From: Hirudinaria manillensis
Taxonomy: Eukaryota > Annelida > Clitellata > Hirudinida > Hirudinidae
Direction of reading: 5' to 3'
Assembly: GCA_034509925.1 (NCBI GenBank)
Contig: CM067529.1
Location: 10,151,001 to 10,215,000 of the forward strand
DNA length: 64,000 bases
In this document: positions 1 to 64,000 of the stretch, piece by piece
Position numbering within the stretch: position 1 is the first letter of the stretch
Layout of the letters: every line of letters starts with the position of its first letter
Translations under genes and position numbers: made by a program
The notes under the pieces: model-generated
The model's input: the letters and a program-made list of their open reading frames with translations, nothing else
What the model was told of the DNA's origin: nothing
Databases searched by the model: none

Positions 1-78
1 GCAGGGCGTCTCTTCCGTTTCATCGTATCCCATTAAGCTTCCCTACTCGAACTAATGACTTCTTGAAACCTGGAGACC

Positions 79-110
79 TATATAAAGGGATGAAATTAAG
101 TGGGCAGTCC
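79..110 (+). promoter_or_regulatory. TATA-box core promoter
   Basis: TATATAAA at 79-86 is followed about 27 bases later by an initiator-like GCAGTCC (104-110). The first ATG of the adjacent exon is at 168, which leaves a leader of about 60 bases. Spacing and order match a Pol II core promoter. The start site is inferred, not measured. Confidence 0.55.
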
Positions 111-167
111 TCTGCCTGTGTGTTCTAAATTTTGATATCACAGTCGTGACTCTATTACTCTGAGGCA

Positions 168-2035
168 ATGCCTCGTACTAACAATTTTATTGTTAAGGGG
201 AAACAGGGAAAAATGTCTGATGACGCCTTAGTGGAGATGATGAGGACATATTGCGAGGAGTGCTCATCACCTACTGAACTGTATGTCAAGGTAAGTCAAG
301 AATTGGGTTTGTGCTGGACTCAGAAGACCATCAACAAACTGAGGCGTTTGTACAACACAAAAGTGAAGGCAAGTTCTTAATTTTTGATAATAATCTGCTA
401 TTTAATTAATTAATATTATGTAAATAACGTATCAAATTATTTATATTTTTTATTAGCAAATATTCTCCGCATTATAATTGAAGATTACTTTTTCATTTTC
501 TATTTTTGTTTATGTATTCATTTTGTGTTTAAATAGAATTGTATTAAAAATGCTAGCTTAACAATGAAACAATTTGATGATAAAAATTTTAAGACAAAAA
601 AATCATTTTATAGCCTGTAGTGAAAGTGGTACCGAGAGAAAAGGTGACAAAGGAACCTGAATCCATCAACAGCAACGACTGCGTCTCATTCAATTTGAAG
701 GGAGGGTTTAAGACCATTGGTAGATTATTAATTATTAATTTGTATTTCAAAATTAACGGTGGGGCTAGACATTCAAAGCCAACTGCTGAAAAATGTTGTT
801 CTGAGCTAGGACTTCCAATAAGTAAAAAGAATATAACAAAAGTTTTACGTATCCTCGAGGTTAATATTATGGAAAACATGTCTCATCAGAGACATATTAA
901 AAGTGCACCAGTGGGTCAAGTATCGGATGGATACGAAAATATCTCTAGGACTGTAAGTTAAGAAACGCGTTTGTCTTGCATTACATAATTTTTTTAATAT
1001 AACCTAATTTAAATGAAACATCAGGTATCGACTGAAGAGACAACGGGATCCCAAGGATACACCCATGAAGAACCAATGGACCAAGCATTGGAAGGAGGAG
1101 AAAATATCACAAGCATGACAACGGTAAATTATGAATCATATTGGTGAAGATCGAGTTTAAGGAGTGATTCTTTAATTTAACTGAGTGAACATTATTAAAT
1201 TTATTGTTTTAGGAATACCAAGAAACCCACACGAACAATGAAACACATGCAGAAGATATTGAAAAACCGCGTGATCAAAGCTCAGCCAAGGTATAGTTGA
1301 TTTTTTTTTCACGATCTAAAAAACAAAGGATTAAAACAAAATTATATGTAATGTTTCGTGACATATGCATACACATAGCAAAATGATATGCAAACCATAA
1401 CTTATTTTACATATTTAATTATAGGAAGAGGTCCAGCGCATTTGGACTGCCAACATCTCGAAGAATCCACCACCTATTGAAATAAGAAAGAACGACCTAA
1501 TGAAGCTTTTGGAAAATCAAGAAGGACGACGTTTAAAGGATCTCTCATGTACAATCTCGGCGCTTATAAAACTCCATAATCCTTATTGCTGTATGAAATT
1601 CCGTAGGCACGAAGTTCTCACGAAAGGATCGAAACGAAAAGGATTACTTTTCTCTACTTTGGGGAGCTGCATGTTTGATGGTAAGAGAGTTTGATGCCTT
1701 ATTTCATCAACTTTTACTAAAATATTGAAATTTTGGCATAAAGGTTGCCCAGTCGGATTGGATTCAAGTTCTTCATAAGAAATGAAAAACCCCTCGAAGG
1801 TGTGATGACCTTTACATCTGGCACTTGCAGTCACGTGTCCGGTGAAGTGAGACGACGACCAATAAAAGGAAACTTGAGGAAGATTTTAGGCGAGCGTTAC
1901 AATGGACAAACAAGTTGTGGTGAAGCATGCAAACTGTTGGGCAAACTACCAAGTGATGTCTACGAATCAGGAAACAGAGACGGCATTCCTAATGATGAAG
2001 TAAAAATGATTTATTACAAATTGAAAAATGTATAA
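168..2035 (+). CDS. Possible six-exon gene of unknown function, frame broken before the last exon
   Basis: Exons by splice signals: 168-368, 614-952, 1025-1123, 1213-1290, 1425-1680, and from 1744. The first donor would be GC (AAG|GCAAGT), giving a GC-AG intron; the others are GT-AG. The first four introns all fall in phase 0, and the joined frame stays open through exon 5, which supports a real gene. Exon 5 ends in phase 1 at a strong donor (GATG|GTAAGA). Joined to the only good acceptor, the frame stops at 1776-1778 after ten codons, for about 335 residues. The neighbouring frame (1745-2035) is open for about 96 codons. It carries a pattern G-x-C-x-H ... R-R-x-I-K-G ... G-N-R that I associate with uncharacterised MULE-like transposase-related proteins; this is inference. 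A one-base indel, pseudogenisation or an assembly error would explain the break. Function unknown. Confidence 0.45.
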
Positions 2036-2099
2036 TGCATATATTTGTACCCTTTAAGGCAATACGCCAGAAGGCGTATGATCACAGGAAAGAAACTAT

Positions 2100-2440
2100 G
2101 TTCAACAGACTAAATGCAACAGAGTGAAAATGGCTAAAAGTCGTCAACAAGAAACAGCGGATCGGCGTCAAACACGATTCCAAGATCAGAAAATCCAAAA
2201 AAAAAAAAGAGAAAGTTTTTCATAAAATTTCAGATTTTTATATTTTATATGAAAAAAAATGAAAAAAACGGACAAAGCTTCTTAAATAATAATAATAAAT
2301 AAGTTAATTTGTAGAGCGCCATATTCATTCGTCCACCGTTTTCGTTTCACACAAAATTTTAAATTCTTCATATAGGCGAGTTGCTTTTGACTTCTTAACT
2401 TCGTTTTCATGATGAGTGTCTTCCTTCTCTTCCATAACGT
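2100..2440 (+). repeat. Diverged dispersed repeat, left copy
   Basis: Two blocks (about 2100-2190 and 2326-2440) match, with many changes, blocks at about 31370-31465 and 31773-31885, in the same order and orientation. The first block contains a short open stretch starting ATGGCTAAAAGTCGTCAACA. It encodes a Q/R-rich peptide (MAKSRQQETADRRQ...) like the repeated R-x-x-E-T motifs seen near the start of some Helitron-type helicases; that link is inference. The right-hand copy has an in-frame stop there. Probably a relic of a transposable element or segmental duplication. Confidence 0.55.
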
Positions 2441-2450
2441 GGACAGGACC

Positions 2451-2653
2451 TCTCTGAGGCTTCATATGAGAAGCCATACCGACGAGAGGCCTTTAAATGC
2501 TCTGAATACGGCAAGGCCTTTAAACAAAGTTGCCATTTGCGGACGCATGAAAGGGTGCAAAGCGAATTAAAGCCGTTCAAATGCCAGCTCTGCGAGGCGG
2601 AGTTTCGTCAGGTTTCCAACTTGATAGTTCATAAGAAGTCAAACCACAGTTGA
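2451..2653 (+). pseudogene. C2H2 zinc-finger protein relic (last exon)
   Basis: The beginning, in one frame, encodes the end of a finger and a classical linker (L-H-M-R-S-H-T-D-E-R-P). After a single missing T in the run at about 2491-2494, the next frame continues with F-K-C-S-E-Y-G-K-A-F, a further finger C-Q-L-C ... H-x4-H, and a stop at 2651-2653. In the first complete finger the second cysteine is replaced by tyrosine. AATAAA at 2705-2710 lies about 52 bases after the stop, so this looks like a former 3' exon. The frameshift plus the lost zinc ligand argue for a pseudogene. A possible acceptor (GGACAG) lies just upstream at about 2446. Confidence 0.7.
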
Positions 2654-3081
2654 AGAAGTTTATTTTTATTTTATTTTTTTAATTTTACGTATGTAATGTG
2701 ATTCAATAAAATTCGTTCGTCGGCAAAAAATATTCGACTTTGTTTTCTCTCAAATCGAGTAAATAAATAAAAAAATAAATATAAAAAAATAAATAAACAA
2801 ACAAAATAAAAACCAGTATTTATTTATTCAACTAAATTTATTAATACTTTTTTTAAAAATTATATATTTAATTATTTTATTTAATTATTAATAAATAAAA
2901 TTGGGCCTAGAAAATAAAAATTGATTACATTTCATAATTTAATTAAATCATACGGATACTTAATTAATTAATCATATTCTGAATCTTTCGAATGATGCGT
3001 CGAGCGCACGTTCCAAAGATAACTTACTGACATCTGGTTATCAACAATATACACAAGACAATACAGAAGACAAATACAATT
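2654..3081. other. AT-rich spacer and upstream region of RPB2
   Basis: Apart from the zinc-finger relic's polyadenylation signal (2705-2710), this stretch is A/T-rich low-complexity sequence. No TATA box or initiator stands out close to the RPB2 ATG. A less AT-rich segment from about 2990 to 3081 probably carries the RPB2 leader. Confidence 0.4.
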
Positions 3082-6000
3082 ATGACCGACTGTCAGACAT
3101 TAGTGTGGGACTTAATCCAGGCTCATTTCGAAGAAAAGGGTCTTGTCAGCCAGCAGATTGATTCTTTCAATGAATTCATCCAGAAATCCATCCAGCAGAT
3201 CGTTTCAGATGCACCGGCCATCGAACTCCAAGGGGAGTTACAGCACCGGAAGCATGCAGAGAAAGCCACGCGCATCGTCATAAAGTTCGGTCAGATATAT
3301 CTCTCTAAACCGGTACACTTTGAAGCAGACGGAGTGCCCAATTTGATGGTGCCGAACGATGCCAGACTCAGGGACCTTTCCTACACCGCACCTATTTACA
3401 TTGACATTACCAAGACTTTCATAGGAGACGAAGAAATAGGCAAAGAAACAAAATACGAAAGAGTGAAACTCGGACAAATTCCGATCATGGTCAAGTCAGA
3501 TTATTGCAGCCTGCACGGATTGTCAGAAACGGCTCTCAATGAGAAAGATGAATGTTCCATGGACCCGGGAGGCTACTTCATCATTAATGGAATGGAAAAA
3601 GTCATAGTAGCTCAGGAAAGAATGGCTAGCAACAATGTCATGGTCTTTAGAAATAATATGGGCACGTTTCTTTACAGGGCTGAAATCAGATCAGTTGACA
3701 TAAATTCATCCAGACCAGCTAGCACTTTCATGATCGCCCTTAAGAAATCTACCAAGGATTTTCTCGGACAGCGTCTGGTTGCCATTATGCCGTACGTGAA
3801 ACAAGAAATACCAATCTTGGTTGTTTTCAGGGCTCTCGGATTCGTCTCCGATAAGGAAATTCTGGAGAAGATGGTCTACGATATGAATGATCAGGAGATG
3901 ATCGAGATGCTGAAACCATCCATCGACGAAGCATTCTGCATTCAGGATCAATCGGTCGCTCTCAGCTTTATCGGCTCGAGAGGTGCAACGCCGGGAACTA
4001 CAAAGGAGAAGAGAATAAAGTTTGCCAGAGAACTTCTCCAGAAGGAGGTATTGCCACACGTCGGAACTGACGAATTCTGTTCCACGAGTAAGGCATATTT
4101 CTTGGGTCACATGGTGCGCAGACTCTTGGAAGTTGCTCTTGGCAGAAGAAGGGAGGACGATAGAGATCATCTCTCAAACAAAAGGGCAGACATGGCAGGC
4201 CCTCTAATGGCCAGCTTGTTCAGAATATCGTTTAGGAATGTTTGTCAAAACTTGAAGTTTTACGGCCAGAAATTTGTCGATAAAGGTCAAGACTTTAATG
4301 TCGAGGCGGGTATCAGATCCAACACGCTCACAGAAGCCTTTAATTATGCCCTCGCCACGGGCAACTGGGGAGATAGGAAGAAGGCTAGCCAAAATAGGAC
4401 CGGAGTCTCTCAAGTTCTTAACAGGATGACATATGTGGCTTGCTTGTCTCATCTCAGAAGACTTAACGCTCCGATAGGTCGTGACGGTAAATTGCCAAAA
4501 CCAAGGCAACTTCACAACACCCATCTGGGAAGGGTGTGCCCTGCTGAAACTCCCGAAGGTGCTGCTGTAGGGCTGTTAAAGAACTTCGCATTGATGTCAC
4601 ATGTTTCAGTCGGCTCACCTGCTAAGGCGTTGTTAGAATTCTTAGAATACAACGGGATGCAAAACTTGGACGACGTCGCCTATTCGTCCCTTTCGAGGGC
4701 AACAAAAATATTTGTCAACGGATGCTGGGTTGGAATTCACACCGACATAGACCAGATTTACATGTCACTCAAAAGTCTCAGGAAAAGCATAGACACAATC
4801 ATCTTTGAGGTGTCCATAACTAGGGATTTTGGCCACAACGAGTTGAAGATTCTCACTGACGGCGGCAGAATCTCCAGACCGCTGTTGACGGTGGGAAAGC
4901 ATGAACTCGTCTTAAAGAAAGTCGATCCTGACATTCTGAAAGATGTAACCAGCAATAAATTCGTTTGGTCGAAAATTTTGGCCAGCGGGGCAGTCGAATA
5001 TTTGGACATTGACGAAGAAGAAAACTCCCTCATTGCAGTGACTCCAGACGAAATCAGAGAGAGAAACAAGAATTATACCCATTGTGAAATCCATCCGTCC
5101 ATGATTCTTGGAGTGTGTGCCTCGATCATTCCGTTTCCAGATCACAATCAATCTCCTCGTAACATTTATCAGTCGGCCATGGGGAAGCAAGCCATCGGAA
5201 TGTACGTGTCCAATTTTGACAAGAGAATGGACACTTTGGCACACGTCCTTCTTTATCCTCAGAAACCACTCAGTGCGCCTAAATCTTCACAGTTCTTGAA
5301 ATTCAGTGAAATGCCAGCCGGAATAAATGCTATAACAGCCATCGCATCCTACACTGGATTCAACCAGGAAGATTCTATCATTATGAATGCTTCTTCCATA
5401 GACAAAGGTCTTTTCAGGAGCATTTTTTATAGGACTTATAAAGATACAGAAACCCAGAGGAACTTTGGTCAACAAGAGACCTTCGAAAAGCCAGACAGAT
5501 CGTGCGTTCAAGGAATGAGGAATTGTTTCTACGACAAACTTGGGGAAAGTGGCCTCATATCTGTAGGTGCCGTGGTTTCTGGCGACGATGCCATCATCGG
5601 CAAGACGGCCATCCTGCCACCAGATGATGGTGAAATTGGTGGAAATCCTCGCAGGCATACAAAGAAAGACTGCAGCACGTTCTTGAAGAAAGGAGAACAA
5701 GGAATAGTCGACAAAGTCTTGAAGAATATAAACAAAGATGGGTCTTTGCTCGTCAAAGTCAAAGTGAGAAACGTGAGGATACCTCAGATTGGAGACAAGT
5801 TTGCCAGTAGGCACGGACAGAAGGGTACCATCGGCATAACGTATCGACAAGAAGACATGCCCTTCACCGGCGAGGGCATCACGCCGGATCTAATCATGAA
5901 CCCTCACGCCATTCCTTCGCGTATGACAGTCGGTCACATAATCGAATGCCTCCAGAGTAAAGTGTCGGCATTGACGGGCGAGATCGGAAACTCTACACCG

Positions 6001-6543
6001 TTCAACGCCGACTCTGTCAACGTGAAAAGCATTTCAGACGTGCTTGATAAGTATGGTTATCATAAACATGGTAATGAAGTCATGTATAACGGATTCACTG
6101 GAAGGAAGATCAGAACCCAGGTATTTATCGGGCCGACTTATTACCAGAGATTGAAGCACATGGTAGAAGACAAGATTCACGCCAGGTCCCGAGGACCCGT
6201 TCAACTCTTGAACAGACAACCGATGGAGGGCCGGTCTAGGGACGGTGGACTGAGGTTCGGCGAGATGGAAAGGGACTGTCAGATTGCTCACGGTGCCGCC
6301 AGCTTCCTTAAGGAAAGATTGTTCGAGGTGTCAGATCCTTATCCGATCCAGATATGCAACGACTGCGGCCTCATCGTGATCAACAACCGGCAAAACAACA
6401 CTTTCAAATGTTCCTCTTGCGACAACAGAATCAACGTTTCTCAAGTGAACCTTCCCTACGCATGCAAGCTACTATTCCAGGAACTGATGGGAATGAGCAT
6501 CTGTCCCAGGATTGGAATCGAGAAGAAGGCCTTGACTTTCTAA
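3082..6543 (+). CDS. POLR2B: DNA-directed RNA polymerase II subunit RPB2, intronless
   Basis: Second-largest subunit of RNA polymerase II, which with RPB1 forms the active-site cleft in the nucleus. The 1,153-residue frame is collinear with animal RPB2 (about 1,174 residues). Landmarks: [10 protein letters not shown] (161-170), the fork/rifampicin-region segment [10 protein letters not shown] (484-493), metal-adjacent G-F-N-Q-E-D-S (759-765, usually GYNQEDS) with E763/D764, the basic [12 protein letters not shown] (904-915), [10 protein letters not shown] (1056-1065), and a C-terminal zinc site C1092/C1095/C1110/C1113. The usual acidic N-terminal extension (about 20 residues) is missing, and the C-terminal tail after C-P-R-I-G-I is atypical. 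No intron interrupts the gene, unlike eIF3m and the ERM gene nearby. It could be an old retrogene that has replaced or accompanies an intron-bearing gene. The unbroken frame and intact motifs indicate selection. Confidence 0.97.
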
Positions 6544-6737
6544 AATTGCCTATCTAACATTATTATCTTACAAATTCTAGGCGATTTTTTAAACAATATA
6601 TAAAGTAATTATTTTTTTTTTAGTGAATGCAAATAAATCTATAAAAATAAAAATACAACTCTGTGTTTGTTTGAAAAATGTTCTACGAAAGTTAGAAAAT
6701 GTGTGGTTTTTCATTTCTTTACAATTAAAAATATATC
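6544..6737 (+). terminator. RPB2 3' UTR with polyadenylation signal
   Basis: AATAAA at 6632-6637 lies about 90 bases after the RPB2 stop in A/T-rich sequence. The retrotransposon array begins abruptly at 6738, only about 100 bases beyond the signal. Confidence 0.6.
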
Positions 6738-6980
6738 AAAGGGTTCAGAGTTGACCTCTTCCCAATAGAAGTTGGCGCAAGGGGCGTAGTCGGCAAGTCG
6801 ACTTACGCTTTCCTCACGAAAATAGGCCTATCTAGCCGAGAAAGAACGAAGACGATGACAAAGATGTCGGAAGCGGCGGAGGCAGCTTCGTTCTGGATCT
6901 GGCAAATGAGAGGCAAGGAAACATCTTCGGATGCCATAGCGAAAGGACCGGAGAAAGCCGCCGATCTCCGGTCAGAATAA
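6738..6980 (+). pseudogene. 5'-truncated retrotransposon ORF, left end of array
   Basis: Identical to the last 80 codons plus stop of the full ORF (residues 1136-1215). The junction with unrelated AT-rich DNA falls exactly at the first base of codon 1136 (flank ...atatatc, then aaagggttc). It lacks RT and most of the endonuclease domain, so it cannot be active. The 3' UTR continues unbroken into the first complete copy. Confidence 0.93.
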
Positions 6981-7304
6981 ATCCACCAAAGTAGTTCATC
7001 GCCCGAGAGGCGCGGAGCCGGTGACGGAAATGTCTGTTACCGCGCGCCGCTGCAAAGAAAATTTAAAGCCCAAGTCGATACAGTTGGGCGGCAGGGATGA
7101 CGGAAAGAAGGCCACTGAGAGTCATTGGGGCTAGGTGGCGTCGCTTCAGCGACTGAGTGCAGCGACGAAAGAAGCCAATGAGAGCTTTCAGTAGTCGCTC
7201 CAGTCTGGCACGTGATGGCATAAAGAGGCCAATGAGAGCCTTCCAAAGCCTAAGCTTCGAGTCCGCACAATGGAAACCGACAGGGACATCCGGCTGATCA
7301 CCGG
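6981..7304 (+). promoter_or_regulatory. Joined 3' UTR / 5' UTR of the element, with stem-loops and a triple repeat
   Basis: The same 324-base block recurs before every copy (add multiples of 3,972). Visible structure: a G/C-rich arm pair GGCGCGG ... CCGCGCGCC (about 7009-7048); GCCCAA ... TTGGGC (7068-7089); GTCGC-TTCA-GCGAC (7140-7153); three imperfect repeats with core AAAGA(A)GGCCAaTGAGAG at about 7104, 7167 and 7222; and ATCCGG-N7-CCGGAT (7288-7306), whose 3' arm covers the first two bases of the ATG. In related elements the 3' UTR is bound by the RT and the 5' end may form a ribozyme, so these folds are candidate processing, translation or priming signals. The border between the two UTRs cannot be placed from this sequence. 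Confidence 0.6.
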
Positions 7305-10300
7305 ATGCGGCCCACCCCCGGAGAACGTCAGGGGTTTCAAAGGGCCGAAACGTTCGAAGATGGGGGACCTTCTCTGAGGATCCCTGTCGGAAAGCTCCGA
7401 GGAGGAGTTTCCAGCATCTATACCACGGCAATGGCCATTTGGCACTCGGGAATAGACCGAGGGACAACCAGGAGAGCCTGGTGGCGACCTGGAAAGACAG
7501 GTGACGTCTCGGAAAGACGAGGTCGCGATTGGGCTAGCGACCCGCGCGATAAAACGACCGCTACTTCACCGGACTACGAAATATGCCCCCATGGTCCCAG
7601 CCGAAAGGAGGGGGAGAATGACGGACCATCAATGGACTCAAGGCTTGACCTGGCTACCAACAGACTTCCGAGTACGACTAACGCCCCGGACAATGGCATG
7701 TCTGGTAGCAGATGCGTGTGCGGAAGAGCGTTCGCGACCGAAAGGGGACTCAAGATCCACCGATCCAAGACAAATTGCGGGTGCAAGGCACAGAGACAGC
7801 GTACTACCGCGAAGGTGCGGGTAGATAAAACGCCGGACGACACCGGACCGGAGTCACACCACAGTTCCGCGTGTGTCCGAGTCTCATGCCCAGGACAAGA
7901 CCCCCCGAGAGCTAGGATCAGGTTCCCTCGAGGAAGCGATAAGGAAAGCTGGTCAGGACTGGATGAGGAGCTGAAGCGAGGGCTGAAGAAAGTCCTGAAG
8001 GATGGATCAGTGAAGTCCTTCAGCGACTTCATTTACGACAAATGTGTCGGAAAGTTTGGGGTCATCCCTGCAAAGGAACCTCAGAAGGTGCATGAATCCA
8101 GGCGACAGCGCGACATTAACCGTCTAAAGGGCGAGAAAAAGGCGCTTCGCCGACGGTGGAAAATGGCTAACGAAGATGAGAGAGAAGGACTCTCCGTCCT
8201 ATGGGAGGACGTTAAAAGACGTGTGAGGGACTTGCGCGGAGCTGAAAGAGCGCGGAAGAGGAAATACGAGAGGAGGAAAGCTATGAGAAGCTTCTTCAGC
8301 GATCCCTATAAGTATGGGAGATCGCTGTTAGATCCTCCAAAATCGGGTGTGCTTACTGTAGAGCAAGAAAAACTGGAGGAACACTTAGTCAGAACCTATA
8401 GTGACCTCCTCCAGCATGAGGCTCTTCAGGAAAGGCTGGACATTCCGGCGGTGCCGCTGCCAGCCAGCCCCTTTTGTATGGCGTCTCCTTCGCTCGAGGA
8501 GGTGAGAAGAGTCGTTAGAAAAGCGAGAAACCGCTCAGCGCCAGGACCCAATGGAGTTCCATATCTCCTGTACAAAAGATGCCCCAAGACACTATATCTG
8601 CTGTATTCCCTCGTCGAGGGGGCGTGGTCTTCCGCCACGATCCACGATGAGTGGAAAAAGGCAGAGGGCGTCTATATTCCAAAGGAGAAAGACTCCAGGG
8701 ATCTGAATCAATTCAGACCCATATCACTGCTGAATGTAGAGGGGAAGATATTCTTCTCCATAATGGCATCGAGGCTCACAGAGTTTGTGATGGCTAACCA
8801 GTACGTTGACATATCTGTCCAAAAGGGAGGAGTTCCAGGTGTACCTGGTTGCATCGAACACACCTCCATGATATGGGAGGCGATCCAGAGGGCCAGGAGG
8901 GGCCGGTTGAGTCTGTACGTAGTGTGGCTGGACCTAGCAAACGCATATGGGTCGGTGCCGCATCAACTCTTGTGGAAGACGTTGGAGGCACACCATGTGC
9001 CTCAGCCCGTTATCCGTATCCTCCAGGAATATTTTAACGGGTTCATGATGCGTTTCTCCACCCAAGCGTACACGACGAAATGGGTTCCTCTGCAGGTCGG
9101 GATAGCCATGGGGTGTGCGATCTCTCCGACCCTGTTCGTACTGGCGATGCAGATCCTACTGAAGGCAGTTGGGTCCGACATTCCAGAGGCGCACATTGGT
9201 AAGGGTGTGTATATGCCTCCAATAAAGGCATTCATGGACGACACCACCCTGATTATGAATAGGAAGCGAGTCGTTCAGGAAACCCTGGACAAGCTGGACG
9301 ACTTGCTAGGATGGTGTCGTATGGCCTTCAAACCTGCGAAGTCCAGGAGTCTCTCTTTGGTTAGAGGGAAAATTTGCAGGGACGCGTTCTTCGAGGTGGC
9401 GGGACAACGAATCCCCACAGTATCCGAGGAGCCTGTGAAGAGCCTAGGAAGGATGTTTGACGACTCGCTCACCGACAAGAGCATGAAGAACGCCATAGTC
9501 ACGCAAACCAGTAAGGGGCTGCAAGCGATCGAGGCGGCGCCGCTCCAGGGTCGTTTCAAAGTGTGGCTTTTGCAGTTTGTGCTCCTGCCCAGACTCCTTT
9601 GGCCTTTGACCATCTATGAGATTGGTCTATCGGCGGTCGAGGGGTTAGAGAGGAAAATCAATCGGCACACCAGGACATGGCTGGGTTTACCTCCAGCATT
9701 GTCGTCGGTTGCCCTCTACAGCAGGAGCGCGAGCCTTAGACTGCCACTTAGGTCCATCGTGGAGGAGTACAAACTCTCCAAAATCCGAACGCAGTGGATG
9801 CTCAATAACTCCGCGGACAACAGGATCCGTGAAGTTAATCCACTGCTCAGATCTGGAAAGAAGTTCCGAGCGCAGAAAGAGATCGACGAGTCAGTAAATG
9901 TACTGATGTTCGAAGAAGTGAGGGGTCCTATCCAGACAGACCGTCACGCAGTGGGATGGAACCACTTCCAAAAATGGTCCCAGGCCAGCTCATCGACCAG
10001 GGGTGCGATGATTGGCCAGGAGAGGAGGCGGAAAGAGGAACAAGATCGAGTCACAAAGGCCGTACAGCTAGCACAACAGGGTAAGTGGACAACTTGGGAG
10101 GATGTGATCCAACGGTCCCTTACCTGGAGCGACTTATGGAAGTTGTCTCCGCTCCGGCTGGCCTTTGCGGTAAGATCGATTTATGATCAGTTGCCTTCCA
10201 AGGACAATTTAAGGAGGTGGGGGTTAGTAGAAGACGGCAAATGTGGACTCTGCGACGGAGCCGAGACACTGCATCATGTGCTCAGCAACTGCACATACGC

Positions 10301-10952
10301 CCTTGCCCATGGTCGGTATACATGGCGACACAATCAGGTCCTTCGAGAAGTGTGTGAGGCCACCAAAGCAGCAGTAACCAAAGCAAACTCGCGCGTAATC
10401 TCCAAGCAGCGGAAGATTTACTTCCTGCGCGAGGGCCACGCACACCTCTGCAGAAAGCGATGTAAAACGCCAAGAAAGGACATCCTTGCAGAGGCAAACG
10501 ATTGGACAGTCGCAGCCGACTTAGAAGGAATGAGGCACTATCCCCAGGTGCTGATTGAGAGTGGCAAGAGGCCCGATATGGTGTTGATGTCACCGTCGTC
10601 AGATGCCATCATTTTGGTGGAGTTGACGGTCCCATGGGAGGACAGAATGCAATATAGCAATGCGCTGAAAGCGGAAAAGTATGCAGATCTGGCGGTGGAC
10701 CTGGAAGCGAAAGGGTTCAGAGTTGACCTCTTCCCAATAGAAGTTGGCGCAAGGGGCGTAGTCGGCAAGTCGACTTACGCTTTCCTCACGAAAATAGGCC
10801 TATCTAGCCGAGAAAGAACGAAGACGATGACAAAGATGTCGGAAGCGGCGGAGGCAGCTTCGTTCTGGATCTGGCAAATGAGAGGCAAGGAAACATCTTC
10901 GGATGCCATAGCGAAAGGACCGGAGAAAGCCGCCGATCTCCGGTCAGAATAA
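7305..10952 (+). CDS. Retrotransposon polyprotein, copy 1: zinc finger, reverse transcriptase, restriction-like endonuclease
   Basis: 1,215 residues. An N-terminal zinc finger of C-x-C ... H-x5-C form (C137, C139, H152, C158) is expected to bind target DNA. Basic segment 260-330. Reverse transcriptase about 400-720, with N-Q-F-R-P-I-S-L-L-N (468-477), first catalytic Asp in W-L-D-L-A-N-A-Y-G (D543), G-I-A-M-G-C-A-I-S-P (599-608) and the active-site F-M-D-D-T-T-L (D645/D646). Thumb-like region 720-900. CCHC knuckle C980-x2-C983-x7-H991-x4-C996. Restriction-like endonuclease with K-R-P-D-M-V (1088-1093) and V-E-L-T-V-P-W-E (1105-1112). This order is that of R2/Hero/NeSL-type elements, which nick DNA and prime reverse transcription at the nick. 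The start at 7305 is the first ATG after an in-frame stop at 7251-7253. All catalytic residues are present, so the copy looks competent. Confidence 0.96.
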   Translation: MRPTPGERQGFQRAETFEDGGPSLRIPVGKLRGGVSSIYTTAMAIWHSGIDRGTTRRAWWRPGKTGDVSERRGRDWASDPRDKTTATSPDYEICPHGPSRKEGENDGPSMDSRLDLATNRLPSTTNAPDNGMSGSRCVCGRAFATERGLKIHRSKTNCGCKAQRQRTTAKVRVDKTPDDTGPESHHSSACVRVSCPGQDPPRARIRFPRGSDKESWSGLDEELKRGLKKVLKDGSVKSFSDFIYDKCVGKFGVIPAKEPQKVHESRRQRDINRLKGEKKALRRRWKMANEDEREGLSVLWEDVKRRVRDLRGAERARKRKYERRKAMRSFFSDPYKYGRSLLDPPKSGVLTVEQEKLEEHLVRTYSDLLQHEALQERLDIPAVPLPASPFCMASPSLEEVRRVVRKARNRSAPGPNGVPYLLYKRCPKTLYLLYSLVEGAWSSATIHDEWKKAEGVYIPKEKDSRDLNQFRPISLLNVEGKIFFSIMASRLTEFVMANQYVDISVQKGGVPGVPGCIEHTSMIWEAIQRARRGRLSLYVVWLDLANAYGSVPHQLLWKTLEAHHVPQPVIRILQEYFNGFMMRFSTQAYTTKWVPLQVGIAMGCAISPTLFVLAMQILLKAVGSDIPEAHIGKGVYMPPIKAFMDDTTLIMNRKRVVQETLDKLDDLLGWCRMAFKPAKSRSLSLVRGKICRDAFFEVAGQRIPTVSEEPVKSLGRMFDDSLTDKSMKNAIVTQTSKGLQAIEAAPLQGRFKVWLLQFVLLPRLLWPLTIYEIGLSAVEGLERKINRHTRTWLGLPPALSSVALYSRSASLRLPLRSIVEEYKLSKIRTQWMLNNSADNRIREVNPLLRSGKKFRAQKEIDESVNVLMFEEVRGPIQTDRHAVGWNHFQKWSQASSSTRGAMIGQERRRKEEQDRVTKAVQLAQQGKWTTWEDVIQRSLTWSDLWKLSPLRLAFAVRSIYDQLPSKDNLRRWGLVEDGKCGLCDGAETLHHVLSNCTYALAHGRYTWRHNQVLREVCEATKAAVTKANSRVISKQRKIYFLREGHAHLCRKRCKTPRKDILAEANDWTVAADLEGMRHYPQVLIESGKRPDMVLMSPSSDAIILVELTVPWEDRMQYSNALKAEKYADLAVDLEAKGFRVDLFPIEVGARGVVGKSTYAFLTKIGLSSRERTKTMTKMSEAAEAASFWIWQMRGKETSSDAIAKGPEKAADLRSE

Positions 10953-11276
10953 ATCCACCAAAGTAGTTCATCGCCCGAGAGGCGCGGAGCCGGTGACGGA
11001 AATGTCTGTTACCGCGCGCCGCTGCAAAGAAAATTTAAAGCCCAAGTCGATACAGTTGGGCGGCAGGGATGACGGAAAGAAGGCCACTGAGAGTCATTGG
11101 GGCTAGGTGGCGTCGCTTCAGCGACTGAGTGCAGCGACGAAAGAAGCCAATGAGAGCTTTCAGTAGTCGCTCCAGTCTGGCACGTGATGGCATAAAGAGG
11201 CCAATGAGAGCCTTCCAAAGCCTAAGCTTCGAGTCCGCACAATGGAAACCGACAGGGACATCCGGCTGATCACCGG

Positions 11277-14200
11277 ATGCGGCCCACCCCCGGAGAACGT
11301 CAGGGGTTTCAAAGGGCCGAAACGTTCGAAGATGGGGGACCTTCTCTGAGGATCCCTGTCGGAAAGCTCCGAGGAGGAGTTTCCAGCATCTATACCACGG
11401 CAATGGCCATTTGGCACTCGGGAATAGACCGAGGGACAACCAGGAGAGCCTGGTGGCGACCTGGAAAGACAGGCGACGTCTCGGAAAGACGAGGTCGCGA
11501 TTGGGCTAGCGACCCGCGCGATAAAACGACCGCTACTTCACCGGACTACGAAATATGCCCCCATGGTCCCAGCCGAAAGGAGGGGGAGAATGACGGACCA
11601 TCAATGGACTCAAGGCTTGACCTGGCTACCAACAGACTTCCGAGTACGACTAACGCCCCGGACAATGGCATGTCTGGTAGCAGATGCGTGTGCGGAAGAG
11701 CGTTCGCGACCGAAAGGGGACTCAAGATCCACCGATCCAAGACAAATTGCGGGTGCAAGGCACAGAGACAGCGTACTACCGCGAAGGTGCGGGTAGATAA
11801 AACGCCGGACGACACCGGACCGGAGTCACACCACAGTTCCGCGTGTGTCCGAGTCTCATGCCCAGGACAAGACCCCCCGAGAGCTAGGATCAGGTTCCCT
11901 CGAGGAAGCGATAAGGAAAGCTGGTCAGGACTGGATGAGGAGCTGAAGCGAGGGCTGAAGAAAGTCCTGAAGGATGGATCAGTGAAGTCCTTCAGCGACT
12001 TCATTTACGACAAATGTGTCGGAAAGTTTGGGGTCATCCCTGCAAAGGAACCTCAGAAGGTGCATGAATCCAGGCGACAGCGCGACATTAACCGTCTAAA
12101 GGGCGAGAAAAAGGCGCTTCGCCGACGGTGGAAAATGGCTAACGAAGATGAGAGAGAAGGACTCTCCGTCCTATGGGAGGACGTTAAAAGACGTGTGAGG
12201 GACTTGCGCGGAGCTGAAAGAGCGCGGAAGAGGAAATACGAGAGGAGGAAAGCTATGAGAAGCTTCTTCAGCGATCCCTATAAGTATGGGAGATCGCTGT
12301 TAGATCCTCCAAAATCGGGTGTGCTTACTGTAGAGCAAGAAAAACTGGAGGAACACTTAGTCAGAACCTATAGTGACCTCCTCCAGCATGAGGCTCTTCA
12401 GGAAAGGCTGGACATTCCGGCGGTGCCGCTGCCAGCCAGCCCCTTTTGTATGGCGTCTCCTTCGCTCGAGGAGGTGAGAAGAGTCGTTAGAAAAGCGAGA
12501 AACCGCTCAGCGCCAGGACCCAATGGAGTTCCATATCTCCTGTACAAAAGATGCCCCAAGACACTATATCTGCTGTATTCCCTCGTCGAGGGGGCGTGGT
12601 CTTCCGCCACGATCCACGATGAGTGGAAAAAGGCAGAGGGCGTCTATATTCCAAAGGAGAAAGACTCCAGGGATCTGAATCAATTCAGACCCATATCACT
12701 GCTGAATGTAGAGGGGAAGATATTCTTCTCCATAATGGCATCGAGGCTCACAGAGTTTGTGATGGCTAACCAGTACGTTGACATATCTGTCCAAAAGGGA
12801 GGAGTTCCAGGTGTACCTGGTTGCATCGAACACACCTCCATGATATGGGAGGCGATCCAGAGGGCCAGGAGGGGCCGGTTGAGTCTGTACGTAGTGTGGC
12901 TGGACCTAGCAAACGCATATGGGTCGGTGCCGCATCAACTCTTGTGGAAGACGTTGGAGGCACACCATGTGCCTCAGCCCGTTATCCGTATCCTCCAGGA
13001 ATATTTTAACGGGTTCATGATGCGTTTCTCCACCCAAGCGTACACGACGAAATGGGTTCCTCTGCAGGTCGGGATAGCCATGGGGTGTGCGATCTCTCCG
13101 ACCCTGTTCGTACTGGCGATGCAGATCCTACTGAAGGCAGTTGGGTCCGACATTCCAGAGGCGCACATTGGTAAGGGTGTGTATATGCCTCCAATAAAGG
13201 CATTCATGGACGACACCACCCTGATTATGAATAGGAAGCGAGTCGTTCAGGAAACCCTGGACAAGCTGGACGACTTGCTAGGATGGTGTCGTATGGCCTT
13301 CAAACCTGCGAAGTCCAGGAGTCTCTCTTTGGTTAGAGGGAAAATTTGCAGGGACGCGTTCTTCGAGGTGGCGGGACAACGAATCCCCACAGTATCCGAG
13401 GAGCCTGTGAAGAGCCTAGGAAGGATGTTTGACGACTCGCTCACCGACAAGAGCATGAAGAACGCCATAGTCACGCAAACCAGTAAGGGGCTGCAAGCGA
13501 TCGAGGCGGCGCCGCTCCAGGGTCGTTTCAAAGTGTGGCTTTTGCAGTTTGTGCTCCTGCCCAGACTCCTTTGGCCTTTGACCATCTATGAGATTGGTCT
13601 ATCGGCGGTCGAGGGGTTAGAGAGGAAAATCAATCGGCACACCAGGACATGGCTGGGTTTACCTCCAGCATTGTCGTCGGTTGCCCTCTACAGCAGGAGC
13701 GCGAGCCTTAGACTGCCACTTAGGTCCATCGTGGAGGAGTACAAACTCTCCAAAATCCGAACGCAGTGGATGCTCAATAACTCCGCGGACAACAGGATCC
13801 GTGAAGTTAATCCACTGCTCAGATCTGGAAAGAAGTTCCGAGCGCAGAAAGAGATCGACGAGTCAGTAAATGTACTGATGTTCGAAGAAGTGAGGGGTCC
13901 TATCCAGACAGACCGTCACGCAGTGGGATGGAACCACTTCCAAAAATGGTCCCAGGCCAGCTCATCGACCAGGGGTGCGATGATTGGCCAGGAGAGGAGG
14001 CGGAAAGAGGAACAAGATCGAGTCACAAAGGCCGTACAGCTAGCACAACAGGGTAAGTGGACAACTTGGGAGGATGTGATCCAACGGTCCCTTACCTGGA
14101 GCGACTTATGGAAGTTGTCTCCGCTCCGGCTGGCCTTTGCGGTAAGATCGATTTATGATCAGTTGCCTTCCAAGGACAATTTAAGGAGGTGGGGGTTAGT

Positions 14201-14924
14201 AGAAGACGGCAAATGTGGACTCTGCGACGGAGCCGAGACACTGCATCATGTGCTCAGCAACTGCACATACGCCCTTGCCCATGGTCGGTATACATGGCGA
14301 CACAATCAGGTCCTTCGAGAAGTGTGTGAGGCCACCAAAGCAGCAGTAACCAAAGCAAACTCGCGCGTAATCTCCAAGCAGCGGAAGATTTACTTCCTGC
14401 GCGAGGGCCACGCACACCTCTGCAGAAAGCGATGTAAAACGCCAAGAAAGGACATCCTTGCAGAGGCAAACGATTGGACAGTCGCAGCCGACTTAGAAGG
14501 AATGAGGCACTATCCCCAGGTGCTGATTGAGAGTGGCAAGAGGCCCGATATGGTGTTGATGTCACCGTCGTCAGATGCCATCATTTTGGTGGAGTTGACG
14601 GTCCCATGGGAGGACAGAATGCAATATAGCAATGCGCTGAAAGCGGAAAAGTATGCAGATCTGGCGGTGGACCTGGAAGCGAAAGGGTTCAGAGTTGACC
14701 TCTTCCCAATAGAAGTTGGCGCAAGGGGCGTAGTCGGCAAGTCGACTTACGCTTTCCTCACGAAAATAGGCCTATCTAGCCGAGAAAGAACGAAGACGAT
14801 GACAAAGATGTCGGAAGCGGCGGAGGCAGCTTCGTTCTGGATCTGGCAAATGAGAGGCAAGGAAACATCTTCGGATGCCATAGCGAAAGGACCGGAGAAA
14901 GCCGCCGATCTCCGGTCAGAATAA
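11277..14924 (+). CDS. Retrotransposon polyprotein, copy 2
   Basis: Encodes the same protein as copy 1, residue for residue. It carries the one base change I found in the array: C at 11474 where the other copies have T. This is the third base of Gly66 and therefore silent. All zinc, RT (D543, D645, D646) and endonuclease motifs are intact. Confidence 0.96.
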   Translation: MRPTPGERQGFQRAETFEDGGPSLRIPVGKLRGGVSSIYTTAMAIWHSGIDRGTTRRAWWRPGKTGDVSERRGRDWASDPRDKTTATSPDYEICPHGPSRKEGENDGPSMDSRLDLATNRLPSTTNAPDNGMSGSRCVCGRAFATERGLKIHRSKTNCGCKAQRQRTTAKVRVDKTPDDTGPESHHSSACVRVSCPGQDPPRARIRFPRGSDKESWSGLDEELKRGLKKVLKDGSVKSFSDFIYDKCVGKFGVIPAKEPQKVHESRRQRDINRLKGEKKALRRRWKMANEDEREGLSVLWEDVKRRVRDLRGAERARKRKYERRKAMRSFFSDPYKYGRSLLDPPKSGVLTVEQEKLEEHLVRTYSDLLQHEALQERLDIPAVPLPASPFCMASPSLEEVRRVVRKARNRSAPGPNGVPYLLYKRCPKTLYLLYSLVEGAWSSATIHDEWKKAEGVYIPKEKDSRDLNQFRPISLLNVEGKIFFSIMASRLTEFVMANQYVDISVQKGGVPGVPGCIEHTSMIWEAIQRARRGRLSLYVVWLDLANAYGSVPHQLLWKTLEAHHVPQPVIRILQEYFNGFMMRFSTQAYTTKWVPLQVGIAMGCAISPTLFVLAMQILLKAVGSDIPEAHIGKGVYMPPIKAFMDDTTLIMNRKRVVQETLDKLDDLLGWCRMAFKPAKSRSLSLVRGKICRDAFFEVAGQRIPTVSEEPVKSLGRMFDDSLTDKSMKNAIVTQTSKGLQAIEAAPLQGRFKVWLLQFVLLPRLLWPLTIYEIGLSAVEGLERKINRHTRTWLGLPPALSSVALYSRSASLRLPLRSIVEEYKLSKIRTQWMLNNSADNRIREVNPLLRSGKKFRAQKEIDESVNVLMFEEVRGPIQTDRHAVGWNHFQKWSQASSSTRGAMIGQERRRKEEQDRVTKAVQLAQQGKWTTWEDVIQRSLTWSDLWKLSPLRLAFAVRSIYDQLPSKDNLRRWGLVEDGKCGLCDGAETLHHVLSNCTYALAHGRYTWRHNQVLREVCEATKAAVTKANSRVISKQRKIYFLREGHAHLCRKRCKTPRKDILAEANDWTVAADLEGMRHYPQVLIESGKRPDMVLMSPSSDAIILVELTVPWEDRMQYSNALKAEKYADLAVDLEAKGFRVDLFPIEVGARGVVGKSTYAFLTKIGLSSRERTKTMTKMSEAAEAASFWIWQMRGKETSSDAIAKGPEKAADLRSE

Positions 14925-15248
14925 ATCCACCAAAGTAGTTCATCGCCCGAGAGGCGCGGAGCCGGTGACGGAAATGTCTGTTACCGCGCGCCGCTGCAAA
15001 GAAAATTTAAAGCCCAAGTCGATACAGTTGGGCGGCAGGGATGACGGAAAGAAGGCCACTGAGAGTCATTGGGGCTAGGTGGCGTCGCTTCAGCGACTGA
15101 GTGCAGCGACGAAAGAAGCCAATGAGAGCTTTCAGTAGTCGCTCCAGTCTGGCACGTGATGGCATAAAGAGGCCAATGAGAGCCTTCCAAAGCCTAAGCT
15201 TCGAGTCCGCACAATGGAAACCGACAGGGACATCCGGCTGATCACCGG

Positions 15249-18200
15249 ATGCGGCCCACCCCCGGAGAACGTCAGGGGTTTCAAAGGGCCGAAACGTTCG
15301 AAGATGGGGGACCTTCTCTGAGGATCCCTGTCGGAAAGCTCCGAGGAGGAGTTTCCAGCATCTATACCACGGCAATGGCCATTTGGCACTCGGGAATAGA
15401 CCGAGGGACAACCAGGAGAGCCTGGTGGCGACCTGGAAAGACAGGTGACGTCTCGGAAAGACGAGGTCGCGATTGGGCTAGCGACCCGCGCGATAAAACG
15501 ACCGCTACTTCACCGGACTACGAAATATGCCCCCATGGTCCCAGCCGAAAGGAGGGGGAGAATGACGGACCATCAATGGACTCAAGGCTTGACCTGGCTA
15601 CCAACAGACTTCCGAGTACGACTAACGCCCCGGACAATGGCATGTCTGGTAGCAGATGCGTGTGCGGAAGAGCGTTCGCGACCGAAAGGGGACTCAAGAT
15701 CCACCGATCCAAGACAAATTGCGGGTGCAAGGCACAGAGACAGCGTACTACCGCGAAGGTGCGGGTAGATAAAACGCCGGACGACACCGGACCGGAGTCA
15801 CACCACAGTTCCGCGTGTGTCCGAGTCTCATGCCCAGGACAAGACCCCCCGAGAGCTAGGATCAGGTTCCCTCGAGGAAGCGATAAGGAAAGCTGGTCAG
15901 GACTGGATGAGGAGCTGAAGCGAGGGCTGAAGAAAGTCCTGAAGGATGGATCAGTGAAGTCCTTCAGCGACTTCATTTACGACAAATGTGTCGGAAAGTT
16001 TGGGGTCATCCCTGCAAAGGAACCTCAGAAGGTGCATGAATCCAGGCGACAGCGCGACATTAACCGTCTAAAGGGCGAGAAAAAGGCGCTTCGCCGACGG
16101 TGGAAAATGGCTAACGAAGATGAGAGAGAAGGACTCTCCGTCCTATGGGAGGACGTTAAAAGACGTGTGAGGGACTTGCGCGGAGCTGAAAGAGCGCGGA
16201 AGAGGAAATACGAGAGGAGGAAAGCTATGAGAAGCTTCTTCAGCGATCCCTATAAGTATGGGAGATCGCTGTTAGATCCTCCAAAATCGGGTGTGCTTAC
16301 TGTAGAGCAAGAAAAACTGGAGGAACACTTAGTCAGAACCTATAGTGACCTCCTCCAGCATGAGGCTCTTCAGGAAAGGCTGGACATTCCGGCGGTGCCG
16401 CTGCCAGCCAGCCCCTTTTGTATGGCGTCTCCTTCGCTCGAGGAGGTGAGAAGAGTCGTTAGAAAAGCGAGAAACCGCTCAGCGCCAGGACCCAATGGAG
16501 TTCCATATCTCCTGTACAAAAGATGCCCCAAGACACTATATCTGCTGTATTCCCTCGTCGAGGGGGCGTGGTCTTCCGCCACGATCCACGATGAGTGGAA
16601 AAAGGCAGAGGGCGTCTATATTCCAAAGGAGAAAGACTCCAGGGATCTGAATCAATTCAGACCCATATCACTGCTGAATGTAGAGGGGAAGATATTCTTC
16701 TCCATAATGGCATCGAGGCTCACAGAGTTTGTGATGGCTAACCAGTACGTTGACATATCTGTCCAAAAGGGAGGAGTTCCAGGTGTACCTGGTTGCATCG
16801 AACACACCTCCATGATATGGGAGGCGATCCAGAGGGCCAGGAGGGGCCGGTTGAGTCTGTACGTAGTGTGGCTGGACCTAGCAAACGCATATGGGTCGGT
16901 GCCGCATCAACTCTTGTGGAAGACGTTGGAGGCACACCATGTGCCTCAGCCCGTTATCCGTATCCTCCAGGAATATTTTAACGGGTTCATGATGCGTTTC
17001 TCCACCCAAGCGTACACGACGAAATGGGTTCCTCTGCAGGTCGGGATAGCCATGGGGTGTGCGATCTCTCCGACCCTGTTCGTACTGGCGATGCAGATCC
17101 TACTGAAGGCAGTTGGGTCCGACATTCCAGAGGCGCACATTGGTAAGGGTGTGTATATGCCTCCAATAAAGGCATTCATGGACGACACCACCCTGATTAT
17201 GAATAGGAAGCGAGTCGTTCAGGAAACCCTGGACAAGCTGGACGACTTGCTAGGATGGTGTCGTATGGCCTTCAAACCTGCGAAGTCCAGGAGTCTCTCT
17301 TTGGTTAGAGGGAAAATTTGCAGGGACGCGTTCTTCGAGGTGGCGGGACAACGAATCCCCACAGTATCCGAGGAGCCTGTGAAGAGCCTAGGAAGGATGT
17401 TTGACGACTCGCTCACCGACAAGAGCATGAAGAACGCCATAGTCACGCAAACCAGTAAGGGGCTGCAAGCGATCGAGGCGGCGCCGCTCCAGGGTCGTTT
17501 CAAAGTGTGGCTTTTGCAGTTTGTGCTCCTGCCCAGACTCCTTTGGCCTTTGACCATCTATGAGATTGGTCTATCGGCGGTCGAGGGGTTAGAGAGGAAA
17601 ATCAATCGGCACACCAGGACATGGCTGGGTTTACCTCCAGCATTGTCGTCGGTTGCCCTCTACAGCAGGAGCGCGAGCCTTAGACTGCCACTTAGGTCCA
17701 TCGTGGAGGAGTACAAACTCTCCAAAATCCGAACGCAGTGGATGCTCAATAACTCCGCGGACAACAGGATCCGTGAAGTTAATCCACTGCTCAGATCTGG
17801 AAAGAAGTTCCGAGCGCAGAAAGAGATCGACGAGTCAGTAAATGTACTGATGTTCGAAGAAGTGAGGGGTCCTATCCAGACAGACCGTCACGCAGTGGGA
17901 TGGAACCACTTCCAAAAATGGTCCCAGGCCAGCTCATCGACCAGGGGTGCGATGATTGGCCAGGAGAGGAGGCGGAAAGAGGAACAAGATCGAGTCACAA
18001 AGGCCGTACAGCTAGCACAACAGGGTAAGTGGACAACTTGGGAGGATGTGATCCAACGGTCCCTTACCTGGAGCGACTTATGGAAGTTGTCTCCGCTCCG
18101 GCTGGCCTTTGCGGTAAGATCGATTTATGATCAGTTGCCTTCCAAGGACAATTTAAGGAGGTGGGGGTTAGTAGAAGACGGCAAATGTGGACTCTGCGAC

Positions 18201-18896
18201 GGAGCCGAGACACTGCATCATGTGCTCAGCAACTGCACATACGCCCTTGCCCATGGTCGGTATACATGGCGACACAATCAGGTCCTTCGAGAAGTGTGTG
18301 AGGCCACCAAAGCAGCAGTAACCAAAGCAAACTCGCGCGTAATCTCCAAGCAGCGGAAGATTTACTTCCTGCGCGAGGGCCACGCACACCTCTGCAGAAA
18401 GCGATGTAAAACGCCAAGAAAGGACATCCTTGCAGAGGCAAACGATTGGACAGTCGCAGCCGACTTAGAAGGAATGAGGCACTATCCCCAGGTGCTGATT
18501 GAGAGTGGCAAGAGGCCCGATATGGTGTTGATGTCACCGTCGTCAGATGCCATCATTTTGGTGGAGTTGACGGTCCCATGGGAGGACAGAATGCAATATA
18601 GCAATGCGCTGAAAGCGGAAAAGTATGCAGATCTGGCGGTGGACCTGGAAGCGAAAGGGTTCAGAGTTGACCTCTTCCCAATAGAAGTTGGCGCAAGGGG
18701 CGTAGTCGGCAAGTCGACTTACGCTTTCCTCACGAAAATAGGCCTATCTAGCCGAGAAAGAACGAAGACGATGACAAAGATGTCGGAAGCGGCGGAGGCA
18801 GCTTCGTTCTGGATCTGGCAAATGAGAGGCAAGGAAACATCTTCGGATGCCATAGCGAAAGGACCGGAGAAAGCCGCCGATCTCCGGTCAGAATAA
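15249..18896 (+). CDS. Retrotransposon polyprotein, copy 3
   Basis: Full-length and intact, with the T variant at the Gly66 codon. No coding difference from copy 1. The stop-to-next-ATG spacing is again 324 bases. Confidence 0.96.
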   Translation: MRPTPGERQGFQRAETFEDGGPSLRIPVGKLRGGVSSIYTTAMAIWHSGIDRGTTRRAWWRPGKTGDVSERRGRDWASDPRDKTTATSPDYEICPHGPSRKEGENDGPSMDSRLDLATNRLPSTTNAPDNGMSGSRCVCGRAFATERGLKIHRSKTNCGCKAQRQRTTAKVRVDKTPDDTGPESHHSSACVRVSCPGQDPPRARIRFPRGSDKESWSGLDEELKRGLKKVLKDGSVKSFSDFIYDKCVGKFGVIPAKEPQKVHESRRQRDINRLKGEKKALRRRWKMANEDEREGLSVLWEDVKRRVRDLRGAERARKRKYERRKAMRSFFSDPYKYGRSLLDPPKSGVLTVEQEKLEEHLVRTYSDLLQHEALQERLDIPAVPLPASPFCMASPSLEEVRRVVRKARNRSAPGPNGVPYLLYKRCPKTLYLLYSLVEGAWSSATIHDEWKKAEGVYIPKEKDSRDLNQFRPISLLNVEGKIFFSIMASRLTEFVMANQYVDISVQKGGVPGVPGCIEHTSMIWEAIQRARRGRLSLYVVWLDLANAYGSVPHQLLWKTLEAHHVPQPVIRILQEYFNGFMMRFSTQAYTTKWVPLQVGIAMGCAISPTLFVLAMQILLKAVGSDIPEAHIGKGVYMPPIKAFMDDTTLIMNRKRVVQETLDKLDDLLGWCRMAFKPAKSRSLSLVRGKICRDAFFEVAGQRIPTVSEEPVKSLGRMFDDSLTDKSMKNAIVTQTSKGLQAIEAAPLQGRFKVWLLQFVLLPRLLWPLTIYEIGLSAVEGLERKINRHTRTWLGLPPALSSVALYSRSASLRLPLRSIVEEYKLSKIRTQWMLNNSADNRIREVNPLLRSGKKFRAQKEIDESVNVLMFEEVRGPIQTDRHAVGWNHFQKWSQASSSTRGAMIGQERRRKEEQDRVTKAVQLAQQGKWTTWEDVIQRSLTWSDLWKLSPLRLAFAVRSIYDQLPSKDNLRRWGLVEDGKCGLCDGAETLHHVLSNCTYALAHGRYTWRHNQVLREVCEATKAAVTKANSRVISKQRKIYFLREGHAHLCRKRCKTPRKDILAEANDWTVAADLEGMRHYPQVLIESGKRPDMVLMSPSSDAIILVELTVPWEDRMQYSNALKAEKYADLAVDLEAKGFRVDLFPIEVGARGVVGKSTYAFLTKIGLSSRERTKTMTKMSEAAEAASFWIWQMRGKETSSDAIAKGPEKAADLRSE

Positions 18897-19220
18897 ATCC
18901 ACCAAAGTAGTTCATCGCCCGAGAGGCGCGGAGCCGGTGACGGAAATGTCTGTTACCGCGCGCCGCTGCAAAGAAAATTTAAAGCCCAAGTCGATACAGT
19001 TGGGCGGCAGGGATGACGGAAAGAAGGCCACTGAGAGTCATTGGGGCTAGGTGGCGTCGCTTCAGCGACTGAGTGCAGCGACGAAAGAAGCCAATGAGAG
19101 CTTTCAGTAGTCGCTCCAGTCTGGCACGTGATGGCATAAAGAGGCCAATGAGAGCCTTCCAAAGCCTAAGCTTCGAGTCCGCACAATGGAAACCGACAGG
19201 GACATCCGGCTGATCACCGG

Positions 19221-22200
19221 ATGCGGCCCACCCCCGGAGAACGTCAGGGGTTTCAAAGGGCCGAAACGTTCGAAGATGGGGGACCTTCTCTGAGGATCCC
19301 TGTCGGAAAGCTCCGAGGAGGAGTTTCCAGCATCTATACCACGGCAATGGCCATTTGGCACTCGGGAATAGACCGAGGGACAACCAGGAGAGCCTGGTGG
19401 CGACCTGGAAAGACAGGTGACGTCTCGGAAAGACGAGGTCGCGATTGGGCTAGCGACCCGCGCGATAAAACGACCGCTACTTCACCGGACTACGAAATAT
19501 GCCCCCATGGTCCCAGCCGAAAGGAGGGGGAGAATGACGGACCATCAATGGACTCAAGGCTTGACCTGGCTACCAACAGACTTCCGAGTACGACTAACGC
19601 CCCGGACAATGGCATGTCTGGTAGCAGATGCGTGTGCGGAAGAGCGTTCGCGACCGAAAGGGGACTCAAGATCCACCGATCCAAGACAAATTGCGGGTGC
19701 AAGGCACAGAGACAGCGTACTACCGCGAAGGTGCGGGTAGATAAAACGCCGGACGACACCGGACCGGAGTCACACCACAGTTCCGCGTGTGTCCGAGTCT
19801 CATGCCCAGGACAAGACCCCCCGAGAGCTAGGATCAGGTTCCCTCGAGGAAGCGATAAGGAAAGCTGGTCAGGACTGGATGAGGAGCTGAAGCGAGGGCT
19901 GAAGAAAGTCCTGAAGGATGGATCAGTGAAGTCCTTCAGCGACTTCATTTACGACAAATGTGTCGGAAAGTTTGGGGTCATCCCTGCAAAGGAACCTCAG
20001 AAGGTGCATGAATCCAGGCGACAGCGCGACATTAACCGTCTAAAGGGCGAGAAAAAGGCGCTTCGCCGACGGTGGAAAATGGCTAACGAAGATGAGAGAG
20101 AAGGACTCTCCGTCCTATGGGAGGACGTTAAAAGACGTGTGAGGGACTTGCGCGGAGCTGAAAGAGCGCGGAAGAGGAAATACGAGAGGAGGAAAGCTAT
20201 GAGAAGCTTCTTCAGCGATCCCTATAAGTATGGGAGATCGCTGTTAGATCCTCCAAAATCGGGTGTGCTTACTGTAGAGCAAGAAAAACTGGAGGAACAC
20301 TTAGTCAGAACCTATAGTGACCTCCTCCAGCATGAGGCTCTTCAGGAAAGGCTGGACATTCCGGCGGTGCCGCTGCCAGCCAGCCCCTTTTGTATGGCGT
20401 CTCCTTCGCTCGAGGAGGTGAGAAGAGTCGTTAGAAAAGCGAGAAACCGCTCAGCGCCAGGACCCAATGGAGTTCCATATCTCCTGTACAAAAGATGCCC
20501 CAAGACACTATATCTGCTGTATTCCCTCGTCGAGGGGGCGTGGTCTTCCGCCACGATCCACGATGAGTGGAAAAAGGCAGAGGGCGTCTATATTCCAAAG
20601 GAGAAAGACTCCAGGGATCTGAATCAATTCAGACCCATATCACTGCTGAATGTAGAGGGGAAGATATTCTTCTCCATAATGGCATCGAGGCTCACAGAGT
20701 TTGTGATGGCTAACCAGTACGTTGACATATCTGTCCAAAAGGGAGGAGTTCCAGGTGTACCTGGTTGCATCGAACACACCTCCATGATATGGGAGGCGAT
20801 CCAGAGGGCCAGGAGGGGCCGGTTGAGTCTGTACGTAGTGTGGCTGGACCTAGCAAACGCATATGGGTCGGTGCCGCATCAACTCTTGTGGAAGACGTTG
20901 GAGGCACACCATGTGCCTCAGCCCGTTATCCGTATCCTCCAGGAATATTTTAACGGGTTCATGATGCGTTTCTCCACCCAAGCGTACACGACGAAATGGG
21001 TTCCTCTGCAGGTCGGGATAGCCATGGGGTGTGCGATCTCTCCGACCCTGTTCGTACTGGCGATGCAGATCCTACTGAAGGCAGTTGGGTCCGACATTCC
21101 AGAGGCGCACATTGGTAAGGGTGTGTATATGCCTCCAATAAAGGCATTCATGGACGACACCACCCTGATTATGAATAGGAAGCGAGTCGTTCAGGAAACC
21201 CTGGACAAGCTGGACGACTTGCTAGGATGGTGTCGTATGGCCTTCAAACCTGCGAAGTCCAGGAGTCTCTCTTTGGTTAGAGGGAAAATTTGCAGGGACG
21301 CGTTCTTCGAGGTGGCGGGACAACGAATCCCCACAGTATCCGAGGAGCCTGTGAAGAGCCTAGGAAGGATGTTTGACGACTCGCTCACCGACAAGAGCAT
21401 GAAGAACGCCATAGTCACGCAAACCAGTAAGGGGCTGCAAGCGATCGAGGCGGCGCCGCTCCAGGGTCGTTTCAAAGTGTGGCTTTTGCAGTTTGTGCTC
21501 CTGCCCAGACTCCTTTGGCCTTTGACCATCTATGAGATTGGTCTATCGGCGGTCGAGGGGTTAGAGAGGAAAATCAATCGGCACACCAGGACATGGCTGG
21601 GTTTACCTCCAGCATTGTCGTCGGTTGCCCTCTACAGCAGGAGCGCGAGCCTTAGACTGCCACTTAGGTCCATCGTGGAGGAGTACAAACTCTCCAAAAT
21701 CCGAACGCAGTGGATGCTCAATAACTCCGCGGACAACAGGATCCGTGAAGTTAATCCACTGCTCAGATCTGGAAAGAAGTTCCGAGCGCAGAAAGAGATC
21801 GACGAGTCAGTAAATGTACTGATGTTCGAAGAAGTGAGGGGTCCTATCCAGACAGACCGTCACGCAGTGGGATGGAACCACTTCCAAAAATGGTCCCAGG
21901 CCAGCTCATCGACCAGGGGTGCGATGATTGGCCAGGAGAGGAGGCGGAAAGAGGAACAAGATCGAGTCACAAAGGCCGTACAGCTAGCACAACAGGGTAA
22001 GTGGACAACTTGGGAGGATGTGATCCAACGGTCCCTTACCTGGAGCGACTTATGGAAGTTGTCTCCGCTCCGGCTGGCCTTTGCGGTAAGATCGATTTAT
22101 GATCAGTTGCCTTCCAAGGACAATTTAAGGAGGTGGGGGTTAGTAGAAGACGGCAAATGTGGACTCTGCGACGGAGCCGAGACACTGCATCATGTGCTCA

Positions 22201-22868
22201 GCAACTGCACATACGCCCTTGCCCATGGTCGGTATACATGGCGACACAATCAGGTCCTTCGAGAAGTGTGTGAGGCCACCAAAGCAGCAGTAACCAAAGC
22301 AAACTCGCGCGTAATCTCCAAGCAGCGGAAGATTTACTTCCTGCGCGAGGGCCACGCACACCTCTGCAGAAAGCGATGTAAAACGCCAAGAAAGGACATC
22401 CTTGCAGAGGCAAACGATTGGACAGTCGCAGCCGACTTAGAAGGAATGAGGCACTATCCCCAGGTGCTGATTGAGAGTGGCAAGAGGCCCGATATGGTGT
22501 TGATGTCACCGTCGTCAGATGCCATCATTTTGGTGGAGTTGACGGTCCCATGGGAGGACAGAATGCAATATAGCAATGCGCTGAAAGCGGAAAAGTATGC
22601 AGATCTGGCGGTGGACCTGGAAGCGAAAGGGTTCAGAGTTGACCTCTTCCCAATAGAAGTTGGCGCAAGGGGCGTAGTCGGCAAGTCGACTTACGCTTTC
22701 CTCACGAAAATAGGCCTATCTAGCCGAGAAAGAACGAAGACGATGACAAAGATGTCGGAAGCGGCGGAGGCAGCTTCGTTCTGGATCTGGCAAATGAGAG
22801 GCAAGGAAACATCTTCGGATGCCATAGCGAAAGGACCGGAGAAAGCCGCCGATCTCCGGTCAGAATAA
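19221..22868 (+). CDS. Retrotransposon polyprotein, copy 4
   Basis: Full-length, intact and identical in protein sequence to copies 1 and 3. No insertion, stop or frameshift was seen. Confidence 0.96.
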   Translation: MRPTPGERQGFQRAETFEDGGPSLRIPVGKLRGGVSSIYTTAMAIWHSGIDRGTTRRAWWRPGKTGDVSERRGRDWASDPRDKTTATSPDYEICPHGPSRKEGENDGPSMDSRLDLATNRLPSTTNAPDNGMSGSRCVCGRAFATERGLKIHRSKTNCGCKAQRQRTTAKVRVDKTPDDTGPESHHSSACVRVSCPGQDPPRARIRFPRGSDKESWSGLDEELKRGLKKVLKDGSVKSFSDFIYDKCVGKFGVIPAKEPQKVHESRRQRDINRLKGEKKALRRRWKMANEDEREGLSVLWEDVKRRVRDLRGAERARKRKYERRKAMRSFFSDPYKYGRSLLDPPKSGVLTVEQEKLEEHLVRTYSDLLQHEALQERLDIPAVPLPASPFCMASPSLEEVRRVVRKARNRSAPGPNGVPYLLYKRCPKTLYLLYSLVEGAWSSATIHDEWKKAEGVYIPKEKDSRDLNQFRPISLLNVEGKIFFSIMASRLTEFVMANQYVDISVQKGGVPGVPGCIEHTSMIWEAIQRARRGRLSLYVVWLDLANAYGSVPHQLLWKTLEAHHVPQPVIRILQEYFNGFMMRFSTQAYTTKWVPLQVGIAMGCAISPTLFVLAMQILLKAVGSDIPEAHIGKGVYMPPIKAFMDDTTLIMNRKRVVQETLDKLDDLLGWCRMAFKPAKSRSLSLVRGKICRDAFFEVAGQRIPTVSEEPVKSLGRMFDDSLTDKSMKNAIVTQTSKGLQAIEAAPLQGRFKVWLLQFVLLPRLLWPLTIYEIGLSAVEGLERKINRHTRTWLGLPPALSSVALYSRSASLRLPLRSIVEEYKLSKIRTQWMLNNSADNRIREVNPLLRSGKKFRAQKEIDESVNVLMFEEVRGPIQTDRHAVGWNHFQKWSQASSSTRGAMIGQERRRKEEQDRVTKAVQLAQQGKWTTWEDVIQRSLTWSDLWKLSPLRLAFAVRSIYDQLPSKDNLRRWGLVEDGKCGLCDGAETLHHVLSNCTYALAHGRYTWRHNQVLREVCEATKAAVTKANSRVISKQRKIYFLREGHAHLCRKRCKTPRKDILAEANDWTVAADLEGMRHYPQVLIESGKRPDMVLMSPSSDAIILVELTVPWEDRMQYSNALKAEKYADLAVDLEAKGFRVDLFPIEVGARGVVGKSTYAFLTKIGLSSRERTKTMTKMSEAAEAASFWIWQMRGKETSSDAIAKGPEKAADLRSE

Positions 22869-23192
22869 ATCCACCAAAGTAGTTCATCGCCCGAGAGGCG
22901 CGGAGCCGGTGACGGAAATGTCTGTTACCGCGCGCCGCTGCAAAGAAAATTTAAAGCCCAAGTCGATACAGTTGGGCGGCAGGGATGACGGAAAGAAGGC
23001 CACTGAGAGTCATTGGGGCTAGGTGGCGTCGCTTCAGCGACTGAGTGCAGCGACGAAAGAAGCCAATGAGAGCTTTCAGTAGTCGCTCCAGTCTGGCACG
23101 TGATGGCATAAAGAGGCCAATGAGAGCCTTCCAAAGCCTAAGCTTCGAGTCCGCACAATGGAAACCGACAGGGACATCCGGCTGATCACCGG

Positions 23193-26100
23193 ATGCGGCC
23201 CACCCCCGGAGAACGTCAGGGGTTTCAAAGGGCCGAAACGTTCGAAGATGGGGGACCTTCTCTGAGGATCCCTGTCGGAAAGCTCCGAGGAGGAGTTTCC
23301 AGCATCTATACCACGGCAATGGCCATTTGGCACTCGGGAATAGACCGAGGGACAACCAGGAGAGCCTGGTGGCGACCTGGAAAGACAGGTGACGTCTCGG
23401 AAAGACGAGGTCGCGATTGGGCTAGCGACCCGCGCGATAAAACGACCGCTACTTCACCGGACTACGAAATATGCCCCCATGGTCCCAGCCGAAAGGAGGG
23501 GGAGAATGACGGACCATCAATGGACTCAAGGCTTGACCTGGCTACCAACAGACTTCCGAGTACGACTAACGCCCCGGACAATGGCATGTCTGGTAGCAGA
23601 TGCGTGTGCGGAAGAGCGTTCGCGACCGAAAGGGGACTCAAGATCCACCGATCCAAGACAAATTGCGGGTGCAAGGCACAGAGACAGCGTACTACCGCGA
23701 AGGTGCGGGTAGATAAAACGCCGGACGACACCGGACCGGAGTCACACCACAGTTCCGCGTGTGTCCGAGTCTCATGCCCAGGACAAGACCCCCCGAGAGC
23801 TAGGATCAGGTTCCCTCGAGGAAGCGATAAGGAAAGCTGGTCAGGACTGGATGAGGAGCTGAAGCGAGGGCTGAAGAAAGTCCTGAAGGATGGATCAGTG
23901 AAGTCCTTCAGCGACTTCATTTACGACAAATGTGTCGGAAAGTTTGGGGTCATCCCTGCAAAGGAACCTCAGAAGGTGCATGAATCCAGGCGACAGCGCG
24001 ACATTAACCGTCTAAAGGGCGAGAAAAAGGCGCTTCGCCGACGGTGGAAAATGGCTAACGAAGATGAGAGAGAAGGACTCTCCGTCCTATGGGAGGACGT
24101 TAAAAGACGTGTGAGGGACTTGCGCGGAGCTGAAAGAGCGCGGAAGAGGAAATACGAGAGGAGGAAAGCTATGAGAAGCTTCTTCAGCGATCCCTATAAG
24201 TATGGGAGATCGCTGTTAGATCCTCCAAAATCGGGTGTGCTTACTGTAGAGCAAGAAAAACTGGAGGAACACTTAGTCAGAACCTATAGTGACCTCCTCC
24301 AGCATGAGGCTCTTCAGGAAAGGCTGGACATTCCGGCGGTGCCGCTGCCAGCCAGCCCCTTTTGTATGGCGTCTCCTTCGCTCGAGGAGGTGAGAAGAGT
24401 CGTTAGAAAAGCGAGAAACCGCTCAGCGCCAGGACCCAATGGAGTTCCATATCTCCTGTACAAAAGATGCCCCAAGACACTATATCTGCTGTATTCCCTC
24501 GTCGAGGGGGCGTGGTCTTCCGCCACGATCCACGATGAGTGGAAAAAGGCAGAGGGCGTCTATATTCCAAAGGAGAAAGACTCCAGGGATCTGAATCAAT
24601 TCAGACCCATATCACTGCTGAATGTAGAGGGGAAGATATTCTTCTCCATAATGGCATCGAGGCTCACAGAGTTTGTGATGGCTAACCAGTACGTTGACAT
24701 ATCTGTCCAAAAGGGAGGAGTTCCAGGTGTACCTGGTTGCATCGAACACACCTCCATGATATGGGAGGCGATCCAGAGGGCCAGGAGGGGCCGGTTGAGT
24801 CTGTACGTAGTGTGGCTGGACCTAGCAAACGCATATGGGTCGGTGCCGCATCAACTCTTGTGGAAGACGTTGGAGGCACACCATGTGCCTCAGCCCGTTA
24901 TCCGTATCCTCCAGGAATATTTTAACGGGTTCATGATGCGTTTCTCCACCCAAGCGTACACGACGAAATGGGTTCCTCTGCAGGTCGGGATAGCCATGGG
25001 GTGTGCGATCTCTCCGACCCTGTTCGTACTGGCGATGCAGATCCTACTGAAGGCAGTTGGGTCCGACATTCCAGAGGCGCACATTGGTAAGGGTGTGTAT
25101 ATGCCTCCAATAAAGGCATTCATGGACGACACCACCCTGATTATGAATAGGAAGCGAGTCGTTCAGGAAACCCTGGACAAGCTGGACGACTTGCTAGGAT
25201 GGTGTCGTATGGCCTTCAAACCTGCGAAGTCCAGGAGTCTCTCTTTGGTTAGAGGGAAAATTTGCAGGGACGCGTTCTTCGAGGTGGCGGGACAACGAAT
25301 CCCCACAGTATCCGAGGAGCCTGTGAAGAGCCTAGGAAGGATGTTTGACGACTCGCTCACCGACAAGAGCATGAAGAACGCCATAGTCACGCAAACCAGT
25401 AAGGGGCTGCAAGCGATCGAGGCGGCGCCGCTCCAGGGTCGTTTCAAAGTGTGGCTTTTGCAGTTTGTGCTCCTGCCCAGACTCCTTTGGCCTTTGACCA
25501 TCTATGAGATTGGTCTATCGGCGGTCGAGGGGTTAGAGAGGAAAATCAATCGGCACACCAGGACATGGCTGGGTTTACCTCCAGCATTGTCGTCGGTTGC
25601 CCTCTACAGCAGGAGCGCGAGCCTTAGACTGCCACTTAGGTCCATCGTGGAGGAGTACAAACTCTCCAAAATCCGAACGCAGTGGATGCTCAATAACTCC
25701 GCGGACAACAGGATCCGTGAAGTTAATCCACTGCTCAGATCTGGAAAGAAGTTCCGAGCGCAGAAAGAGATCGACGAGTCAGTAAATGTACTGATGTTCG
25801 AAGAAGTGAGGGGTCCTATCCAGACAGACCGTCACGCAGTGGGATGGAACCACTTCCAAAAATGGTCCCAGGCCAGCTCATCGACCAGGGGTGCGATGAT
25901 TGGCCAGGAGAGGAGGCGGAAAGAGGAACAAGATCGAGTCACAAAGGCCGTACAGCTAGCACAACAGGGTAAGTGGACAACTTGGGAGGATGTGATCCAA
26001 CGGTCCCTTACCTGGAGCGACTTATGGAAGTTGTCTCCGCTCCGGCTGGCCTTTGCGGTAAGATCGATTTATGATCAGTTGCCTTCCAAGGACAATTTAA

Positions 26101-26840
26101 GGAGGTGGGGGTTAGTAGAAGACGGCAAATGTGGACTCTGCGACGGAGCCGAGACACTGCATCATGTGCTCAGCAACTGCACATACGCCCTTGCCCATGG
26201 TCGGTATACATGGCGACACAATCAGGTCCTTCGAGAAGTGTGTGAGGCCACCAAAGCAGCAGTAACCAAAGCAAACTCGCGCGTAATCTCCAAGCAGCGG
26301 AAGATTTACTTCCTGCGCGAGGGCCACGCACACCTCTGCAGAAAGCGATGTAAAACGCCAAGAAAGGACATCCTTGCAGAGGCAAACGATTGGACAGTCG
26401 CAGCCGACTTAGAAGGAATGAGGCACTATCCCCAGGTGCTGATTGAGAGTGGCAAGAGGCCCGATATGGTGTTGATGTCACCGTCGTCAGATGCCATCAT
26501 TTTGGTGGAGTTGACGGTCCCATGGGAGGACAGAATGCAATATAGCAATGCGCTGAAAGCGGAAAAGTATGCAGATCTGGCGGTGGACCTGGAAGCGAAA
26601 GGGTTCAGAGTTGACCTCTTCCCAATAGAAGTTGGCGCAAGGGGCGTAGTCGGCAAGTCGACTTACGCTTTCCTCACGAAAATAGGCCTATCTAGCCGAG
26701 AAAGAACGAAGACGATGACAAAGATGTCGGAAGCGGCGGAGGCAGCTTCGTTCTGGATCTGGCAAATGAGAGGCAAGGAAACATCTTCGGATGCCATAGC
26801 GAAAGGACCGGAGAAAGCCGCCGATCTCCGGTCAGAATAA
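23193..26840 (+). CDS. Retrotransposon polyprotein, copy 5
   Basis: Full-length and intact. The protein is identical to the other copies, and both flanking UTR blocks are complete. Confidence 0.96.
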   Translation: MRPTPGERQGFQRAETFEDGGPSLRIPVGKLRGGVSSIYTTAMAIWHSGIDRGTTRRAWWRPGKTGDVSERRGRDWASDPRDKTTATSPDYEICPHGPSRKEGENDGPSMDSRLDLATNRLPSTTNAPDNGMSGSRCVCGRAFATERGLKIHRSKTNCGCKAQRQRTTAKVRVDKTPDDTGPESHHSSACVRVSCPGQDPPRARIRFPRGSDKESWSGLDEELKRGLKKVLKDGSVKSFSDFIYDKCVGKFGVIPAKEPQKVHESRRQRDINRLKGEKKALRRRWKMANEDEREGLSVLWEDVKRRVRDLRGAERARKRKYERRKAMRSFFSDPYKYGRSLLDPPKSGVLTVEQEKLEEHLVRTYSDLLQHEALQERLDIPAVPLPASPFCMASPSLEEVRRVVRKARNRSAPGPNGVPYLLYKRCPKTLYLLYSLVEGAWSSATIHDEWKKAEGVYIPKEKDSRDLNQFRPISLLNVEGKIFFSIMASRLTEFVMANQYVDISVQKGGVPGVPGCIEHTSMIWEAIQRARRGRLSLYVVWLDLANAYGSVPHQLLWKTLEAHHVPQPVIRILQEYFNGFMMRFSTQAYTTKWVPLQVGIAMGCAISPTLFVLAMQILLKAVGSDIPEAHIGKGVYMPPIKAFMDDTTLIMNRKRVVQETLDKLDDLLGWCRMAFKPAKSRSLSLVRGKICRDAFFEVAGQRIPTVSEEPVKSLGRMFDDSLTDKSMKNAIVTQTSKGLQAIEAAPLQGRFKVWLLQFVLLPRLLWPLTIYEIGLSAVEGLERKINRHTRTWLGLPPALSSVALYSRSASLRLPLRSIVEEYKLSKIRTQWMLNNSADNRIREVNPLLRSGKKFRAQKEIDESVNVLMFEEVRGPIQTDRHAVGWNHFQKWSQASSSTRGAMIGQERRRKEEQDRVTKAVQLAQQGKWTTWEDVIQRSLTWSDLWKLSPLRLAFAVRSIYDQLPSKDNLRRWGLVEDGKCGLCDGAETLHHVLSNCTYALAHGRYTWRHNQVLREVCEATKAAVTKANSRVISKQRKIYFLREGHAHLCRKRCKTPRKDILAEANDWTVAADLEGMRHYPQVLIESGKRPDMVLMSPSSDAIILVELTVPWEDRMQYSNALKAEKYADLAVDLEAKGFRVDLFPIEVGARGVVGKSTYAFLTKIGLSSRERTKTMTKMSEAAEAASFWIWQMRGKETSSDAIAKGPEKAADLRSE

Positions 26841-27164
26841 ATCCACCAAAGTAGTTCATCGCCCGAGAGGCGCGGAGCCGGTGACGGAAATGTCTGTTAC
26901 CGCGCGCCGCTGCAAAGAAAATTTAAAGCCCAAGTCGATACAGTTGGGCGGCAGGGATGACGGAAAGAAGGCCACTGAGAGTCATTGGGGCTAGGTGGCG
27001 TCGCTTCAGCGACTGAGTGCAGCGACGAAAGAAGCCAATGAGAGCTTTCAGTAGTCGCTCCAGTCTGGCACGTGATGGCATAAAGAGGCCAATGAGAGCC
27101 TTCCAAAGCCTAAGCTTCGAGTCCGCACAATGGAAACCGACAGGGACATCCGGCTGATCACCGG

Positions 27165-30100
27165 ATGCGGCCCACCCCCGGAGAACGTCAGGGGTTTCAA
27201 AGGGCCGAAACGTTCGAAGATGGGGGACCTTCTCTGAGGATCCCTGTCGGAAAGCTCCGAGGAGGAGTTTCCAGCATCTATACCACGGCAATGGCCATTT
27301 GGCACTCGGGAATAGACCGAGGGACAACCAGGAGAGCCTGGTGGCGACCTGGAAAGACAGGTGACGTCTCGGAAAGACGAGGTCGCGATTGGGCTAGCGA
27401 CCCGCGCGATAAAACGACCGCTACTTCACCGGACTACGAAATATGCCCCCATGGTCCCAGCCGAAAGGAGGGGGAGAATGACGGACCATCAATGGACTCA
27501 AGGCTTGACCTGGCTACCAACAGACTTCCGAGTACGACTAACGCCCCGGACAATGGCATGTCTGGTAGCAGATGCGTGTGCGGAAGAGCGTTCGCGACCG
27601 AAAGGGGACTCAAGATCCACCGATCCAAGACAAATTGCGGGTGCAAGGCACAGAGACAGCGTACTACCGCGAAGGTGCGGGTAGATAAAACGCCGGACGA
27701 CACCGGACCGGAGTCACACCACAGTTCCGCGTGTGTCCGAGTCTCATGCCCAGGACAAGACCCCCCGAGAGCTAGGATCAGGTTCCCTCGAGGAAGCGAT
27801 AAGGAAAGCTGGTCAGGACTGGATGAGGAGCTGAAGCGAGGGCTGAAGAAAGTCCTGAAGGATGGATCAGTGAAGTCCTTCAGCGACTTCATTTACGACA
27901 AATGTGTCGGAAAGTTTGGGGTCATCCCTGCAAAGGAACCTCAGAAGGTGCATGAATCCAGGCGACAGCGCGACATTAACCGTCTAAAGGGCGAGAAAAA
28001 GGCGCTTCGCCGACGGTGGAAAATGGCTAACGAAGATGAGAGAGAAGGACTCTCCGTCCTATGGGAGGACGTTAAAAGACGTGTGAGGGACTTGCGCGGA
28101 GCTGAAAGAGCGCGGAAGAGGAAATACGAGAGGAGGAAAGCTATGAGAAGCTTCTTCAGCGATCCCTATAAGTATGGGAGATCGCTGTTAGATCCTCCAA
28201 AATCGGGTGTGCTTACTGTAGAGCAAGAAAAACTGGAGGAACACTTAGTCAGAACCTATAGTGACCTCCTCCAGCATGAGGCTCTTCAGGAAAGGCTGGA
28301 CATTCCGGCGGTGCCGCTGCCAGCCAGCCCCTTTTGTATGGCGTCTCCTTCGCTCGAGGAGGTGAGAAGAGTCGTTAGAAAAGCGAGAAACCGCTCAGCG
28401 CCAGGACCCAATGGAGTTCCATATCTCCTGTACAAAAGATGCCCCAAGACACTATATCTGCTGTATTCCCTCGTCGAGGGGGCGTGGTCTTCCGCCACGA
28501 TCCACGATGAGTGGAAAAAGGCAGAGGGCGTCTATATTCCAAAGGAGAAAGACTCCAGGGATCTGAATCAATTCAGACCCATATCACTGCTGAATGTAGA
28601 GGGGAAGATATTCTTCTCCATAATGGCATCGAGGCTCACAGAGTTTGTGATGGCTAACCAGTACGTTGACATATCTGTCCAAAAGGGAGGAGTTCCAGGT
28701 GTACCTGGTTGCATCGAACACACCTCCATGATATGGGAGGCGATCCAGAGGGCCAGGAGGGGCCGGTTGAGTCTGTACGTAGTGTGGCTGGACCTAGCAA
28801 ACGCATATGGGTCGGTGCCGCATCAACTCTTGTGGAAGACGTTGGAGGCACACCATGTGCCTCAGCCCGTTATCCGTATCCTCCAGGAATATTTTAACGG
28901 GTTCATGATGCGTTTCTCCACCCAAGCGTACACGACGAAATGGGTTCCTCTGCAGGTCGGGATAGCCATGGGGTGTGCGATCTCTCCGACCCTGTTCGTA
29001 CTGGCGATGCAGATCCTACTGAAGGCAGTTGGGTCCGACATTCCAGAGGCGCACATTGGTAAGGGTGTGTATATGCCTCCAATAAAGGCATTCATGGACG
29101 ACACCACCCTGATTATGAATAGGAAGCGAGTCGTTCAGGAAACCCTGGACAAGCTGGACGACTTGCTAGGATGGTGTCGTATGGCCTTCAAACCTGCGAA
29201 GTCCAGGAGTCTCTCTTTGGTTAGAGGGAAAATTTGCAGGGACGCGTTCTTCGAGGTGGCGGGACAACGAATCCCCACAGTATCCGAGGAGCCTGTGAAG
29301 AGCCTAGGAAGGATGTTTGACGACTCGCTCACCGACAAGAGCATGAAGAACGCCATAGTCACGCAAACCAGTAAGGGGCTGCAAGCGATCGAGGCGGCGC
29401 CGCTCCAGGGTCGTTTCAAAGTGTGGCTTTTGCAGTTTGTGCTCCTGCCCAGACTCCTTTGGCCTTTGACCATCTATGAGATTGGTCTATCGGCGGTCGA
29501 GGGGTTAGAGAGGAAAATCAATCGGCACACCAGGACATGGCTGGGTTTACCTCCAGCATTGTCGTCGGTTGCCCTCTACAGCAGGAGCGCGAGCCTTAGA
29601 CTGCCACTTAGGTCCATCGTGGAGGAGTACAAACTCTCCAAAATCCGAACGCAGTGGATGCTCAATAACTCCGCGGACAACAGGATCCGTGAAGTTAATC
29701 CACTGCTCAGATCTGGAAAGAAGTTCCGAGCGCAGAAAGAGATCGACGAGTCAGTAAATGTACTGATGTTCGAAGAAGTGAGGGGTCCTATCCAGACAGA
29801 CCGTCACGCAGTGGGATGGAACCACTTCCAAAAATGGTCCCAGGCCAGCTCATCGACCAGGGGTGCGATGATTGGCCAGGAGAGGAGGCGGAAAGAGGAA
29901 CAAGATCGAGTCACAAAGGCCGTACAGCTAGCACAACAGGGTAAGTGGACAACTTGGGAGGATGTGATCCAACGGTCCCTTACCTGGAGCGACTTATGGA
30001 AGTTGTCTCCGCTCCGGCTGGCCTTTGCGGTAAGATCGATTTATGATCAGTTGCCTTCCAAGGACAATTTAAGGAGGTGGGGGTTAGTAGAAGACGGCAA

Positions 30101-30812
30101 ATGTGGACTCTGCGACGGAGCCGAGACACTGCATCATGTGCTCAGCAACTGCACATACGCCCTTGCCCATGGTCGGTATACATGGCGACACAATCAGGTC
30201 CTTCGAGAAGTGTGTGAGGCCACCAAAGCAGCAGTAACCAAAGCAAACTCGCGCGTAATCTCCAAGCAGCGGAAGATTTACTTCCTGCGCGAGGGCCACG
30301 CACACCTCTGCAGAAAGCGATGTAAAACGCCAAGAAAGGACATCCTTGCAGAGGCAAACGATTGGACAGTCGCAGCCGACTTAGAAGGAATGAGGCACTA
30401 TCCCCAGGTGCTGATTGAGAGTGGCAAGAGGCCCGATATGGTGTTGATGTCACCGTCGTCAGATGCCATCATTTTGGTGGAGTTGACGGTCCCATGGGAG
30501 GACAGAATGCAATATAGCAATGCGCTGAAAGCGGAAAAGTATGCAGATCTGGCGGTGGACCTGGAAGCGAAAGGGTTCAGAGTTGACCTCTTCCCAATAG
30601 AAGTTGGCGCAAGGGGCGTAGTCGGCAAGTCGACTTACGCTTTCCTCACGAAAATAGGCCTATCTAGCCGAGAAAGAACGAAGACGATGACAAAGATGTC
30701 GGAAGCGGCGGAGGCAGCTTCGTTCTGGATCTGGCAAATGAGAGGCAAGGAAACATCTTCGGATGCCATAGCGAAAGGACCGGAGAAAGCCGCCGATCTC
30801 CGGTCAGAATAA
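27165..30812 (+). CDS. Retrotransposon polyprotein, copy 6 (last complete copy)
   Basis: Full-length and intact. It is followed by the usual UTR block and then by the broken seventh start at 31137. If the array is real, the 3' end of this copy reads into another 5' UTR and not into genomic DNA. Confidence 0.96.
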   Translation: MRPTPGERQGFQRAETFEDGGPSLRIPVGKLRGGVSSIYTTAMAIWHSGIDRGTTRRAWWRPGKTGDVSERRGRDWASDPRDKTTATSPDYEICPHGPSRKEGENDGPSMDSRLDLATNRLPSTTNAPDNGMSGSRCVCGRAFATERGLKIHRSKTNCGCKAQRQRTTAKVRVDKTPDDTGPESHHSSACVRVSCPGQDPPRARIRFPRGSDKESWSGLDEELKRGLKKVLKDGSVKSFSDFIYDKCVGKFGVIPAKEPQKVHESRRQRDINRLKGEKKALRRRWKMANEDEREGLSVLWEDVKRRVRDLRGAERARKRKYERRKAMRSFFSDPYKYGRSLLDPPKSGVLTVEQEKLEEHLVRTYSDLLQHEALQERLDIPAVPLPASPFCMASPSLEEVRRVVRKARNRSAPGPNGVPYLLYKRCPKTLYLLYSLVEGAWSSATIHDEWKKAEGVYIPKEKDSRDLNQFRPISLLNVEGKIFFSIMASRLTEFVMANQYVDISVQKGGVPGVPGCIEHTSMIWEAIQRARRGRLSLYVVWLDLANAYGSVPHQLLWKTLEAHHVPQPVIRILQEYFNGFMMRFSTQAYTTKWVPLQVGIAMGCAISPTLFVLAMQILLKAVGSDIPEAHIGKGVYMPPIKAFMDDTTLIMNRKRVVQETLDKLDDLLGWCRMAFKPAKSRSLSLVRGKICRDAFFEVAGQRIPTVSEEPVKSLGRMFDDSLTDKSMKNAIVTQTSKGLQAIEAAPLQGRFKVWLLQFVLLPRLLWPLTIYEIGLSAVEGLERKINRHTRTWLGLPPALSSVALYSRSASLRLPLRSIVEEYKLSKIRTQWMLNNSADNRIREVNPLLRSGKKFRAQKEIDESVNVLMFEEVRGPIQTDRHAVGWNHFQKWSQASSSTRGAMIGQERRRKEEQDRVTKAVQLAQQGKWTTWEDVIQRSLTWSDLWKLSPLRLAFAVRSIYDQLPSKDNLRRWGLVEDGKCGLCDGAETLHHVLSNCTYALAHGRYTWRHNQVLREVCEATKAAVTKANSRVISKQRKIYFLREGHAHLCRKRCKTPRKDILAEANDWTVAADLEGMRHYPQVLIESGKRPDMVLMSPSSDAIILVELTVPWEDRMQYSNALKAEKYADLAVDLEAKGFRVDLFPIEVGARGVVGKSTYAFLTKIGLSSRERTKTMTKMSEAAEAASFWIWQMRGKETSSDAIAKGPEKAADLRSE

Positions 30813-31136
30813 ATCCACCAAAGTAGTTCATCGCCCGAGAGGCGCGGAGCCGGTGACGGAAATGTCTGTTACCGCGCGCCGCTGCAAAGAAAATTTAAAG
30901 CCCAAGTCGATACAGTTGGGCGGCAGGGATGACGGAAAGAAGGCCACTGAGAGTCATTGGGGCTAGGTGGCGTCGCTTCAGCGACTGAGTGCAGCGACGA
31001 AAGAAGCCAATGAGAGCTTTCAGTAGTCGCTCCAGTCTGGCACGTGATGGCATAAAGAGGCCAATGAGAGCCTTCCAAAGCCTAAGCTTCGAGTCCGCAC
31101 AATGGAAACCGACAGGGACATCCGGCTGATCACCGG

Positions 31137-31265
31137 ATGCGGCCCACCCCCGGAGAACGTCAGGGGTTTCAAAGGGCCGAAACGTTCGAAGATGGGGGAC
31201 CTTCTCTGAGGATCCCTGTCGGAAAGCTCCGAGGAGGAGTTTCCAGCATCTGTATTTGTACGTAA
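31137..31265 (+). pseudogene. 3'-truncated retrotransposon ORF, right end of array
   Basis: Matches the first 38 codons of the element to 31251, then switches to unrelated AT-rich DNA (tgtatttgtacg) and meets a stop at 31263-31265. This is the 5' end of an element without its 3' end. It is the reverse of the usual non-LTR truncation, in which the 5' end is lost. Confidence 0.92.
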
Positions 31266-31360
31266 CTAATGTTCTCTGAAAGTTGCTTTGAATTTTTGAC
31301 ACAACATAGTACTCGATTAGACGAATGTTATTATATAAATATTACAACTATAACAGGTAA

Positions 31361-31890
31361 TGATATGCTCAACAGAATTATCGCAACAGAGTGAAAATGG
31401 CTAATGGACGTCAACAATAAACAGCAGATCAGCGTCAGACACGACTCCAAGATCATAATTCAAGAGATTGCAATCGCCTTGCATTTCGGTAGTACCCAGA
31501 TGATGATTATAATTTGAGCCGGCATGCTCTTATCGGCTTTAGGAATAAAGTATAGCAAGGCTCTGACATTTATTGGAGAAACGAAAGGAATGTGTGCCGA
31601 CGGAAAAATTAAGTCCTGCCTCCTAAGGACCTCTAGTTTACAAAATAGAATTTAATGTGCAATTTTTTTTATTAACTTGGGGTCCCTTTTTGTTTATTTA
31701 ATTAATTTTCCTTTCATTGATTATCTCTTTATCGTCCTTCCAATGTGTCACAAAGCTATGGAGATAGATGTTAGCATTCGTCCACCTTTTTCGTTTCATA
31801 CAAAATTTAAAATAATTCATATTTTCATACATTCAGACTCCTTAACTTCGTTTTCATGATGATTGTCTTCCTGCTCTTCTATAACGAGAG
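31361..31890 (+). repeat. Diverged dispersed repeat, right copy
   Basis: Blocks at about 31361-31465 and 31773-31885 are the counterparts of 2100-2190 and 2326-2440. Here the blocks are separated by about 300 bases, against about 135 in the left copy, and the zinc-finger part is absent. The similarity ends near 31885. The peptide reading frame of the first block is broken by a TAA. Confidence 0.55.
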
Positions 31891-32548
31891 TTTGGACGAA
31901 ATTATCGACCTGGCCAAAGGTGCATTCTTTCACTCCCTCCCGTCTCCATTTCGATTCCTTCACTCTTGTATCTTGTAACTTACAATTTTTATTTTATTTT
32001 CATTTCTCTTCCTTCCTCGACTTTTTTTTCACAGCCTGAGAGGAATTTCTTATTATTCCCGTACGGGACGATTATAACACCAAGCATCCCTTTTATTTAT
32101 AGTTATTAATCTTAGAACAAAATAGTGTACAAACTACTTCTGCACACAAAATATTTCTGTAACTGTGTCACTTTTGATATAAACTTTTGTTTATCAGATA
32201 TTCAAGTTTTTTTTCTTTTTTGATAGTTCTTTGATTTTTGAGTTCACGTTACTTTTAACTTTATGCAGTTTTTTTAAACTTAGGTCTCTTTTACTTTTAT
32301 TTGCTTTTTATATTTAAATTCGAACGATACTTCCAATAAGTGAATAATTTCTACTTTTGATTCACTTTTGCATTTCAAAATACATTTAAGGAAAAATAAA
32401 TACAAAATGATTTACAAAAGAAACACGTAAATGTAACCAATATATGCGATACTTCATTAACTCGTACCTAAGACAGATATAAATCCTCAATTATACTTTG
32501 AGAAACAATATATGAACAAAAGAACGATTGAAGATTTGAAATTTCAAT

Positions 32549-35500
32549 TCAGCCCTTCAAGACATCCGTGTTTTGTTGTTTCGTTCTGTTGTTAACTTTC
32601 CTGGATCGAACTTTCAAGGCCTCTCTACCGCTCTTTCTTTTCCTGTGCTTCTTCGTAACTTCGTCATCTTTCTTAGCTACGTACACAAACAATTGCTGCG
32701 AGTCTGAATTCTTCCTATTTCTGCTCGTAACTCTCAATGAATAGAGCCCGGAGTCTTTGGATGTCACGTTGTGGATCCTCAGTCTCACGTCTGTCCACTG
32801 CTTGTACAAGTGCTGGCCGCTCTGGGGAGACGTGTTGAAAATAATTATATCGTTGAGGAAAATGTGTTAAAAAGCATAGCAACAATCATTGTATCACGTA
32901 GACATGCATCCTAGCGAGACAATCCTTCCCCCACCTAAAAAAAACCATCAGACAGTTCGTAATCACGATGACCATTTTTTTCTGCTTTTCATACAAGCTA
33001 TTGAGAGGTTCTATTCCATCAAATTTGGAAATTCTTCAAGATGAACTGATTATAAATTAATAAATAATTTTAAAATAAAATAAACAGAGCCGTTAAAATT
33101 GGCTCAAATTAAAAAACATTTCAACGGTATTTTAACACGGAGGCACTCATTGACAGACCTTCAGCACATGAGGTGAAATGACTTGAGTGTATCTTCTCTT
33201 ACGATCCAAGTGGTTGTGTACCTTAGCAACATCTGTAATCACATTTATTCAAGTTTATTTGATTAATTTTTCGTGATTACTATTTTAATATCATTAATTC
33301 ATATCACGATATCATCATCATCGTCATCCTTCAAACTAAAGTTACACACATCGAACATTTTTTTCATAGTTCATTCTTATAAAAAAATCTCAATCAAACA
33401 TTTTATAACAATATAATAATAAATTGGTTAAGTTGCAGATAAATTTATAATTTAAGGTAAATAAAAGTAACCGAAAAGAGCTCCAATTAATAATAAATTA
33501 GTGAAATTTCACCTTTTTTTGAGAAGATTGGACGATGTCCGTGAAACCAGGTCACTGACCCAATGTGACCAATGACGTTGCAGTAGAGATCTAAAAATAG
33601 ACAAAAAAGCATTTTAAGCTCTTTTTGCCTAAAATGCACAGTTATATCTTTAATTTTTTTTTTAAATTCAAACACTTTATAAACAATTTATAACACTTGA
33701 TCTTTATCAAATTAATTAATTAATTATTTATTTACTTATTTTCAACGCAACTCGTTGCAACCAATTTTAAATCATGTTTTACCTTGTTATTGACTTTGAA
33801 GTTTTACGATGTCTACATTATAACGTGGTCTGCACATGTCTCATTCAGTTGGAATGCAATGCAAGAAGACATTTTATACTTCGATGTTTTCGATTAACTT
33901 TTAAACATAAAAATTATTTGCTTCAGGATATTTTAAACCTTAGTTGTAGAAGTTGATAAATTATTTTTTTTGCTGGCTTCAATATCTTTCGGACACTGAG
34001 TGCAGATGAAGTTTGATAGAATTTCAAAGGAACAAATCACCAGGAACCCATCAAAATAAGGTCAGGTGTTGAAATGTTACACTGCAAAAAACCCAGTGCG
34101 AAATTATGTCGATGTTAATATAAATATTACACCAATATTATAACCATTTATTATTACTAAATATTTTTTTTTATTATTATTTTACTTTATTTTCACCCTG
34201 AAATAATAACAAAACATATGTAATTTAATTTTAATAATATTAATTAAAATATTAGATTTATTCGAATTTACTGACTTGAAATGAATTTTAAGTTATAATT
34301 ATTTTTAGAATTTAAATTATTTAATTTACTTTTTTTTATTATATAATAATTTTGTTTAAAATATATCTTCTTTTATTACAAGCCCATTATTAGCCGATGG
34401 TGGAGAGAGCTTGTCGTCTCGAGAGTGACAGCAATTATGGAAACCACGGCATTTTTAAAATAACATTTTAAAATCGCTTTCATTCAAAGATCTTCCGAAA
34501 GGGTAACTGAAGAAGAAGAAGATGACACGAACATGTTAGAAAACGAATGAAGATCCAGTGTTTATGAGCGTCTTAAAATATCATGTTTTGCGGATACAAT
34601 CCACAGCCTAATGCATCATTAGTAAGTTTAATTATAATTAAATAGGTTATCTAACAAATTCACGTTATTAACTAGCATTAATGGTTATTATTATGTTATT
34701 CATAAGCAATACTTACAATTTATTTTCCTTATTTTTCAGATATTATTATAAAAGGGACAGTGAAATAGGGACACAAACAAGCTTCAAGCAACTCTACTTC
34801 TTAACAGTTTTCAAAATGGTCGGCTTTGGTCTAGCAACTGGTTGTTTTAGAATCCACGGTTATAATTAACAAGTTTATAATAAAGCCACAGATTTTTATT
34901 TTTATAATTGCTGCTTTTATTATTAACAAACAATTTATCACTCAACTATTGAATGGATCCAGAAGGACATTACCTTGGCTTAGCCGTCATTAGTCGTTTC
35001 TGTCCTTCATTTATAACCGATTAATTAGTTTATGCCACGTGGCATTCTGACACTGAGATTTATTGCAAATATTTGTTTTAATTTGGTTCGTTTGAAGTCC
35101 AAAAGGGAAAATCGAAAGTGGTTTTTTTTTATGTTATTGGAATGTTGATTCATTACTAATCAAGTCCTTGTCTGCGCTCTTGTCTGTACCATCTTGTTAT
35201 AGCTCCGAATAAATAATATTACTGTAATTACCATTATTAATTACGTTTTAATTATCTTATATGAATGAATTCAGAGCTCCATAATTATTTTATCGTATGT
35301 TAAATAAGAAAAAAAAGCACACAATGGACAAAATATTGCTTTGTTGGATTATATTCTATTATCGTTCGATTAAAAATGTTTCGTTTTCTTCTGACACGTC
35401 ATCAATTGGATGCCTCAAATGATCAGCCGTGAGAGAAAAGACAGCTTAATAAGGGTTTAATATTCTCTTAATTAACAAAGCACTGGAGTCGAGTCAATTT

Positions 35501-37552
35501 TTTTTACAAACGCATCAAGCAGGATGGATAAAAGGTCGGATCCCAGGACATTCATCCAATCATTCATTAATGGATAGATGGATATAAAGACGGTCGGATT
35601 GATGGATGGATGGACGGATGGATGGATGGATGAATGAATGGATGGATGGACGGATGGATGGATGTGACTCAGTTTAAACTTTGCAAAGGGTTTCTGAACA
35701 CGTGTAGACTTTCAACAATTGGAATCCATTGTTTTGCGGTTTGTTCAGACAACAGCGTAGAAATTAAAGAGAAATGCCGATCTGAAGAATAAATCCATTC
35801 ATTCATCCATCCATTCATTCGTAATTCACCATGCGAAAACAGATTTGAATTCGATTAATCACATGTCCATTTTTATCGCTAGCACTTCATTAAAATATGC
35901 ATTTATTGGAATTAATATTAGTAAATAAACACATTTATCCTAAAGACGTAAACAGATCCACAACAACATCAACAACAACAACATCAATAACAGCAACAAC
36001 AACAGCAACGCAAACGAATGGAGAAAGGAAATGAAAATAAAAGAAAAAAAAGTAACCATCCTTAAAATTGAAATATAATCTTCGACTGGCAAGTGATTCT
36101 TTATAAAGTAGAAGGAAATACATACACGTTAGGCTGAGAATAGGAAAACACGAAACACACCGACGCGTCAACTGAAGGCTTCCCCCTGCCATAAATCAGC
36201 ACAAAAAGATCATAAATCAATTGTGGAACTTCTATTAAGTCTCACACTCGTCGTAAAGTTTTCACAACGAGTTTAAAAATAATTCTCCAATCACCGCACG
36301 TTCTGCACTGAACGACGATAGGTCGAACGAGTCGTTAATTTTTATTTTTACGTCATTAAATTTTTTTTTATATTTATTATATGTTATTTATTATGATTTA
36401 CATTTTCTTTTTATATTTTTCAATTCAAGTCTTGCTTTTCAGACTGAGCTAATTTCGTTTTCCTTGCGTTTACAAGTTAAATTCTTTATTTTTAAAAAAT
36501 AAACATTAATTAATTATTATGAATGTTTATATTTTAAATTACTACTTAAATTATAAAACAAATAAAAATAAATTAAACGTAAATTGAAAAAATTGTGCTT
36601 TTATCTTTCCCTGACAGCTTTTCAAGGCGAGCTCATAATGTTAACGATGCGAGTGATATAAAGTTGTATATTATATATTTCAATTGAGAATATTAAACAT
36701 TATTTTATTAATATTAAAATAAGTAATATGCTATTAATGTTATAAATATATGCATTGTTTGTTGCAGGCGACATGCAAATGTTGACCTCATTTCAAGAGC
36801 TGACCTCTGAACTCACCTAGATGCGGGGGAGTTCGTGGTACGTCCCATTCTCTCTCAACTACGTTCTTACAGGTCCACACGAGAATCTTTTTATTGAAGA
36901 GTTTGAGGTAGTGGGATATTTCCTATTATCAATTATTATAATAAAAATCATTTTTAACATCTTTTTATTAATGAATAAAACAATTAATTAATATTAATAT
37001 TTTTATTTTTTAATAATTTTCATATTTTTATTAATTAATAAAACAATTAATTAATGAAACGAAATATTTTTGCTGAGCTAAAGTTTAATTGGAGAAAATG
37101 TGATCAAACAAATCCTAAACAAGCAACAGCAATATAAAATAATATAATAAAATAATATAATAAAATAATATAATAAAATAATATAATAAAATAATATAAT
37201 AAAATAATATAATAAAATAAAATAATATAATAAAATAATATAATAAAATAATATAATAAAATAATATAATAAAATATAAAAATATAGCAACCTGGTCATT
37301 TTTGAATGTCCTCCAACTCTGCTGTACCCTGGAAATGTTGCTTCGATGATGATGATGATGGTGGTGATGGTGAGAGTGGTGATGATGATGATGGATTGGG
37401 TTTGTGATCCGATTGATGGCCGGATCAGTGAGGTATTTGAGATCGAGGTTGGGTGGTATGTAAATGGCTGAACCACTACCCCAACAGGAGGCGATGATGA
37501 TGATGATGACGACGCTGGACCAGAGTAATCTTTCGACACCCTCGCTCCGCAT
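32549..37552 (-). CDS. Secreted Ig-domain protein, five exons, 251 residues, family unknown
   Basis: Minus-strand exons in order: 37552-37292, 36886-36817, 33590-33513, 33232-33159, 32821-32549. Intron phases are 0, 1, 1, 0, and every junction keeps frame with GT-AG borders. Residues 1-29 form a signal peptide (five-Ile core, ending G-S-G-S-A). A His-rich run covers 54-69, and sequons lie at N72 and N179. The Ig-like domain spans about 88-210: B-strand cysteine C114 in D-L-Y-C-N-V, core tryptophan W125, and D-S-G-L-Y (184-188). The position that should hold the second Ig cysteine (190) is leucine; an extra C93 lies just before the domain. The tail 211-251 is Lys/Arg-rich. It is expected to be secreted, perhaps binding acidic glycans through the tail (inference). 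AATAAA on this strand at 32301-32296 fits the 3' end. I do not recognise the family, and the first exon is the least certain part. Confidence 0.72.
33591..36816. other. Long AT-rich intron of the Ig-domain gene
   Basis: Intron between the second and third exons. It holds low-complexity A/T tracts, a GATG-type tract (35600-35664) and a CAA/CAT-rich patch at about 35950-36020. One ORF with an acceptor and an AATAAA after it (34740-34884, plus strand) could not be joined to an upstream exon. Nothing else was recognised. Confidence 0.5.
35600..35664. repeat. GGAT tetranucleotide microsatellite
   Basis: GATG/GGAT units with occasional GGAC and GAAT variants. Confidence 0.85.
37131..37286. repeat. 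13-bp AT minisatellite
   Basis: Tandem AAAATAATATAAT units, about a dozen, with slight irregularity near 37210-37220. It starts a few bases inside the first intron of the Ig gene, next to the splice donor at 37291. Confidence 0.85.
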
Positions 37553-38040
37553 TCTCTTCAGTCCATCACAGGAATGGATGATAGGACGGAAGGATGATTT
37601 CATGGAGAGGTAGATTGGTTGACTCTTGGCTGGCTGGCTTGATGGATTGATTGATTGATTGATAGACAGAAATCCTGCCAATCAACTCTTCCGCCAATCG
37701 TTGATCAATAAACTTTATTTATTCTATTTTAATAAATCTTTTCAGAGCCTAATAATTCAATACCAAACGAGTCCAGCATTTTCAGTAATTTGTTTAAAAC
37801 CAATTTTAAAAAACAATGCAATTCAACATCTCAAGCACGAATCTCAAAAATAAAAACAAAATAAATAATAAATTGACACCAACAAATTCACGAACGCAAT
37901 GAAATTCTTCCAGTTGCGAGTCTTTTAAAGACTTGTTTTTGGTGCGCGCCTGTGAAAAGTTACAATGGTTTTCAATGGTCTGCCTTCGTCTGTGATCGTC
38001 GGGGATTGCCACGTTTTGTCATGAATGTTGTTGAGATATT

Positions 38041-38074
38041 ATTATTAATTCTTATTATTATTATTATTGTTACT

Positions 38075-38114
<40 letters not shown>

Positions 38115-38140
38115 GTTGTTGTTGTTGTTATTATCATTAT
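38041..38140. repeat. ATT/GTT trinucleotide microsatellite
   Basis: ATT runs grading into GTT near the end. Similar shorter ATT runs occur at about 38693-38722. Confidence 0.85.
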
Positions 38141-38299
38141 ATGTTAGTTTTTGTTGAATATTTATGACACACGACGTGTAGTTAGCGATAGGATTTGATG
38201 AATTAAGTTGAGTTACAACTGGTTGTTATGCGGATTTTATGATGTTATTATGATGGGTTCAGCTCTGCTGATTAATTTTGAATTTGGTAAATTATGAAT

Positions 38300-38420
38300 A
38301 TCATCATCGTCGTCGTCATCATCATCATCATCGCAGTCATCTTCGTCATCATCGTCGTCGTCATCATCATCATCGCAGTCATCTTCGTCGTCGTCATCAC
38401 GGTTATCATCATGGTGATCG
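38300..38420. repeat. TCA/TCG repeat with longer-period duplication
   Basis: TCATCATCG-type triplets. Within them a longer segment containing ATCGCAGTCATCTTCGTC appears twice, so the tract has a second, longer period. Confidence 0.8.
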
Positions 38421-38693
38421 TATAGCGATGAATTATGGAAGTGAATTATGGCGGTGAGTGACTGCAGCGAGGATGATAAAACATCCGACGATGGAGGTGA
38501 TAATTCGATTACGAACGATAAGATGGAAGCTGTTTTATCAATTTCACATCAGAACATTCGAGACCTGATAAGGATTGATGTTCTAATAATAACGACAATA
38601 TGCAATACAGCAGCAACATGCAATATTAATAATAATTTACCATAACAATATTATTTATGAAATAAAGTTATTTGAACCACGTGAGTGATGTAA

Positions 38694-38724
<31 letters not shown>

Positions 38725-39009
38725 TATTATTATAAATATTATATGAAAGCTATTGATATTAATTGAAAATATTATTTTTAATTACTAAATTAAAAAATTT
38801 AGTCGGCATAATATCCCTAACTTCTTCAAAATAGTTGTATTCGTTAATTTATTCATAAAAACTGATGGTAATAATAATAATAATAATAATACGATTAATA
38901 ATAACCACAACAGTAGCAATAACAATAATAATAATCTTTGTTGCCCGTGAGACGCAGAGGTCGATAGTGTGCAAGAGTTTCATTCATAAAATGTGAATAC
39001 TACTAGTAT

Positions 39010-39482
39010 TAGTATTAGTAATAATAATAATAATAATAATAATTAATGTCATTATTATATCAAACGTTATTGTAACAATAATAATAATAATAACATCATT
39101 ATAATAATAATAATAACAACAATAATAATAACGACAATTATAATAATAATAATAATAATAATAATCTCACGAAGATCCTGTTTTGTCCTCAGCTGAACAA
39201 AAGTTCATTGATTAGAAAATCGTCTGCCAAATTATGGGACATTAATCTCTTTTATTAGTTTTTAAAATAATTTTTTTTTAATATTTTTAAAATAATTTTT
39301 TTAAAATGGTTCTCATTAGGAGCTCGACAGCTCTAAGTAACACAAAGGGCCGTTATTAAGACAAATCTCTCTTGCAATATTGATGGTAACGTTAGTGCAA
39401 GGTTGATGTAAATAATAATAATAATAATAATATTAATAATAATAATAATAATAATATTAATAATAATAATAATAATAATAAT
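39010..39482. repeat. Interrupted AAT microsatellites
   Basis: AAT tracts at 39015-39165 and 39412-39482, separated by unique A/T-rich sequence. A related tract lies at 38868-38940. Confidence 0.8.
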
Positions 39483-39965
39483 GGCTATGTAATACCAATA
39501 CTGATTGGATTATTACTACGTTACTATGTAACGATGCATTATCAGATGACTGCAATGATATACTATTAGAAGACCAAAATGTACTAATTACATCAACATT
39601 ATTATTGTTACATTTAAATATTATATTGTTATAAATAAATAAAAATCGTTATAAATAAACATATTTGAACATCTTCATCAATCAAACTGTTACCTTAATA
39701 TTAAATAAAATTCGATAAATTATTTTTTAATTTCATAACAATCTCATCGTTCTCAGGGCGGCCATAACGTTCCGGGGTCTATGTTTTCGTCACGTTTTAT
39801 TTCGATTTTTATTGAATTTAATTTTTAATTTTTTTTTATTTTTTAATTTTTTTTTTACTTCCATTTTACGACTTCAGCGTTTTAAGGTGAACCTTGGATG
39901 ATGTTCTCACGAAGATGTTTGTAAGTTTTGCAACTCACTGCGAAAGTTGTTGCTGTGTGTTGATA

Positions 39966-39985
39966 TTATTATTATTATTATTATG

Positions 39986-40050
<65 letters not shown>
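39966..40050. repeat. ATT microsatellite
   Basis: A nearly pure ATT run with one GATT interruption, ending in GTTGCTGTTGTTG. Confidence 0.88.
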
Positions 40051-40051
<1 letters not shown>

Positions 40052-40650
40052 GTTGCTGTTGTTGTCGTTGTTTGTCCTTATTGATATTATATTTGGTTGA
40101 TCTACGTATTTAAATCAAAGCTAATGTTATGAAACTGTTCAAGTATCAGATTTATCAATCAAATTTTAGAAATTTGAAAATACATATTACCCAAGTCTTC
40201 ATTATCATCATCATCATCGTCGTCGTCGTCGTAGTCATCATCATCATCATCATAACATCTATGGTAATAATATTATTATTATCAATAATATAATTAACAA
40301 TATCACAACAAATTTTTATTGCAATAATATGTGCATGTAAAATCTCATTACTCGATGCAAATTCTTTAATGTTCATGAATTGCGTAAGAAATTATATAAA
40401 ATAGTGCATAAGATACCGAAACATTATATAAAAATATAAACAATTATAAAAATTATTCGCAGATAAATTTTTAAATAAATAATTTTTGCAGGCCGTTAAA
40501 AGAAATTCTGACAAAAAACGGAGAGAAGTTTGTTTTGCAAATGAAAAAAAAGTAAACTTCTTGAAATTTATTTTTTTATTTTATTTTTTGTAATTTAGAG
40601 ACGTTCACTCTTCCGATTCAATGTGCAATTCGTCACGCACATGTGTGCCT

Positions 40651-41106
40651 GTAATATAATATAATATAATATAATATAATATAATATAATATAATATAAT
40701 ATAATATAATATAATATAATATAATATAATATAATATAATATAATATAATATAATATAATATATATAATATAATATAATATAATATAATATAATATAATA
40801 TAATATAATATAATATAATATAATATAATATAATATAATATAATATAATATAATATAATATAATATAATATAATATAATATAATATAATATAATATAATA
40901 TAATATAATATAATATAATATAATATAATATAATATAATATAATATAATATAATATAATATAATATAATATAATATAATATAATATAATATAATATAATA
41001 TAATATAATATAATATAATATAATATAATATAATATAATATAATATAATATAATATAATATAATATAATATAATATAATATAATATAATATAATATAATA
41101 TAATAT
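40651..41106. repeat. ATAAT pentanucleotide satellite, about 455 bp
   Basis: About 90 consecutive ATAAT units with a single visible interruption (ATATATAAT) near 40760. Open in several frames only because the repeat lacks stops in them; not coding. Confidence 0.95.
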
Positions 41107-41846
41107 TAGAATCTCTGGCACTTCTCACGAGTCTTTAATTTCAGCGTGCAAATAATTTCTCACAAAAACCATTGCAAATACTGAAATAAACATCCTTCCG
41201 TCGTAGACATCGGTCTGTCTGTCATTTGATTGTTTGTTTGTTTATTTATTTATTTATTGCAGCTTTTTGTTTGTCTCGGTTGTCATGGTTACCGTGCCAG
41301 TCGCAACCGGGACGCTCTTTCGGGTGATTGAGTTTCGATTGATTGATCGGTGTTGATTGAACGTTTTGAGTGATTGACCAGAGCTGATTGAGCGGGATTA
41401 TTAATTAATAAATTTATTAAATTAAAAATTTAGAATGTATTGTTAAATTTAATATAATATTTAATTAAAAATAACATTAATGTCAATGTTACTGAATGTC
41501 ATTCCGACCGTAATTTTAAATGCTTATCATCCAATTACATTCCTATTTCTTATTATAATTTTTATGTTTAATTATGTAATAAGAATTTATGACAATAATA
41601 AATATAAATAACATTAAATAATTTAAATAACGTTAATAATCATTCAATTTAATATTAATAATATGTTATTATTTCGAGTTAATTAATAATATAATTGGTT
41701 TTGCTTAGGAAGAAATTATGAGATAAATGTCTCGCAATTAGCAGTTTGTGCCACTTTTTTTTCTTGCAACTGAACGCTTCGTTTAAGTGGAATTCTTTGA
41801 GGAGTAAACAATCATTTATAAACTTCTGCGAAAACGACTGTGATTG

Positions 41847-42014
41847 CAGTGGTGATGATGATGATGCTGATGCTGATGACGATTACGATGATGACGACGA
41901 CGATGATGATGACGATGACGACGACGACGATGATGATGACGGCGATGATGATGACGATGACGACGATGATGACGATGACGCTGACGATTACGATGATGAC
42001 GACGACGATGGTGA
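41847..42014. repeat. GAT/GAC trinucleotide tract
   Basis: Long GAY-type tract that would read as poly-Asp. No splice or start context supports coding use. Confidence 0.88.
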
Positions 42015-42473
42015 TTTTCGTATTGCTGTTCATAAACAAACGTTACCATGAAATTAAATTTAAAAAAAAAATTTCTGCGAAAATGAGATGAAAGTAATAG
42101 AAAGTAATTTGTCAAGTTCAGATTAAAAAGGCATCGTTTATCATGATTAGAGAACCGATTATGCAAACGTGAAAGGCCTATTCAACCAACCAATCAACGT
42201 TGAATTCAATTCCTTTCAAAGGGAAGGCAGGTTTTTTTTTATCAATGGATTCAAAAGTTATGAATGAATGAATGAGTGTACTACGACTACTCCTTTACAA
42301 CCTACGCCTTCTAGTTACTAGTACTACTACTACTACTACGCTACTATTACTACTATCACTACTACGTTACTATTACTGATGTAAGTAATGGAGGTAACAA
42401 TAATTTTATTGATAATAACTCTAACAATAGTTTTGCTGTTATTGGACACATAGAGACGAATCGAACAATGATT

Positions 42474-42498
42474 TTATTATTATTATTATCATTTATTA

Positions 42499-42542
<44 letters not shown>

Positions 42543-42570
42543 TATTATCATTATTATTATTATTATTACT
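42474..42570. repeat. ATT microsatellite with duplicated flank
   Basis: ATT runs separated by repeated TTTATTATCATT interruptions, suggesting internal duplication of a mixed unit. Confidence 0.82.
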
Positions 42571-44572
42571 AGTTATTATCATTTTTGCTGATGCCGTTGT
42601 TATTCTTGTTGTTGTTATCGTCGTCGTCTTTGTTGATGTTGTTTTTGTTTCTATTATTATTACTATTATTTACCATTACTTTTACTATTAAAACATCAGT
42701 ACAAAATTCACCGATTAGAGTTTCGTATCGAACAAGAAAAGAATAAAAATGAGGTCCATTGAAATGTTTTCAATGCATTTTCAATGAGAAAGAATTTTTT
42801 GAAAACATTAAGCGCTGTTAAAAGAATGTTTTGAAAGCATTTTATGAAATAAACATTGGACGTGAAGTAGTTCATGAATATGCAGAGAAACTGAGTCCAA
42901 ACATAAATTATTTCTTGCAGCAAAATACAGAATTTTGAATAAAAAGTATTTAAATCTCCCTGGAACATCAGATTTTAGATTCCTTTCTACAGTATTACGA
43001 AACAAAAATAATTATAAAAGACACATAAACACCACAAATAATTACTGGATAAACACGTAAACATACAAGCTAACAACTTGTTTTTAAACATGGCCTCAAA
43101 GCGGTCCCAAAAGCTCAGAACCGACCCAATTTGCTATCTTTTTGACGGTCGGAAAAAACATTTTTTTCCCGCAAAATCGATATATATGTCAATTTTAAAT
43201 AAAACGTAATTAAAGTTAAAATATTTAAATTAATTTCTTCGTAATTAAAATGCATTTTATCAAATTATTCGATAAATCTTTAAATCCAATTATTTTATCG
43301 TTTCAATGTTTCAAGCGAATTACTAGGAAGTCAGACAACAAGCAAATCGTTGAAAGCAAAGAAACGCGAAAACAATGAAAGATGAAAACACCAAAGAATA
43401 ATAAATCAACTTCTCAAGGTAAACAAACGAAAATAAGGGATGAGCACGGTAAATGGGTTGAATTTTCGACGATGTTTTTGCAATTTAAGAAGCAAATTCA
43501 ATTTAATCCTTTGTTTGATCGCACTGGGAACACGTGATACGATAAAGTGCCTTTATTTTTAGAATTATTTCTCATAAATAAAACTCTTGCAAATGATTGG
43601 TTGTTTAACTTTCACACCAAGATGACATCATCGATAACCGGTTGTAATTTAAAATGTTATTTCCCACTAATTAAACAAACCATGTTCTTTACTCACTGGC
43701 AGAATTTGGGAGAAAATTAAATAATTTAATTTTTATTTATATTTATATTAAATTAAATAATTAATAAAATTAATTTTAAATAAAATAAAATAAATAATAA
43801 TTAAATTTACTATTTAATACAATAGTTTATAACAGCTATAACTAACGATTAAAATTAATAATGAATTAGTTTACCTAATTTCTATTTACATATTAGTCTC
43901 GACCAAGGGCGAAAATCTTTACCCCTCTGCAAAGCCCGGTCCACCAATGGTTCACATGGGTGAACTTCATGAATAAACATATTCTTCTAATTATTCATGG
44001 AGAAGCCTTTGCAGAGATTTGCAATTGGAAGCCAAATGTTATTTATATAATTTTATATCAATAAATAAATAAATTTATTTCATTGAATTTCAATATTCGG
44101 TGGAATATTGTCACGTATATCATTGCTTGTAGAAATATTTGCAGATGGGTTTGTGCCGATCTGTTGATTAATTTATAAATTTATTAAAATAATCTAAAAC
44201 GATATTAATTTCAATTAATTAATTTTCATTTGTATTCAAACTTATGTTCAAAGTATATAATATATATATAATATGTTCATATATGTATATATACACATAT
44301 GTTCATAATAAAGATGTATAAATATTTATATGATGTTGCCAAGGGCAACCAAATAAAAGAAAAATTACGCAACAAAGCAATGTTGTCTTCTTCAAGAACG
44401 TGCCCACAAACCTTGCGGCGACAATTTTTAACTCTTCAAATATGTGCATTTGACGTTGCTATTGGAGACAGAAATCGCTTGGTTACAGAAATTGACACGA
44501 ACCAGAGACTAAGAAGGAGATTATTAGGACTATCCTAATATTTGACATTTAATTGCTTAAATCAAACAACCA

Positions 44573-44748
<176 letters not shown>

Positions 44749-45403
44749 CAACCAGAGGAGAGGTTAAACTGGGTTCGAAATGTTGTTTCGAAATGCTCGA
44801 TGTGTTGTCAATTAACTCGTACGTTTCAATACAGAATATTGATGAGTTTGACTTCACCCAAATTAACTTGGCACTCTGAAAAGTTCTGAAAAGATTCTGA
44901 AAACATGGACGTCCTCTGTCCATTTGTTTGCGCCGATGAATGCACCTGTATCGATGGACATGAATGACAATGTAGGCCGATATGCATGGGATGCACGAGC
45001 ACGATTCGGTGGATTCTGGACTTCGATGGCGATCAATGAACTAATTGAATATCAATTGCGATGGTACCCCTAATGCAGTTGCTTCATCAATACCTGGTCT
45101 TGAAACTTTATATTTAAATGCTTCGAGCGAGAGCGTTGGTCAGATTCGCGAATCATTAACGATACAGAAAGGGTGTTGAATCTAATTTCAATCAACCTAC
45201 ATTTAGGCTCGGCTGATGCGCTCAAAAGATTGACGTACTTGAGAGATTTTTCTGTGGCGTTTGTGTGATCTAGTACTCAGGATTAAGTTTCTTCTTATTA
45301 ACTCTCCAAATCGTAGTTCATTTTTACGCTCGAAGAAATCTCAATCGATATACCCGGTTCACCCGACTATAGTCGATCGTCTGTAGAAAACGTTTCTGTC
45401 AAA

Positions 45404-48400
45404 ATGCCGAAATCAGTGAGTTGTGTTTATATTACTAGATGCTGCTTTTGACAAATATGCCGATTGATTGATGCTAAATTCTTAAATTATTTTGACAACC
45501 GGGGATGTCTCGAACTTAATAAAAAAAAAATAAAAGGAAATTTAAAGAATTAAACGTTAAAGCAGAAAATTCAACGCTTTTCGTTCCTCACAGGTTTCTA
45601 TTCGCGTTTCTTCCTTGGATGCTGATTTGGAGTTCTCAGTTGCTCCATCTACGACTGGCAGGCAGCTCTTTGACCAGGTAATAAACTCTAGCCTCGCTGT
45701 CTTTAGTATCTGGTATGTCAAGTCAAGCCAAGATACATCATCCTAAATTAATAAAATTAATCAAATAAAAGTAAATGTTTAAGAAATTAGACTAGTTTCT
45801 TCAGTAACTGGTACATCAAGACAAATCAAGATATATCATTATTAATCAATGAAATAAATCAAATCTAAACTTGAATGCTTAGCAAATTAAAATTCACTGA
45901 AACAATAGGTAGCAAAGACTTTAGGAGTTCGCGAAGTTTGGTACTTTGGTCTTCAAACTTTGGATTCCGAAAACCGCCGAATTTGGTTGAAATACAGCAA
46001 GAAAGTGCTTCCACAAATCACCAAGTACCATGGAAAGATCGACTCACCAAACTCTGCCAAAAAGCCACATGTCTCGTTCCTCGTTAAATTCTTCCCGGAA
46101 GACATTGAAAAGGAATTGATCCAAGAAATTACGTTGGTTGGTACTTTTCCTTTTTGGAAGATTTTATGCTTCTATGGTATGTGGCAAGTAATTTTAGATG
46201 CAACGGTAACTTTAAAGTAGTGCTTTCAATCTCTATGAAATGAAAATTGCAATTAATATTGGAATTAATGTTGGAATTGATCAAATAAATTACTTTGGTA
46301 CTTTACTTTTTGGAAGGCTTAGCTTTTGCCATAACCTTAAAAAAGTACATTCAGTCTCTCAATGAAATCTTAGTAAAACTGACTATTAAAAGCAATTAAT
46401 ACTAGTTAATTATTCATGACCATGACAATAATTAAAGACAAATCCCCACAGAAACTTTTCTATCTCCAAGTCAAAGAGAGCATCGTCGAAGGCGAAATAT
46501 TTTGCAACCCTGAAGTAGCGGTTCTCCTGGCTTCCTACGCGGCCCAAGCCAAGTTCGGCGATTATGATAACGATAGGGACTACACTCAGTTCATGAAAAC
46601 TGATCAATGGCTGCCGGGAAGGTAAGCGAATGATTACTTAATGAGATGCCTTAGTTTCACAATGAACATTAACATTGGTAATTTGAAATCGGAGTCGTGG
46701 AGTCATGTTTATGATTTATAATGCAATCATTTGGAAGGCTTTTATTCCAACTTTCATGCCGAAAATTATAAGATATTAACGATTATAAATACCTGTTAAA
46801 ATGTAACGAAAGTAGGATGGCAGCTGCAATAATGAAAACAGATCTAACAGGTGAATAAGCAGGTCGTTCAGGTGTAAACATGATCTATACATTGTACGCG
46901 AGTTGTTGGTGGTTGAATTGGTCTAATTAAAACAAAGAAGTCATTAATAAGGACTCGAACATGCATTGCATTGATATTGGTTCTTATAGATATTGGTATG
47001 CCGTGAACTGTGACACAGTACAAAATGTCGTTCTTTCAGGATTATCGTCGAGAACCGCATGACACTCAATCAGTGGCAAGATAGAATCTTGGAGTGGTAT
47101 GCAGAACACAGAGGAATGCTCAAGTAAATGTCAAACCGTTTGCAATTTGCCGTACGTAACTCGTTAGCATGACATTAACATAATCATCATAAATTACCAC
47201 GATCGAATTAGCCACGGATAGCATTTGTTGCAACAGAGATTGTTACCAGTAGTTGTTATAATTAGTAGTTGAAAGACTGTTCAAGACTAATCCTAATGTT
47301 TACTTTCAAGCAGTTATTTACAAACATTTTTAGGATAAAGAAATTCCCTGTAGGTGGTTCTAAAGGCCAAATTAAAAATAGCCTGAAATAAATAAATAAA
47401 TAAATAAAATAAAACATTCCAAATTTAATCCTCATTAAAGATTCTAATCGATAAAAATAAATTAAATTAGTTAATTAATAATAAAAATAAATCAGTTAAA
47501 AAGCCAGCTCAATTTAATTCAGAGAAGACGCCATGATGGAGTACCTGAAGGTTGCACAGGAGCTGGAAATGTTTGGAGTCAATTATTTCCAAGTGACCAA
47601 CAAGAAGCAAACGCCACTAGTTTTGGGTGTCGATGCTTTGGGTCTGAACATCTACGATGATAACAACAGGTTGGCATGGAATTTGATAAGCACCACAAGC
47701 CTGGTGATATCATCATGACATCATCACTAAATATTCACATCGTGACATTCAGATCATTAGACATTCAGATCATAGCTTCCTCTAGAATTTGTAAATAAGA
47801 GACCAAATGTTGTTTGATTGTTTTTGCATCGAACTGATAATGGTTACGTAGACAATCGTTGGCATTTAAATTTGGTAATTATGAAATTAATTTCTATGAA
47901 TTCATCGGGTAATTTGAATCAAAAGAAGATAATTATTAGTGTATCGGCTGTGATCGTGGTTGCAGATGTTATTGGATTTGTTACGTATTTATGAATGTTA
48001 CTTCACAATCAATGAATATTACTTTCATTGATTAATAAATAAATAAACAAATAATTAAATATGCAAAAGTGACGTAATGCATACAAAGTGTTGTGTTACA
48101 GATTGACACCAAGACTTGGCTTCTCATGGAATGAAATTCGATTTTTGCATTCCCACAACAAGAAGTTTCTGATCAAACCTGTTGACAGGAAAACCCACGT
48201 TGGTTATTTTACAATATCTTTTAAAAGATTTTAATAGTTTTCTTTTAACTGAAATTTAATTAAAAGTATTTTATAAATTAGTTTTACAAATAACAAATAA
48301 CGAGATGGAAAATAGTAACATGCCCAGGGAGTGGGAGGGTTTTTATTATAATTTAGTGATATTTGTTGCGAGTTGTTTGACATTTTAATGTCTTGCTGTT

Positions 48401-51400
48401 CATTATTCATGCAACGACGTTTCATTGATGAATGACTTACGAATATAATTTTAGAAAAATGTTTTTATTTTAAAATAAATTAATTAATTAATTAAAAGAA
48501 TTCTAAAGGAAAAAAGAATTTAATATAAACGCACATTAGTTAAACTCCGCTTTGAAACTCCAATTCGAAATCCAGGACTTCATCTTGTATTCGACCAGTC
48601 AAAGGATGAACAAGCAGGTGCTTTTGCTGGCCGCGGGAAACCACCAGATGTACAAAAGGAGAAGGGACGGTGAACCATTGGAGGTCATCCAAATGAGGTT
48701 GAGTGCAAAGGCCGAGAAAGATGCCAAGTTGGCTGAGAGGTTGGTTGGTTGGTTTATTATAATGCAGTATTTATTATACATTTGAGGTTTTAATATGTTT
48801 AATATGCTTGCCTATTTCTAAACTAATTAGTTTCATTTTCATCAAAGTTAAATGAGGTGGCTCAGATGGATGGATGGGTGGATTTATGGGTGGATGTATG
48901 GGTGGGTGGGTGGATGGATGGATGGATGGATGGATGGATGGATGGATGGACAGAGTGATGTCATGAAAGTTTGAAAGGATTCTATAAATTAACTGGTTCA
49001 TTTTAGAAGCTTGAATACATCAATGCATGTCTTGGAATCTAGTTTTTAATTCAAATACTACAGTCAATTAAGTTCACTGCAGAATGGTTACATGGTTGTC
49101 CTAAATACAATGCAAATTTTAATTAATTATTATTTAACAAAGAACAATAATAATAATAATTAACTACAATCAGTACATAAACAGCTCAAACACAATCTAT
49201 AGAAGTGTACTTAGCTACCTGAAGCCTTTGAGTGCAAAACCATTGCAAGAACCTAATCGAAAATACATGCGACCCTCAAGAGGTCAATAAAATAGTCATT
49301 AACTCGTCGTTATAAAACAGGAGAGCTTTATATATGGAGAGGATGCAAAGGATGGAAGCTGAAAGGAATCGTGCAGAGTTGGAAGACAAACTGCAAAAGT
49401 ACCAGTCTCAATATCACCTGGCCATTCAAGGTGAACGCGATTGAAATGGTTTACAATGATCATAGATTGTTGATTGATTGATTGGTTGACTGGTTGGTAT
49501 GAGTGGTTCAACTTATTTTTGTGCGATTTTCTTTTATTTGTCTTTTTTTCCTGAGTTTGTAATTCAGAAGTAATTTTTGGACAGTTTATGCATTAATATC
49601 ATTAGAGATCTCTTGACAATTAACATCCTGCCACTAGTACTTTTTAATACTGTTATCCACAGGACGATTTGCTCAATAAGAAATACGAATGCATCTGTAA
49701 AATAAAATTTGCTAATTTAAACAATTTTTATATAATAACAATTTCTATATAATCGTTACAAATTATTATGCATTCATATATCACATATATAACATTTATT
49801 GCTTCATTTATTTCAAAGCAAGCAATCTTGACTCATGGTAGTCCATAAATCCATAAGTTTGCCTTGCTTTTGCCAAGCAAACGAATCGACTGATTTGTAC
49901 ATTCTTTAACTAGTAAAAGTTTAATTAGTGCATAATTATTACAATTTAGTTAGTATAAATTAAATAACATTTAATATATTTAATAATTTATTATTTAATT
50001 TATTTATTATTAAATTATTAATTAATAATAAATTATTAAATAATTTATTATTTAATTTATTTATTATTAAATTATTAATTAATAATAAATTATTAAATAA
50101 TTTATTATTTAATTTATTTATTATTTAATTTATGTATTATTTAATTTATTTATTATTTAATTTATTTATTATTTAATTTATGTATTATTTAATTTATTTA
50201 TTATTAAATTAATAATAAATTATTAAATAACAACTTCTTTGATCAGAACTCGAGAAATCCAAGTCCAATCTACACTTGAACAGCACGACAGAAGATGAAG
50301 CTGACGGAGAGCTCATTAGAACCGAGCAGGTGGACAAGATTTATGACAAACAATAAAAATAATTTAATGTGATAACATATTATATTATATTATATTATAT
50401 TATATTATATTATATTATATTATATTATTAAATAAAAAAACTGTGATGAATAATTCTTTAAATTGAAAAAAAAGTAAGGTTAATAATTTATATCATTTAA
50501 AATTAATTTAGAATTTAATAAAGCGATTTTTACTCAAAATAACATAAAATGACAAAAATTCAATCCTTTTAAGAAACCGATCGTTCAAGTGTTGGAGAAA
50601 AGTGAAGACCTTTCTGATGATAGCAAATCGCTGCGAGAAAAAATCGCAAGAATGAAGGAAGAAATCGATGAAAGAAGGACGATCTTGAAGTTGATTCTGG
50701 AAAATGACACCAATTCTACAAGGAAGAGAGGTTGGTTGGTTGTCGGTTGAAACTGATTGCGAAGGTTCGAAACCCAGCTTCGGCTTTCAAGGAAGCAGAG
50801 ATGGAATCGCAGGTCTGTGGGTCATGGGTCGACGGGCCACCTACTCAAGTAGGCCGGTTCAGGTCAAACCTCCTGACCTGGTTTCAAAGCAGCTGTGACG
50901 ATGATTGACAGAAAGTGCCTCTAGGTGGTGCTATGCAAATGAACGACCACTCATACTTTTGCGATCCATAGGGCATATTATGAAAAATATAAAACCGGAT
51001 AATTATAAAATTAATATTCCTAATGATTAATTGAGGCAATTAACCTTCAGACGGCGTCAAGAGTTTACTGAAAGTCTATTCGTCAATCCTCCCATCTGGC
51101 GAGGAAAAAGCGAAAGTCGACTCAGAAGAAGATGAATACAAACTCATTCGTGAGAGAATTGAGGTGATCATCATCATCGTCGTCGTCATCATCATCATTT
51201 TTATCAATTCTATTCCTTAAAGCGAATCTATTATGTATAGCAATGGCATATTGGAAAACAATTGTAAACTATTACTATAGCATCTTATTCTCCTTGAAGT
51301 CCAAGCAACACGGCGCTACATAAACGAACAAATGGAGAAAGAATTATAAGATAATAATTTACATTTCATAATTTTCAGGCTCTCAGTTTGGAGCTGAGCG

Positions 51401-51531
51401 ACGTGAAGAGGAAAACGCAGGAGGCAAGAAGGGACCTCACGAATGCCAGGAAGCAACATAAAACGACGGATATACTAGACAAGCAATACATTCTCAAGTA
51501 CTTTGAAGACAAAGATGAGAGGGACATTTGA
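45404..51531 (+). CDS. ERM/merlin-type FERM protein, 13 exons, 533 residues
   Basis: Exons: 45404-45415, 45594-45677, 45909-46136, 46452-46621, 47040-47123, 47523-47669, 48102-48198, 48576-48739, 49321-49430, 50247-50329, 50574-50730, 51051-51163, 51379-51531. All joins keep frame. The start M-P-K-S plus V-S-I-R-V matches ERM proteins, which link membrane proteins to cortical actin. FERM domain about 5-300: [42 protein letters not shown] and [11 protein letters not shown] charged helical region follows. In the F1 subdomain there is an extra segment ([13 protein letters not shown]). The C-terminus, ending [10 protein letters not shown], lacks the usual regulatory threonine and actin-binding tail, so this may be a merlin-like or diverged ERM protein. 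AATAAA at 51710-51715. The exon 10-11 join (acceptor TTTTAAG) is the weakest. Confidence 0.9.
48866..48952. repeat. GGAT/GGGT microsatellite in ERM-gene intron
   Basis: GATGGATGGGTGG-type units within the intron between exons 8 and 9. Confidence 0.85.
49975..50235. repeat. Palindromic AT repeat in ERM-gene intron
   Basis: Tandem and inverted copies of TTATTATTTAATTTATTTA and its complement, with AATTAATAATAAATTATTAA segments. Able to fold into long A/T hairpins. Ends about 10 bases before the exon 10 acceptor. Confidence 0.85.
50381..50429. repeat. Short ATTAT pentanucleotide tract
   Basis: Nine or ten ATTAT units. This is the reverse complement of the ATAAT unit that forms the long satellite at 40651-41106. 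Lies in the ERM-gene intron between exons 10 and 11. Confidence 0.85.
50731..50950. other. G/C-richer insert in ERM-gene intron, possible SINE-like relic
   Basis: Visibly richer in G/C than the surrounding intron. It contains GGTTCGAAACCC (about 50764-50775), which resembles a tRNA B box. No convincing A box was found upstream, and no second copy occurs in the window. Confidence 0.25.
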
Positions 51532-53047
51532 TTGATTGACCAATTTTGAATCTTTAAACATGTTCAATTTCAATGTTCAATTTCAATGTGTTTTTATGTT
51601 TTAATTGCGTTTATTTATTTTTTTATTTTTTTATATTTTTCTTTCTTATTTTGAGTTTAATGAATTTTCGAATTTATAAATACTTGAGTTTATAAATATT
51701 CGAACTTTTAATAAATACTTGATTTGATAATTTTTCCAACTTATTTATAAATAGTTCAACTTCAACTTAGAAATTTTTCGAGCAAAAGTATTCAAATCGA
51801 TCGTTTCGAAGCGTTTCGTCTGTGATTTTTCAATGATTATTTTCTTTTTTAATTTCAAAACTTAAAACATACTTTCATGTAAATCGTGTCTTTGCAAGAA
51901 TCTAGTTATTTTCGATTCCAATGTGTTTTTTTTTTTTAAGATTTTAAGTTAAAAATCTCTGAAACTGCTTCAGCGTATTAAGTTGGTTTTGTCGGCAATG
52001 TTTACCTGCTATGTTGCAATATGTTTCGCAGATCGATTTTAAGTTTCCATTTAACGTTTTGACCTTCCGTGAATAAATCTCACTTCTCGTGTAAACTTAT
52101 TGCTTGACTTTTTTGGAGTTCATTTTAAAACATGATCTTTTTTTAAACATTTATTCATCTTCCTCAAAAGTTTTGGGGGCACTCTCCACTGAGGAGGTAG
52201 AGGGTGTTTCAGAACTATTCAAGTGGGTCGCTAGGTGGCGTCTACATTAACCACTTGCTTGGCTGGAATCCACTTGATCAGATGAGAACCTTATTCTTGG
52301 TCAGCCTAAGTGGTCTCTGCATAACGCGACTTCAAGATGAGGAATTCGCAAGAAATTCTAACCGATTTTATAGCTTCATGAATGAATAGAGCACCAATAA
52401 ACCGCACTTAAGGATCTTAAGAAGGTCTTATTGCCGTACGAATTCAATTATTTTTTAAAATCACACATGTTCATATAAATGTCTCATTGTCATACAATTC
52501 TAACAATGTCGGCTTCGCAAAAGTATTAAATCCGAATTTTATTATTAGAACAGTGATTTTACGAAATTCAAGAAAATGAAGGGTCATTTCTTACGCAAGA
52601 TGTCGTTGAGCCAAACAAACGAAGCTAAAAATGATCTGGAGAGCCGCACTTATTAAATAAATATGGAATGTCCTACGGGTCGCACAAAATTACTCGAGGG
52701 CCGCATGTTGAATAACCCTGTGATTACCGTTCAAATTTTTAATTTTTGTTATAAAAATTAAAGTAAACTTCACAAAAATGAGTTCTAAAGTCATTCTGAG
52801 TTGCACTAAGTTTGTTGCCAATAAATTAACAGTGATTAGAAAAATAAATTTTAGTTTCCGATCGAACAATCTTTAATGCGTTATAAATAATGAATCTATT
52901 ATTTTATAATATAATAAAGTTTTAAATATTACAAATTTAAATACTTGTATAAATTAGAAACAATCTTTATGTGATTGTTTAGATTTCATAGCTAGCTTTC
53001 CGGAACGATATTTAGGCATTGTGTCTGGTCACGTTTAATAAAGAAAG
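51532..53047. other. Intergenic region between the ERM and eIF3m genes
   Basis: Holds the ERM-gene 3' UTR with AATAAA at 51710-51715 (and another at 52072-52077), then mostly A/T-rich DNA. A TE-like end lies at about 52600-52720. CCGGAA at about 52999, about 50 bases before the eIF3m ATG, is an ETS-like site in the likely promoter. No gene was seen. Confidence 0.5.
52600..52720. mobile_element. Possible hAT-like transposon end
   Basis: The segment ends GGGCCGCATGTTGAATAACCCTG. Read on the other strand it begins CAGGGTTATTCAACATGCGG, typical of terminal inverted repeats of non-autonomous hAT elements. I found no matching left end, so this is at best a fragment. Confidence 0.35.
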
Positions 53048-55090
53048 ATGAGTATCGCTGTATTTATGGACTTGGAAACCAACGACCAGGTAAATATACT
53101 TTTCCATAGAATTTTCATACAATCCTTTTGTTGACTATTAAGAGTTCGCATGGCATATGTCTTTACCAGCCCGAAAATCGATATGTTTGTGCCTTAACTC
53201 TTAAATCAACCGGCACTTTTTTTTTGCTGTTTAAGTGCATCCAGTAATTTTAAACTTAGTCAAAGCTTGAAAGGATGATGTGGTTCTCAATCGTAGCTCA
53301 AACAAAATTCCGCAAATTTCTACTTTCAGCTTGCAGAGCTGAGGTCTCACATGAGATCGAAAAACATTGCAATTAAGGAAAAGGTTGACAATCTTCCACT
53401 TGAAGACAACTTGTTGGAAGTTATCAAAGCCTCGGAGAAACTCTGGAAGGAAGTCGGCAGCGAAGCCGGTATTTCTTAATTAAATTTATAAGCGTTCATT
53501 ATTCCCAATGAGAATGCTGTAACTTTTTGCAAGTATTTAATAGTAAATTTGTTAACATGTTCTTAAATATTAGTTCTTGCAAATAAATAAATAAATAAAA
53601 AAATAATGTAAACAACAACAATCCCAAAATCCAGAACTCGAGTTGGTCTTCAACAGCATCATCAGCCTCAACATCGTCCTCCCAAGGGAAAAGATCGAAG
53701 CCCCGACGTTGGCATTGTGCCAAGTCCTTGGTCAACTTTCTCCGGGAAATGAGAAGAAAAACATGTCCAAACTTAAACTGTGAGCAACCAGTTACTGAAA
53801 TTAATAACTTATTTATTAATTAATTTATTTATAATTAGCCAACTGAGTACTGGGTTCATTTGCTTCAACTCAGCTTTAAATGCCCTACTTAAATGAGACC
53901 ACCGATGCCATCTGTTGATGACTTGCATAGTTTTTCATTGCTATGCATTTATCCAATCTTTATTACCACAACTTTTTTTATATGAATGCCATATCATCAG
54001 CCACAATCATCCTTCTGCTGTTCCCCTTCAAATTTCAAACTTCATGAAAACAATTCTTCTTCATTTTTCCAGCTTGTACCATCTGTTCGTCGGACTGGAC
54101 AACTCCCCACTCAAGTACAACGTATACTTGTCCCTCATCCAACTGGCAGGAAAGGCTGATCTGCTGAATCAACTCAACGTCAAGTTGGAGGACATGAAGG
54201 AGTGGGTTCAGAGGTGGAACGTTGGGGTTCCAAAGTACCAGGCCCTGCTCAGGACTCTCCACGAAGTCTACGTCAATGCCAAGCTCAGGTCGGTTTCGGT
54301 TTTGGCTCGGATTCTCTCGCCAGCGGTTCTTAACTTCTGTGGAGTTACATGATGATGTATTTATTTTGAGTATTGGAAGTCTGATTGGTGCTTTAAATGT
54401 TTTGATTTTTAAAATTAGATGTTAACATGTGAAAATATATCGGGATAGGATTTAGTTGGAAAGCCACCCGTGGCAATGGTGTCAATTTGTATCGTGGAAA
54501 ATATTTTCTTGTCTGCCTTTGAAGTTTTGACCTCAGCAAGTCATTGAAATGAATCAAATGTTACTTTAATGTTTGCAGGGACAGGGCATCGAAGGTGATG
54601 ATCGAACTGCTCGGAACTTACAGCGAGGAAAATGCTTCTCAAGCCAGGGAGGATGCCAGAAGGTTGAAATTATTTTCTTAATTTTAATTAAATTTAATTA
54701 AATTGACTGTTTTAATCAATGAATATGCTTTTTATTTGTATTTATTCTTTTATTTATTTTGGTTGTATATTAGGATTGTAAGAAGCTTATAGTTTTTAAA
54801 TGATTGACCTTTGACCCCATGTTGGAAACCAAACTATTACTTAACCAACTAACAACGTGTTAATGCGATTATACGAAATAAATAAATATATGTCATGTGT
54901 TTTATTAACTTTTATCGTTTCAATAAAGGTGCATCGTCACCTGTATTGCTGATCCGACGGTGTTGTTGTTGGATCACCTCTTGCTCTTGAAACCAGTTAA
55001 GTTCTTGGAAGGTGAACTCATCCATGACGTGAGTTGTCATTATTTTTTACAAGTATTTTTTTTATTTTGAAGTATATGTTCCGAGTTATT

Positions 55091-55125
<35 letters not shown>

Positions 55126-55157
55126 TAATAATAATGATGATAATAATAATAATGATG

Positions 55158-55203
<46 letters not shown>

Positions 55204-56567
55204 TAATAATAATGAGCTATTGTCCGAGTTATTTCTGCAAACAATATCACTTTTAAAGGAATAATTTATTATTTTGTTTTTATATATTTATTTTATAAAA
55301 AATAATAAGGCTCGGTCTGCAGATTGCATCTCCTAAAATATGATTTATTGGATTGTTGTTCAACGTGAATATCCACCCAGCCAGAGTTTATATAAAAAAC
55401 AGATTTGTTTTTACATATTTTTGAACAAATTAATGATAAATGGTTATTAAAAGTTATGAGTACTGTAAAGCATGGTATACTCTTAGCTGCGATGATGTGA
55501 TTGTCTGTATGCGTGCGTGCGTGTAAGTGCACTTTGTAACTTTGAAATTCGTACTTCCAGTTGGTAAGCATCTTCGTCACTGGAAGATTGATCCACTACA
55601 TGGAATTCTACCAGAAACATGGAGACTTCATTGAAAGCAATGGTCAGTTAAATTTAGCCATTTCTGTGGTTTATTCAGTAAAAGCTCTTATGTTTTTCCT
55701 GTTGTATGTAAATGATGTATGGCTATGATATACAAACATTATAGTATATATATGTAGTGTATATATATATATGCCTTAATTAATTATTTATAAGACTTAA
55801 GACATTCCAATTCCCTTCCAGGACTTAACCACGAGAACAACGTCAAGAAGATGCGCCTGTTGACCTTCCTGAGTCTCGCCGAAGGAAGTTCTGAGTTGAG
55901 CTTTGAAACCATTGAACAGGAGCTTCAATTGCAACCAAACCAGGCTGAGTCATTTGTCATTGAAGGTGGAGTTTTTTAATTATTTTTAAGATTTTAAAAA
56001 AAAAAAATTTTAAACTGGATTTTGATTCTAAGATTTGTTAGGGTTATTAACTTGATGGGAATTTAGAGTTTGACTGTTTTATGTGAAAATGTGTTGTGTA
56101 CCTGCTCATTAAGATTTATACATTAGTATACAACTTGTATAAAAAAGGGATCTTCAGAAATCTACTCGTTGCATGCTGTGTAAATAATGATAATAATAAT
56201 AATATTTAATTTGTAAATTGCCATATGTATAGCATCAGGCACTTGATGTGGTCTTGTGTCCCTAGGAAGTGCTTCAAACACATCAAGCTAAGCCTATAAT
56301 TGCTTTATCACTACCTTACAATCCTTACCCTGTTCTAATCATCATCATCATCATCATCTTCTCTCCATACTTGTTGCAGTCATCAGAAGCAAAGCAGCTC
56401 AGGCGAGGATCGTTCAGACCCAGAGGAAGGTGATCGTCACCAATGCACTCAACAGGACGTTTGGAAGAGCACAGTGGATGCAGTTGAAGGAAAAGCTTGG
56501 AGTCTGGCAGTCGCATCTGCAGAAGGTCTCCATGGACGTGGAATCGGCAGCTTTCGAGCGCATGTGA
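53048..56567 (+). CDS. EIF3M: Eukaryotic translation initiation factor 3 subunit M, nine exons
   Basis: PCI-domain subunit of the eIF3 complex, which organises the 43S pre-initiation complex on the small ribosomal subunit in the cytoplasm. Exons: 53048-53089, 53330-53468, 53635-53779, 54073-54288, 54579-54662, 54929-55028, 55561-55642, 55822-55965, 56380-56567. All have GT-AG borders and matching phases, giving 379 residues (human about 374). Family signatures: [45 protein letters not shown], and Q-T-Q-R-K-V-I-V-T ... F-G-R-A-Q-W in the last exon. The N-terminal third is more divergent, as is usual. Candidate polyadenylation signals are AATAAA at 57479-57484 and 57487-57492, which would make a long 3' UTR of about 920 bases. 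Confidence 0.96.
55089..55215. repeat. AAT/GAT microsatellite in eIF3m intron
   Basis: AAT run with GATGAT interruptions, in the intron between exons 6 and 7. Would read as poly-Asn/Asp but is intronic. Confidence 0.88.
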
Positions 56568-59500
56568 AGTGGCAGAATTGTTTCGAGGAAATGCTTTATG
56601 AACTTAGTGGTGGTGATGATTGTATGTTGCAATGAAGTTATAATGATGATTATGTTGTAAGAGTTGTTTGGAATATGGAAAATAAGTCTGACATGCAGAG
56701 ATGTCTGATGAACAGTTTCGTGTTTTGAGACGGGAAGTAATTGCAATTATTCTGGAACAGTTTGGGATTGAATTACCAGAGTTTCATATCAGGCTCTCAG
56801 AAAGTAACAAAAATGCTAAATGGAAGGGTATTAGTTCAGATCAGGCTTGTAGTAATTTGTGTTGGTGCTTCGAAACTGAACGCTGGCGTCGATATCGGGC
56901 GAAGATAAACAGATCGGCTTTTTCGAATCGTTCGATTATGTGGCGCATTTTTTTTTAGAGGAGGAGGAAGGGTTTTATGAGTGGTTAAAAGGCTGAGCTG
57001 AGAATAACCGTGTTTCTGGTGGCGTAGGAATATTTATGAACTTGGGGGATATGTATTGTAGAGCATGTTTTTCATTCTTCTTGCCATGGTAGCATTGAAA
57101 AGTCCAATTCTGTGGGACGTTGTTATATATTTGTATTTATTATTAGCAATTGTTCTGTATTTGTGTTTATTAGTGCGGACCTTAGAGTAAGGGTTAGATT
57201 TCGAAAGGATTTTGAGAACCTCTTAAAATAAGGATCGAGTTCGAGATAGTGCTGTTTTTGTAACTTTATGAACAGAGTTTTATATAAGAATGTTTTTATT
57301 TAAATTTAGTCACAGTTTTAATGGGTTTGTTATCGGAAGTTTTAACTTTTAAAAACAAGTCCACTTCCCCAAGGGACACAAACGCTCCAAAAACGTCTTA
57401 AATTTCCAAGAGATATTTTTAGAGTTTAGTTCTACATTTTACATTCTTTGGTACTAAGTCTTTCTAAATAATAATGCTAATAAAAGAATAAAATTGTTTT
57501 TTTTTAAATTCATTTAATCGATCAACTTCATTGGGAATTCAAAGATTTTCGTGATCCTTTGTACTGGTTGAATCGATCAATCACTTGTCGTATTAGTTTC
57601 GCTTGTCTGTCTGATCAATCGGGTAAAATTTTTCAAACTATGCTTGATTTGTTTCGTTTATAGTAAGTGTATTGATGATGATGAATGCGTTTGGTTCTTA
57701 GAATGTATGCTTAGGATTCTCTGAAGGCATGTTGTTCTTGTAGCAAGAATTTCGTAAGTTACAGCAACACAAATTTGCGGACACGTGTCGATAGGAATTT
57801 TTCTGTCAGCAAAGCTTTGCTGAGCATCAAGAAGAGAATCATAACAACGTGAGATCTAACAAAAGATTGTTGCACCAACAGCGTTGAAGATGCTGACAAT
57901 CTTTAATTTAAAAGCTGATAAATCCACTCTTTGGTCATCACGACATCTCAGACAACGTTGATTATTTTAAATCAATATTTAAGTGATTAAGAACTCCAGG
58001 CATCTGAAGTTTTGAAAAAAAGAAATTAAACAAATAATACGATGAAATTGCCAACAAAAAAAAAAGAATTGGAAAAACCGAAATGAAAAACAAAGCAAGA
58101 CCAGAATTTATTGGGCAATTTCGCTCTTTAATGGAAGAAAGCGTCAGAACCAAGATCATGGATCTTTTGGTCGATGCAAATAGCCTCAGTAATAATTATA
58201 ATAATGATGATGACGACGACGATGATGACCACTGGCGCAGCGTTTGGGGTCGGTCAGACAGGGTATGAGACGGTGGCTGGTGGCTGGTGGCGCCAAATGG
58301 GCTCAGAATATGAGATGGATTTGTAGGATTATATATTGAGCCCGTTAAATGAAAACTGAGTCGCACACTTAATTTAAGTAACACAATACAAAACGATACT
58401 GTTTCAACTGTCTGATGCATTGCCTATTGACTGGATTACAAGTCGAGCGTGCTGTGTTTTGGTGGAATGATCTACTGTAGTTTAGCAGAGAGAAACTGTT
58501 CTTAAGGGCATGGGTTGTCTGCCCTGTGGGTTGTTTGGGGTGTTTACATTTTGGCGCAGGCATTGTTTATAATTTATTTATAATGTAAACGAGCATAATC
58601 GTCCCAACTAATTGTTGTGAAGAGTGAAGATTTGGATGTCCTGCATGTCCGAACATCTTTTTGGCGTTTGGGCGTCAAATAGTCCGTAATGTATTCTTTG
58701 TAATGACATTGAAAGGAAAAGCTTTGAAAATGAAAAGTTTGAGAGAATTTCACAAAATTAATTTTTGTTGATAAATAAATATATTAAAACTTCACAGATA
58801 AATAAATTTGTGAGGTTTTAGATATTTCCATATTTCTGTACTTCAATTGAAATGATTTCAAGGATTCTAAAAAAAAGATAATTCGGGCTGATAATTACAG
58901 TCTGAGAGGATTATTAAGTGGTTTGCAACAAGGGAGATGCAAGAAATTTTGCCGTGAAACGCAGGAGAATTCGTAGACGCACGAGATAGGATCTTTTGAT
59001 GAATGAGCAGACGGGGCTAGCTATTTTGGAAAAGTGTCGGCGAATGACCGCTTTCATTTTGAATGATTTCCCTTGTCTAGTTCGGTCTAGCGAGTATTTT
59101 GTCTCTTTCCTATTTCAAGCGGATAAGAGTCTGATATTTATGGCGATAATAGATTATTAACTCCTTCCCTATACCATGTTGTTTGGATCGCTGTTATGAA
59201 CTCGATCGTTATGGACCAACCTGTTCTAACAATCTGACCAGAGGCATATGCTTTTGTAAATTGTCCATGAAGCGGACTTATTAGCGAATTCTGATGATAC
59301 TGATCGATGACTATAACATCATGCTAGAAATTTTGAGACGCATTTGTCGTCGACTTGTTGCGTGTTGTGTCTGAGTTGGTTTCCATTGAAGATGTAGCGT
59401 TAAAACTTCAAATCATTCTAGCACAAACACAGCCAAAACTCTTTTGACAAACCATTTTTCTTTCGCTACCCGAATAATTACTTCATTACTTAGTTCATTA

Positions 59501-59807
59501 ATTATATTAATGATTAATTATTTATACTTGTTTATTTTCGACCTGACAAAACAGCATGTTAAGTATGTGATGATTACATTATAATAATAATAATTAAAAT
59601 AAATTTTATTATATTACGTATAAATTACATGAATTATATAAAAATAAAAATTTAATTATTTTATTACATAATAATGTGATTTAATATTTAATGTAATTTT
59701 ACGCACTATTCATAATCTTTTGGGACGCACGTCGAAGACAGGAATCGGGTTTGTTAATAAAAACAAGTTCTCTCACAAATTTCTCATTGCTGCTAATTTC
59801 AAACAAG
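56568..59807. other. eIF3m 3' UTR and intergenic DNA
   Basis: The probable 3' UTR of eIF3m runs to about 57500. From there to the first eIF4B gene I see no spliceable exon series, RNA gene or transposon. The short ORFs (for example 56701-56958 and 58083-58268) have no recognisable domain. Confidence 0.5.
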
Positions 59808-60965
59808 ATGCCGTCCATTAAACAAAAAGGAAAGAAGAAGAAGGAAGTTACTCTGACATGGCAGGAGTTCATGAAAGATTCTGTTTCAACTGCCCCCGTT
59901 GTCACTTCGTGGGCTGCTGAGATGGAAAACGAAAATCCAGATGAAGAACCCGAAATTTTTGTCCACGTCAACCGTGACGCCCTTCCCTCTGCACCGAAGG
60001 CAGTCCGTGGAGCCGACGTCGACGAATCCAAGATACCCAACCAACCTCCGTACCAGGCTTACATTGGAAATCTTCCGTTCGAAGTTTCCGAGGAAGACAT
60101 TAGAAAATTCTTCAAGAATCTTTCGGTGGTGAACGTCAAATTGCAAACAGATAATGCCGGAAGACTTCGTGGATTTGGTTACGTCGAGTTTGAATCCAGA
60201 GAAATGCTTGTCGAATCTCTGGCCTACAATGACCTCCAAATCAAGGGAAGGGCCGTCAGAGTTGATTTAGCCACTCAAAACCAGGAAGGGGAGCGTGAAA
60301 GAAGGGACGATTTCCGCAGGAAAGATGAGGGCGAAGATAGGACCTCCAACGATTGGAGGAGAAAGGACGACGGGGCGTCTTCTGATAGATCGTTCAGGAG
60401 AGACGGTAGGGACTTTGACAACAAGTCTGGAGGGAGCAAACAAACAAGTTACAACAACAGGAACAACTATGGCGATCGTAGGGATAACGACGGCAACGTA
60501 GACAGAAACAGAGGTTTCGGAGGAAGGCAAACCTTCCAAAGTAGAGATGGTTTCCAGAACAGAGACAGGTTCGAGAGAAGGGACGACAATTTACGCGACA
60601 ACAGAAGCTTCGACAGGCGTCGCGACTTCGAAAGGAGGAGTGAAGCCGGAGAAGATGGATGGAGACAGGGAGGAAGGACCGACAATTGGAGGGAAAACAG
60701 TTGGAGGAGAGAAGGCCCTAGCCAGCCGACGGCCAATCGCAGGAGAGACGACGAAGAAGTAGAGAAAGTCGAAAAGCGATCAGTTGAGACGTCCGCCCCC
60801 AAGGAGCGCCCGAAGCTCAACCTGATGCCGAGGTCGAAACCCATCGAGGAGACCCTACGGACGGTGGCCGCCTCCTCGATCTTTGGAGGCGCCAAGCCCG
60901 TCGACACCAACCGTAGAGAGATGGAGATCGAAGAGAAACTGAAGAAGATGCAAATCACTAAGTGA
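59808..60965 (+). CDS. EIF4B: Eukaryotic translation initiation factor 4B, copy A, intronless
   Basis: RNA-binding cofactor that stimulates the eIF4A helicase while mRNA is prepared for scanning. 385 residues, shorter than vertebrate eIF4B (about 611). One RRM at about 83-155, with RNP2 Y-I-G-N-L-P (85-90) and RNP1 R-G-F-G-Y-V-E-F (121-128). It is followed by a long Arg/Asp/Gly/Phe-rich stretch (about 160-320) like the self-association (DRYG-type) region. The C-terminal signature K-E-R-P-K-L-N-L and S-S-I-F-G-G-A-K-P-V-D-T is diagnostic and separates it from eIF4H. The start is at M-P-S-I-K-Q-K-G-K-K-K-K; an upstream in-frame extension is less likely. AATAAA at 60985-60990 and 61001-61006. 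No introns, unlike eIF3m next door, so a retrogene origin is plausible. Confidence 0.94.
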   Translation: MPSIKQKGKKKKEVTLTWQEFMKDSVSTAPVVTSWAAEMENENPDEEPEIFVHVNRDALPSAPKAVRGADVDESKIPNQPPYQAYIGNLPFEVSEEDIRKFFKNLSVVNVKLQTDNAGRLRGFGYVEFESREMLVESLAYNDLQIKGRAVRVDLATQNQEGERERRDDFRRKDEGEDRTSNDWRRKDDGASSDRSFRRDGRDFDNKSGGSKQTSYNNRNNYGDRRDNDGNVDRNRGFGGRQTFQSRDGFQNRDRFERRDDNLRDNRSFDRRRDFERRSEAGEDGWRQGGRTDNWRENSWRREGPSQPTANRRRDDEEVEKVEKRSVETSAPKERPKLNLMPRSKPIEETLRTVAASSIFGGAKPVDTNRREMEIEEKLKKMQITK

Positions 60966-61573
60966 ACTTTATGAACTAATGTTTAATAAAATAATGTTTA
61001 AATAAAATTTGTTGATAATGTATAAAAACAAAGGCTTGGGATAGAGATGTTATATAGTTGCATAATTATTATGACAGATGACAGAATCCGTATATTTTTT
61101 TGGGCATGAACCCAATTGATATGAGTAATCAAAGACGATATGCAGTCAAATCTCGCTACTATTTCATCCGCTAATATGCCACCCTCAGAATTATGCCAAT
61201 TTTGCTCGGTCCCGACATAATAGCGAGACTTGACTGTTCTTGCTTATTCTCAACCTAACAGAAAAGGATGTTATGATGTCCTTATAATAACAACAACAAC
61301 AATACTATTAATAACAATAATAATAATTATAATAATAATAAAAATAATACAAGGAAAATGTTATATAGTTGCATAATTATAGGTAAATAATTATCATATT
61401 ACATAAATTTAAAAATTTAATTATTTTATTGCATAATAATGTGATTTAATATTTAATGTAATTTTACGCACGATTCATAATCTTTTGGGACGCACGTCGA
61501 AGACAGGAATCGGGTTTGTGAATAAAAAACTAGTTCTCTCACAAATTTCTCATTGCTGCTAATTTCAAACAAG

Positions 61574-62731
61574 ATGCCGTCCATTAAACAAAAAGGAAAG
61601 AAGAAGAAGGAAGTTACTCTGACATGGCAGGAGTTCATGAAAGATTCTGTTTCAACTGCCCCCGTTGTCACTTCGTGGGCTGCTGAGATGGAAAACGAAA
61701 ATCCAGATGAAGAACCCGAAATTTTTGTCCACGTCAACCGTGACGCCCTTCCCTCTGCACCGAAGGCAGTCCGTGGAGCCGACGTCGACGAATCCAAGAT
61801 ACCCAACCAACCTCCGTACCAGGCTTACATTGGAAATCTTCCGTTCGAAGTCTCCGAGGAAGACATTAGAAAATTCTTCAAGAACCTTTCGGTGGTGAAC
61901 GTCAAATTGCAAACAGATAATGCCGGAAGACTTCGTGGATTTGGTTACGTCGAGTTTGAATCCAGAGAAATGCTTGTCGAATCCCTGGCCTACAATGACC
62001 TCCAAATCAAGGGAAGGGCCGTCAGAGTTGATCTTGCCACTCAAAACCAGGAAGGAGAGCGTGAAAGGAGGAACGATTTCCGCAGGAAAGATGAGGGCGA
62101 AGACAGGACCTCCAACGATTGGAGGAGAAAGGACGACGGGGCGTCTTCTGATAGATCGTTCAGGAGAGACGGTAGGGACTTTGACAACGGGTCCGGAGGG
62201 TGCAACCAAAAAAGTTACAACAACAGGAACAACTATGGCGATCGTAGGGATAACGACGGCAACGTAGACAAAAACAGAGGTTTCGGAGGAAGGCAAACCT
62301 TCCAAAGTAGAGATGGCTTCCAGAACAGAGACAGGTTCGAGAGAAGGGACGACAATTTCCGCGACAACAGAAGCTTCGACAGGCGTCGCGACTTCGAAAG
62401 GAGGAGTGAAGCCGGAGAAGATGGATGGAGACAGGGAGGAAGGACCGACAATTGGAGGGAAAACAGTTGGAGGAGAGACGGCCCTAGCCAGCCGACGGCC
62501 AATCGCAGGAGAGACGACGAAGAAGTAGAGAAAGTCGAGAAGCGATCCGTCGAGCCGTCCGCCCCCAAGGAGCGCCCGAAGCTCAACCTGATGCCGAGGT
62601 CGAAACCCATCGAGGAGGCCCTACAGGCGGGGGCCGCCTCCTCGATCTTTGGCGGTGCCAAGCCCGTCGACACCAACCGGAGAGAGATGGAGATCGAAGA
62701 GAAACTGAAGAAGATGCAAATCACTAAGTGA
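61574..62731 (+). CDS. EIF4B: Eukaryotic translation initiation factor 4B, copy B, intronless
   Basis: Same length (385 residues) and domain layout as copy A. I count 13 amino-acid differences, all after the RRM, in the Arg/Asp-rich region and C-terminal part (for example K-S-G-G-S-K-Q-T versus G-S-G-G-C-N-Q-K, and E-E-T-L-R-T-V versus E-E-A-L-Q-A-G). The RRM is unchanged, so both copies probably make working protein, with drift limited to the disordered part. Polyadenylation signals AATAAA at 62751-62756 and 62767-62772 are conserved. Confidence 0.94.
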   Translation: MPSIKQKGKKKKEVTLTWQEFMKDSVSTAPVVTSWAAEMENENPDEEPEIFVHVNRDALPSAPKAVRGADVDESKIPNQPPYQAYIGNLPFEVSEEDIRKFFKNLSVVNVKLQTDNAGRLRGFGYVEFESREMLVESLAYNDLQIKGRAVRVDLATQNQEGERERRNDFRRKDEGEDRTSNDWRRKDDGASSDRSFRRDGRDFDNGSGGCNQKSYNNRNNYGDRRDNDGNVDKNRGFGGRQTFQSRDGFQNRDRFERRDDNFRDNRSFDRRRDFERRSEAGEDGWRQGGRTDNWRENSWRRDGPSQPTANRRRDDEEVEKVEKRSVEPSAPKERPKLNLMPRSKPIEEALQAGAASSIFGGAKPVDTNRREMEIEEKLKKMQITK

Positions 62732-62837
62732 ACTTTATGAAGTAATGTTTAATAAAATAATGTTTAAATAAAATTCGTTGATAATGTATAAAAACAAAGG
62801 CTTGGGATGGATATGTTATATAGTTGCATAATTATTA

Positions 62838-64000
62838 TTACATATAATTATATAATTAATTTAATATTATATATAATATAATGAACAGACATGACAGAAT
62901 AGAAGACAAGTCTAGAAAATATGATTTCTGAATTCATAGAACTAAGCCAGAAAGTTGACAGTTTTGCAACCAAAATCTCCGAAAAAAGAATCCAAATTGA
63001 TTTAGGGATTTGACCATTTGAACAAAAATTGTTGAGAACTTGAAAACAAAAGCTTGGGAGGGAGATTTTATATAGTTGCATGATTATTAAGCGGAATCGA
63101 GTTGGATTTTAGCGAGGACATTTATTATTGTTATTTTAAATGCCGATGGAGCTGTGGTTTGCGCATTATGTCCCCGTGGTTCTCTCAGGTCCATAAGGGG
63201 GACTTTAAATATTAGGTGGGGTTTTCATTATATCGTTTGTGGTCGAGTTTAAACTTTTGTTTGGTTGAGAAAATAAACAAAAAATAATAACAATAACAAT
63301 GCAAAAAAAATATTTATTTTGCATTTCGTAAATTTGGTTATTTGCTTTTAAAATAATCCGGAAATAAGACAAATAGAAGTCGTTGGAGCAAATAACGTAC
63401 AGACAATGGAATATAAGTTGCTGTAATGAGTTGTCGGTGTGTTGTTGATGCTTTGTTGTGTTGTTGCTTGATTGAACCGCCCACATCTTTGTGTGTGGCT
63501 TCAAGTTCCGTTCCGTGTCTCAGTTGAATTGCAGGGAAATTTGATTTTTAAGATCAACAAATTGACGCATAATGGATGTGAATTATACGATTAAATTTGT
63601 GATTAAATGAAATTATTTCCTTCAACTAAGTGGCCGATTTGGAAGTCCATCGCGTGGTAAAATCGTGATTGGCGTTTTTAAAATGAAATTATAAATATTC
63701 ACCAAAAATAGGAGAGAAATTCTGAAGTGAAAATTACGAAATCAAAGTGAGAAATGTTCTCAGATACCATCACCGAAAGTCGATAAGATCTTTCAAAGTG
63801 TCGCTGTGTGGCGCTGTCACGTTGTGTGACGAGACGGTCTAAAAATAAAAATAAACTTCAATAATCTTTTTTTTTTTCTCATCTGCAGATTTATATTTAG
63901 AATTATTTTTAGCATCAATGAAATCCCTTTTTTTAGGGTCGTTCTAAATATAGCATCCTACTAATTGCCCGTGACGTCAGCTGCCGTGGTGTAAATGAGT
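62838..64000. other. 3' end of window, no gene recognised
   Basis: AT-rich DNA with the extra border motif at about 63067 and a small GTTGTTG patch near 63440. No exon series or domain was seen on either strand. Confidence 0.5.
63067..63090 (+). repeat. Extra copy of the duplication-border motif
   Basis: AAAACAAAAGCTTGGGAGGGAGATTTTATATAGTTGCATGATTATTA resembles the 3' flank of both eIF4B copies (motif at 61049, 61359 and 62814). It is not preceded by an eIF4B gene. Suggests a further partial duplication or a short mobile repeat. Confidence 0.5.

Follow-up and report, generated by a model that had tools for sequence, protein, structure and literature searches.

A textbook non-LTR retrotransposon copies one RNA between fixed 5′ and 3′ ends and leaves a single insertion. 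Penelope-like elements form partial tandem copies with pseudo-LTRs, and AT-rich targets, an internal start of reverse transcription and a multi-copy RNA have been reported or proposed for them (excerpts of PMC11167929). In excerpts of PMC5537684, HeT-A/TAHRE and the Giardia elements GilM/GilT are described as telomeric head-to-tail arrays, with a sense promoter inside the 3′ UTR of HeT-A and 5′-truncated copies among the Giardia elements. Additionally, the RLE elements of the HERO clade are mostly non-specific or microsatellite-targeted (excerpts of PMC4640811), and the 3′ UTR of R2Tg is pseudoknotted (excerpts of PMC12222951).

The window analysed here, a 64,000-nucleotide stretch of the Hirudinaria manillensis genome, contains a tandem array of a retrotransposon. 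The array is real: it comprises six complete units with a period of exactly 3,972 bp and a 682-nt partial unit in front (Table 1), at 10.15 of 13.64 Mb and internal to its contig (C4). A single T-to-C substitution was found among all array copies, and it falls on the third base of a codon, so that the six encoded proteins are identical. ORFs of 1,215 codons start at 7305, 11277, 15249, 19221, 23193 and 27165 on the + strand. A previous sequence-only reading had described six such ORFs in one orientation, with identical proteins, and had offered a young amplification of a copy with intact catalytic motifs as one of two explanations. The ORF starts and the exact repeat are confirmed, and the one substitution in 24.5 kb supports a young array with an intact reading frame.

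Table 1. Features of the tandem insertion. Positions are those of the window; U numbers give the position within the 3,972-bp unit (U1 = window 7420, U3972 = 11391).
Feature	Position	Strand	Remark
Left target flank, within dispersed host repeat	6692..6737	+	
Whole tandem insertion	6738..31251	+	24,514 bp = 682 + 6 x 3,972
Leading copy, read as 5′-truncated, U3291-U3972	6738..7419	+	3′ end set by other genomic copies
Unit 1 ORF, 1,215 codons counted from first ATG	7305..10952	+	First ATG inside previous copy
Complete unit 1, U1-U3972	7420..11391	+	
3′ UTR of unit 1, 439 nt	10953..11391	+	
3′-terminal RNA domain: closing stem, hairpin, H-type pseudoknot (predicted)	11249..11362	+	5 helices, 34 pairs
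Unit junction U3972|U1	11391..11392	+	
5′ leader (probable) with short hairpins, GGAAAGAC-type loops	11416..11498	+	Sequence conserved in three families, frame not
Sole inter-copy difference: T-to-C change at U83 of complete unit 2, codon third base	11474..11474	+	
Later complete units	Starts at 11392, 15364, 19336, 23308, 27280	+	
Complete unit 6, right edge = canonical 3′ end of element	27280..31251	+	3′ end from other genomic copies
Right target flank, joined to left flank at empty paralogous sites	31252..31338	+	

The same 148-Mb genome was searched for further arrays and copies, as had been suggested for fixing the element ends, and both a common 3′ end and multimers elsewhere were found. 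The copy lists consist of the best-scoring 40 of 81–514 candidates, and the frequencies are biased for this reason. The 3′ side was read for 38 insertions, and every one of them stops at U3967–U3972; one 3′-end listing took in only alignments reaching U3960, and no other fetched 3′ side stopped earlier. These copies show the right edge of the array (31251) to be the 3′ end of the element and the leftmost piece (6738–7419) to be an ordinary 5′-truncated copy. The first idea, that the array ended at random inside the ORF, was abandoned after these 3′ ends had been read. They fall 115 bases into the following ‘ORF’ (31251, with equivalents at 7419, 11391 and so on), so the 324 bases earlier called a joint UTR are correctly measured as the gap from stop to next ATG but misleadingly named.

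The unit boundary is crossed by at least 17 insertions, the window array included, one of them crossing it by 6 bases only; the U3972|U1 joint was present in 15 insertions by one survey, and two more were added by further reading. The tandem state, earlier pointed out as unusual for a non-LTR element, is therefore more general than claimed, extending to 16 other loci. Among the best 40 3′ UTR matches, 9 of 26 insertions were multimeric. This recurrence at many separate loci makes an assembly artefact highly unlikely as the source of the array: 24.5 kb with one internal difference is hard to span by reads of 15–20 kb, yet the structure reappears, also in a second family, with differing lengths and flanks. 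The copy number is given as assembled.

None of the 42 mapped 5′ ends lies at U1, the closest being at U33 and 6 nt ahead of U1. The 5′ break points vary, and many precede the unit boundary; the joint is constant. At the joints read, units abut without added bases, with a single base substituted at C11:3354. Leading partial copies were shorter than 500 nt in 11 of 16 cases, and a redundant single-unit state (48–497 nt plus a unit) was observed at ten loci besides the window. The constant 3′ end with variable 5′ truncation corresponds to the hallmark of target-primed reverse transcription. Furthermore, 29 of 38 insertions have an A, the base of U1, directly after their 3′ end (p 1.5e-6; background 37%). 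Where the insertion stops at U3972 (24 cases), the second flanking base agrees with U2 (T) 12 times, but the third agrees with U3 (A) only 4 times, so no pairing is apparent beyond the first one or two bases; the A may reflect an endonuclease preference instead of template run-on. Insertions with an unmapped 5′ end (C11:3952457, C3:9222159, C1:8850520) or 3′ end (C10:2914467, C4:8212718, C2:4302385, C10:3425616, C12:3224627, C2:8743102; also C13:3732735) were left out. The inverted copy beside C12:4282274 is counted among the 38 3′ ends and not among the 5′ ends, an inverted 962-nt piece at C2:4048891 was treated as belonging to the C2 insertion, and C6:6436375–6461651 enters the counts as one insertion.

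The protein contains an RT domain (aa 458–715), a zf-RVT domain (940–1000) and, as read by eye, a putative RLE motif PD-x14-E at about aa 1090–1106; R2-like RLE elements are characterised by a C-terminal zinc knuckle together with a PD-x12-14-E motif. Its best PDB matches are R2 chains (3.1e-28), and Pfam gave RVT_1 at 4e-24. The motif is conserved in a sister family, which together with the R2 matches agrees with the earlier assignment to RLE-type retrotransposons; an R2-like RLE non-LTR element is thus supported at the level of sequence. A profile of the C-terminal region aligned with the corresponding part of two R2 chains at no better than E 0.17–0.19, behind an unrelated chain at 0.14, and the AlphaFold model of the C-terminus (pLDDT 47) was too poor for use. 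Neither an endonuclease family nor a GIY-YIG domain was found among the Pfam matches of the protein, and NCBIfam returned only distant RT families with scores below their cut-offs. Searches of viral_contigs, genome_contigs, plasmids and phages gave no useful relatives, with one bacterial RT on a plasmid at 25.7% identity. Of 26 variants, 13 were synonymous vs 28% expected, which we read as coding selection. The unit 1 ORF has further in-frame ATGs at U12, U210 and U276. From U1 to about U110 the sequence, not the reading frame, is conserved between families, so the protein probably begins downstream of the first ATG, and the first 110–130 codons are probably a non-coding leader.

The sister family, whose C-terminus is 62% identical, shows the U3972|U1-type joint in tandem at all four loci examined, including a C9 array in which a partial unit some 2.8 kb long precedes 3 units. 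At the three loci read, its 3′ side runs out into (TA)n or (ATATT)n. In the predicted 3′ RNA domain, this family retains 33 of the 34 pairs, 4 of which have both bases changed, in a comparison of two sequences where 23 of 500 shuffles reached the double-change count. No HDV-like or hammerhead ribozyme was matched at the joint by Rfam up to E 5 in 10700–14700; a divergent ribozyme is possible.

Units inside one insertion mostly carry that insertion’s own variants. For instance, all 8 variants over U2034–U3972 in the C1:8772129 dimer occur in both of its units, variants 701 and 2264 are present in every read unit covering them in the C2 multimer, and a 2-nt deletion and variant 3712 are common to the units of C9:3030563. 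The C7 multimer has 6 variants common to its units and 2 different, units differ by one base each at C8:4084876 and C11:4667704, and the leading C2 copy has four clustered differences near U1466–U1490. The C2 multimer is bounded by a perfect 22-nt target duplication (maximum score 12 in 280 mismatched pairs). The window array cleanly interrupts a host repeat found at many places, and at 17 of the 19 paralogous loci retrieved its two flanks adjoin directly; its target is this dispersed host repeat. The C2 duplication and the clean break at the window indicate that multimers were inserted as units, and the multiplication in place that had been offered earlier finds no support. No target duplication was found around the window array, and it has no private variant by which its units could be traced to a single event. 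The six-fold state is therefore indistinguishable from a product of unequal exchange, which may have contributed later to the copy number. Flanks at other loci are unrelated AT-rich DNA. Site-specific targeting was not observed for this family, since flanks differ among loci. A telomeric or rDNA array was dismissed: the locus is internal, and Rfam found no rRNA in the window, nor any tRNA or other family, in line with the earlier remark that no rDNA is visible.

Recombination alone, in which unequal exchange or tandem duplication later amplified an ordinary single insertion, would account for the near identity of units within an array, and an evident segmental tandem duplication exists in the same genome: at C6:6436375–6461651, six copies of a U33-truncated copy are spaced by 4,980–4,983, with the same host flank at both copies read. 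That duplication carries host DNA, as ordinary ones do, whereas the 3,972 arrays contain none. Recombination would also require a terminally redundant starting insertion, a state which it leaves unexplained at the ten other loci, and multimers recur across many loci and also among related families; we regard it as rather improbable. A circular RNA copied by rolling-circle reverse transcription fits the constant joints, the shared variants, the missing U1 5′ end and lengths up to 6.2 units, and deserves consideration even if it is unlikely. Smooth fall-off from a circle poorly yields so many leading partials below 500 nt (p between 0.02 and 1.6e-5 when the mean fall-off is set at 1,000–4,000 nt), although structured leader RNA could, and no ribozyme was matched in the Rfam search above.

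End-to-end template jumping, in which the RT reaches U1 of a monomer RNA and jumps to the 3′ end of another, appears quite improbable. The R2 reverse transcriptase reportedly performs such jumps (Bibillo and Eickbush, 2004), and out-of-order joints occur at C6 (61 nt, U2981–3041, fused to U373) and C11 (76 nt, U2256–2331, near U3271). The regular joints, however, lack added bases, variants are mostly common to the units of one insertion, and monomer RNA should give insertions ending at U1, which none of the 42 do. Repeated self-targeting, with new copies landing precisely at the 5′ terminus of a copy already present, has a precedent in the occasional tandem insertion of Utopia-1_NVit in U2 genes (excerpts of PMC4640811). 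It is disfavoured and very improbable here, as it needs prior monomers starting at U1, of which the 42 mapped 5′ ends include none, the units are joined without additional bases, and flanks elsewhere are unrelated AT-rich DNA.

We therefore consider it probable that this R2-like RLE element propagates from RNA running over its own unit boundary, and Penelope-like ‘partial tandem’ insertions made by an R2-type element are the best reading of the outcome. The template RNA would be multimeric or terminally redundant, with circular RNA as the alternative; short leading partials fit either an RNA 5′ end nearby or an RT stopping at structured RNA, and hence either a linear or a circular template. 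Its simplest source would be a transcript that begins within the 3′ portion of the copy upstream and reads through at least one downstream copy. The protein may bind the pseudoknot just before U3972, and target-primed reverse transcription would start internally at U3972|U1 and could cover several units before aborting, with a truncated copy left in the lead. This leading copy would supply the 5′ region to the downstream copy, so that tandem insertions beget tandem insertions, as in proposals for Penelope-like elements and HeT-A. The window array would be one of these insertions, placed in a host repeat, and its six units would have arisen in one long run or by unequal exchange from a smaller redundant insertion. 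More tentatively, with slightly less than even confidence, a dispersed RLE (R2-type) element may have independently reached a Penelope/HeT-A-like cycle, with a terminally redundant multimer, not a monomer, as functional unit, the upstream copy’s 3′ region as promoter and leader, a joint-spanning RNA as template, and an internal start at a pseudoknot giving several units (up to 24.5 kb) per event.

In two related families, the insertions would be segments of one continuous multimer, combining an R2-type enzyme with a layout hitherto linked to Penelope-like and telomeric elements. No prior report of R2-type tandem-multimer insertion was found in the literature searched, where close analogues exist. 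If confirmed, the two families would provide a second, separate system for transcription start, 3′ start choice and stopping in tandem retrotransposons, one direct path from retrotransposon to satellite-like array and, more speculatively, an enzyme able to write long repeated inserts.

Compared with known systems, the leech element shares partial-tandem (pseudo-LTR) insertions and AT-rich targets with Penelope-like elements. It differs from them in its R2-type RT, its putative RLE motif and the lack of GIY-YIG among Pfam matches, and no hammerhead was found at the position of the pLTR-ORF joint (Rfam up to E 5). The RT is best matched by R2, and the predicted pseudoknotted 3′ end resembles the R2Tg 3′ UTR. 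Unlike R2, the element lies outside 28S rDNA, with no Rfam match in the window and unrelated flanks elsewhere, and no HDV-like ribozyme was found at the 5′ end (Rfam up to E 5, 10700–14700); unlike R2 and other RLE elements, its insertions extend past the unit boundary. HERO is likened by target type alone, with non-specific or microsatellite targets, sister family included, whereas tandem insertions are absent from the HERO descriptions in excerpts of PMC4640811. Finally, the head-to-tail layout is that of HeT-A/TAHRE and GilM/GilT, in an array that, unlike theirs, is located away from the chromosome end.

The tandem array in the window (Table) was confirmed in the form that the sequence-only reading had given it, six 1,215-codon open reading frames with identical proteins at an exact 3,972-bp period. 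The copies differ at a single base (T to C at 11474). Its GC content is about 53–55%, compared with roughly 19–37% across most of the remaining window, which lies at C4:10151001–10215000 (C1–C13 denote contigs of the assembly), far from the ends of this 13.64-Mb contig (148.4-Mb genome, 23 contigs). The element protein had 41 genome matches, including a second array on C2, also with a period of 3,972, and a 63%-identical sister family on C9 with three copies at a period of 3,849. The array protein contains RVT_1 and zf-RVT domains, and its closest solved relatives are R2 retrotransposon proteins. The zinc knuckle and PD-x14-E motif at its C-terminus, read by eye, are both conserved in the sister family (62% identity across the C-terminal part), in line with the earlier assignment to the RLE type. 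A profile of this part gave a weak alignment to its R2 counterpart (E 0.17–0.19, with an unrelated chain ahead at 0.14), so that the endonuclease is a putative one, assigned from its motif and position.

The intronless RPB2 gene of the window belongs to a set of five intact copies without introns, 98–100% identical, of which three lie on C4 and two on C2. Its protein gives its highest scores with mammalian chains, ahead of yeast chains, as would suit an animal host. Split, apparently intron-containing RPB2 genes were observed at C13:1120395 and C2:8018368, with 43–82% identity to the intronless copy, piece by piece.

A genome-wide search for other copies, proposed earlier as the way to define the element ends, placed the 3' end at U3967–U3972 (U, position within the unit; U1 is window 7420) in each of the 38 insertions read on the 3' side; one alignment listing covers only those reaching U3960, although no fetched 3' side stops short of that, and most of these insertions were retrieved via the 3' UTR itself, so that copies without it would escape. 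Given these ends, window 31251 is the canonical 3' end of the element, and the leading piece 6738–7419 is a 5'-truncated copy. The flanks of separate insertions showed no mutual relation and were mostly AT-rich. The window insertion sits inside a dispersed host repeat, and of the 19 paralogous loci fetched, 17 match its two flanks in a single continuous alignment; in the commonest empty form, at most a base or so is changed at the insertion point, without target duplication. At some 3' joints (loci L001, L047 and L097), extra copies of the last 6–7 bases (AGCATC, AGTATC, CAGCATC) resemble the slippage repeats of other non-LTR elements.

Coordinates of the array, of insertions carrying the unit joint and of other features (L, fetched locus)
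Feature	Location	Details
Tandem array	window 6738–31251	682 + 6 x 3,972 bp; exact 3,972-bp period
Joint-bearing insertions	window array; C2; C4:7403439; C9:3034391; C7:5366745; C6:6645285; four on C1; three on C8; two on C11	
Out-of-order piece	L080 (C6:8235200)	61 nt, U2981–3041
Out-of-order piece	L029 (C11:3377998)	76 nt, U2256–2331
Closing stem, hairpin, H-type pseudoknot	window 11249–11362	within last 150 nt or so of unit
Target host repeat	window 6692–6737 and 31252–31338	many genomic sites, often twice, about 355–370 bp apart
Related host-repeat pieces	window 2097–2191 with 31364–31458; 2326–2439 with 31775–31886	both sides of RPB2 gene and array
Intronless RPB2	window 3082–6543	1,153 aa
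Tandem duplication	window 59633–61079 and 61398–62845	about 1,448 nt, 97% identical; one RRM-protein ORF each, about 400 aa
Pentamer TAATA	window 40652–41106	91 near-perfect copies

The joint between units (U3972 to U1) was found inside 15 separate insertions among the 40 top-scoring candidates per list (out of 81 to 514); one of the four on C1, C1:8850520, is older (93%). Two further insertions cross the boundary: C6:6895523, whose 6 bases before U1 could be chance, and C13:6056275, of a related third family, with 48 bases. The leading partials, mapped in 16 of 17 cases, measure 6, 48, 49, 72, 101, 169, 207, 266, 315, 412, 497, 682, 1431, 2134, 3234 and 3372 nt. A further 26 insertions start within the unit, from U33 to U3433, and none of the 42 mapped 5' starts, among best-scoring copies, lies at U1. 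Multimers represent 9 of the 26 insertions behind the best 40 of 514 3' UTR matches, a rough proportion since each list covers its 40 top-scoring candidates. The out-of-order pieces at the 5' end of two truncated copies are probable template switches.

Units within one insertion mostly have their variants in common. In the C1:8772129 dimer, all 8 variants over U2034–U3972 plus 804 are present in both copies, the C2 multimer carries variants 701 and 2264 in every unit read over those places, and the C9:3030563 units have in common a 2-nt deletion and 3712. Six variants are alike and two different in the C7 units; partial and full copies differ by one base at both C8:4084876 and C11:4667704, and four changes within 25 bases near U1466–U1490 of the C2 leading copy are absent from the full copy in L008. 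The C2 multimer comprises 3,234 + 3 x 3,972 nt. Two pieces adjoin it at the left (L026 1435–3439, C2:4048825–4050829), an inverted 3' piece of 962 nt and a sense piece of 75 nt, as though reverse transcription had been primed from both strands of the target. The whole, left pieces included, lies within a perfect 22-nt target duplication. Six of 35 insertions tested exceeded all 280 mismatched controls, with duplications of 22, 52, 59, 67 and 118 nt and an uninformative sixth inside a microsatellite; two equalled the control maximum of 12, and the remaining 27, which include the window array, gave no clear target duplication.

The 3' ends, the boundary crossing, the common variants, the C2 target duplication and the base that follows the 3' end are most simply read as internal initiation of reverse transcription on a template RNA that would cross the joint. 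Of the 38 insertions, 29 have A as that base, as at U1 (p 1.5e-6; background 37%), which fits a template running on past U3972. An endonuclease preference could also produce it, and among the 24 insertions ending at U3972 only 4 agree with U3. Leading partials below 500 nt (11 of 16) suggest that the RNA would start inside the 3' region of a copy upstream; stops at structured leader RNA would give the same picture, so the template may instead be circular.

The window array may derive from one 24.5-kb run, or from unequal exchange starting with a smaller redundant insertion. The earlier interpretation holds in part: multiplication in place is not supported, as the duplication enclosing the C2 multimer points to insertion as a unit, but the arrangement is unusual. 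The window array looks like one example of an apparently general habit of two related families, the insertion of terminally redundant multimers. In contrast to the 3,972 arrays, C6:6436375–6461651 (L110, L111) is an ordinary segmental tandem duplication, in which six copies of a U33-truncated element plus host DNA are spaced 4,980–4,983; the two copies that were read share an identical host flank.

In the sister family, the joint is present at 4 of 4 loci examined: the C9 array (a partial of about 2.8 kb, then three units), C9:2991244, C3:7705902 and C7:2285901. All 3 of its 3' ends that were read fall within (TA)n or (ATATT)n, and each of five scored copies has one in-frame TAA. The 3' structure keeps 33 of 34 pairs there, 4 changed on both sides, in a comparison of two sequences drawn with both in view. 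Slid structures paired in 29–47% of cells without double change, against 98.5% for the actual one, whose double-change count was equalled in 23 of 500 shuffles. At the other end, U1 to about U110 forms hairpins (U1–U119 stability above shuffles, z -3.2) and is conserved across three families, with the reading frame broken by insertions and deletions. By translated search, the sister family resembles aa 5–31 and 39–97 of the element; since these pieces lie in frames other than that of its RT, one containing stops, the resemblance is better explained by conservation of the RNA than of a protein. The protein is therefore probably shorter than 1,215 codons. By our own reading, the sister family lacks ATG where the element has three later in-frame ATGs.

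Several known systems share parts of this behavior. R2Tg reportedly binds a pseudoknotted 3' UTR element to begin reverse transcription (PMC12222951). Penelope-like elements are described as lying in tandem or partial tandem, with pseudo-LTRs thought to hold the promoter, with mRNA of several copies and with reverse transcription that starts internally (PMC11167929). In HeT-A, both the 3' UTR and the 5' UTR carry a sense promoter; the telomeric arrays of Giardia GilM/GilT are head-to-tail and include 5' truncations (PMC5537684). Among RLE elements, Utopia-1_NVit sometimes sits in tandem within U2 genes, and a lack of target specificity is described for many HERO elements (PMC4640811). The titles and abstract openings searched, with most subscription journals and Repbase outside the scope, gave no report of dispersed partial-tandem RLE elements.
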